Assembly: GCA_947626575.1 (NCBI GenBank)
Contig: CANQSR010000019.1
Location: forward strand, 1-35,578
DNA length: 35,578 bases
Direction of reading: 5' to 3'
DNA from: an uncultured Clostridia bacterium
GTDB lineage: Bacteria; Bacillota; Clostridia; Christensenellales; Borkfalkiaceae
Under the pieces are notes generated by a model. The model was not told the DNA's origin and searched no databases. It worked only from the letters and a program-made list of their open reading frames with translations. A program made the translations under genes and the position numbers. Of this stretch, positions 1 through 35,578 are shown one piece after another. The stretch's first letter is position 1; each line of letters begins with the position of its first letter.

Positions 1-1
1 T

Positions 2-271
2 TATGAAAAAATCGCCAAGTTTTTGGTGGCGATCATAACGCGGGGACTGCGGCAGGGCAGCTGTGTTGACCGCTACATAAAAGACGTACCGTATTTGCCG
101 TACTATGTGAAGCGGCTCTTGAAAGAAAAAAACGGTCGCTTTTTGCTTGCGAACAGCGACACGGAGAGCCTTGATTTTCGGCTTGCCGTCCTTTCCGCGA
201 TCCACTTCATGAACGCGGAACATACGCAGCTCTTTGAACTCAAAGCGCGGAAATGGGCGGGCGACCTCTAA
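2..271 (+). CDS. 3' end of an unrecognised gene (partial)
   Basis: An open frame runs in from the left edge and stops with TAA at 269-271, giving the last 89 residues of a protein whose start lies outside the window. The tail is basic and mixed hydrophobic, with the stretch KIAKFLVAIITRGL near its beginning and HFMNAEHTQLFELKARKW near its end. No family is recognised. It is followed after about 30 bases by a strong hairpin with a short T run, which supports this being a real gene end. A TTG at 23 could open a shorter frame, but the frame continues upstream without a stop and a partial gene is more likely. Confidence 0.55.
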   Translation, partial: YEKIAKFLVAIITRGLRQGSCVDRYIKDVPYLPYYVKRLLKEKNGRFLLANSDTESLDFRLAVLSAIHFMNAEHTQLFELKARKWAGDL

Positions 272-302
272 GGCGTTAAAATATCTTCCGTTTGAATGCA
301 GA

Positions 303-336
303 GGGCGGGCGCGGCAGATTGCCGCGCCCGCCCTTT
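303..336 (+). terminator. Rho-independent terminator after the first gene
   Basis: A perfect 13-bp GC-only stem (303-315 with 321-333) with a 5-base loop is followed by TTT. It lies about 30 bases after the stop at 271. A second perfect 11-bp hairpin with a one-base centre lies at 349-371 but has no T run. Its role is unclear. Confidence 0.7.
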
Positions 337-448
337 ATGCTTAAAAGAAACCACGCGATAATCGCGTGGTTCAAGAGGCTATGGCCGATGACAAAAACTT
401 GCTGTCCCATAGTGGGAAGGGGTGCGCGTCGTTGTGTGACGAAAGGGG

Positions 449-527
449 CGTCATTTCGAGCGGAGCGTAGCGAAGTCGAGAAATCTCAAAATAAGGTAGA
501 GATGTCTCGACTGCGCTCGACATGACG
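449..527. repeat. Palindromic interspersed element (CGTCATTTCGA family)
   Basis: An element of about 79 bp is bounded by imperfect inverted ends, CGTCATTTCGAGCG at the left and CGCTCGACATGACG at the right. Relatives with the same ends lie at 5998-6065 and 25887-25961. Inside and just after it an 18-base direct repeat (ATAAGGTAGAGATGTCTC) occurs at about 491 and 531. It sits downstream of glyA, in the spacer between convergent genes. Confidence 0.6.
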
Positions 528-570
528 AATATAAGGTAGAGATGTCTCCGTTTTGCATTTCATCAAACTT

Positions 571-1821
571 TTACAGTACGCAGGTGGCGTAAATGGGGAA
601 TTTTTCGCAGAGGCGGGAGACCTCTTCCGATACGGCAGGGATGGCCGCCTCTTTTTTGCGGATGACCTCGGTCACGAGGCCGGCGATCAGGGCAGCCTCC
701 TCTTCCTTCATTCCCCGCGAGGTGATGGCCGGCGTTCCGATGCGGACGCCGCTCGTCACGAAGGGCGATGCCGTCTCGAAGGGAATGGTATTTTTATTGA
801 CCGTGATGTGCGCTCTATCGAGCAACGCTTCCAGCTCCTTGCCCGTCACATTTTCGCCGCGGAGGTCCACGAGCATGAGATGGTTATCCGTGCCGTCCGA
901 GACGAGTTTTACGCCTTTTTGCATGAACGTTTCGGACATGGTATGGGCATTTTTGATGATCTGCCTCTGATATTCCTTGAATTGCGGCGTCAGCGCTTCC
1001 TTGAAAGCGACGGCCTTCGCCGCGATGACGTGCATGAGCGGGCCGCCCTGCGTCCCCGGAAATACGGCCTTATCGATGGCCTTCGCATACGCCTCTTTGC
1101 ACATGATGACGCCGCCGCGCGGACCCCGCAGCGTCTTGTGCGTGGTGGTCGTCACGAAGTCGGCATAGGGTACGGGCGAGGGATGCAGACCCGCCGCAAC
1201 AAGCCCCGCGATGTGGGCGATATCCACCATCATGAGCGCGCCCACTTCGTCGCAGATACTGCGGATGCGGGCGAAGTCGATGGTGCGCGGATACGCGCTC
1301 GCCCCCGCGACGATCATCTTGGGCCTGCAAGCGCGTGCGGTGCGCGCCATCTCATCGTAATCGATGCGCTCGGTATCTTGGGAGACGCCGTACGGCACGA
1401 TGCGGTAAAAGATGCCCGAATAGTTGACGGGCGAGCCGTGCGTCAGATGCCCGCCGTGGGAGAGGTCCATCCCCATGACGGTATCGCCCGCTTTGAGCAT
1501 CGCAAAGTACACGGCGAAATTGGCCTGCGCGCCGCTGTGGGGCTGGACGTTGGCGTGTTCGCACCCGAACAGCTCTTTGAGGCGGATTACGGCAAGCTCC
1601 TCGGCGATATCCACGAATTCACAGCCGCCATAGTAGCGTTTATGCGGATAGCCCTCGGCGTATTTGTTGGTAAAATGCGACCCCATGGCCGCCATGACGG
1701 CGGGCGAGACGATATTTTCGCTCGCGATGAGTTCTAAATTCCCGCGCTGGCGGGCAAGCTCCTTTTCCATCGCATCGGCGATTTCGGGGTCGGTCTCACG
1801 GATACAGGCCAAATCGATCAT
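571..1821 (-). CDS. glyA: Serine hydroxymethyltransferase
   Basis: PLP enzyme that interconverts serine plus tetrahydrofolate with glycine plus 5,10-methylene-THF. It is the main source of one-carbon units in the cytosol. The 416-residue product has the usual length. Visible marks are LIASEN near residue 31, [15 protein letters not shown] near 91, VDIAHIAGL near 199 and [14 protein letters not shown], where K229 binds PLP. The start is ATG at 1821, preceded by GAGGTG. The longer open frame up to 1920 has no homologous N-terminus and would run through the promoter. The gene is transcribed alone and leftward, divergent from the M48 protease gene. The methylene-THF it makes is also the carbon donor for TrmFO and MnmEG, both relevant to this window. 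Confidence 0.97.
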
Positions 1822-1844
1822 AGCGCACCTCGCTGTTTTTCTCC

Positions 1845-1873
1845 ATTGTAACATATGCCGCGCTTTTAGGCAA
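1845..1873 (-). promoter_or_regulatory. Sigma-A type promoter of glyA
   Basis: On the minus strand TTGCCT (1868-1873) and TACAAT (1845-1850) are separated by 17 bases, about 25 bases upstream of the glyA start codon. Confidence 0.65.
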
Positions 1874-1927
1874 GCGTTTGCGGCGGCTTGAAAAACCGCA
1901 TCGGTCGCGGGAACTTGCATCCAAAGA

Positions 1928-1956
1928 TTGCATTTTTCCCGACCCCATGTTATAAT
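1928..1956 (+). promoter_or_regulatory. Sigma-A type promoter of the M48 protease gene
   Basis: TTGCAT (1928-1933) and a perfect TATAAT (1951-1956) are separated by 17 bases, 23 bases before the ATG at 1980. The spacing is ideal and the position matches the downstream start. Confidence 0.75.
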
Positions 1957-1979
1957 ATAGAAAAATTACAGGTCCCAAG

Positions 1980-3977
1980 ATGAAAACAAAGAATATCTTC
2001 TTTCTTTCGGTCTACACCCTGCTTTCGTTGCTCCTGCCCGCCTTCTTCGCCCCGTTTGCCGCGGATGCGGCGTGGGGCGTCCCGCTCTCGGCCGCTCTTC
2101 TCGCCGGCGGCGGTGCGTTGGTCGCGGGCGCGCTCATCGGCAACCTCGTTTGCGCCCTTCGTTCCCGCAGACGGATGTTGGCCGTCCGCGCGGATGCGGC
2201 GAAGGCGTTTGCGGAGACCGTGCAAAAGAGCATCGTGGAGGATCCCGCCCGCGAACGCAAAAAACTGCTCCGCTTTTTCGCGCTTGCGCGGGCATATAGC
2301 TGTCTCCTGCTCTTCGCGGGGATACTTACCGCCTTCGGCGCATGCGGGCTTACCGCCCATGCGGCCGCCTCGCTCTCCGTGGATATGCTGTTTCTCACGG
2401 CTCTTTTGCTGCGCGCCGCCCTCTTCGTGCTGTTGGAGGCCGTTCCCCTTTTCACGCTCGCGGCGGTACCCATGTCCGAGGGTGAGCCTTCGGAAAACGC
2501 CTTACCCCAAGAAGAATACCCCGCACTCTATGCAATTTTGCAAAGGGCGAAAGAGGCCGTGGGCTACGGGCGGAGCGCCGTCTTTGTGCGGGAGGGTGCA
2601 GGCAGCACGGACGGGGCCCTCGGCATCCGCGAAACAGGCGGCCGCGCCTGTATCACATTGCCGCCCGTACTCTTCTGCCTTGCGACGGAAGAAGAGCTGT
2701 ATGCCGCGCTCGTTCACGAGTGCGCCCACGCCGTCTCCCGCGATACCGCGCTCGCCCGCCGCATCCATGTCATCAACTTCCAATACCGCGGAAAGGCGTT
2801 CTATGCCTTTTGGCGCAACCTCTTTTTCTCGGAGATCGGCGAGCGGCTGGGCTTTCGTTGCGAAGTCTATCAAACGTACGCTTCCCTCCTCTGCGAACAG
2901 CGCGCCGACGAGGCGGTGCGCCTTCACGCAGACGGGCAGGCCTTCATCAACTTTTTGGCAAAGAGCGCCCTCCGCGCGGAATTTTACCGCACGCCGCACC
3001 GCGAACTTTCGTATGATCTCTATGCCTCCGAGCAGCCGCCGACGGACCTCTATACGCGGCATCTGACGTATTTGGAGGCCACCATGTCCGAGCTCTGCGC
3101 GCAGAAAAAGCATATTTTGCTGAGGACGCTTCCCGCAAAGAAGGATTCCCACCCTACCTTGAAGATGCGCATGGAGGCGCTCGGCGCCGAGGACTTCGAC
3201 GTCACCGCGCGCGAGAAGGACGGCGCGCTCTTTTTGGAGCAGAGGCGCTATCTCGCGGAGTACGACGCGGACGCCGCAAGCGATGCGGAGGGCTACCGGC
3301 GGGCGCGGGAGAGCAACTATTTGGGTCCCAAGGAGAATATGGCGCGCTATGAGCGCGGCGAGGCAAACGCCTATGAGGATTATCTCGCGCTCAGCGCCTA
3401 TGCGGACGTCGACTCAGGCAAGGCGCTCGCGCTTGCCGATAAGATCTTGTCATCGCGCGGGTGCATGGATACGCGGTTCATCCGCGCCCGCCTTCTGTGC
3501 CAAACAGACGACCCCGCGGGCATCCCCGCCATGCGGGAAGTACTCCTCCATAGCCTCGATTACTTCTCCCCTGCGGACGAGATCTACACCGAGGCCGTTC
3601 TGCGGTCTGGGGATGAAAAACTGTTGGAAGCGGCGCGCGCCGAGCAGGCCCAAATCATACAGCGCGTGATCGACGAACTCAAACGGCGCATGAAAATCAG
3701 GCCGAATACAAACAGCATCCTCGCCTGCGATCCCGAAGAGAGCAAAATCCTTGCGATGAAGAAGGCGCTGGAACATTGTGCCTCGCACGTCTGGATCGCG
3801 CGGCTCAAAAGTGGCCCCGCCGATTACATCGTGTATGCGGATGCGGACTTTGCAGACGACCCCCTTCCCTATTACTTCTTCTCCTCGCAGGAGGACATGG
3901 GAAACGTTTACTTTCTCTTTGCGGAAAGCGGCCGCATGGCCGCCATCGTCCAAAGGACGGGAACGCTCTTACATTGA
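1980..3977 (+). CDS. Membrane-bound M48-type zinc metalloprotease with long C-terminal region
   Basis: A 665-residue protein. Hydrophobic segments near residues 5-28, 35-60, 104-125 and 133-163 place it in the membrane. The peptidase core follows. HECAH (246-250) gives the two zinc histidines and the catalytic glutamate. E306 in the EQRADE context is the likely third ligand. HPTLKMRMEAL at 391-401 is the motif that follows the core in HtpX and BlaR1-type M48/M56 peptidases. Known members act in membrane protein quality control or signalling. The roughly 265 residues after the core are helix-rich and repeat-like, and I do not recognise them. The start has a weak site (AGG 7 bases upstream) but fits the promoter. 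The gene is monocistronic and ends at a strong terminator shared with trxA. Confidence 0.8.
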   Translation: MKTKNIFFLSVYTLLSLLLPAFFAPFAADAAWGVPLSAALLAGGGALVAGALIGNLVCALRSRRRMLAVRADAAKAFAETVQKSIVEDPARERKKLLRFFALARAYSCLLLFAGILTAFGACGLTAHAAASLSVDMLFLTALLLRAALFVLLEAVPLFTLAAVPMSEGEPSENALPQEEYPALYAILQRAKEAVGYGRSAVFVREGAGSTDGALGIRETGGRACITLPPVLFCLATEEELYAALVHECAHAVSRDTALARRIHVINFQYRGKAFYAFWRNLFFSEIGERLGFRCEVYQTYASLLCEQRADEAVRLHADGQAFINFLAKSALRAEFYRTPHRELSYDLYASEQPPTDLYTRHLTYLEATMSELCAQKKHILLRTLPAKKDSHPTLKMRMEALGAEDFDVTAREKDGALFLEQRRYLAEYDADAASDAEGYRRARESNYLGPKENMARYERGEANAYEDYLALSAYADVDSGKALALADKILSSRGCMDTRFIRARLLCQTDDPAGIPAMREVLLHSLDYFSPADEIYTEAVLRSGDEKLLEAARAEQAQIIQRVIDELKRRMKIRPNTNSILACDPEESKILAMKKALEHCASHVWIARLKSGPADYIVYADADFADDPLPYYFFSSQEDMGNVYFLFAESGRMAAIVQRTGTLLH

Positions 3978-3993
3978 GCCTTGGGGCGGAAAT

Positions 3994-4070
3994 CTTATTT
4001 CGATGAAAATCGAAATAAGGGAAAATTTACCGTTTTACGCAAAAAATCGGGGAAAATTCCCCGATTTTTT
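3994..4070. terminator. Bidirectional terminator between the M48 gene and trxA
   Basis: Two hairpins lie in this spacer. The first (3994-4004 with 4009-4019) has an 11-bp stem and a GAAA tetraloop. The second (4041-4054 with 4057-4070) is an AT-flanked, GC-core stem. It has six T at its right end and, read the other way, six T at its left end. The second can therefore stop both the M48 transcript and the convergent hisS-trxA transcript. Confidence 0.8.
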
Positions 4071-4095
4071 GTTATTTAGATGAATATCGAAATAC

Positions 4096-4407
4096 TTACA
4101 GATTGGTCTTGAAGAAGGCGCGCATCTGCTCTTTGGGAAGATAGCCGAGGTTGTGCGCCTTCACTTTTCCGCCCTCGAAGATGTAGACGTCGGGAATGGA
4201 GAAGATGCCGAGCGAGGCGGCGAGGTCGCCGTTTTCATCGACGTCCACCTTCACGAATTGCACGTTTTCGAACTCCTCGGAGAGTTCCTCGATGACGGGG
4301 CCGAGCATGCGGCAGGGGCCGCACCACGCCGCCCAGAAGTCGCACACGACGGTCGCGCCCGTCTCCACGAGCGCATCGAGTTCACGGCCGGAAAGCGTTG
4401 TGACCAT
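4096..4407 (-). CDS. trxA: Thioredoxin
   Basis: A single thioredoxin domain of 103 residues, the normal family length, with the active site WCGPC in the context DFWAAWCGPC near residue 26 and the cis-proline turn FSIPDVYIF. It reduces disulfides in cytosolic proteins with electrons from thioredoxin reductase. The start is ATG at 4407, preceded by AGGAGG lying inside the last codons of hisS. The frame is open 13 codons further upstream, but no ribosome site serves that start. One base separates the hisS stop from this ATG, so the two genes are co-transcribed and probably translationally coupled. Confidence 0.95.
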   Translation of the reverse strand: MVTTLSGRELDALVETGATVVCDFWAAWCGPCRMLGPVIEELSEEFENVQFVKVDVDENGDLAASLGIFSIPDVYIFEGGKVKAHNLGYLPKEQMRAFFKTNL

Positions 4408-4408
4408 T

Positions 4409-5674
4409 TCAGTGATTCCTCCTGTAATCTCTGATATATTGTGCAAGTTCGCCGAATTTTACGCGCTCGGCCTCAGAGCCGCTCATGAACCGCACTTCGG
4501 CCTCCCCCGCCGCCATCTCGTTTTCGCCGATGACGACGACGAAGGTGAAGCCGAGCTTGTCCGCATACTTGAACTGCGCTTTGAGCGAACGGTCCATGAG
4601 GTCGCATTCCGCGATCAGCCCTTTGGAGCGGAGTTCTTCGGCGATTTCAAGCGCGCGGACGCGGGACGCGGCGTCCATGCCCGCGACATAGACGTCGGGA
4701 AGCCGCTCCACGAAGGGCGCATCCACGGCCTCCACGGCAAGCAGGAGCCGCTCGATCCCCGCCGCAAACCCCACGGCGGGCGTGGGCTTGGCATCCATCT
4801 GTTCGAGAAGGCCGTCGTAGCGGCCGCCGCCGAGGACAGTCGCCTGTGCGCCGATGAGGTCGGTCGTAAATTCGAACACGGTGCGGCTGTAATAGTCGAG
4901 TCCGCGCACGATGCGGGGATCGACGGTATATGCGACGCCGGCCGCATCGAGCAGCGATTTGAGCGTCTCGAAATGCGCCCTGCAATCGTCGCAGAGGTAA
5001 TCGAGCATACTCGGCGCGCCGACCGTAAATCTCTTGCACGTCTCGTTCTTGCAGTCGAGGATGCGCAGGGGATTTTTCACGAAGCGCGAACGGCAATCTT
5101 CGCACATTTCGTCGACATGGGGTCTGAAATATTCGTGCAAGGCCTCCGCATACTTGGCGCGGCAATGCTTGCAGCCGATGGAATTGAGGTGAAGCTCGGT
5201 GTACTCGCCGAGGTTCAAAGAATTGAGAAAGCGCGATGCGAGCAAGATGGCCTCGGCGTCTGCGCTTGCGGAAGCGGAGCCATAGAGTTCCGCGCCGAAT
5301 TGGTGGAACTCTCTGAGCCTTCCCGCCTGCGGACGCTCATAGCGGAAGGCAGAGATGAGATAGTAGGCCTTGAAGGGCAATGCGCCGCCCTGCAACCCGT
5401 GTTCTACAAAGGCGCGCGCGACACCCGCCGTGCCTTCGGGGCGGAGCGTGACGGAGCGGCCGCCCTTATCGAGGAAGGTGTACATCTCCTTGTTGACGAT
5501 ATCCGTGGTATCGCCCACGCCGCGCAAAAACAGCTCGGTATGCTCGAATACGGGCGTACGGATCTCCTTGAAGCCATAGCATTCGGCCGTTTCGCGTGCC
5601 GTTTGTTCAACGGCCTGCCAGAGGTAGGCCTCGGAGGGCAACATATCTTTACAGCCCTTGGGGATTTGGATCAT
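4409..5674 (-). CDS. hisS: Histidyl-tRNA synthetase
   Basis: Class II synthetase that charges tRNA-His. The 421-residue product begins MIQIPKGCKDMLP, the normal N-terminus. It has motif 2 (AFRYERPQAGRLREFHQFG) and the two histidine-A type motifs (VDPRIVRGLDYYSRTVFEF and LGGGRYDGL). A C-terminal anticodon-binding domain follows. The middle carries several CxxC pairs (CKHC, CEDC, CDDC), an insertion common in Bacillota HisRS. The start at 5674 has AAAGGAG six bases upstream. The open frame extends to 5866 but runs into repeat DNA. It forms an operon with trxA. Confidence 0.97.
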   Translation of the reverse strand: MIQIPKGCKDMLPSEAYLWQAVEQTARETAECYGFKEIRTPVFEHTELFLRGVGDTTDIVNKEMYTFLDKGGRSVTLRPEGTAGVARAFVEHGLQGGALPFKAYYLISAFRYERPQAGRLREFHQFGAELYGSASASADAEAILLASRFLNSLNLGEYTELHLNSIGCKHCRAKYAEALHEYFRPHVDEMCEDCRSRFVKNPLRILDCKNETCKRFTVGAPSMLDYLCDDCRAHFETLKSLLDAAGVAYTVDPRIVRGLDYYSRTVFEFTTDLIGAQATVLGGGRYDGLLEQMDAKPTPAVGFAAGIERLLLAVEAVDAPFVERLPDVYVAGMDAASRVRALEIAEELRSKGLIAECDLMDRSLKAQFKYADKLGFTFVVVIGENEMAAGEAEVRFMSGSEAERVKFGELAQYIRDYRRNH

Positions 5675-5745
5675 AACATTCTCCTTTGCCGCCGCAAAAA
5701 ACGGCGCGGAAATTTCTTCTTGGTCGGAATGGATACTCCTACCCT

Positions 5746-5756
5746 CGGACATGGGT
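5746..5756 (-). repeat. Intergenic copy of the ACCCATGTCCG motif
   Basis: ACCCATGTCCG on the minus strand, 72 bases upstream of hisS. Here it forms the loop of a perfect CTACCC/GGGTAG hairpin. It is one of 11 exact copies in the window (see findings). Confidence 0.6.
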
Positions 5757-5865
5757 AGGGCATTTGATGTCTTGGAGCAATTTTTAGGGGGAGGCGAAGC
5801 CTTACCCTCTCCTTGGGGAGAGGGATCGAGGGAGTGGGGAGTAAATGGGTTTTCTTTATGATACA

Positions 5866-5976
5866 CCCCACCACAGTCACGCTTACGCGTGACAGCTCCT
5901 CCCCAAGGAGGCGCTCTCGGAAACCCTTTCCCCCTTCGCTTCGCTCAGGGGACTTTCCCTAAGAGGGACAGCAAGG
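5866..5976. repeat. Two adjacent REP-like bipartite hairpin repeats
   Basis: The first (5866-5914) has a variable stem-loop (TCACGC/GCGTGA) followed by the conserved CAGCTCC hairpin. The second (5921-5976) reads CCCTTTC, then a variable stem-loop (CCCCTTCG with CAGGGG), then the conserved ACTTTCCCT and AGGGACAGCAAGG hairpin. A simple hairpin (CCCTCTCC/GGAGAGGG) lies just before them near 5805. I see no gene between hisS and hslU (5675-6799). Confidence 0.65.
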
Positions 5977-5997
5977 CTTCTCTCGTCGTTGCTACCG

Positions 5998-6065
5998 CGT
6001 CATTTCGAGGAGCGAAGCGACGAGAAATCTCAAAGTTGAGATTTCTCACTTCGTTCGAAATGACG
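5998..6065. repeat. Palindromic interspersed element (CGTCATTTCGA family)
   Basis: The ends are a perfect 11-bp inverted pair, CGTCATTTCGA at 5998 and TCGAAATGACG at 6055. GAGAAATCTC and GAGATTTCTC lie inside, so the whole unit can fold into one long hairpin. Related copies lie at 449-527 and 25887-25961. The stretch 6066-6163 that follows holds nothing I recognise. Confidence 0.7.
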
Positions 6066-6163
6066 TGACAACTCCCCCCCCCGTTGGGGGTAGGGCTTCC
6101 AATTCCTTGCCTTAGGCGGAATTCACTTCCGCCGTGGGCGACCCAATTTGCAGACCCCTGTCT

Positions 6164-6797
6164 GCTTCTTGTCCGTTGGAACGTATGAGAGGATAAGCCC
6201 ATTAAGACGCAAACGCACATTTTCCTCACGGAAATTTGTTTTGCGGATTTACGACACCCCTTTGGTCATTCGCTCCGCTCATGACACTTTCCCCTCAAGG
6301 GGACAGCGAGAAATAGCAAAACAAATTTCGTGAATAAAATCTCATGCGAATAACCAAAACCACGCTTTTGGTTTTCGCACTCAATTTGCGCGTCAAGCGC
6401 TTCTTGTCCGTTGGAACGAATGAGAGGATAACGCATGTTAAGGCGCAAAAGTATATTTCCCTCACGGAAATTTGCTTGGGGTATGAAACCCCTTTCGGCC
6501 CGTTGGGCCACTTTCCCCAAAGGGGACAGCAAGGTAAGTCGTCGCCCAAACAAATTTCGTGAATAAATCCTCTGCGAATAACCAAAATCGCATTTTGGTT
6601 TTCGCCCTCAATTTGCGCGTCAAGCGCTTCTTGTCCGTTGGAACGAATGAGAGGATAACGCATGTTAAGGCGCAAAAGTAAATTTCCTTCACGGAAATTT
6701 GTTTTGCAGATTTACGACACCCCTTTGGTCATTCGCTCCGCTCATGACACTTTCCCCTCAAGGGGACAGCGAGAAATAGCAAAACAAATTTCGTGAA
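6164..6797. repeat. 2.7 tandem copies of a ~230-bp unit containing a palindromic element
   Basis: Units begin at 6164, 6399 and 6626 with GCTTCTTGTCCGTTGGAACG. Each contains an inner element bounded by inverted ends of about 19 bp (TCACGGAAATTTG... with ...CAAATTTCGTGA). In units 1 and 3 the element encloses the same REP-like core, and in unit 2 a different one. In units 1 and 2, AACCAAAA and TTTTGGTT arms follow. The third copy is cut off 3 bases before the hslU stop codon. Open frames through this stretch follow the repeat and are not genes. Confidence 0.8.
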
Positions 6798-6799
6798 CC

Positions 6800-8110
6800 T
6801 TACAGCACGTATTTCTTCAAATTGCGGTCGCTCGTCATGTTTTTGAGATGCTCTTCGACGTATGCGCGGTTGATCTCAACGGGAATGACGGGGTAATCGC
6901 CGCCGCCCGCGTTGAAAGAGATATCTTCAAGAAGATACTCCATCACGGTATGCAGACGCCGCGCGCCGATATCCTCGCTCGTCAGATTGATCTCCTCGGA
7001 GATCTCCGCGATGGCCTCAATGGCATCGGGCGTGAATTTTAGGTCGATGTTATCCACCGCAAGAAGCACGGCATATTGCTGGGTCAGCGAGTGTTCGGTA
7101 CTCGTCAGGATGTTGACGAAGTCCTCTTTGGTGAGCGAATGCAGCTCGACGGATACGGGGAAGCGGCCTTGCAATTCGGGGATGAGGTCCTCGACGCGCG
7201 AGACGTGGAAGGCGCCCGCCGCGATGAACAGCATATAATCCGTCTTGACGGGGCCGTATTTGGTCATCACCGTGCTGCCCTCGACGATGGGAAGGATGTC
7301 ACGCTGGACCCCCTCGCGGGAGACGTCCGCCCCCGAAGTGTTGCCCTTGCCCGCGATCTTATCGATCTCGTCGATGAAGATGATGCCGTCGTTCTCCGCC
7401 CTGCGCAGGGCCTCGTCGGTGACGGCGTCGTCGTCGATGAGTTTCTCCGCCTCTTCGGCGATGAACATCTTCATGGCCTCCTTCACGGTCAGCTTGCGCT
7501 TTTTGCGGCGTTCGGGAAGCATCTCGCCAAAGATGGAGCCTAAATTGATGGCGGCCCCGCCGGGAACGAGTTCCATGCTCTTGGGTTCATCGCGGACTTC
7601 CGCCTCGATGACGGTCTTATCGAAGGTCCCCTTTCTGAGGGAAGTAAGCAGATTGTCCTCGAAAATTTTGCGGTCGAGTTCGCCGCGCTCGTTCTTTTTA
7701 AGTTCCACGAGGATCTTCAGCATACGCTGTTCGGCGGCCTCGGTGGCCTTCGCCGAGACCTCCGCCGTCTTTTCATCCTTGACGAGGCGGATGGCGCATT
7801 CGACCAGATCGCGCACCATGCCCTCGACGTCCTTGCCGACATAGCCGACTTCGGTATATTTGGTGGCCTCGACCTTGATGAAGGGCGCCCGCACGAGTTT
7901 TGCGAGCCGCCTTGCGATCTCCGTCTTGCCCACGCCCGTGGGACCCTTCATGATGATGTTCTTGGGCGTGATCTCCTCGCGCAGTTCGGGCGAGAGCTGT
8001 GCGCGGCGGTAACGGTTCCTGAGGGCGATGGCGACGGCCTTTTTGGCCTCGTCCTGCCCGATGATGTGCTTATTTAATTCGGTTACGATTTGTTTGGGTG
8101 AAAGATCCAT
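6800..8110 (-). CDS. hslU: HslU, ATPase subunit of the HslUV protease
   Basis: AAA+ unfoldase that forms hexameric rings on HslV, unfolds substrates and feeds them into the HslV chamber. The 436-residue product has Walker A GPTGVGKT (56-63), the pore-loop GYVG (89-92) and Walker B IIFIDEID (243-250). The I domain lies between. The sensor-2 motif is SEDIGARRLHTVMEYLLE, and the C-terminus LKKYVL is the tail that activates HslV. The start ATG at 8110 has GAAGGAG 6 bases upstream. In most Bacillota hslU directly follows hslV. Here a DUF559 gene and repeats separate them by about 660 bp. codY, the usual next gene in Bacilli, is absent. Confidence 0.97.
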   Translation of the reverse strand: MDLSPKQIVTELNKHIIGQDEAKKAVAIALRNRYRRAQLSPELREEITPKNIIMKGPTGVGKTEIARRLAKLVRAPFIKVEATKYTEVGYVGKDVEGMVRDLVECAIRLVKDEKTAEVSAKATEAAEQRMLKILVELKKNERGELDRKIFEDNLLTSLRKGTFDKTVIEAEVRDEPKSMELVPGGAAINLGSIFGEMLPERRKKRKLTVKEAMKMFIAEEAEKLIDDDAVTDEALRRAENDGIIFIDEIDKIAGKGNTSGADVSREGVQRDILPIVEGSTVMTKYGPVKTDYMLFIAAGAFHVSRVEDLIPELQGRFPVSVELHSLTKEDFVNILTSTEHSLTQQYAVLLAVDNIDLKFTPDAIEAIAEISEEINLTSEDIGARRLHTVMEYLLEDISFNAGGGDYPVIPVEINRAYVEEHLKNMTSDRNLKKYVL

Positions 8111-8157
8111 AGATAACTCCTTCTATAATCATAAACAGCCCCCCAAGGCCTACCCCA

Positions 8158-8168
8158 CGGACATGGGT
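8158..8168 (-). repeat. Intergenic copy of the ACCCATGTCCG motif
   Basis: ACCCATGTCCG on the minus strand in the leader of hslU, next to GGGGTAGG, so ACCC and GGGT can pair as in the copy at 5746. Confidence 0.55.
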
Positions 8169-8170
8169 CG

Positions 8171-8302
8171 CTTTGATGACGTCAAGGCCGCCCCTGCGGG
8201 GATTCGACTACGTTAAGGCCTACCCCTGCGGGGCTTGGGTAGCGTTAAGGCCTACCCCCTAAGGGGGGAGGCTCCGCCGCCCGCGGCGGTGGTGGGGGGG
8301 GG
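8171..8302. repeat. Short tandem-like GC repeats between hslU and the DUF559 gene
   Basis: Three degenerate copies of a unit close to CGTTAAGGCCTACCCC occur near 8180, 8212 and 8247. Hairpin-forming CCCCTGCGGGG runs lie among them, and a G run (GGTGGTGGGGGGGG) ends the stretch. No gene is seen here. Confidence 0.5.
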
Positions 8303-8674
8303 TCATTCCAATCCCAGGTGTTTCAAAATATCGGCGCAAATATTTTTGTAATTGCGTTTGAAATCAAGATTGGAATAGCGCAAAACGGTAAATCCGAGGG
8401 AGACAAGATAGGCGTCACGCTTTCTATCGTATGCCTCGGCCTCTTCTTCATAATGTTGCGCCCCATCTAATTCGATAACGAGGGCGTGTTCCGCACAATA
8501 AAAATCTACGATATAGGGTCCGATGACTTTTTGCCTGCAAAAATGCACAGGCAGGGTCCGCAAAAAATCATACCACAACTTTTTTTCTTCTTTCGTCGCG
8601 GCGCCGCGTAATCCTTTGGCGCGGTCTGAAAGTTTTGGGTTATGAAATTTACGGGTTTTTTCTGTGTTCTCCAA
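8303..8674 (-). CDS. DUF559-domain endonuclease-like protein
   Basis: A 123-residue protein matching the DUF559 family, a small PD-(D/E)XK-like fold related to very-short-patch repair endonucleases. Visible marks are ATKEEKKLWYDFLR near residue 26, FCRQKVIGPYIVDFYCAEHALVIELDG (the likely D/E-x-K-like core) and GFTVLRYSNLDFKRN. The cellular role of the family is not established. The open frame has only a TTG start at 8674. A G-rich run takes the place of a normal ribosome site and a REP-like hairpin lies directly upstream, so the true start is uncertain. It sits between hslV and hslU, flanked by repeats on both sides, and looks like an insertion into that operon. Confidence 0.8.
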   Translation of the reverse strand: MENTEKTRKFHNPKLSDRAKGLRGAATKEEKKLWYDFLRTLPVHFCRQKVIGPYIVDFYCAEHALVIELDGAQHYEEEAEAYDRKRDAYLVSLGFTVLRYSNLDFKRNYKNICADILKHLGLE

Positions 8675-8679
8675 GGGTC

Positions 8680-8745
8680 CCCCCCATCCGTCACTCGCAA
8701 GCTCGTGACACCCTCCCCCCCAAAGGGGTAGGGCTTAAACGACGC
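8680..8745. repeat. REP-like bipartite repeat upstream of the DUF559 gene
   Basis: A GTCACTCG/CGAGTGAC-like stem-loop (CCGTCACTCGCAAGCTCGTGAC) is followed by a C-rich run and AAAGGGGTAGGGCTT. This is the same layout of variable hairpin plus C/G-run hairpin as elsewhere in the window. Confidence 0.5.
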
Positions 8746-8768
8746 CGTATTGCGACGCAGATATGCGC

Positions 8769-9302
8769 TCAAACGGTTTCGCAGATGATGTGGTCATTGG
8801 TATATACACAGATCTCACTCGCGATTTTGAGCGACTTTCTCGCGATCTCTTCGGCGGAAAAATCCGTGTTTTGCGCAAGAGCGCGGGCGGCCGCCAAGGC
8901 ATAATTGCCGCCGCTCCCGATGGCGCAGATGCCCTCGTCGGGTTCGATGACTTCCCCCGTACCCGAAAGAATGAGCAATGTATCCTTATCGGCGGTGATC
9001 ATCATCGCATCCAGCTTGCGGCCGATTTTATCGCTCCGCCAAAGATCTGCAAGTTCCACGGCCGAGCGCATCAGGTTGCCCGCAAATTTATTCAGCATGC
9101 CCTCGAACCGCTCGGAGAGCGAAAAAGCGTCGGTGACAGACCCCGCAAAGCCCAAAATGACTTTCCCGCCGTAGATCCTGCGCACCTTGATCGCCGTATT
9201 CTTGAATACCACGCTCTCGCCCATCGTGACCTGTCCGTCCCCCGCGATCGCCGTGACGCCGCCCCGCTTGACGGCGCAAATGGTAGTTCCGCGAAATTCC
9301 AT
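8769..9302 (-). CDS. hslV: HslV, proteolytic subunit of the HslUV protease
   Basis: Proteasome-like threonine protease of 177 residues. The N-terminus reads [15 protein letters not shown]. In the family the short propeptide is removed so that Thr (T6 here) becomes the N-terminal nucleophile. [30 protein letters not shown] and the C-terminal YTNDHIICE are typical. Some Bacilli use Ser at this position, but here it is Thr. The start at 9302 has AAAGGAG 7 bases upstream. It follows trmFO by 50 bases in the dprA-topA-trmFO-hslV run and works with HslU encoded downstream. Confidence 0.96.
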
Positions 9303-9352
9303 CTTATGACTCCTTTCGGCCCCCTTGCGCGGGACCGCGTATCCATCTATAT

Positions 9353-10642
9353 TTACCCAAAAATTTCCGCTTTGAAACGCCCAATCTCGGAAAGCGCGCG
9401 ATCTGCGAGAAGTTTTCTTCTCTCCTTTTTATCCCGCACGCTCTCAAAGCCGCCCGCGAGGATGCCATAGTTGGCGTTCATGGGCTGGAAGTCCTTGTTT
9501 GGCGCAGCGATATAGCGCGAGAGCGCGCCGATGACGGTGGCGTCCGAAGGCACGACCGTCGGCTTTCCGAGCGCCCTCCTCAGGACATGGTACCCGCATA
9601 AGAGGCCTGACGCGGCGCTTTCGACGTATCCCTCCACGCCCGTCATCTGCCCCGCGAAGAAGAGAGCGGGGGTATCTTTTACGGAGAAATCCGCGTTCAG
9701 ACAGCGCGGCGATTCGAGATAGGTATTGCGGTGCATCACGCCGTAACGCTCGAATTCGGCGTGCGCGAGGGCGGGGATCATGGAAAATACCCGCTTCTGT
9801 TCGCCGAATTTAAGGTTGGTCTGGCACCCCACGAGGTTATAGCTCGTGCCGCAGGCGTTCTCCTTGCGGAGCTGCAACACGGCGTATGGCTGCCGCCCCT
9901 CCCATTCGAGGCCGACGGGCTTGAACGGGCCGAAGCGGACGGTATCCCTGCCGCGCGCGGCCATGACCTCTAAGGGCATACACCCCTCGAACACGTCCCC
10001 CCGCTCGAATTCGTGCAGGGTCGCCCGCTCCGCACGGGCGAGGGCGTCCGCAAAGGCCTCGTATTCCTCCCTGTCCATGGGGCAATTGATGTAGTCCCCC
10101 GTTCCCCGCCCGTAGCGGTCCCCCGTGAAGGTCTTGGAAAGATCGATGCTCTCCGCCGAAACGATGGGCGCGGAGGCGTCATAAAAGTGGAGCGTCCCGA
10201 ACCGTTCGCGGATACTTTGTGCGAGCGCATCCGAGGTGAGCGGCCCCGTCGCCACGATGCCGCTTGGGGGGAGCGCACAGACCTCTTCCTCCAAAATGGT
10301 GATATGGGGGTGGGTTTTTAAGCGTTCGGTGACGAAATCCGCGAATTTTTCGCGGTCCACGGCGAGGGCGCCGCCCGCGGGGACGCGGGCATATTCCGCC
10401 GCCTGCATGGTGAGCGAGCCGAGCCTGCGCATCTCCTCTTTGAGGAGGCCGCAGGCGTTGCCGGAAACGTCGTCGCTCTTCAAGGAATTGGAGCAGACGA
10501 GTTCGCACAGTTTGGGACTTTGGTGGGCGGGCGTGAACTTCTTCGGCTTCATGTCATAAAGCACGACCTCTTGGCCGTGCTCTGCGAGAAAATATGCCGC
10601 CTCGCTGCCCGCAAGGCCCGCGCCGATCACGGCGGCGCTCAT
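9353..10642 (-). CDS. trmFO: Methylene-THF/FADH2-dependent tRNA (m5U54) methyltransferase
   Basis: Makes 5-methyluridine at position 54 in the T loop of tRNAs, using methylene-THF as carbon donor and FADH2 as reductant. The 429-residue product has the FAD-binding [19 protein letters not shown] at its N-terminus. [14 protein letters not shown] (C50 matches the catalytic cysteine region) and [19 protein letters not shown] follow. Its ATG overlaps the topA stop as ATGA at 10639-10642, so translation is coupled to topA. In Bacilli xerC lies between this gene and hslV, but it is missing here. Confidence 0.97.
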
Positions 10643-12846
10643 TTGGCCGCCTTGGGCTGTTTGGGGACCCGGTAGGCGCAGTCCTTATCGGCGCACTTGA
10701 TGACGCCGCGCGGCGATCTTACGAGGGCGCCGCCGCACTTGGGGCATTTCTCCCCCGTGGGGACATCCCAGCTCATGAACTTGCAGGCGGGGTAGCCGCT
10801 GCAACCGTAATACGTCTTGCCCGTGCGCGTTTTGAGCTTCTTGGTGGGCTTGCCGCATACGGGGCAGGTCCCTTCGAAGATCTCCTCCTCGGCCGTCTCG
10901 CCGAAGGGAAGGGTGGACTTGCAGGAGGGATAGTTGGGGCAGGCGAGGAACTTGCCGTACCTTCCCGATTTGATGACCATCATCTTGCCGCACTTGGGGC
11001 AGGGGGTCTCGGAGATCTCGGCCTCTCCCTCGCTCACGATGTTGGAGCAGGCGGGATAGTTGGAACAGGCGAGGTACTTGCCGTATTTGCCCGTCTTGCG
11101 GACCATGGGATGGCCGCACTTGGGGCAGAGGATATCCGTCACCTCGTCGCCGTCGGTGGAAGCGAAATGCAGTTTCTCCTCGAAGGGCGGGTAGAAATCC
11201 GCGATGATGGCGCGCCAATCCTTGCCGCCGTCCTCGATCTCATCGAGTTTTTCCTCCATGCCGGCGGTGAAGCCCACGTCCATGATGTCCGTAAAGTACT
11301 TTACGAGCATATCGGTGATGCGGTACGCGATCTCCGTCGGCTTCATGTACTTGCCTTCCTTCTCGACGTACTTGCGCTTGGTGAGAACAGAGATGATGGA
11401 GGCATAGGTGGAAGGCCTGCCGATGCCCTTATCTTCCATCGCCTTGACGAGGGAAGCATCGGTATAGCGGACGGGCGGCTTGGTGAATTTCTGCTCCGCG
11501 GTCACCTTTTCCGCCTTGACGGGCGCGCCCTCGCTGAGCGGCGGAAGCAATCCCTTGGTCTCCTCCTCATCGGGATTGCGGAAATCGGCATAGATGACGG
11601 TAAATCCCGCAAAGCGGAGGGCCTTGCCGCTCGCTTTGAGGCCGTAATCGCCGTTCTCGATCTCGATCTGCATGGAATCGTATTGCGCCTCCGCCATCTG
11701 CGAGGCGATGAACCGCTCATAGATGAGCTTATAGACGTTGTAATGCTTGCGGTCGAGAAGTTTTTTGACGGATTCGGGCGTGCGGGCGAGATCGATGGGA
11801 CGGATGGCCTCGTGCGCATCCTGCGCGCCCTTTTTGGAGGCATAGAAGTTGGGCCGCGGGGGCAGGTACTCCTCGCCGTATTTCTCCTTGATATACGCGC
11901 GCGCCGCCGCCTGCGCATCGGTGGAGATGCGCGTCGAATCGGTACGGATATAGGTCACGAACGCGACATGCCCCTCGCCTTCGAGGTCCATGCCTTCATA
12001 GAGATGCTGGGCCATGAGCATGGTTTCGGGCGCGGTCATGCCGAGCTTGTTGGAGGCGTCCTGTTGGAGCGTGGACGTCGTGAACGGGGCGGGCGCGTGG
12101 GACTTGGTCACCGTCTTTTTGACGCTCGCGACCACGTATTTGCCGCTATGGAGGGCGGCGAGAACGGCGTCGGCCTCGGCCTTACAGGTCACCTTGTACT
12201 TCTTGCCCTTGCGCTTTTCGAGCAGGGCGCGGAACACGGCATGTTTTGCTTCGAGATCCCTCAGCTCTGCCGCGATCGTCCAATATTCTTCGGGCTTGAA
12301 GGCCTCGATCTCCCGCTCGCGCTCGACGACGAGCCTGAGCGCCACCGATTGCACCCGCCCCGCCGAGAGACCGTTCTGAATCTTGTTGTTGAGCAGGGGC
12401 GAGAGCTTGTAGCCCACGAGGCGGTCGAGGACGCGGCGCGCCTGCTGGGCGTCCACGAGGTTATAGTTGATGGAACGGGGATGCGCCAGCGCGTTTTGCA
12501 CGGCTTTGGGCGAGATCTCGTTGAACTCGATGCGGTTTTTTCCGTCCTCAGGCAGACCCAAAACGCTCTGCAAGTGCCATGAAATGGCCTCGCCCTCGCG
12601 GTCGGGGTCGGTTGCGAGATACACTTTGCCCGCCCGCTTCGCCTCCTCGGTGAGGCGGCGGATGGTCTCCTCCTTGCCGGGGGAAGTCACATAGCGCGGC
12701 TCGTAATTTTTATCCACGGCGACGCCCAACTTTTTCTGCGGGAGATCGCGGATGTGTCCGCCCGAAGCGTCCACGCGGTACTGTCCTTTGAGATACCTCG
12801 AAATCGTCTTTGCCTTGCTCGGCGATTCCACGATGATAAGATCCAT
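10639..12846 (-). CDS. topA: DNA topoisomerase I
   Basis: Type IA topoisomerase that relaxes negative supercoils. The product of about 735 residues starts with the Toprim domain (IIVESPSKAKTI, acidic triad in DPDREGEA near 80). The catalytic tyrosine is Y299 in TYIRTDSTR. SAGRVQSVALRLVVERE is typical. The C-terminus carries four Cys4 zinc-ribbon units (CPKCGHPM, CPKCGKMM, CPVCGKPT, CPKCGGAL). The ATG at 12846 is placed 5 bases after AGAGG, and a GTG two codons upstream (12852) is the alternative. It lies 48 bases after dprA and overlaps trmFO, as in the conserved Bacillota gene order. Confidence 0.97.
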   Translation of the reverse strand: MDLIIVESPSKAKTISRYLKGQYRVDASGGHIRDLPQKKLGVAVDKNYEPRYVTSPGKEETIRRLTEEAKRAGKVYLATDPDREGEAISWHLQSVLGLPEDGKNRIEFNEISPKAVQNALAHPRSINYNLVDAQQARRVLDRLVGYKLSPLLNNKIQNGLSAGRVQSVALRLVVEREREIEAFKPEEYWTIAAELRDLEAKHAVFRALLEKRKGKKYKVTCKAEADAVLAALHSGKYVVASVKKTVTKSHAPAPFTTSTLQQDASNKLGMTAPETMLMAQHLYEGMDLEGEGHVAFVTYIRTDSTRISTDAQAAARAYIKEKYGEEYLPPRPNFYASKKGAQDAHEAIRPIDLARTPESVKKLLDRKHYNVYKLIYERFIASQMAEAQYDSMQIEIENGDYGLKASGKALRFAGFTVIYADFRNPDEEETKGLLPPLSEGAPVKAEKVTAEQKFTKPPVRYTDASLVKAMEDKGIGRPSTYASIISVLTKRKYVEKEGKYMKPTEIAYRITDMLVKYFTDIMDVGFTAGMEEKLDEIEDGGKDWRAIIADFYPPFEEKLHFASTDGDEVTDILCPKCGHPMVRKTGKYGKYLACSNYPACSNIVSEGEAEISETPCPKCGKMMVIKSGRYGKFLACPNYPSCKSTLPFGETAEEEIFEGTCPVCGKPTKKLKTRTGKTYYGCSGYPACKFMSWDVPTGEKCPKCGGALVRSPRGVIKCADKDCAYRVPKQPKAAK

Positions 12847-12894
12847 ATCCACCTCTTACGCGCCCTGCGGCGCGGATGATTTTGATTTTATGCG

Positions 12895-13956
12895 CTAAAC
12901 CGCGCTGTATTTGTTGCCGCCCGCCTTGACTGCGGCACCCTTGATCTCCAAAGCGGCGAGGACTGCCGCCGTCTCATATGCGGACATGCCCACCTTCTCG
13001 GCGAGAACGGCGGCGTGCAGCTCGCCGTACTCGCGCAGAACTTGCAGAACGCGCGTCTCCTCTCCGGTAAACTGCCGGGCCTTCTTTTCCCGCTTTTCGA
13101 TGCCGTAGAGCGAAAAGATATCCTCGGAACGGGTGGCGACGTACGCGCCCTTTTTGATGAGTTCGTTGCACCCCTCGCCGTGGACGGAACCCACGTTGTG
13201 GGGAAAGGCAAACACGTCCCGCCCGAATTCGAGCGCGCAGTTTGCCGTGATGAGCGCCCCGCTCCTGACGGCCGCCGAGACGACGAGTACGCCCTCCGCA
13301 AGCCCCGCGAGCAGGCGGTTGCGCGCATGGAAGGAGTATTTCTTGGCCGTCTCGCCGGGCATCAGCTCGGAGAGCAGAAGTCCCTTGGCGGCGATCTGCT
13401 CTTTCAGGGAGGCGTGCGCGGCGGGATAACACTCATCCAGCCCGCAGGGAAGCACGGAGATGAGGTTGCCGCCCGGAAGCGCGCCCGCGATGGCGGCGCA
13501 GTCTCCCCCTTCCGCGAGGCCCGTCACGATCGCAAAGCGTTCCGAGAGGTCCTCCGAAAAATTTTTGGCGAGTTTTTCCGCCCACGGCGGCGTGATCCGC
13601 GAGCCGACGATGCAGAATTTGCGCCGTTTGAGCAGTTCCCTTCTCCCCTTTCCGAAGAGCAGGAGCGGCGGCAGGGAAATGTGTTTGAGCGATTCGGGAT
13701 AGTCGTCCGAGACGAGCGTCACGGCGAAGTATCCCTTCTTTTCGAGCGAAGAGAGGAACGCTTCGAGTTCCTCCGCCCGCTTGCGCGCATCGGGCGTATA
13801 TCTTGCGCCCGCCGCATGGGGAAAGTATTTTTCGGGTTCCTTCATCAGCGCTTCGGGCGAAGGGGCGGCATGCAACAGCGCGACGCGGCTGTGGTAATCC
13901 GCCTCCGCCACGCAACATAGCCAGATAAACGCCCTCTCTTCCTCGGTGTACTGCAT
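12895..13956 (-). CDS. dprA: DNA processing protein DprA (Smf)
   Basis: Binds incoming single-stranded DNA during natural transformation and loads RecA. The 353-residue product has a helical N-terminal domain and a Rossmann-like core. The core marks are FCIVGSR, VTGLAEGGDCAAIAGAL, ISVLPCGLDECYPAAH, LLSELMPGE, FHARNRLLAGLAEGVLVVSAAVRSGALITA and VFAFPHNVGSVHGEGCN. A winged-helix C-terminal domain (about 290-353) follows. The core deviates slightly from the usual SGLARGID and FPRRNR versions. The ATG at 13956 lies 3 bases after the comM stop, so the two are coupled. DprA next to ComM suggests, but does not prove, competence. Confidence 0.95.
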   Translation of the reverse strand: MQYTEEERAFIWLCCVAEADYHSRVALLHAAPSPEALMKEPEKYFPHAAGARYTPDARKRAEELEAFLSSLEKKGYFAVTLVSDDYPESLKHISLPPLLLFGKGRRELLKRRKFCIVGSRITPPWAEKLAKNFSEDLSERFAIVTGLAEGGDCAAIAGALPGGNLISVLPCGLDECYPAAHASLKEQIAAKGLLLSELMPGETAKKYSFHARNRLLAGLAEGVLVVSAAVRSGALITANCALEFGRDVFAFPHNVGSVHGEGCNELIKKGAYVATRSEDIFSLYGIEKREKKARQFTGEETRVLQVLREYGELHAAVLAEKVGMSAYETAAVLAALEIKGAAVKAGGNKYSAV

Positions 13957-13959
13957 GGT

Positions 13960-15483
13960 TTACCCGATCTTATCGTAAATACGGTAGGAGACCGCCTCAA
14001 AGACGTGCTTGGGAAGGATGTATTCGGATTTATCGAGGTCGGCGATGGTGCGCGCTACTTTGATGATGCGCGCCCTCGCGCGCGCCGAGAGGTGCATCCG
14101 CTCGAAGGCGGCGCGCAGAATATCGTCCCCCTCGCGGGTGAGCGCGCAGAACTCCGCGAGTTCTCGCTCCCCCATCTCGGCATTGGTGTTGATGCCGTAA
14201 TCCCCGAAGCGGGCCGTCTGGATGCGCCGCGCCCCGTCCACGCGCTCCTTCACCGCCGCCGAAGTCTCCTGTTCGGTATCCGAAGTGAGGTCGTCGTAAT
14301 CGATATCGTCCACTTCCACTTGCAGGTCGATGCGGTCGAGGAGCGGACCCGAAACCTTTCTGCGGTATCTGCGGATCTCGGCGGGCGTACACGTACATGC
14401 GCGCTCGGAAGAGCCGTAATTGCCGCAGGGGCAGGGGTTCATGCTCGCGCACAACATGAAACGCGCGGGGAAGGTGACCGTGCCGCCGGCGCGGGAGACG
14501 GTGATGACGCCGTCCTCCAAGGGCTGGCGGAGCGCTTCGAGCGTCGAACGCTTGTATTCGGGCAGTTCGTCCAAAAAGAGGACGCCGCCGTGCGCGAGGG
14601 AGATCTCCCCCGGATGCACCACTTTGTTGCCGCCGCCGCACATGGCCACGGTGGTCGCCGTGTGGTGCGGGGTACGGAAGGGCCGCTCGCAGACGATGCC
14701 CTCCGCGCCGAGGACGCCCGCCACCGAATGGATCTTGGTGATTTCCAGCGCTTCCTCGAACGTGAGGTCGGGCATGATGGTGGGCAGACAGCGCGCGAGC
14801 ATGGTCTTGCCCGTGCCGGGCGGGCCGATCATGAGCAGATTGTGTCCGCCCGCGACGGCGATTTCAAGCGCGCGCCGCGCCATGGGCTGCCCCTTGACGA
14901 ATTTCAGGTCTGCGGAAGTATAGGCATTGCTGCTCGGAATGTAGGAGATGGTATCGAGCGGCTCGATGGGCGAAGTCCCCACGAGGTGGCCCACCACCTC
15001 GCCGAGCGAACGGGCGGGATAGATCTCCGCCCCGCCCAAAAAGCGCGCTTCCTTGGCGTTCTCCGCGGGGATGATGAAGCGCGTGAAGCCGTGTCCCTTG
15101 GCGGAAATGAGGATGGGAAGAAGCCCCGCGATGGGCCTCAGATCGCCGTTCAGGGCAAGCTCGCCCAAAAATACGGTCTTGCCCACGTTCACCCCGACGA
15201 GCTGTTCGCTCGCCTTCAAGAGGCTCACCGCCACGGCGAGATCGAACGACGCGCCCTCCTTCTTGATATCGGCCGGCGCGAAGTTGATGGTGATGCGGTT
15301 CATCGGAAAGAGCAGGCCGCTGTTTTTGAGCGCAGAGCGCACGCGCTCCTTGCTCTCCTTGACGGCGGCATCGGGAAGGCCTACCATGTCGTAGGCAGGT
15401 ACCCCTCTGTTGACGTCTGTCTCCACTTCGACGGGAACGCCTTCGAGGCCGTTCAGCGCATAACATACGATCTTGGCGATCAT
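13960..15483 (-). CDS. comM: YifB/ComM family Mg-chelatase-like AAA+ ATPase
   Basis: A 507-residue protein with an N-terminal Lon-like domain (VPAYDMVGLPDAAVKESKERVRSAL). The AAA+ core has Walker A GPPGTGKT, GGVLFLDELPEY as Walker B, and the region MNPCPCGNYGSSERACTCTP. In naturally transformable bacteria ComM is a helicase that drives branch migration of incoming DNA. In others its role is unknown. The start ATG at 15483 follows AAGGGGGAG. The longer open frame to 15702 lies inside the upstream gene in another frame. It starts 19 bases after the membrane glycosyltransferase stop and leads into dprA. Confidence 0.94.
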   Translation of the reverse strand: MIAKIVCYALNGLEGVPVEVETDVNRGVPAYDMVGLPDAAVKESKERVRSALKNSGLLFPMNRITINFAPADIKKEGASFDLAVAVSLLKASEQLVGVNVGKTVFLGELALNGDLRPIAGLLPILISAKGHGFTRFIIPAENAKEARFLGGAEIYPARSLGEVVGHLVGTSPIEPLDTISYIPSSNAYTSADLKFVKGQPMARRALEIAVAGGHNLLMIGPPGTGKTMLARCLPTIMPDLTFEEALEITKIHSVAGVLGAEGIVCERPFRTPHHTATTVAMCGGGNKVVHPGEISLAHGGVLFLDELPEYKRSTLEALRQPLEDGVITVSRAGGTVTFPARFMLCASMNPCPCGNYGSSERACTCTPAEIRRYRRKVSGPLLDRIDLQVEVDDIDYDDLTSDTEQETSAAVKERVDGARRIQTARFGDYGINTNAEMGERELAEFCALTREGDDILRAAFERMHLSARARARIIKVARTIADLDKSEYILPKHVFEAVSYRIYDKIG

Positions 15484-15502
15484 ACTTTCTCCCCCTTGTA
15501 AA

Positions 15503-17572
15503 TTATCCGAAAATTGCCGCCATGAAGTTTGCGGGAAGCGGGATCGAGAAAGTAAAGAAGGCGAGGGCCGCAAACAGGACGGCGAGCAGGACGAGCGCAA
15601 CGATGTTGACGATACGGACGGCCTTTGCGGCTTTGCCCGTATACTCTCCTCCGAAGAGGCATGCGCCCGCAAGCATGGCATCGAGATACAGGAGCGCCAC
15701 AAAGACGGCCGCTTCCTTCACGGCAAGCGCCATGATGAGCGCAAGCACGAAGAGAACGGCGATGACGGCGTTGCGGCGGAGCGCGGCGCGCCACGCCTTA
15801 TCGCGTTCGGGCGCAAAGAACGCGAGAACCAGACGGACCAGCGTATAGAGAAGGCCGAGCCCGCCCGCGATCAGCGCGGCCGGGTTGATGGTGATCGCCG
15901 TCAAGGCATACCAATTGCCCGTGCCGCGGAAGAGCTGTGCAAACACACTCCACGCGGGAACGGCATAGGCGTTCGCGCCCGTAAACCCGCCCGCGAAGGC
16001 CTGCCACGCGACCGTGAACACGTTCGAGGGCGACGAAGGGTCGCCGAAGCCTTTGAGATAGGCGTAATACGCGGGGAGCATCCCAAGGAGCGCGAGCAGG
16101 AATGCGCCGATGACGAGGGCCACCCCAAATACGATGGGCGCAACGCGGTTCTTGAAGCGGAACTCCGCGGCGACCTTGGCGGCGCGGCGTGCGGGCGTCT
16201 CCGCCCCCTCTTCCTGCGTCTCCGCTTCCGAAGGTGCGGCCGCATCCTCCGCCAACGCCTTTTCGAGGCGGTAGCGTTTGGCCTTCTGCTGGCGTACCAT
16301 GCCCAAAACGAAGAGCGCAACAACGCCCGCCATGGGGATGACGAAGGCGCCGTTCACGCAGATGGCCGCCGCCCCGCAAAGCCCTGCTAAGAGGAGCGGG
16401 AGCGCATGGAGGAAGTTCCCCTTCTTCATGCCGTCTGCATAGAACGCATGCACGAGATTTAGCGAAACCGCGAAGAAGAACACGGCGGGCATGAGCGGCG
16501 TGCCGAGGTGGCCATAGCCGAGCGTGAGGCAGGAGAGCGCATACAAAACCGTAAACACAAGCCCCGCCTTTTCACTGCGGGTCAGCCGCCTGACGAGCCG
16601 CGCAAGCGCGATGAGCGTGCCGAAGGAGGCAAGCATCGGGAAAAATCTGAGGCCGAAGGGACTCATGCCGAACATGAGCGTGCCGAGCGCAAGGATATCC
16701 GTGCCGAGCGCGCCGTAAACTTTTTCGATGTGGTAGGTATCGAGCGCCTTGCCCTCCGCATCTGCCGCATAGGTGTTGCCGAGACGCATCTCCGCAATGG
16801 TTTTGAGCGCGGAGACCTCGGCATCGGAAAAGCGGCCGAACGTGGACTGCATCTCCGTGGGCATCGCCTGCGCGTCGAGGAGCGCGTTTGCGCGCGCCTT
16901 TGCGCTCTCCGCCGATTCGCCGATGGGCGTGGCTTCATGGATCTTCGCGGGGATGAGGCAGGTCTCGCCCGTCCCCTCATAGGAAGAATCCAGCTTTTCG
17001 CCCACGAATACCACTTCGTTGATGAGAACGTTGGGGTTGGTCCCCGTCAGGGAGAGGCGGATGTAGGGATAGAGGCTCACGCGCCAGCCCGTATCGGGGA
17101 AGGAGAAGGGTGCGACGAAGCGGAAAAATTCATCCGTGGCATCGGGCGCGGGGATATCTTTGACGGGCTTGCCGTCCTCCCCGATTTCCGCGACGGGCGT
17201 GAAGTAATTTTCGAATACGGCGTTGAGACCCGTGGAGAAGGTGGTGCCGCTCGTACTGCGCTCGACGCGCAGGGTGGCATACGTCCCCGCATCGGCATAG
17301 ATGGTGGCGAGGTTGACATAGACCTGCATCAGGCGTACGCGGGTGGTGACGCTCTTGCCCGACGCGTCCGTCTCCGTGAGGTCCGAAAGCTGGAAGGTGA
17401 CGCTGGGCGTCTCGATATCCTGTTCCGTCTTGGAGCGGAGTTCGAAGGCGTCCCCCGTGCCGTACGCGGAGCCGAGCGTGCCGAGACCCACCGCGAGGAA
17501 GGCAAGCGCCACGATGAGAAACGCAAGGAAAAAGCCTTTGAGGCCCTTCCGTTTACCGAGTGAGTTTTTCAT
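15503..17572 (-). CDS. PMT/ArnT-like membrane glycosyltransferase family protein
   Basis: A 689-residue membrane protein. One transmembrane helix lies near residues 13-35, followed by an outside domain (about 40-290) with jelly-roll-like character. About ten more hydrophobic helices run to the C-terminus. The segment DTYHIEKVYGALGTDILALGTLMFGMSPFGLRFFPML resembles the loop and helix of protein-mannosyltransferase/GT39 enzymes, which move a sugar from a lipid-linked donor. The acceptor cannot be told. A charged Ala/Glu-rich cytosolic loop (EDAAAPSEAETQEEGAE) splits the helix bundle. The start has only a weak ribosome site. A TATAAT lies just upstream at 17588-17593 (minus) without a good -35. 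It probably leads the comM-dprA-topA run. Confidence 0.65.
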   Translation of the reverse strand: MKNSLGKRKGLKGFFLAFLIVALAFLAVGLGTLGSAYGTGDAFELRSKTEQDIETPSVTFQLSDLTETDASGKSVTTRVRLMQVYVNLATIYADAGTYATLRVERSTSGTTFSTGLNAVFENYFTPVAEIGEDGKPVKDIPAPDATDEFFRFVAPFSFPDTGWRVSLYPYIRLSLTGTNPNVLINEVVFVGEKLDSSYEGTGETCLIPAKIHEATPIGESAESAKARANALLDAQAMPTEMQSTFGRFSDAEVSALKTIAEMRLGNTYAADAEGKALDTYHIEKVYGALGTDILALGTLMFGMSPFGLRFFPMLASFGTLIALARLVRRLTRSEKAGLVFTVLYALSCLTLGYGHLGTPLMPAVFFFAVSLNLVHAFYADGMKKGNFLHALPLLLAGLCGAAAICVNGAFVIPMAGVVALFVLGMVRQQKAKRYRLEKALAEDAAAPSEAETQEEGAETPARRAAKVAAEFRFKNRVAPIVFGVALVIGAFLLALLGMLPAYYAYLKGFGDPSSPSNVFTVAWQAFAGGFTGANAYAVPAWSVFAQLFRGTGNWYALTAITINPAALIAGGLGLLYTLVRLVLAFFAPERDKAWRAALRRNAVIAVLFVLALIMALAVKEAAVFVALLYLDAMLAGACLFGGEYTGKAAKAVRIVNIVALVLLAVLFAALAFFTFSIPLPANFMAAIFG

Positions 17573-17711
17573 AAGGTACTATTCCCTATTATATTGATAG
17601 CTCTATTCTAACCGATTGCCTTAAAATTGTAAACAAATTTTTTGCCGAAAATAAGAAAAAAACAGGACTTGTGAAAAAATTTCGGGGAATGTTGTTTCCG
17701 ATAGGCAAAAT

Positions 17712-17737
17712 AAAGAAAAACCTGCCTTGAAGGCAGG
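17712..17737 (-). terminator. Terminator of rplS
   Basis: On the minus strand a CCTGCCT/AGGCAGG stem (17721-17737) is followed by TTTTTCTTTATTTT, 15 bases after the rplS stop. Confidence 0.85.
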
Positions 17738-17751
17738 ATCTCTTTGAAAAG

Positions 17752-18093
17752 TTACTTCTTTTCCTTGATTTTTGCGGCTTTCCCCGTGAGTCCGCGAAGA
17801 TAATAGAGCTTCGCTCTTCTCACTTTTCCCTGCCGTACGACGGTGACGTACGCGATCTTGGGAGAATGGATGGGGAAGCAGCGCTCCACGCCGACGCCGA
17901 ACGAAAGGCGGCGCACGGTGAAGCTCTCGCGGATCCCGCCGTGCTTTTTCGCGATGACCACGCCCTCGAAGTTCTGGATCCTTTCCTTTCCGCCTTCGAT
18001 GATGCGGTAGCCCACTTTCACGGTGTCGCCGACGTTGAAGGAAGGAATGTTTTCCTTCATGTTTTCGGCCTCGATCGCCTCAATGAGTCCCAT
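17752..18093 (-). CDS. rplS: 50S ribosomal protein L19
   Basis: Large-subunit protein at the 30S-50S interface. The 113-residue product contains [35 protein letters not shown] and [17 protein letters not shown], the L19 hallmarks, and ends in a lysine-rich tail. The start ATG at 18093 has GGAGG 7 bases upstream. It is transcribed alone between its own promoter and terminator. The trmD/rimM genes that often precede it are not adjacent. The leader of about 65 bases could hold an L19 autoregulatory structure, but I cannot confirm one. Confidence 0.97.
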
Positions 18094-18165
18094 GACTTTA
18101 CCTCCATGTGTATTACGCGGCGTTCATGCCAAGATTTGCAGAGGACCGCCCGAAGTCAATTCACG

Positions 18166-18194
18166 ATTATATCGGAAAAAATAAAAAAAAGCAA
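18166..18194 (-). promoter_or_regulatory. Sigma-A type promoter of rplS
   Basis: On the minus strand TTGCTT (18189-18194) and TATAAT (18166-18171) are separated by a 17-base T-rich spacer. Transcription would begin about 65 bases before the rplS start. Confidence 0.75.
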
Positions 18195-18240
18195 GCGCTT
18201 TTCGCCTCTTTTCCGAATTTCTTTTGAAATTTCTCCGAAA

Positions 18241-18535
18241 CCCCTCAGTCTCGGCCTATGGCCTCGCCGGCTCCCCTCTTAGGGGCGCCAAGACCTGCCC
18301 CCGCCTCCCCCCTTATACATGAGGGGGGAGGATGTCACGGCTCCGCCGTGACAGGTAGGGGGTGCGCGCCCACCCCTTGAGGGGTGGGTGTCACCGAAGG
18401 TGACGGAAGGGGTGTCATATAAATGGAACATCACCCCCTTCCTGTCCGCTCCGCAGACACCCTTCCCCCTCCGGTAAAAGGGGGAAGGTCCACGCTGTCC
18501 CCTACAAGGGACGCCAAGGCCTCTTTCTCGCCCCC
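18241..18535. repeat. Cluster of REP-like bipartite hairpin repeats
   Basis: At 18241-18292 is a 52-bp unit: CCCCTCAG, a GGCC-TAT-GGCC stem-loop, then the conserved GGCTCCCCT and AGGGGCGCCAAG hairpin. An inverted copy lies at 25239-25290. At 18340-18352 is a GTCACGG/CCGTGAC hairpin. At 18369-18442 is a CACCCCTTGAGGGGTGGGTG hairpin with a GTCACC/GGTGAC stem-loop, repeated at 26439-26515 with a different stem-loop. Near 18466-18495 are CCTTCCCCC/GGGGGAAGG and, after it, GTCCCCTACAAGGGAC. No gene is seen between the rplS promoter and 18546. Confidence 0.65.
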
Positions 18536-18545
18536 TCGAAAGCCA

Positions 18546-19784
18546 TCAGATTTCGCCGTCCAAAATTTCTTCGGGCGTCTGCGGAGCGGGAACGCGCTCC
18601 TCGATCCCCTGCACGCACGCGTACGTATCCCTTCTCACAAGCGTACGCGCAACCAGCTGCCCCGCCTCGTAGACGGCGAGATAGCTCTCGCTGCAAAGCC
18701 CCGCGCGCTCCTGCCGCACGATGCGGTTTTGCGTTCCCTCCACGATCTTCACCGACGGCGGGTCCAAACGGAACAGCACCCTGCTCTCCACTTCATACTG
18801 CCTTCCGTCGGGCAGGCCGTAGATGCAAAATGTGACCTGTCCCCCCGTAATTTCGGATAAAATATAGACGGGGTACGGGTACGGGTTGGTAAATTTCAGA
18901 TCGCTGTATGAGGAGACCATGGCGTCCTGCGAGGGGGCAACATACCCCACCGTGAGCGAATGCGGGTGGCTCTCCTCCACCTTCATGCCTGCGCGGAGGG
19001 CCGCGCCGAAGAGGGTGGTGCTCGCCTGGCACACCCCGCCGCCCACGCCGCGCACGAACTCGCCGTCCATGATGACGGCCGCCTCCTCGAAGCCGTTCTC
19101 CGCCGTACGCGCCCCCACACGGCGGTTGAAGGAGAAGGTCTCCCCGCTTCCGATCTCGGTCCCCGCGATGCGCGAAGCCGCCAGCGCGATATTGTGGCTG
19201 CGCGGGGCGTTGGAGGCGTCGAATTTGGTGGAAAACTTGGCAAGAAGCTGCGTGCGTTCGCGCAAAAGCTCCTCCGTGACGGCGGGCTTTATCTCGCGGC
19301 AGACGAGCGAAACGCGCGTCTCCCCCTGTTTCAAGGCCCGCGAGACCGCCTTGACCAGCCCGTCTCGGTCGCACGCGACGCCGTTCTCTTCGGGATGGTA
19401 CGTAAACCCATCCGCATCGAAGCCGAGGCGGGCGTCTTTGCCCTCCTTGGCATTCAAGAGGCATACCATGTCCGCGAACTGCTCCAACAAAACGCATTCG
19501 CGGCGGACGTTTACGGTGTAACTTTGTCCCTTTTTCGCATGTTTCAAGACGCTCTCCGCGTCGTCGGAATAGTCGATGGAGAGCGGAAACTCCCCCGCTG
19601 GGGAGATGACGCAAAGCGGAAGGCGGTCGAGCCGCTTACGGACGGTATCGAGCGCCTCGGATTGGGACATGCCCCCCACGTCGATGCCGTTCACCTGCAC
19701 GTTGCGCTTGATACGGCCGCCGCCGCACGCGCCCAAAAAAAAGCTCCCCGCAAGGAGGAGCGCCGCGATCTTCATATATTTCAT
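18546..19784 (-). CDS. VanW-family lipoprotein with peptidoglycan-binding-like and G5-like regions
   Basis: A 412-residue exported protein. The signal segment ends in the lipobox LGAC (cysteine near residue 18), so it is probably lipid-anchored outside the membrane. VQVNGIDVGGMSQSEALDTVRKRL is the start of a type-4 peptidoglycan-binding-like domain. The VanW domain has SFNRRVGARTAENGF and GVGGGVCQASTTLF. A G5-like end (RVLFRLDPPSVKIVEGTQNRIVRQE) closes the protein. VanW takes its name from vancomycin-resistance clusters, but its function is unknown, and this gene says nothing about resistance. The ATG at 19784 overlaps the PHP stop as ATGA. The longer open frame to 20192 is the shadow of the PHP gene. 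Confidence 0.88.
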   Translation of the reverse strand: MKYMKIAALLLAGSFFLGACGGGRIKRNVQVNGIDVGGMSQSEALDTVRKRLDRLPLCVISPAGEFPLSIDYSDDAESVLKHAKKGQSYTVNVRRECVLLEQFADMVCLLNAKEGKDARLGFDADGFTYHPEENGVACDRDGLVKAVSRALKQGETRVSLVCREIKPAVTEELLRERTQLLAKFSTKFDASNAPRSHNIALAASRIAGTEIGSGETFSFNRRVGARTAENGFEEAAVIMDGEFVRGVGGGVCQASTTLFGAALRAGMKVEESHPHSLTVGYVAPSQDAMVSSYSDLKFTNPYPYPVYILSEITGGQVTFCIYGLPDGRQYEVESRVLFRLDPPSVKIVEGTQNRIVRQERAGLCSESYLAVYEAGQLVARTLVRRDTYACVQGIEERVPAPQTPEEILDGEI

Positions 19785-20692
19785 ACGCTCCCTTCGAGGC
19801 CGAGGAGCCGCTCCGTGAGCGCCGCATCCGCATCGAAGGGGGGCTGTCCGAGCATTGCGCTCGCGCCTTCGGCGTGAAAATCCGAACCGCCCGTCACATA
19901 GAGATGCCTCGCCGCCGCGAATGCGAGAAATTCCTCCGTCTCTATGGCAGTATGCCGCGTGTAGATACATTCTATGCCGTCGAGGCCGGCGTCTGCGAGC
20001 TTCTCCATGATTTGGATGCGCCGCACGCGCCCCGCCGCGTCCAATTGCTCTTTGATGCGCTCGTCGTCCGTCTCCCGCCACCGCTTCATCTCTTCGGCGG
20101 TCAGGCAGAAGATGCGTCCGGGATGCGCCAAAACGGCGATCCCGCCCGTCCGGTGGATGACGCCGACGGCCTCGAAGGGCGTCGGGCGGCATTCGCCCGC
20201 AAACGCGGGTCCGCCGAATGCGAAGGCCTCCCCATAGAGCGGCCCCGCGTCCCTATGTAGCTTTTCCCCGAACGCCCGCACGACGTGCATCGTGTGCAGA
20301 GGGGTATCCTTTCGGACATGGTATGCCTCGACGTCGTCCATGGTGACGTTGACGCCGTAAAATTCGTTGGCGAGGCGCACCATCTTTTCCGCGCGGATCC
20401 GCCCGCCCTCGAAGCGTTCTTTGAGAAAGGCGCGGTAGACTTCGTCGGTGCGGCACCCGTAGCCGAGGATGTGGATCTTATCCGTCCCCTCGTAAGAGGA
20501 GACCTCCCAGCCGCGCACGAAGTGAAGCCCCAGCGCGCGGGCCGCGGCCGCCCCCTCCTCCGCGCCGCCCATGTTGTCGTGGTCGGTGACGGAAAAGAGT
20601 TGAAGCCCCGCGCGCTTTGCCATCGCCGCCAGCTCGGCGGGGCGGTGCAGGCCGTCCGAATACACGGAATGCAGATGCAGATCGGCTCTCAT
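19781..20692 (-). CDS. PHP-domain phosphoesterase
   Basis: A 303-residue PHP-fold metal-dependent phosphoesterase. Metal-binding motifs are visible: DLHLHSVYSDG at the N-terminus, SVTDHDN, the glutamate in RGWEVSSYEG, VLAHPGRI and GSDFHAEG. The architecture matches the single-domain YciV/RNase AM and nucleoside-bisphosphatase group, which removes phosphates from short oligonucleotides or pAp. The exact substrate cannot be read. The ATG at 20692 overlaps the recF stop (ATGA), and its own stop overlaps the VanW-type gene the same way, so recF-PHP-vanW form one coupled operon. Confidence 0.88.
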   Translation of the reverse strand: MRADLHLHSVYSDGLHRPAELAAMAKRAGLQLFSVTDHDNMGGAEEGAAAARALGLHFVRGWEVSSYEGTDKIHILGYGCRTDEVYRAFLKERFEGGRIRAEKMVRLANEFYGVNVTMDDVEAYHVRKDTPLHTMHVVRAFGEKLHRDAGPLYGEAFAFGGPAFAGECRPTPFEAVGVIHRTGGIAVLAHPGRIFCLTAEEMKRWRETDDERIKEQLDAAGRVRRIQIMEKLADAGLDGIECIYTRHTAIETEEFLAFAAARHLYVTGGSDFHAEGASAMLGQPPFDADAALTERLLGLEGSV

Positions 20693-21774
20693 TCGATGAT
20701 TTTCCCCCCTTGGATGCGGATTTTTTTGCACTCCGCGCCATAGAGGACGCGTTCGGCGTGCGTACAGGTGAGGATGACTTGCAGACCCTTGACGCGCGCG
20801 AGCAGCTTCTTACGGCGGGGCAGATCGAGTTCGCTCATGACGTCGTCGAGGATGAGAACGGGCGCTTCCCCCGAAAGCCGCGTGAAGATTTCGACCTCGG
20901 CGAGCTTGATGGAGAGCGCGGCGGTACGCGCCTGCCCCTGCGAGCAGAACCCGCGCGCATCCGTCCCGTTGATGCCTATTTTGACGTCGTCGCGGTGCGG
21001 CCCCACCGAAGTGAAGCCCAAACGGATATCCCGTTCGTAATTTGCGGCCAGCTCGTCCGCGATGCGCTCTCTCACTTCCTCCTCGCCGCCCGCATAATTT
21101 CTGTCGGGGGCAAGCGTGAGCGTCTCGGCGCCGTCGGTAAGTTCATGATGGATACGCGTCGCGAGCGACGCGAGTTCTTTGAGGTACTCGCGGCGGGCGA
21201 CCGCAATGCGCGCCGCATACAGCGCGAGTTGCCCGTCCCACACGGAAAGCGTCTCAAAAACCGACCCCATGTCGCGATCTTTGAGCAAATTGTTGCGCTG
21301 GTCGAGGATGCGCTGGTAGCGCAGAAGCGCCGAAGCATAGTCGCGCGAGGTCTGTGAAATGGAGAGGTTCAGAAACCGCCTGCGCTCGTCGGGACCGTCC
21401 TGTATGAGCCGCAACTCGCCCGGTGAAAAGAACACGCTCTTCATGTTGCCCAAGAAATCGACGGCGCGCCCCACCTTGTTGCCGTTGAAGAAGAGTTCGC
21501 GCCCGTTCTCGCCGATGGAGGCGCCGAGCGTGAACTTGCCGAAGCGGCTCACCGCCTCCGCCGTGATGAAGGCGCGCTCCGCGCCGCGGCGGATGAGCTG
21601 GCGGTCGTGGCGGATGCGGAGCGACGAACCCGTGCAGAGGTAAAACACTGCCTCCGCGCAATTGGTCTTGCCCTGTGCGTTTTTGCCCGTGAGAACATTG
21701 AGGCCTTCGTCGAATTCAAAGGTCTCGTCCTCATAATTTCTAAAATTTTTGAGCGTCAATTTTTTTACGACCAC
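20689..21774 (-). CDS. recF: DNA replication and repair protein RecF
   Basis: SMC-like ATPase that helps load RecA at gaps through RecFOR. The 361-residue product begins VVKKLTLKNFRNYE, has Walker A GKNAQGKT (30-37) and the signature/Walker B region SQGQARTAALSIKLAE ... PVLILDDVMSELD. The start is GTG at 21774, with AAGGAAAG about 10 bases upstream. It is divergent from dnaA and leads the recF-PHP-vanW operon. In most Bacillota recF follows dnaN in the dnaA-dnaN-recF order. Here the gene is flipped and dnaN is not present. Confidence 0.96.
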   Translation of the reverse strand: MVVKKLTLKNFRNYEDETFEFDEGLNVLTGKNAQGKTNCAEAVFYLCTGSSLRIRHDRQLIRRGAERAFITAEAVSRFGKFTLGASIGENGRELFFNGNKVGRAVDFLGNMKSVFFSPGELRLIQDGPDERRRFLNLSISQTSRDYASALLRYQRILDQRNNLLKDRDMGSVFETLSVWDGQLALYAARIAVARREYLKELASLATRIHHELTDGAETLTLAPDRNYAGGEEEVRERIADELAANYERDIRLGFTSVGPHRDDVKIGINGTDARGFCSQGQARTAALSIKLAEVEIFTRLSGEAPVLILDDVMSELDLPRRKKLLARVKGLQVILTCTHAERVLYGAECKKIRIQGGKIIE

Positions 21775-21901
21775 GGCAAAAACACTTTCCTTTCGGACGG
21801 TTTTGTATTATAATGGATACGGACGGAATGCCCGCCATGCGGGCCGCCCTTGACTATTATACCAAATCCGCCGAAAAAGCAAAAGCGTTTGAGAGGAAAA
21901 A
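21775..21901. promoter_or_regulatory. Divergent recF/dnaA control region
   Basis: In this 127-base spacer TATAAT occurs at 21809-21814 on the plus strand and at 21807-21812 on the minus strand, within the same TATTATAATGGATA stretch. A further TATAAT on the minus strand lies at 21856-21861. None has a convincing -35. GCCCGC-CAT-GCGGGC forms a hairpin at 21830-21844. No TTATCCACA-type DnaA box is seen, so there is no sign here of the usual autorepression site or of oriC. Confidence 0.45.
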
Positions 21902-23236
21902 ATGTCCGAAAAAGCACAATTCGAGTTTCTGTGGGAAAAGATCCGCGAACGGCTCGAAAAACTCGTCACGACGATCTCCTATGAGACCTACTTCAAAAAT
22001 CTCGAAGCCTGCGACGTCGTCAACAAAAAGATCGTTTTGCGTGCCGCCTCCGAGACGGGGGCGGGCGTCGTCATGCGCAATGCGGAAAAACTGCGCGAGG
22101 CCATCGTCTCCGCGCAGGTGGGCCTTACCGATTTCATCGTGTTCGTGGAGGGAAGCAAGCAATATACCTATGAGGAACTTCCCGACGCCCTCGAAGAGAC
22201 CGCCTTGCAGACGGACAAACGTTTTACCTTCGATTCCTTCGTGGTGGGGACTTCCAATAAATTTGTCTATGCCGCCGCGAAGTCCGTTGCGAGCGCGCCC
22301 GGCGAGAACTTCAACCCGCTCTATATCTATGGCGGCACGGGACTCGGCAAGACCCACCTCATGCAGGCCATCGCCAACGAGATCGCCGAAAAGAAGCCCG
22401 CGCTCAAAGTACACTATACGACGAGCGAAAAGTTTTTGAACGAGTTCGTGGATTCCCTCTCGCACAACGGCGAGGGGCAGATCGCCAGGTTCCGAAGCCG
22501 CTACCGCAACGTGGACGTCTTGCTCATCGACGATATCCAATTCTGGGCGGGAAAATCCGGCGTGCAGGAGGAGTTCTTCCACACGTTCAACGAACTCTTT
22601 TCGCAGAACAAGCAGATCGTCATCACATCGGATTGCCCCGCAAAGGACTTGAAACTTCTCGAAGAGCGGCTCCGCACGCGCTTCGAAGGCGGCCTCATCG
22701 CCGATATCCAACCCCCGGACAGTGAGACGAAGATCGCCATTTTGAAGAAAAAGGCGCTGGAAAAGAAGTACGTCGTCCCCGACGAAGTCCTCGCCTTCCT
22801 CATCAAAAACACCGATAACAACGTCCGCACCCTCGAAGGGCGGCTGAACACCGTCATCTTTGCGAGCAAGCTGCACGAACAGCCCATCTCGCTCGAACTC
22901 GCGGCGATGGCCTTGCAGGAATCCATCACGGATCACGAACCCGAAGAGGTCACGCCCGACGCCATCATCCGCGCGACGTGCAGCCACTTCGGCATCTCGC
23001 GGCAGGATCTTCTCAGCAAGAACAAGAAGGCCGATCTCGCCCGCGCAAGACAGATCTGCGCATACCTGATGCGGGACATGCTATCCCTTCCGCTCGTCGT
23101 GGTCGGGCAGGAGATGGGCGGCATGCACTATTCCACCATCATCTATGCCCACGATAAGATCGAGGAACTCATGCGCGTCAACGATAAGATCTTGAAGGAC
23201 GTCAGCGATATCAAGAGCGCCGTCTTAAAGCAATAA
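21902..23236 (+). CDS. dnaA: Chromosomal replication initiator DnaA, with atypical DNA-recognition motif
   Basis: AAA+ initiator that binds DnaA boxes at oriC and opens the origin. The 444-residue product has domain I (1-80), a very short linker, Walker A GGTGLGKTH (144-152), Walker B LLIDDIQF (207-214), the Box VII-like RLRTRFEGGLI and a C-terminal helix-turn-helix domain IV. Domains I-III look ordinary. In domain IV the near-universal GGRDH(T/S)T signature reads GGMHYST (406-412), and the helix before it reads SLPLVVVGQEM where SLPEIGREF is usual. Residues matching the major-groove contacts of the E. coli protein are thus changed. The start has GAGAGG 5 bases upstream. mnmG follows 47 bases later. 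Confidence 0.96.
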   Translation: MSEKAQFEFLWEKIRERLEKLVTTISYETYFKNLEACDVVNKKIVLRAASETGAGVVMRNAEKLREAIVSAQVGLTDFIVFVEGSKQYTYEELPDALEETALQTDKRFTFDSFVVGTSNKFVYAAAKSVASAPGENFNPLYIYGGTGLGKTHLMQAIANEIAEKKPALKVHYTTSEKFLNEFVDSLSHNGEGQIARFRSRYRNVDVLLIDDIQFWAGKSGVQEEFFHTFNELFSQNKQIVITSDCPAKDLKLLEERLRTRFEGGLIADIQPPDSETKIAILKKKALEKKYVVPDEVLAFLIKNTDNNVRTLEGRLNTVIFASKLHEQPISLELAAMALQESITDHEPEEVTPDAIIRATCSHFGISRQDLLSKNKKADLARARQICAYLMRDMLSLPLVVVGQEMGGMHYSTIIYAHDKIEELMRVNDKILKDVSDIKSAVLKQ

Positions 23237-23252
23237 ATCAAGGAACGAGGAA

Positions 23253-23276
23253 CCCCCTTCCCGCACGGGAAGGGGG
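23253..23276 (+). other. Hairpin directly before the mnmG ribosome site
   Basis: CCCCCTTCCC (23253-23262) and GGGAAGGGGG (23267-23276) form a perfect 10-bp stem with loop GCAC. No T run follows. The AGG serving mnmG begins two bases after the stem. It may be a repeat remnant or may affect mnmG translation. Confidence 0.6.
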
Positions 23277-23283
23277 TAGGAAT

Positions 23284-25149
23284 ATGCAGACTTTTCATGA
23301 GACAACCTGCGATGCCGTCGTCATCGGCGCGGGACATGCGGGCGCCGAAGCCGCCCTTGCGCTCGCGCGCACGGGGCTTCAAACCGTAGTATTGACGCTC
23401 AATCTCGACAGCATCGGCTTCATGCCCTGCAACCCCTCCGTCGGCGGCACCGCGAAGGGGCATTTGGTGCGCGAGATCGACGCCCTCGGCGGGGAAATGG
23501 GCGTCTGCGCGGATAAATGCGCCCTGCAATACCGTATGCTCAACGAGGGCAAGGGCGCGGCCGTGCAGTCCCTCCGCGCGCAGGTGGATAAAAACCGCTA
23601 TCACACCGAGATGAAGCGCGTGTTCGAGCATACGCCCAACCTGCATATCTTACAGGGCGAGGCCGCGGAGATCTTGGTGGAAGAGGGGAAAGTCGCCGGG
23701 GTCAGAACGGCTTACGGCGGCGTCATCGTCTGCCGCGCCGTCGTCGTCGCGACGGGCGTTTATTTGGGCGCACGCACGATCACGGGTACCCATGTCCGCG
23801 AAGCGGGGCCCAACGGCTTCGAACGCGCTACCCTTCTTACCCAAAATCTTCTCGCGCTCGGCTTTCGCGTGAGACGCTTCAAGACGGGTACTCCCGCCCG
23901 CCTCGACGGCCGCACCGTGGACTTTTCCGCGCTCGCCGCGCAGCCGGGCGAGGAGACGTATCCCTTCTCGTTTTTGAACGGCGGCGTCCCCGCCGTCTCC
24001 CGCCAGACGCCCTGCCATCTCGCCTATACCAACGGCGAAACGCACCGTCTGATCCTTGATAATCTTGACCGCGCCCCCCTCTATAACGGGGAGATCAACT
24101 CCGCGGGGCCGCGTTACTGCCCCTCCATCGAAACCAAGGTCGTGCGCTTTGCGGATAAGTCCCGCCACCAGCTCTTTTTGGAGCCGGAGGGTGCGGATAC
24201 GACGGAGATCTATGTGCAGGGTCTCTCCACTTCCCTGCCCCATGACCTCCAAAAGCAGGTGTACCGCTCCGTCAAGGGCCTCGAACACTGCGAACTCGTG
24301 CGCTATGCCTATGCCATCGAATACGACTGCATCGACAGCCTCGACCTATTGCCCACGCTCGAATACAAGCGCGTGGAGGGTCTCTATACGGCGGGGCAGA
24401 TCAACGGCACGAGCGGGTATGAAGAGGCCGCCGCGCAGGGCCTCATCGCGGGGCTGAACGCCTCGCTCAAACTCAGGGGGCGTCCCCCGCTCGTCCTGCG
24501 CAGGGATCAAGCCTATATCGGCGTCCTCATCGACGATCTCGTGACGAAGGGAACGGACGAACCCTACCGCATGATGACTTCCCGCGCGGAGTTCCGCCTC
24601 GTCCTGCGGCAGGACAATGCGGATGCGCGTCTCACGGAGATCGGCTACGCCGCGGGTCTCGTCAGCGAGGAGCGGTATCGGAAGTATTTGGAGCGTAAGG
24701 CCAAAAAGGAGGCCACCATGTCCGCGTTAGGCCTTCGCGCAGAGCAAAAAACCGCCAACGCGCTCGTCGTAAAATACGGCCAGCCGCCGCTCACGGCGGG
24801 GGTCACTTATGCAGACCTTATCCGCCGCGGCATTCCGCTGAAAGAGATACGGGAGGCCTTCGGCGTGTTGGGGGACGTCCCCCGCGACATTGCCGAAAGC
24901 TGTGAAACGGAGATCAAATACGCGGGGTATTTGAAGCGCAGTGAGGAAGAGATCGCGCAGATGAAGAAGATGGAGGATACCCCGCTCCCCGCGGACCTCG
25001 ATTACGGCGCGCTTGCGGGCCTTCGGTTGGAGGCGCGCGAAAAGCTCGCCCGCATCCGCCCGTTGAATTTGGGGCAGGCCGCCCGCATTTCCGGCGTCTC
25101 CCCCGCCGACATCGCCGTCCTCATGGTCTATCTGAGCATGACCCGTTGA
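23284..25149 (+). CDS. mnmG: tRNA uridine-5-carboxymethylaminomethyl modification enzyme MnmG (GidA)
   Basis: FAD enzyme that works with MnmE to add a (carboxymethyl)aminomethyl group to the wobble uridine of several tRNAs, using methylene-THF. The 621-residue product begins with the FAD fold AVVIGAGHAGAEAALALARTG. It has the signature FMPCNPSVGGTAKGHLVREIDALGGEMG, GPRYCPSIE and GQINGTSGYEEAAAQGL, and ends in the helical MnmE-binding domain. The start ATG at 23284 follows GTAGGAAT. It lies 47 bases after dnaA and is probably co-transcribed with it. In Bacilli mnmEG and rsmG are near the origin too, but mnmE and rsmG are not seen here. Confidence 0.97.
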   Translation: MQTFHETTCDAVVIGAGHAGAEAALALARTGLQTVVLTLNLDSIGFMPCNPSVGGTAKGHLVREIDALGGEMGVCADKCALQYRMLNEGKGAAVQSLRAQVDKNRYHTEMKRVFEHTPNLHILQGEAAEILVEEGKVAGVRTAYGGVIVCRAVVVATGVYLGARTITGTHVREAGPNGFERATLLTQNLLALGFRVRRFKTGTPARLDGRTVDFSALAAQPGEETYPFSFLNGGVPAVSRQTPCHLAYTNGETHRLILDNLDRAPLYNGEINSAGPRYCPSIETKVVRFADKSRHQLFLEPEGADTTEIYVQGLSTSLPHDLQKQVYRSVKGLEHCELVRYAYAIEYDCIDSLDLLPTLEYKRVEGLYTAGQINGTSGYEEAAAQGLIAGLNASLKLRGRPPLVLRRDQAYIGVLIDDLVTKGTDEPYRMMTSRAEFRLVLRQDNADARLTEIGYAAGLVSEERYRKYLERKAKKEATMSALGLRAEQKTANALVVKYGQPPLTAGVTYADLIRRGIPLKEIREAFGVLGDVPRDIAESCETEIKYAGYLKRSEEEIAQMKKMEDTPLPADLDYGALAGLRLEAREKLARIRPLNLGQAARISGVSPADIAVLMVYLSMTR

Positions 25150-25162
25150 CCCGATAACTCTC

Positions 25163-25191
25163 CCCCGCACCGCAAGCGAAGTAACGCGGGG
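25163..25191 (+). terminator. Possible terminator after mnmG
   Basis: CCCCGC and GCGGGG form a 6-bp stem with a long loop, followed by only TTCT. It is weak as an intrinsic terminator, and the REP-like hairpins further on may serve instead. Confidence 0.3.
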
Positions 25192-25238
25192 TTCTACCCG
25201 CATGAGACAGATGTCACGAGCGCGCGAGTGACAGAGGG

Positions 25239-25290
25239 CTTGGCGCCCCTTTGAGGGGAGCTGGCGAGGCCATAGGCCGAGACTGAGGGG
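25239..25290. repeat. REP-like bipartite repeat, inverted copy of 18241-18292
   Basis: In reverse complement this 52-bp unit matches the one at 18241-18292 over its whole length, including the GGCC-TAT-GGCC inner hairpin, with only a few base differences in the outer hairpin loop. Confidence 0.75.
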
Positions 25291-25346
25291 TTTATCCCAC
25301 CTCATCCTCATTCCGAGGCCCTGTAAGGGCCGAGTGAATCTTTAAT

Positions 25347-25801
25347 GAGTTGGTTCCATGAAGCCATTTCGCTCAGGATACACTCCCCGCTCACTGCGTT
25401 CGGGGTCGGTATGAGGTGAAAACCCTTTCGGCCGCTCGCTTCGTTCGCGTCCACTTTCCCTAAAAGGGACAGCAAGGGTTCAACCACGTCATTCCGTCCG
25501 CGCGGTCCGCGCGATGCTTCTATTGAGTCTAAGCGCGTCATTCTGCCCGACCGAGGCTTCTATTGTAGTCTAAGGTCGTCACGTCCGCACGAGGCTTCTA
25601 TTTGTAATCTAAGTGCGTCACGAGCCGCAGGCGAAGTAGGAGCAAAGCGACGAAGTAGCCGAACGTCATTACGTCATTCTGAGCCATTAAAGCATGACTT
25701 TCAACGAATTGCCCATCCGCGAAGAATCCTATTGCGACCAAGCCCAACGCGACCCCTTGCCCACCCATTAAGAGGTGGGTGGCACGAGCAACGCGAGTGA
25801 C
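25347..25801. repeat. 455-bp direct repeat, left copy
   Basis: This segment recurs at 26026-26480 at a constant offset of 679 bases with no indel and about 11 mismatches. The differences cluster at the two ends, and the middle (about 25374-25655) is identical. It contains a REP-like unit (25421-25478), then three tandem units of about 38-40 bases sharing CTTCTATT...TCTAAG. No credible reading frame spans it. Confidence 0.9.
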
Positions 25802-25807
25802 AGAGGA

Positions 25808-25853
25808 CTTGGCGCCCCTTTGAGGGGAGCTGGCACCGCAGGTGCCTGAGGGG
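25808..25853. repeat. REP-like bipartite repeat with a different inner hairpin
   Basis: The outer sequence is the same as at 25239-25290 (CTTGGCGCCCCTTTGAGGGG ... CTGAGGGG), but the inner stem-loop is GGCACC-GCA-GGTGCC. Confidence 0.7.
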
Positions 25854-25886
25854 TTTTGAACCCTTTTCAACCTCTTGCTCTTTACA

Positions 25887-25961
25887 CGTCATTTCGAACC
25901 CCAATGGGGTGAGAAATCTCAAAGAACGAGATTCCTCGTCGCCCCGCTCCTCGGAATGACG
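25887..25961. repeat. Palindromic interspersed element (CGTCATTTCGA family)
   Basis: The ends are CGTCATTTCGA and TCGGAATGACG. GAGAAATCTC and GAGATTCCTC lie inside. Third member of the family at 449 and 5998. Confidence 0.65.
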
Positions 25962-26025
25962 TAGGGGGTAAGGCCTACCCATTTCGACCTCATTCCGAAC
26001 GAAGCGAAGCGGAGTGAGTGAATTC

Positions 26026-26480
26026 GAGTTGGTTCCATGATGCCTGTTCGCTCAGGATACACTCCCCGCTCACTGCGTTCGGGGTCGGTATGAGGTGAAA
26101 ACCCTTTCGGCCGCTCGCTTCGTTCGCGTCCACTTTCCCTAAAAGGGACAGCAAGGGTTCAACCACGTCATTCCGTCCGCGCGGTCCGCGCGATGCTTCT
26201 ATTGAGTCTAAGCGCGTCATTCTGCCCGACCGAGGCTTCTATTGTAGTCTAAGGTCGTCACGTCCGCACGAGGCTTCTATTTGTAATCTAAGTGCGTCAC
26301 GAGCCGCAGGCGAAGTAGGAGCAAAGCGACGAAGTAGCCGAACGTCATTACGTCATTCTGAGCCGTTAAAGCATGACTTTCAACGAATTGCCCATCCGCG
26401 AAGAATCCTATTGCGACCAAGCCCAGCGCACCCCCTCGCCCACCCCTTGAGGGGTGGGTGGCACGAGCAACGCGAGTGAC
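26026..26480. repeat. 455-bp direct repeat, right copy
   Basis: Partner of 25347-25801. Its right end carries a longer hairpin (CACCCC/GGGGTG) where the left copy has CACCCATTAAGAGGTG. Confidence 0.9.
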
Positions 26481-26511
26481 GGAAGGGGTGTCATACAAAT
26501 TGGAATGCCAC

Positions 26512-26563
26512 CCCCTCAGACCCGCAAAACCGCGGGTCAGCTCCCCCTCAAGGGGGCGCCAAG
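26512..26563. repeat. REP-like bipartite repeat with a third inner hairpin
   Basis: CCCCTCAG, an ACCCGC/GCGGGT stem-loop, then CAGCTCCCCCTCAAGGGGGC and GCCAAG. The outer parts match 18241, 25239 and 25808, and the inner stem is new. Confidence 0.7.
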
Positions 26564-26613
26564 ATGGTCAAGCGTCATTCTGTTCCGCGTCATTCTATCC
26601 TTGAAAACAGGCA

Positions 26614-26641
26614 GCCGCCCGCAGAAAATTCTGCGGGCGGC
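26614..26641 (-). terminator. Terminator hairpin after the SHOCT-domain gene
   Basis: A perfect 13-bp stem (GCCGCCCGCAGAA with its complement, two-base centre) lies 21 bases past the stop of the gene on the minus strand and is followed on that strand by GCCTGTTTTC. The same stem recurs at 27724-27765. Confidence 0.65.
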
Positions 26642-26662
26642 CGTGCGTTACAGATAAATCAT

Positions 26663-27319
26663 TTAATTCAAAAGTTCTCTCTTCTTCTGTGCAAATTCTT
26701 CTTCGGTGATCGCGCCCATATCATAAAGCTCTTTATATTTTTTGAGTTCATCGGCGGCGTCCGCCTTGCGCGGCGCCTTCTTCGGGCGGTCGAAGTTTTC
26801 GGGCAAAAATTTCAAACAGACGAAATATCCGACCGTAAACAATGCGACGAGGATAAACAGCGCGTACGACGCCGTCGTGGGAGAATACGTCCCTTCCACA
26901 GAGGATATCGCGACAAACCCGTCGATCATATACAAAACCGAGAATACGAGGGAGAGGCACATCACGGCGATCTGAATGCGGCCGCCCCTTTTCAGCGGTT
27001 TGAAGAATACAAGCAAAGTGAGGACGATACAGACCAGCGTCGCCAAAAAATGTAGCCACATGAACGCAATGAGCATCGGAGCGGCCCCTTCCAGCGCCTT
27101 CGGATAGCTACCGCCCAGAAGGTGGAATCCCAGCGTCGTACTTTCTTGCTTATAAGAAAACACCTCTATTTTCATGTGCAAGACGGGAAAGGCCAATCCG
27201 ATGAACATAAATAGCGCCGTGATTGCAAGAATGCCGAACAGAACCCACTGTTTCATCGAAAACGCCTTCAAGCGTTGCGCGACCGTCGGTTTCCCGACGG
27301 GTACTTCTTTTTCTTCCAT
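26663..27319 (-). CDS. Four-helix membrane protein with C-terminal SHOCT domain
   Basis: A 218-residue protein with hydrophobic helices near residues 24-46, 80-105, 113-137 and 147-167. A basic linker (PKKAPRKADA) and a C-terminal SHOCT motif (DELKKYKELYDMGAITEEEFAQKKRELL) follow. SHOCT is a short oligomerisation-type helix pair found at protein ends, and the function here is unknown. GGAGG lies 5 bases before the ATG at 27319. An ATG 4 codons earlier (27331) has no site and overlaps that GGAGG. The gene has a strong promoter and faces a divergent XRE regulator, which probably controls it. Confidence 0.75.
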   Translation of the reverse strand: MEEKEVPVGKPTVAQRLKAFSMKQWVLFGILAITALFMFIGLAFPVLHMKIEVFSYKQESTTLGFHLLGGSYPKALEGAAPMLIAFMWLHFLATLVCIVLTLLVFFKPLKRGGRIQIAVMCLSLVFSVLYMIDGFVAISSVEGTYSPTTASYALFILVALFTVGYFVCLKFLPENFDRPKKAPRKADAADELKKYKELYDMGAITEEEFAQKKRELLN

Positions 27320-27353
27320 ATGCTCCTCCATAGTAAAATTTTTCTACATTTGA

Positions 27354-27382
27354 ATTTTATCAGTAAATTCTTTCTTTGTCAA
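27354..27382 (-). promoter_or_regulatory. Strong promoter of the SHOCT-domain gene
   Basis: On the minus strand a perfect TTGACA (27377-27382) and TAAAAT (27354-27359) are separated by 17 bases. Confidence 0.8.
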
Positions 27383-27390
27383 GGGTTTAC

Positions 27391-27404
27391 ACTAAAATTT
27401 TAGT
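27391..27404. promoter_or_regulatory. Palindromic operator candidate between SHOCT and XRE genes
   Basis: ACTAAAATTTTAGT is a perfect 14-bp palindrome just upstream of the SHOCT-gene -35 and within the XRE promoter zone. Half-site-like AGTAAAATTT recurs at 27402 and 27332. It is a good candidate binding site for the XRE protein encoded beside it. Confidence 0.55.
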
Positions 27405-27416
27405 AAAATTTGTTGT

Positions 27417-27716
27417 ATGGAGAAAAATATTGGTATGAACAGGATACGGGAATTGCGGGAAGACCGGGATCTAAGGCAGATCGACGTCGCAAACGCTACG
27501 AACATCGATCAAAAGACCCTATCCAACTATGAGACGGGGCGAACCAATCCCGATAGCTATGCGATCGTCAGGTTGGCAGATTTTTTCGGGGTGACCTGCG
27601 ACTATCTTCTCGGCGTCTCAGACAGAAGCATGAAAAACATGAACGACGTTCTTCATGAGCTGGACGAAATCGAACGGCGGCTCGACGATGTAAAAAAATA
27701 TTTGAGGAAAGGATGA
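27417..27716 (+). CDS. XRE-family helix-turn-helix regulator
   Basis: A 99-residue protein with an N-terminal HTH (MNRIRELREDRDLRQIDVANATNIDQKTLSNYETGRTNPD), followed by FFGVTCDYLLG, the usual end of the HTH_3 fold. A short coiled-coil helix (MNDVLHELDEIERRLDDVKKYL) may allow dimerisation. The start could be ATG at 27417 or the seventh codon at 27435. The latter fits the family N-terminus and has GGAG upstream, though at a long spacing. It is divergent from the SHOCT-domain gene across a palindrome, the arrangement of a local autoregulator. Confidence 0.85.
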   Translation: MEKNIGMNRIRELREDRDLRQIDVANATNIDQKTLSNYETGRTNPDSYAIVRLADFFGVTCDYLLGVSDRSMKNMNDVLHELDEIERRLDDVKKYLRKG

Positions 27717-27723
27717 CCGCAAA

Positions 27724-27765
27724 AAAGGCAGCCGCCCGCAGAATTTTCTGCGGGCGGCTGCCTTT
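27724..27765. terminator. Bidirectional terminator between the XRE gene and the bile salt hydrolase gene
   Basis: A perfect 20-bp stem (27724-27743 with 27746-27765), two-base centre, with AAA at one side and TTT at the other, lies between two convergent genes. Its 13-bp core is the same as in the hairpin at 26614-26641. Confidence 0.85.
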
Positions 27766-27778
27766 CACGTTCCCTATT

Positions 27779-28750
27779 TCAGTTATCGAACTTCACTTCA
27801 AACGACGTTTGCAGGGGGTAGGATGCGGGCATGGTACCCTCCAAATCCGTCCCGTGCAATTTCACCGCATGGATCGCGGCGTTTTGGTAGGTCGTATAGT
27901 AATAGACGCCCTCCTCTAAATCGCAGCAGGAAGAATAGACGGTCTCCTCATAGACCCCCTCCCGAAGCCGCATACAGCCGCGCGGCACCGCCACGCTCCC
28001 CAAAATATGGAAGAACCCGTTTATGTCGTCGGCAAGCTCCTTGCCCGTGACGAGAAACTCCCGTACGAAACAGGCGCGCACAAAGCGTCCCGCCGAAGCA
28101 AAGTCGCCCGGAAGGCCGATACTGCCCATGCCGCGGCTGTAATTTTCAGCCGTCCCCTTCCCGAACACCGCTTTGGGTTCGTCGGGCGTCAGGGACATGT
28201 AGTCGCAAAGACGGTTCATCTGCATGGGGAAGACGGGATTGTTGGTCATGACCCCCGCCGCATCGTCATAGAGCATGAGGCCGTCCGCCACGGGTTCGGC
28301 GACGAAGCTCTCCTTTCCGTCCGAGATCATCCAATGGAGCGGGGTGAGGGGCAGGCGGTCGCTGAACGGGATATTGACCACATTCACGCCTTTGAGAAGC
28401 TCTTTCGCCTCCGCGACCGTCTTGCATTTTCCGAGGACAAAGGGGATCATTTCAAAGGGCGTGACGTTGTAGACCCCCACCATGTCCGCATGATAGACCG
28501 CGTTTTTCGGAAAATTGAGTCCCGCCATGCCGAGGCCGTGTTCATTGACGGCGTCGAAATAGAGCGGCATACCGCCCTGTACGATGGCCATGCCGATCAT
28601 GGCGTAATGGTGCGCCATCTCGCCTTCGCGGCGGAAAGAGATCTTCAAGTTACGGGGAGCGATCACCACGCTTTCGCCGAAGCTCCCCTCCAAATCGAGA
28701 TTGCGCCCGAACAGGCGATGTTTTGCTTGCAAAGCTACCGCAGTACACAT
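27779..28750 (-). CDS. Choloylglycine hydrolase family protein (bile salt hydrolase/penicillin acylase V type)
   Basis: An Ntn-hydrolase of 323 residues that cleaves amide bonds of conjugated bile acids, or of penicillin V or acyl-homoserine lactones in relatives. The start MCTAVAL places Cys2 as the N-terminal nucleophile once Met is removed. GRNLDLE (Arg and Asp of the active site), NEHGLGMAGLNFP, MTNNPVFPMQMNRL and GLPGDFASAGRFVRACF (active-site Arg) are all present. The ATG at 28750 has GGAGG 5 bases upstream. The longer frame to 28894 runs into the promoter. Bile acids as substrate are inferred from the family and not proven. The gene is monocistronic. Confidence 0.9.
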   Translation of the reverse strand: MCTAVALQAKHRLFGRNLDLEGSFGESVVIAPRNLKISFRREGEMAHHYAMIGMAIVQGGMPLYFDAVNEHGLGMAGLNFPKNAVYHADMVGVYNVTPFEMIPFVLGKCKTVAEAKELLKGVNVVNIPFSDRLPLTPLHWMISDGKESFVAEPVADGLMLYDDAAGVMTNNPVFPMQMNRLCDYMSLTPDEPKAVFGKGTAENYSRGMGSIGLPGDFASAGRFVRACFVREFLVTGKELADDINGFFHILGSVAVPRGCMRLREGVYEETVYSSCCDLEEGVYYYTTYQNAAIHAVKLHGTDLEGTMPASYPLQTSFEVKFDN

Positions 28751-28820
28751 AAATTCCTCCCCAAAAAGTATACCCCATCCTGCAAAAATCATGTTCGCTG
28801 CGGGATGCGGGGCATTTGAC

Positions 28821-28849
28821 ATTATACCACGCGGCCCCGTGAAAAGCAA
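28821..28849 (-). promoter_or_regulatory. Promoter of the bile salt hydrolase gene
   Basis: On the minus strand TTGCTT (28844-28849) and TATAAT (28821-28826) are separated by 17 bases, about 70 bases upstream of the start codon. Confidence 0.7.
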
Positions 28850-28954
28850 GGCCCGCAGGGCAAAATTTTTGCACGGCGGACGGGGCCGTAACAAGGCTCT
28901 TGGGGGGCGGTGCGGGATGCGGTAAAATTTTTTACGAAAACGGGATAAAAACGC

Positions 28955-28983
28955 TTGATAATTTTATCAGAAGGGAGTATAAT
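28955..28983 (+). promoter_or_regulatory. Promoter of tRNA-Gln
   Basis: TTGATA (28955-28960) and TATAAT (28978-28983) are separated by 17 bases, 13 bases before the tRNA. Confidence 0.8.
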
Positions 28984-28996
28984 GACATACGAACAT

Positions 28997-29071
28997 TGGG
29001 GTGTCGCCAAGCGGTAAGGCAACGGACTCTGACTCCGTCATTCGTTGGTTCGAATCCAGCTACCCCAGCCA
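28997..29071 (+). tRNA. tRNA-Gln (anticodon CUG)
   Basis: A 75-base tRNA with encoded CCA. The acceptor stem TGGGGTG pairs with TACCCCA, closed by a G-T pair. The anticodon arm is ACGGA-CTCTGAC-TCCGT, with anticodon CTG reading CAG. The T arm contains GGTTCGAATCC. The 3' half is the probable attachment site of the element that follows. Confidence 0.95.
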
Positions 29072-29073
29072 AT

Positions 29074-29131
29074 AGCCCTACATTTTGTGGTTTTTTCCAA
29101 GGGAACACACAATATGCAGGGCTCATTTTTT
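29074..29131 (+). terminator. Terminator of tRNA-Gln
   Basis: A long stem (AGCCCT, CAT, TTGTG on the left with CACAA, ATG, AGGGCT on the right, single mismatches between blocks) is followed by CATTTTTT. It starts 3 bases after the tRNA. It lies inside the putative element, so it may have come with the insertion. Confidence 0.7.
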
Positions 29132-29135
29132 GCCA

Positions 29136-29160
29136 TTTTGGGGACTAATTGGGGACCAAA
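29136..29160. repeat. GGGGAC direct repeat near the integrase gene end
   Basis: TTTTGGGGAC and GGGGACCAAA are separated by TAATT, between the tRNA terminator and the integrase stop. Paired short repeats here are candidates for integrase arm-type binding sites. Confidence 0.4.
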
Positions 29161-29174
29161 CCGTTCTTCAACGG

Positions 29175-30278
29175 TCAATTATAATCGACCTTTTGAGCCT
29201 CTTTTCGCATGAATTCCCGCGAAAAATGGGTATAAACATTGCTCGTCTGCGTATTATCGGCGGCATGCCCCGCCCATACGGATACGACTTCGCGCGCCAC
29301 GCCCGACTCTTGACAGCGGGTGATATACGTATGCCGCAACTCATGTAGATGATGATCCGGCATAAGGCGCTTGAATGCTTGCGTGAGCGCATCCGGGCGT
29401 ACCGTGCGCACTGCTCCAAGATCAATTTCAGGCAGCACGCGCGCCAGCACGGGCGTAATGGGGATGAGGCGCTTTCGCTCTTGAAACCCTTTCCGCACTT
29501 TCGCACATACGACGGAGAGAAACCCCTCGTCGAATTCTGCGCCGGCAAGCTCACTTCTGCGCATGCCCGTATAAAGCAACACGAGGAGCGCGCCCTTGAT
29601 CTCAGGCGCACAGCCGCTGGCACCGAGACGCGCAATAAATTCCCGCTCTTCGGCAAGCGTAAGAGCGCGGCCGTTTTTCTCCTCGTATTTCGGCGGATGC
29701 AACATTCTGAGCGGCGATTTTTCAATCAGTTCTTCCCCCACTGCAAATTCAAAGATCGCTTTCAGGGTCTGATAAATTTTCGTTGCCGTGCGCAACTTAT
29801 TCTGCAAAATGTAAGCGTTAATGAGAGACTGTATATCCGATTGCCTGATCTCCCGCAATTCCAGCCCGCCGAGAGCGGGTAAAATATTCGTCTCAAACAG
29901 ACCTTGATAAAATTTGCAGGTACTCTCTTTGATCGATGGCTTCTTTAACTCGAACCATCCGGCCAAAACGTCCGAAAACAGCACGCTCTTCTGTTGCAAC
30001 AAGGGATGATCCCCGCTCATCGGCGCGGAATTACGGATCGCATCGAGGAGCTTCCCCCTCAAAGCATCGTAATCTTTGGTAGAAACGCAGATTCTCAGCC
30101 CAAATTTTCGAAACCTTGCTTCATATACACCGTTCATTTTTTTCCGAACATGGACGGGTAGTTGTATTGTAAAAACTTTTTGAAATTCTTCCGGCATTTG
30201 CCTTATCTCCTTCTTGGTAAAGTAAATTGCCGATTTCGATGCGGTAGGATCTTTCTTTTCTGTTTTTACCTCCTTCAC
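29175..30278 (-). CDS. Tyrosine-type site-specific integrase
   Basis: A 367-residue recombinase that would insert and excise the element at tRNA-Gln. It has an N-terminal arm-binding region, a SAM-like core-binding domain (about 95-190) and a catalytic domain. The catalytic residues are all seen: R in TGMRRSELAG, H-x-x-R in HELRHTYITR, H in WAGHAADN and the nucleophile Y in SNVYTHFS. The GTG start at 30278 overlaps the stop of the upstream 52-codon gene as GTGA. An internal ATG at 30197 has the better ribosome site (AAGGAG) and would give 340 residues. The residues FTKKEIRQMPEEF just before and across it look conserved in such integrases and favour the longer form. Confidence 0.92.
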   Translation of the reverse strand: MKEVKTEKKDPTASKSAIYFTKKEIRQMPEEFQKVFTIQLPVHVRKKMNGVYEARFRKFGLRICVSTKDYDALRGKLLDAIRNSAPMSGDHPLLQQKSVLFSDVLAGWFELKKPSIKESTCKFYQGLFETNILPALGGLELREIRQSDIQSLINAYILQNKLRTATKIYQTLKAIFEFAVGEELIEKSPLRMLHPPKYEEKNGRALTLAEEREFIARLGASGCAPEIKGALLVLLYTGMRRSELAGAEFDEGFLSVVCAKVRKGFQERKRLIPITPVLARVLPEIDLGAVRTVRPDALTQAFKRLMPDHHLHELRHTYITRCQESGVAREVVSVWAGHAADNTQTSNVYTHFSREFMRKEAQKVDYN

Positions 30279-30433
30279 GCCAGGGAAATAGAGAACATTC
30301 CCATCGGCGTTTTTTTTGCTTCTTCAATGAGCGCACGGCGCTCTTCTTCATCGCGGGCGATGATTCCGAGCAGTTGGGCGGAAAGCGTATGCAATTGAAA
30401 CGCGATCGCTCTGATGTCCTTTGGATCTATCAT
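30275..30433 (-). CDS. 52-residue protein upstream of the integrase, unrecognised
   Basis: A short frame beginning MIDPKDIRAIAFQLHTLSAQ and ending MGMFSISLA, predicted largely helical and acidic in the middle (ARDEEERRALIEEAKK). AAGGAG lies 8 bases before its ATG at 30433. Its stop TGA overlaps a GTG start of the integrase, which suggests coupled translation. By position it could be an excisionase-type or leader protein, but no DNA-binding motif is visible, so the function is unknown. Confidence 0.7.
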   Translation of the reverse strand: MIDPKDIRAIAFQLHTLSAQLLGIIARDEEERRALIEEAKKTPMGMFSISLA

Positions 30434-30441
30434 AAAATTTT

Positions 30442-30467
30442 CTCCTTGGCGAAGTATCGCCGAGGAG
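30442..30467 (-). promoter_or_regulatory. Hairpin that can hide the ribosome site of the integrase leader gene
   Basis: CTCCTCGGCGA and TCGCCAAGGAG on the minus strand pair over 11 bp with one mismatch and a 4-base loop. The AAGGAG ribosome site of the 52-residue gene is the right arm. The hairpin lies between the repressor stop (30479) and that gene. Confidence 0.6.
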
Positions 30468-30478
30468 TATTTTATCTA

Positions 30479-30838
30479 TCAAGCCTTTTTCGGTAAAGCG
30501 GTTTTTATAGGTTCTCCGGCAAACATCCGGAGGCTTTCAAGCTCATGACTTCGATATTCGGCCGGGAGTTTGCGGAAGAGACGCAAAAGCTCCTCTTCCT
30601 CATCGGTGAGCGACGCCCCTCCTTCGGTAGGTTTGCGAACATCGCTTTTCCCAACCAAATAGTCAAGAGAGACATCGAAGTAATTTGCAATAATTTGCAA
30701 TTTTTTTACCGGGGGAACCTCATCTGAGCTTTCCCACATGCCGACACTACCGACGCCAACTCCAAGCTCTCGTGCCAATTTTGCTTGCGATAGCCCAGAT
30801 TCTTCTCGAAGTTGTTTGATTCTTAAACGAAATTTCAT
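30479..30838 (-). CDS. XRE-family repressor of the element
   Basis: A 119-residue regulator. The HTH is MKFRLRIKQLREESGLSQAKLARELGVGVGSVGMWESSDEVPPVKKLQIIANYF, with DVSLDYLVGKSD closing the fold. An acidic C-terminal helix follows (LTDEEEELLRLFRKLPAEYRSHELESLRMFAG), of the kind seen in phage CI-like and ICE repressors without a protease domain. The ATG at 30838 follows GGTGG, and the frame is open 8 codons further to 30862. It is divergent from the 93-residue gene across a region with paired inverted repeats, the typical lysogeny-switch layout, and upstream of the integrase on the same strand. Confidence 0.88.
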   Translation of the reverse strand: MKFRLRIKQLREESGLSQAKLARELGVGVGSVGMWESSDEVPPVKKLQIIANYFDVSLDYLVGKSDVRKPTEGGASLTDEEEELLRLFRKLPAEYRSHELESLRMFAGEPIKTALPKKA

Positions 30839-30852
30839 ATTCCACCGCTTGA

Positions 30853-30965
30853 ATTTTATCATAGAATGTGAGCAAAAAAAATATTTTCACAAATTCACTC
30901 TGAAATTATTATAAAACCATTGACAATACTCAAATTTTATGATAAACTACTCATAATTTCAGAGT
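30853..30965. promoter_or_regulatory. Divergent operator region with paired inverted repeats
   Basis: A perfect 13-bp inverted pair, ACTCTGAAATTAT (30897-30909) and ATAATTTCAGAGT (30953-30965), brackets the rightward promoter. A second inverted pair, TTTATCATA (near 30856) and TATGATAAA (near 30938), lies over the start of the leftward gene and the rightward -10 zone. These are the likely binding sites of the XRE repressor. Confidence 0.65.
30920..30948 (+). promoter_or_regulatory. Rightward promoter of the element
   Basis: TTGACA (30920-30925) and TAAACT (30943-30948) are separated by 17 bases, between the arms of the 13-bp inverted repeat. Repressor bound there would block it. Confidence 0.7.
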
Positions 30966-30980
30966 AAATGGAGAACGAAA

Positions 30981-31262
30981 ATGAAGGAGCGCCAGGGGAT
31001 ATCAAAAATAACGACAGGGAAAAGAATCTATGGGTTTCTTCTGCTCCACAATGCGTATAATCCGCCCAAAGAGATCTTAATCAACATAAGCGATATCCTC
31101 TCGGCCCAGCCTGCCACAAGCGATACCGTACTCGGCAATACCGTTATCAAAACGGCCCGCTCGACAATCTGCGTCGAAGAGACCCTCGATGAGATCATCC
31201 AAATCATTGAGAGTCCCACAAAAAGAGATCTGTTTCAAAAAGAAAAAGAGCATCCGCAATAA
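30981..31262 (+). CDS. Small protein with FlbD-like sequence pattern
   Basis: A 93-residue protein, the first rightward gene behind the repressor-controlled promoter, with GGAG 7 bases before the ATG. The central part (EILINISDILSAQPATSDTVLGNTVIKTARSTICVEETLDEIIQIIES) follows the beta-strand and helix pattern of small FlbD-type proteins: an Asn-Pro-like start, the test for an allowed value, then a VEET-x-x-EI-x-x-II ending. That resemblance is by eye and weak. By position it is an early gene such as an antirepressor or Cro-like factor, but it has no visible HTH. Function unknown. Confidence 0.7.
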   Translation: MKERQGISKITTGKRIYGFLLLHNAYNPPKEILINISDILSAQPATSDTVLGNTVIKTARSTICVEETLDEIIQIIESPTKRDLFQKEKEHPQ

Positions 31263-31294
31263 AAGGGATGCCCTCTCTTCTGAGAACAGAAAGA

Positions 31295-31468
31295 TCACAT
31301 TAAGTTGTGAAGTTCAAGAAGCCGGTAATAAAGATCAACGTTATCCGACCAAAAACAAGATAGATCATCCGTTTCTTTCTCAACTTTTTCCAATCGTTTG
31401 GTAAGAGAATCGATCGTCTTTGTTAAATTCTCGACTTTTTCCTCAAGCACCTTAATGTATTCATCCAT
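31295..31468 (-). CDS. 57-residue coiled-coil protein
   Basis: A short leftward frame beginning MDEYIKVLEEKVENLTKTID, with clear heptad spacing of Leu/Val/Ile for about 35 residues (a coiled coil), and ending LYYRLLELHNLM. A strong GGGAGG lies 7 bases before its ATG at 31468, and a near-consensus promoter lies upstream, so it is very likely expressed. It is convergent with the 93-residue gene. Function unknown. Coiled-coil miniproteins of this type are common in phages. Confidence 0.75.
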   Translation of the reverse strand: MDEYIKVLEEKVENLTKTIDSLTKRLEKVEKETDDLSCFWSDNVDLYYRLLELHNLM

Positions 31469-31526
31469 ACGGCCACCTCCCTTGTGATATTTCCCCTACC
31501 GAAGGCTACCGGCACGGGATAAGGCC

Positions 31527-31555
31527 ATTATATCACAAAAGAGTTTTGAAATCAA
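31527..31555 (-). promoter_or_regulatory. Promoter of the coiled-coil miniprotein gene
   Basis: On the minus strand TTGATT (31550-31555) and TATAAT (31527-31532), with an extended TG element, are separated by 17 bases. The leader contains TTGTGATAT and its near-repeat TATCACAA. Confidence 0.75.
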
Positions 31556-31603
31556 CACCAAAAAAAGGTGATGAGCAAATAAAAAGCAACAGGGAAAACG
31601 GAA

Positions 31604-31876
31604 ATGAACAAAGAACGAAGGAAACGCCTCAACGAGATCGCAGTCCGCACCGATGCGATCATCGAAAAGCTCGCATCAGTCAGCGAAGATCTCCAACAGA
31701 TCCAAGCCGAAGAGCAAGACTATTACGACATGATGCCCGAACCGTTTCAAAACGGGATAAAGGGTCTGAATGCGCAGGCCGCCATCGATGCCCTGCAAGA
31801 TGCGATCGATAACCTTGATACGATGTCCTCAGAATTGGATGAATTTTTACAAAATATAGACGCCGCGTCAATGTGA
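31604..31876 (+). CDS. Small helical phage-type protein
   Basis: A 90-residue, acidic and almost wholly helical protein with two predicted coiled-coil arms (about 5-38 and 55-88) around a MMPEPFQNG turn. The pattern EEQDYYDMMPEPFQ...AIDALQDAIDNLD is one I associate with short hypothetical proteins of clostridial phages and conjugative elements whose function is not known. The ribosome site is weak (AGGGAAAACGGAA). It precedes the lectin-fold gene by 32 bases. Confidence 0.7.
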   Translation: MNKERRKRLNEIAVRTDAIIEKLASVSEDLQQIQAEEQDYYDMMPEPFQNGIKGLNAQAAIDALQDAIDNLDTMSSELDEFLQNIDAASM

Positions 31877-31908
31877 CGCCGAAGGCGGCAAAACAGGAGG
31901 ACCACTGA

Positions 31909-33198
31909 ATGAAAAGTGGCTTTGGAAAAATTGTATGTTACGTGCTGACGGCGATCTTCGCGCTCATGATCGTCGGCGGCGCGGCGGCAATCATCGTCAA
32001 AGCGCGGGATGCCTTCGCCCCCATCGGCGGCGGAGACCGTACGGTGATCGGCTTTACCGGCATGCAAAACGAGGACAGCACGCTCACGTGGACGCACGAT
32101 ATCGCCCAATATAACGGCGAAGCGGCGTTTGAAACTCACGAAAACCCGGCGGCGAAGCCGGATGCGACGCATATCGTTGCCGTTACGTCTAAGCTCGATG
32201 AGATCTTCCCCTATAAGCTCATCCGCGAAGTGAAAGACCAATACGGCAATGCGTTCATTGAGTTTCCGAAACTCTACATGAGTTACGAACTCGACGACGC
32301 GGGCAACATCGAGGGCGTCAACTTCGCTAACTATAAAGCCGGGGAAAATTACTTCATCCCCGATGCCTATAAGGATGCGGACGGCAAAATCACCGAGGCC
32401 TTCTATATCGGCAAATACGAAGGATATGTTTCTGCCGGCGAAGTCGTCTCCAAAACACAATATCAGCCCACCGGCAACCTCACGCGCAGTGAATGCCGAG
32501 ATCTTGCACGTGCCTATAACGCAAAAGAAGGCAACGGCGGCTATTACCAACAGCTCGACATATCCATGTGGACGGTCTATCAGCTCCTCACCGCGTGCTA
32601 TCTCCGAACGATGGATATCCAAAGTGTAAATCCGGGGATCGTCGGGCAGGGAGACGCGCTCGATGGCCCCATGGCCACGGGCGGCACGGAATTTATCAAA
32701 AATCTCACGGGTTGGCAGACCAACACCAACGTCAACAAATTCCTCGGCGTCGAAAATTCCGCCGGGAATATGGCGGCATGGGTAGACGGCATCCGTTTCG
32801 AAAAAGATCACATCTTCTACATCGCAGATCCCGATGAATTTTCCGACGCCGAAGGCGGCGTGGATCTCGGCTTTGCGCGCCCGCTATCGACAGGCGTCAT
32901 CCGGGCCTTACGGCCGGGAACGGGCGACAAGGCGCATTCCGTGATCTTCCCAGCGCTCCTCGATGATACCGATTGGGGCGCCGATGAGCTGAAACTCAAC
33001 TACACGGCAGATATCTATTCTGTGTACGATTACAGCGGCGGAAAGACGATGTACGTCGGCGGATGCTGGACGGGCGAGGCCTTCGAGGCCGCGGTCTACG
33101 GCCTGTTCTCATCAGCGAGCGGGTTGACCGAAACGGGAGTTTTCCCCGAAGTAGGCGCGCGCCTTTGCGCCCGGTCTATACAGGAGGCGAAGGCATGA
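31909..33198 (+). CDS. Membrane-anchored protein with C-type-lectin/FGE-like fold
   Basis: A 429-residue protein. A single N-terminal helix (about 8-30) would anchor or export it. The C-terminal two thirds carry marks of the C-type-lectin/formylglycine-generating-enzyme-like fold seen in many gut phage tail and receptor-binding proteins: ISMWTVYQLLTACYLRTMD, NSAGNMAAWVDG, SVYDYSGGKTMYVGGCW and the closing VGARLCARS. In some phages this fold is the target of diversity-generating retroelements. No reverse transcriptase or template repeat is in the window. AGGAGG lies 8 bases before the ATG. The stop overlaps the next start as ATGA, so it heads a coupled gene chain. Confidence 0.6.
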   Translation: MKSGFGKIVCYVLTAIFALMIVGGAAAIIVKARDAFAPIGGGDRTVIGFTGMQNEDSTLTWTHDIAQYNGEAAFETHENPAAKPDATHIVAVTSKLDEIFPYKLIREVKDQYGNAFIEFPKLYMSYELDDAGNIEGVNFANYKAGENYFIPDAYKDADGKITEAFYIGKYEGYVSAGEVVSKTQYQPTGNLTRSECRDLARAYNAKEGNGGYYQQLDISMWTVYQLLTACYLRTMDIQSVNPGIVGQGDALDGPMATGGTEFIKNLTGWQTNTNVNKFLGVENSAGNMAAWVDGIRFEKDHIFYIADPDEFSDAEGGVDLGFARPLSTGVIRALRPGTGDKAHSVIFPALLDDTDWGADELKLNYTADIYSVYDYSGGKTMYVGGCWTGEAFEAAVYGLFSSASGLTETGVFPEVGARLCARSIQEAKA

Positions 33199-33350
33199 CG
33201 CAAAAACAAGTTCAGAAGATCCGCAAAGGGCTTGCGTGCTGTTCACAATCTGAACCCGCATGCCCCGACTGCCCCTACATAGACACCCACGACTGCGCGT
33301 CTAAACTCGCAAAAGAAGCCATCGGCTATATAGAGGACGACAACGCATGA
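33195..33350 (+). CDS. 51-residue cysteine-rich miniprotein
   Basis: MTQKQVQKIRKGLACCSQ..., with six cysteines in the pattern CC-x6-C-x2-C-x8-C. The CxxC and CC groups suggest a small metal-binding fold. Similar cysteine-rich short proteins occur among hypothetical proteins of gut phages, and none has a known job that I can name. AGGAGG lies 7 bases before the ATG. Both ends overlap the neighbours by ATGA (33195-33198 and 33347-33350), so it is translated as part of the chain. It has no signal peptide, unlike its neighbours. Confidence 0.75.
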   Translation: MTQKQVQKIRKGLACCSQSEPACPDCPYIDTHDCASKLAKEAIGYIEDDNA

Positions 33351-35422
33351 TCCGACGCATATCCACAACCATATCGACGCTTATCCTCATCGCCGCGATC
33401 GCGGCTCTCTCCTTCTTGACTGAGGCCCGCGGCGTACTTGTTCGCGCCGCGGATGCCTCCGTCTCGTACGCGAAGAGCGCCGTCATGGACGATCTGAAAG
33501 GCGCAACGATCGACGGCAAGATCTTCGATCTCGACGACTACCCGGCTAAGGCGGATGCCGCGCCGGAGCTTTTGCTTTTCACCGAGTATTGTTTCAGCAA
33601 AGATCCCGCGAAGGCAAAGGACTTCGGGCTTTTTGCTTACGTCTACAACCCCGGCGGGATTACCTTTGATAACTCCGTCGCGGCCAATACATATTTTAAC
33701 AAGATCCAACTCGCGGTGAATGAGCAAGGCTATCGAAAATATAGCATGATCTATCTCAACCGCAGTACGGCCGCCGACGGATGCGACGGGCGGTTTTACA
33801 AATTTCAGATCTCGTTGGGCGAAAATACGCGCGATGAGCTTCTCGAAGAGCTGGCGAAAAATGAAGAACGCGTTTACAAGCTCAGTGGGTTCGAACTTCG
33901 CGACCCCGCCGCTTTTAATGCGACGGAATACGCGATCGCGCAGACCTACACCTTCACGGGCTATGTCAAGGGATACGGCGCCGGTTCTCAGAACGAAAGC
34001 ACGCTAAGCTGTACCCTCGATGCGCTTGATACCGTCGCCTTCGACGTCAATCACACTTTTTACCGAACAAAGACGTCTGAACTCGGCGGAAATTACAAAA
34101 AACAAATCAACACTGTCTATTTCGCCGTTCCCAAACAGCTCTTCGAGGCTTACGGAAAACTTCAACGCATTAAGGCGGAATGGTATGAATATAAGACGAA
34201 ACCCATCGTCGTAACATCCGATCGGGATTTTTACAACGCCGCACTGCCCTATGTTGGAAAACTGATCACCGAAGGCGGAAACACGAACTATGATACAAAC
34301 ATCGGTTATGGCATCGGGTCAGAGGCGTTGTATGATGATTTCAATACAGCTTTAAGTCAATTTCTCGGATATAATTGGAACATTTTACCGGACTCGCACT
34401 TCTTAGGGAGCGGCGACAAACAAATTAAAAAACTTGTTTACTTGCTTCCCACCAAAAATTGGTGCGGCATTGATGAATATGATCCGCTTACGGACTATTC
34501 AGATTCGCTTGAAGGGCAAGGGAATGCCCTTTTGAATTACATATACGCATATCAACCGAAGCCGGAAGGCCAAGAAGGAGGCGGCGATAGCGGCTTTGGC
34601 GGAGGCGGTGGAGGTAGCTGGGACGTCGGCGGAGAAATGCCCTCTTTTGACGGAGAAATCTCCTTCCCCACCGTCAACGTCAAGGGCGGTACTCTTCCCG
34701 CCGAACTTTTCGAAGATGACATCGACGACTCCCGCAAAATTACCAACGAGAGCGGCAACATCGACTTCGGCTACTCCTATTACGACTTCAACGCAAATAC
34801 CGATCTGCATACTTTGAACACTTGGAGCGACACCAAGCCGTCTTTTTGGGATACATGGAACGCGTTCGGATTTTGGGACGCGATACTCGACCGCGTTCCC
34901 CAAGAGGCGAGTAAAACCGCCGCGCCTATCTACGTATTGACAGATACCGATATGAGCGCATCCAATGCAGATCTCATCGACAATTTACTTATCAATGCAA
35001 AAGATGTAGACGCTATCCGCGCGGCGTACAACGAAGCGGAACAAAATGATGAATACCTCGTCTTATTCCGCTTTGCGGTAAGCGATTACTACTCTGCCGC
35101 GGCCGAAATTCTCCAATATGGCCTTCTCCATACCGACGAAATCACCGGAAGGGCCTACATCGCGCAGGAAAGCGTATTTCTTGACTTTGACGTTATCCAA
35201 CTCACCTTTGAGAAGGAAAGCGTAAAAACCATCGTACCGGCGGTATCCTCCCCCATCGACATCGTCAACGATCCCACGCCGCCAACCGATATGCCGCCGG
35301 ATACAAACGGCGCGGAAAAAATTATCAAGATCATCCTCGCGGTGATCCTCACCGTCGTCGTCGCCGTACTGATCGGCGTCATCATCTATAAAGTCATAAA
35401 GAACCGGAGGGAAAAATCATGA
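33347..35422 (+). CDS. Large exported protein with Gly-rich linker and C-terminal membrane anchor
   Basis: A 691-residue protein of no recognised family. The N-terminus (MIRRISTTISTLILIAAIAAL) is a signal peptide. The ectodomain is rich in Tyr, Asp and Asn. A glycine-rich linker (about 405-428, GGGDSGFGGGGGGSW) splits it into two parts. The C-terminus has Pro/Thr-rich residues (DPTPPTDMPPDTNG), one transmembrane helix (about 660-685) and a basic tail (KVIKNRREKS). The topology is thus outside-facing with a short cytosolic end. This layout resembles filamentous-phage adsorption proteins (pIII type), but also any type I surface protein. Start and stop both overlap neighbours as ATGA. Confidence 0.75.
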   Translation: MIRRISTTISTLILIAAIAALSFLTEARGVLVRAADASVSYAKSAVMDDLKGATIDGKIFDLDDYPAKADAAPELLLFTEYCFSKDPAKAKDFGLFAYVYNPGGITFDNSVAANTYFNKIQLAVNEQGYRKYSMIYLNRSTAADGCDGRFYKFQISLGENTRDELLEELAKNEERVYKLSGFELRDPAAFNATEYAIAQTYTFTGYVKGYGAGSQNESTLSCTLDALDTVAFDVNHTFYRTKTSELGGNYKKQINTVYFAVPKQLFEAYGKLQRIKAEWYEYKTKPIVVTSDRDFYNAALPYVGKLITEGGNTNYDTNIGYGIGSEALYDDFNTALSQFLGYNWNILPDSHFLGSGDKQIKKLVYLLPTKNWCGIDEYDPLTDYSDSLEGQGNALLNYIYAYQPKPEGQEGGGDSGFGGGGGGSWDVGGEMPSFDGEISFPTVNVKGGTLPAELFEDDIDDSRKITNESGNIDFGYSYYDFNANTDLHTLNTWSDTKPSFWDTWNAFGFWDAILDRVPQEASKTAAPIYVLTDTDMSASNADLIDNLLINAKDVDAIRAAYNEAEQNDEYLVLFRFAVSDYYSAAAEILQYGLLHTDEITGRAYIAQESVFLDFDVIQLTFEKESVKTIVPAVSSPIDIVNDPTPPTDMPPDTNGAEKIIKIILAVILTVVVAVLIGVIIYKVIKNRREKS

Positions 35423-35578
35423 CATTTTCAAAAAGTAAGCTACTCGCGGCGCTCTCGGCGCTGTTTGCCGCAATCATTCTTTTTTGCATGTTGACCGCGT
35501 CCGTGGGACCCATGTCCGCATCGGCCGCTTCGGTCGCAAACGTTTTTGCAAATTCCACGATGGATTTCCGCCTCACTT
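35419..35578 (+). CDS. 5' part of a secreted protein gene (runs off the right edge)
   Basis: The first 53 codons of a further gene in the chain. Its ATG overlaps the stop of the 691-residue gene (ATGA, 35419-35422) and GGAGG lies 11 bases upstream. It opens with MTFSKSKLLAALSALFAAII, a signal peptide with a likely cut after ASA (SVGPMSASAAS). A copy of the ACCCATGTCCG motif lies inside it at 35508-35518. Nothing can be said of function. Confidence 0.7.
   Translation, partial: MTFSKSKLLAALSALFAAIILFCMLTASVGPMSASAASVANVFANSTMDFRLT

Follow-up and report, generated by a model that had tools for sequence, protein, structure and literature searches.

An over-represented 9-bp word with helically phased flanks marks putative DNA-wrapping sites in some species of an uncultured Clostridia genus

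Introduction

Chi and KOPS are short, over-represented, asymmetric words, and some Lrp-type proteins wrap DNA. The E. coli gyrase motif spans 130 bp with a 10.75-bp periodicity in GC content and is symmetric, hence not directional; it is very degenerate, too long and too degenerate for standard motif finders, and the account of the motif in that study gives no fixed 9-bp core (PMC6379681). Gyrase cleavage sites in E. coli are depleted in Ter and enriched in Ori, and the placement of gyrase has been ascribed chiefly to transcription together with a motif (PMC6379681). The periodicity is common to the gyrases of three species (PMC12324340). The Noc sites of B. subtilis, about 70 in number, are palindromic, and none lies in the terminus region (PMC4331003). 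H. influenzae carries 1,465 copies of the 9-bp core of its uptake signal sequence (USS), which has AT tracts and shows a shape preference; USS are spread relatively evenly over the genome (PMC7811141).

Here we analyse a stretch of 35,578 nucleotides (the window) from a gut bacterium of an uncultured Clostridia genus, in which the 9-bp word CCATGTCCG recurs; some of its closest relatives also carry hundreds of copies. Like the E. coli gyrase motif and the strong gyrase sites Mu SGS and BIME-2, the sites are long elements with 10–11 bp phasing on both sides of a centre, and the sparseness of E. coli gyrase sites near Ter and their lack of direction are paralleled here by a near-empty terminus-like block and the absence of strand bias in three carriers (PMC6379681). 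They differ from the E. coli sites in their fixed asymmetric 9-bp core, present in hundreds of exact copies that are kept in place between species, in clear phasing over ~100 bp rather than 130 bp, and in a fit to the published base rule that is not significant. With the USS of Pasteurellaceae and the DUS of Neisseriaceae they share a short core on both strands and, as in USS, AT tracts beside the core (PMC7811141), but they are unevenly spread, phased over ~100 bp, without a link to comEC and very unevenly represented among species. Noc sites in B. subtilis and SlmA sites in E. coli are scattered and missing from the terminus, as the present sites are nearly absent from the terminus-like block (PMC4331003); the present sites, however, are phased, non-palindromic and number in the hundreds. 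Unlike Chi and KOPS, they have long flanks and, in the three main carriers, show no strand bias. A search of the titles and abstracts of open-licence papers brought up no description of such a motif, which is weak evidence of absence. The letters of CCATGTCCG turn up in 238 papers, of which the 20 inspected by title concern other subjects.

Results

Abundance and context of the core

The window holds 11 exact copies of CCATGTCCG (Table 1) where 0.38 are expected, and none of 100 shuffles contained more than 2. When the 9-mers of the window were ranked with an order-3 Markov model, CCATGTCCG came out top (11 against 0.22), and the 1.9-Mb genome contains 316 copies (165 plus, 151 minus) compared with 13 of the reversed word, used as control. 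The over-representation claimed for the window in a preliminary description is thus real and was understated, and the genome-wide count is far from expectation. All 11 copies lie on the strands given there, where positions are counted from the preceding A, and the two near misses, ACCATGTCCT at 9582 and GGCATGTCCG at 12981 (both on the minus strand), were confirmed. One-mismatch words are enriched as a class, with 312 against 170 expected.

The statement that the word always occurs as ACC or ACCC holds for all 11 copies in the window and for 74 of 83 in a 436-kb sample of the genome. A one-base insertion as the difference between the two classes was rejected, as the upstream flank is not shifted between them. 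Eight copies in the window are inside called genes and three outside (5746, 8158 and 35510). Several reading frames are used, as had been described, but they are not evenly mixed: in 836 kb, ATG is in frame at 93 of 112 genic sites (49 sense, 44 antisense), while the CAT-GTC frame or its antisense accounts for 18 and the remaining frame for one. Copies on both strands, extragenic copies and flanks that keep their register with the core whether a site is genic or intergenic bear out the earlier view that the bias lies at the DNA and not the protein level. The hairpin noted at 5746 is real. Of 84 ACCC-class sites, however, only 7 have GGGT within +9..+15, as do only 6 of 185 in the ACC class, and the hairpin is therefore not part of the element.

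Table 1 Copies of the core in the window, with one example of the full element.
Feature	Position	Strand	Context
Core CCATGTCCG, ACC class	933..941	-	Inside glyA, sense strand
Core, ACCC class	2470..2478	+	Sense, in gene with weak peptidase M48 match (1980-3977)
Core, ACC class	3082..3090	+	Sense, in M48-like gene (1980-3977)
Core, ACCC class	5746..5754	-	Spacer upstream of hisS (4409-5674); loop of CTACCC/GGGTAG hairpin
Core, ACCC class	8158..8166	-	Spacer upstream of hslU (6800-8110)
Core, ACC class	19466..19474	+	Antisense in VanW-like gene (18546-19784; similarity below curated cut-off); near miss CCATGTCCA at orthologous place in L032
Core, ACC class	20313..20321	-	Sense in PHP-type phosphoesterase-like gene (19781-20665; below curated cut-off); exact in L032, CCATGCCCG in L064
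Core, ACCC class	23790..23798	+	Sense in mnmG; exact at same place in L031, L032, L064
Core, ACC class	24716..24724	+	Sense in mnmG; exact at same place in L031, L032
Core, ACC class	28480..28488	+	Antisense in choloylglycine (bile salt) hydrolase gene (27779-28693)
Core, ACCC class	35510..35518	+	Near contig end, no called gene
Full-element example	23740..23848	+	Core 23790-23798 plus ~50 bp phased flank per side; extent from pooled profile

The extended element and its helical phasing

CCATGTCCG is the centre of an extended consensus, GACS-N-AAWA-N-G-N-GS-N-(TA/AC)-CCATGTCCG-MRR, with base preferences that reach 17 bp upstream of the core. The core is asymmetric, CATG being the only palindromic part of the consensus. 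When 297 sites are pooled, A+T content rises and falls every 10.6–11 bp over ~100 bp, phase-locked to the core, with maxima at about -52, -40, -29, -18, -10, -2, +3, +12, +25, +33, +43 and +57 and a best period of 10.6 to the left of the core and 11.1 to the right. The phasing is clear from about -50 to +45, and the maxima are weaker beyond. At 10.6 bp the amplitude is 1.39, compared with 0.11 ± 0.07 for 300 random 9-mers, and when 8-mers were ranked by phasing amplitude the top 16 of 10,747 all overlapped the motif. Phasing is also present when the 137 codon-corrected genic sites and the 47 intergenic sites are each taken by themselves; in the latter an 8.5-bp component is slightly above the 10.5-bp one (0.207 versus 0.191), owing to two pairs of maxima with a spacing of 8 bp. 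The A+T phase is moderately symmetric (best centre -3.5, r 0.62). A score for the flanks averages +10.8 at sites (leave-one-out) against -14.9 at random places. The best explanation of these features is that CCATGTCCG forms the recognition centre of ~300 putative sites per carrier genome, each some 100 bp long, and the A+T phasing suggests that the DNA of a site is wrapped round a protein.

Conservation and occurrence among species

Conservation in related genomes, proposed earlier as a check, was observed: the word is exact in 62 of 124 orthologous site views, against 14–16% for control 9-mers. The alignment is ungapped in 110 of these views and 14 fall on gaps; new sites arise mostly by substitution.

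Only certain species of this one genus were found to carry the element, and copy number within the genus ranges patchily from 7 to 333; members with up to ~40 copies were not counted as carriers. CCATGTCCG also exceeds the reversed-word control in some other families, with 33–49 copies in three such genomes, but at 29 of the 118 sites in these genomes (30 loci taken, one dropped by a distance filter) the flank score averages -6.9 to -10.5, so that the element is lacking on average. The reversed-word control therefore underestimates the background. Four low-count species (G019, G012, G001 and G006, ~100 kb each) had no over-represented 9-mer that could serve as a dialect and, in the same 391 kb, no strongly phased 8-mer beyond A-tract words (top 0.45 of 5,845), in a sample several-fold smaller than the high-count pool, from which a rare dialect could escape. 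As a separate observation, a few words scored higher in phasing in 31 named loci of relatives (L033-L063), the top one being ATGATGAC (0.82, 38 copies).

On a GyrA tree, one clade of seven contains the four highest of 20 counted species (G000, G016, G009 and G002) together with G041 (232 copies), G046 (144) and G012 (11). Labelling species with at least 80 copies as high (7 of 24 rows, assigned before G041 and G046 had been counted) gave seven changes on the tree, a number as low being reached in 500 of 500 shuffles. The label is not clustered, and ancestry of gyrA thus does not explain the pattern.

Distribution along the chromosome

In three species the sites are nearly missing from sequences that are syntenic for the most part, with 0 in 105 kb, 2 in 123 kb and 6 in 195 kb. 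This site-poor block carries core genes, recognised by eye, and may correspond to the replication terminus. GC skew shows no clean flip at dnaA, and a one-mismatch dif candidate at C2:46029 has no conserved counterpart in the stretches of G009 and G016 examined. Contamination of the bin as the source of the motif-poor contigs is disfavoured: the tetranucleotide signature of C2 matches the rest of the genome (mean correlation 0.861 with C1, compared with 0.857 for C1 with itself), C2 carries core genes, and the parts syntenic with C2 in G009 and G016 are likewise motif-poor.

Strand bias, a further check proposed earlier, was assessed by contig. Among the contigs listed there is no imbalance in G000, G009 or G016 (p 0.74, 0.65 and 0.46), a skew in G015 (p 0.015) and a slight one in G002 (p 0.074). 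Site orientation is split 38 versus 43 relative to GC skew (81 of 151 sites), a weak test as skew mostly follows gene strand, and 53 versus 46 relative to the majority gene strand (99 of 151 sites).

Discussion

We tentatively regard the sites as candidate landing places of a complex that wraps DNA and acts on its topology. Most likely they would be strong sites for DNA gyrase whose core is unusually fixed, a reading that we hold with somewhat less than even confidence. In such a mechanism a protein would read the asymmetric CCATGTCCG core, while the rotationally phased flanks would bend the DNA round it; the wrapping complex would be DNA gyrase. Strong gyrase sites would place supercoiling activity over the chromosome outside the terminus and might also set domain borders. 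Most genomes of the genus encode two type IIA topoisomerase A subunits. The published gyrase base rule (-4G/+8C, -2A/+6T, +1G/+4C) fits best with 4.8 bits and +1 at index -7, an equal or better fit being reached by 7.6% of random palindromic rules. Against gyrase, an enzyme with two-fold symmetry would be expected to prefer a palindromic core, whereas only CATG is palindromic here, and gyrase is universal, yet the four low-count species have no such word in 391 kb. The degeneracy of the known motif, the moderate symmetry of the A+T phase, the 8.5-bp component in intergenic sites, a span of clear phasing below 130 bp and the strand skew in G015 also speak against it.

A putative sequence-specific nucleoid protein, with a Noc/SlmA-like distribution and Lrp-like wrapping, is the main alternative, possible though doubtful; it would organise the chromosome or delay division until the terminus has been segregated. 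The fixed asymmetric core suits a dedicated binding protein, and the near-empty terminus-like block agrees with the pattern of nucleoid-occlusion sites. Patchiness among the species of a single genus is also easier to reconcile with a factor that comes or goes than with gyrase. Among the roles suggested in the preliminary description, a putative nucleoid-protein-type site lies closest to these sequence data. Known Noc sites, on the other hand, are palindromic and much rarer. A scan of 31 genomes of the genus gave one strong ParB-family match in each, with weaker extras (427-477-aa frames) only in G005, G015 and G024 and no Noc-like paralogue in the genome of the window, and among the proteins looked at there was no candidate. 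It is also conceivable, although we would sooner doubt it, that the sites form an array of several hundred positioned nucleosome-like particles, in which an unknown or strongly altered protein reads the core and phased flanks, and that this array lies nearly everywhere except in the terminus domain and has been gained or lost repeatedly in one genus.

A DNA uptake signal for natural transformation, of the USS/DUS type, is unlikely; to our knowledge it would be the first in Clostridia. Core size, copy number and over-representation on both strands fit, as do origin by substitution with enriched near misses, AT-rich flanks at helical spacing, sites in core genes, and the presence of comEC, dprA and a comM-type gene. 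The near-absence from a core-gene block in three species is, however, at odds with the relatively even spread of USS, comEC occurs in 29 of 31 genomes of the genus, background-count species included, and the ~100 bp phased to the left and right of the core exceed the roughly 31-bp USS, which makes this earlier suggestion a poor fit. We consider it very unlikely that the sites are an interspersed repeat or the trace of an insertion, or that they follow from codon context (T-M-S-x, x-D-M-x). The in-frame ATG at most genic sites points towards codons, and the copies in three other-family genomes that lack the element imply that part of any count is codon background. The flank scores, however, separate sites from random places and from other-family sites, the few orthologous views on gaps tell against an insertion or MITE, and shared codon context as the only cause fails because intergenic sites have the same phased flanks. 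Least credible of all would be a directional site of the Chi or KOPS type, read by AddAB or FtsK. Its enrichment would be comparable, and G015 and, slightly, G002 are skewed by contig; this role is nevertheless disfavoured by the balanced strands in G000, G009 and G016, the lack of bias relative to GC skew or gene strand, and the base preferences extending far upstream of the core.

If these are wrapping sites, their exact, conserved core would let one ask which sequence fixes a topoisomerase or a nucleoid protein on the chromosome. In the same genus one could also ask why one large region stays free of such sites and how the system is passed on or disappears from one sister species to the next. 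Should the binder be a protein other than gyrase, the sites would represent an unrecognised kind of bacterial chromatin positioning.

Abundance, conservation and phasing of the element

The preliminary description held that the 9-mer CCATGTCCG is strongly over-represented in the window, and this is borne out by 11 copies versus 0.38 expected, the largest excess of any 9-mer there. A count against a Markov model, as it called for, agrees: 836 kb of G000, the genome in which the window is contig C19 (35,578 bp), comprising the window and 40 stretches, contain 151 copies versus 4.4 expected under an order-3 model. The 1.90-Mb assembly (35 contigs, 97.4% complete, 0.59% contamination) holds 316, with 165 and 151 per strand, and the reversed word occurs 13 times. 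One-mismatch words are likewise raised in the 836 kb (312 versus 170), notably CCATGCCCG (58 versus 12.7). Conservation in related genomes, also proposed as a check, was examined in blastn alignments between G000, G009, G016 (genomes of the same genus) and three named loci of relatives. With shared sites viewed from both sides, the core is exactly conserved in 62 of 124 views, versus 14–16% of control 9-mers; gaps fall at 14 of the 124. Exact retention is 24/45 for G000/G009, 22/41 for G000/G016, 10/31 for G009/G016 and 6/7 for G000 and the named loci. In ungapped examples the motif substitutes for other letters, and relatives carry near misses there. Conservation above background together with ungapped replacement implies that sites are maintained yet turn over by substitution.

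Aligned sites show flank preferences at fixed distances from the core. Positions –17 to –14 favour G-A-C-S and positions –12 to –9 an A/T-rich AAWA; G is preferred at –7 and –5, TA or AC immediately ahead of the core, and M-R-R following it. The upstream flank stays at the same offset in the ACC and ACCC classes, which differ in the bases preceding the core. Site-like flanks (flank score >2) also accompany near misses, in 47% of CCATGCCCG (n = 93), 46% of GCATGTCCG (n = 28) and 65% of CCATGTCTG (n = 17).

A+T around the core oscillates in the helical step, both in 137 genic sites after correction for codon phase, where power peaks at 10.5 bp, and independently in 47 intergenic sites. In the latter, power at 8.5 bp slightly exceeds the likewise high power at 10.5 bp, an effect of two pairs of maxima (–10/–2 and +25/+33) that are spaced by 8 bp. 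Across 297 deduplicated sites from G000, G009 and G016 that have flanks of 150 bp or more to left and right, maxima fall at about –52, –40, –29, –18, –10, –2, +3, +12, +25, +33, +43 and +57; the best single period is 10.6 bp left of the core and 11.1 bp right of it, and the oscillation is distinct between about –50 and +45, with a lower amplitude farther out. Stretches of G002 and G005 yielded no qualifying sites. With G041 added (302 sites), the 10.6-bp amplitude is 1.39; 300 random 9-mers average 0.114 (sd 0.069), and the highest value among them, 0.595, belongs to a word that overlaps the motif. The strongest single result is a scan of 10,747 8-mers with 60–1500 copies, blind to the letters of the motif but with a 10.6-bp period that came from it, in which the 16 most phased words all overlap the motif. 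In stretches of relatives' DNA (L033-L063), a few other words have strongly 10.6-bp-phased A+T flanks, the top one being ATGATGAC (38 copies); such words may be another repeat or another kind of phased site.

Placement in genes and along the chromosome

In the 836 kb, 112 of the 151 sites are genic, where 119 would be expected under uniformity, and 39 lie outside genes as called by a simple codon-usage script. Genic sites lie on the gene's strand in 61 cases and opposite in 51. ATG is in frame at 93 of the 112, and at 187 of 232 in a larger set, a bias taken to reflect protein tolerance. Among 64 intergenic sites flanked by called genes on both sides, four lie in divergent pairs (17% of intergenic bases) and 15 in convergent pairs (16%).

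Among the sites listed, which cover some contigs in part, strands are balanced within contigs of G000 (three contigs, p = 0.74), G009 (six, p = 0.65) and G016 (three with at least five sites, p = 0.46), borderline in G002 (p = 0.074) and skewed in G015 (p = 0.015). Site orientation in G000 is also even with respect to majority gene strand (53 versus 46) and to GC skew (38 versus 43), the latter test being weakened since skew there mostly tracks gene strand.

Site density is very uneven. Contig C2 of G000 has six sites in 195 kb; at the average density of the genome it would have about 32. Synteny with G016:C1, which has two sites in 123 kb, covers about 1–124 kb of C2. G009:C4, with none in 105 kb, matches the gene order of C2 over about 5–61 kb and continues with parts of C21 and C10; no counterpart of C2 past 124 kb was seen in this comparison. 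The sampled part of C10 has one site in 40 kb, and those of C13, C20 and C21 none in 20 kb each. Genes converge inside the site-poor block in all three species (C2, about 27.5 kb), and fourfold-site skew, averaged by hand over both gene strands where both had genes, changes sign or is about zero inside it. We infer that this block is the replication terminus; a search for a conserved dif to fix its position found none. The skew has no clean flip at dnaA. The dnaA-bearing window is site-rich, with 11 copies over 35.6 kb; on the G009 contig that carries the orthologue of dnaA there are 31 sites in 133 kb. Separately, 42 kb of C1 of G000 (about 31.9–73.7 kb) lack the motif and hold a 3,584-codon open frame with a lipoprotein-like start.

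In five contigs drawn from G000, G009 and G016 (148 sites), no two neighbours are closer than 486 bp; close pairs are seen elsewhere (33 bp in G009:C3, 42 bp in G009:C7). Among the copies listed for G015, G018 and G044, many are paired, 12–150 bp apart.

Occurrence among genomes

Genomes of the genus carry 7 to 333 copies, 13 genomes of other genera in the family 0 to 30, and some genomes of other families 20–50 or more. Since 29 sites from three other-family genomes on average lack the element (core plus flanks), up to about 40 copies are counted as background. Site-type flanks are present in the pooled G000, G009 and G016 sites. Of ten sites read from G041 eight have them, as do four of the seven copies read from G015 and G018 (L302, L303), the other three being without. 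No comparable phased word was found in 391 kb from four low-count species. By MnmG, the genome stands closest, among named relatives, to uncultured Clostridia MAGs, several of which come from samples labelled Lapin; a Candidatus Borkfalkia matches at 66% identity.

Other features of the window

The region 28997-30862 resembles an element that has integrated at a tRNA gene, and it contains no motif copies. The intergenic repeat contains GGGACAGCAAG once and AGGCTTCTATT twice, with additional GGGACAGCAAG copies at 398, 5965 and 6523. Some contigs carry these words; in the sampled stretches of others, C2 and C4 among them, they are absent. They are a separate interspersed repeat family. The choloylglycine hydrolase gene is in keeping with a gut habitat. 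At 20689-25149, recF is divergent from dnaA, and the gene directly after dnaA is mnmG. The main ParB gene is on C11 and does not adjoin mnmG, beside which it usually lies in many bacteria.

Features of the window other than the motif
Feature	Position	Strand	Remark
Intergenic repeat	25466-25602 and 26145-26281		two copies, 679 bp apart
Choloylglycine (bile salt) hydrolase gene	27779-28693		match above curated cut-off
tRNA gene	28997-29068	+	
Phage-type tyrosine integrase	29175-30278	-	
CI-like HTH repressor	30479-30862	-	

Possible function

A role as a DNA uptake signal appears improbable, much less likely than the readings below, because comEC is present in 29 of 31 genomes of the genus irrespective of site count and a core-gene block is nearly site-free; the element also lacks the even spread of uptake signals described in an extract of PMC7811141. 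With Noc and SlmA sites, as covered in part of PMC4331003, it shares the chromosomal distribution, but it is negative in palindrome and Noc tests. The long phasing, the lack of direction in the main carriers, the selective maintenance and the near-absence from the terminus-like block together suggest docking sites for a DNA-wrapping complex, which would dock at the core and its phased flanks.

The candidate for this complex is DNA gyrase. In the available portion of PMC6379681, the E. coli gyrase motif spans 130 bp with G+C phased at 10.75 bp on both sides of the centre, and cleavage sites are under-represented in Ter; a periodic preference is common to the gyrases of three species in the accessible text of PMC12324340. 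Against gyrase stand the exact and asymmetric core, a span shorter than gyrase's 130 bp, the patchy occurrence, and a fit to the gyrase cleavage rule that is not significant. A putative, dedicated wrapping nucleoid protein is nearly as likely as gyrase, if still doubtful. From the likeness to the E. coli motif we tentatively propose that the sites may be strong DNA gyrase sites whose core is unusually fixed and which would work in the same mode as known strong gyrase sites.
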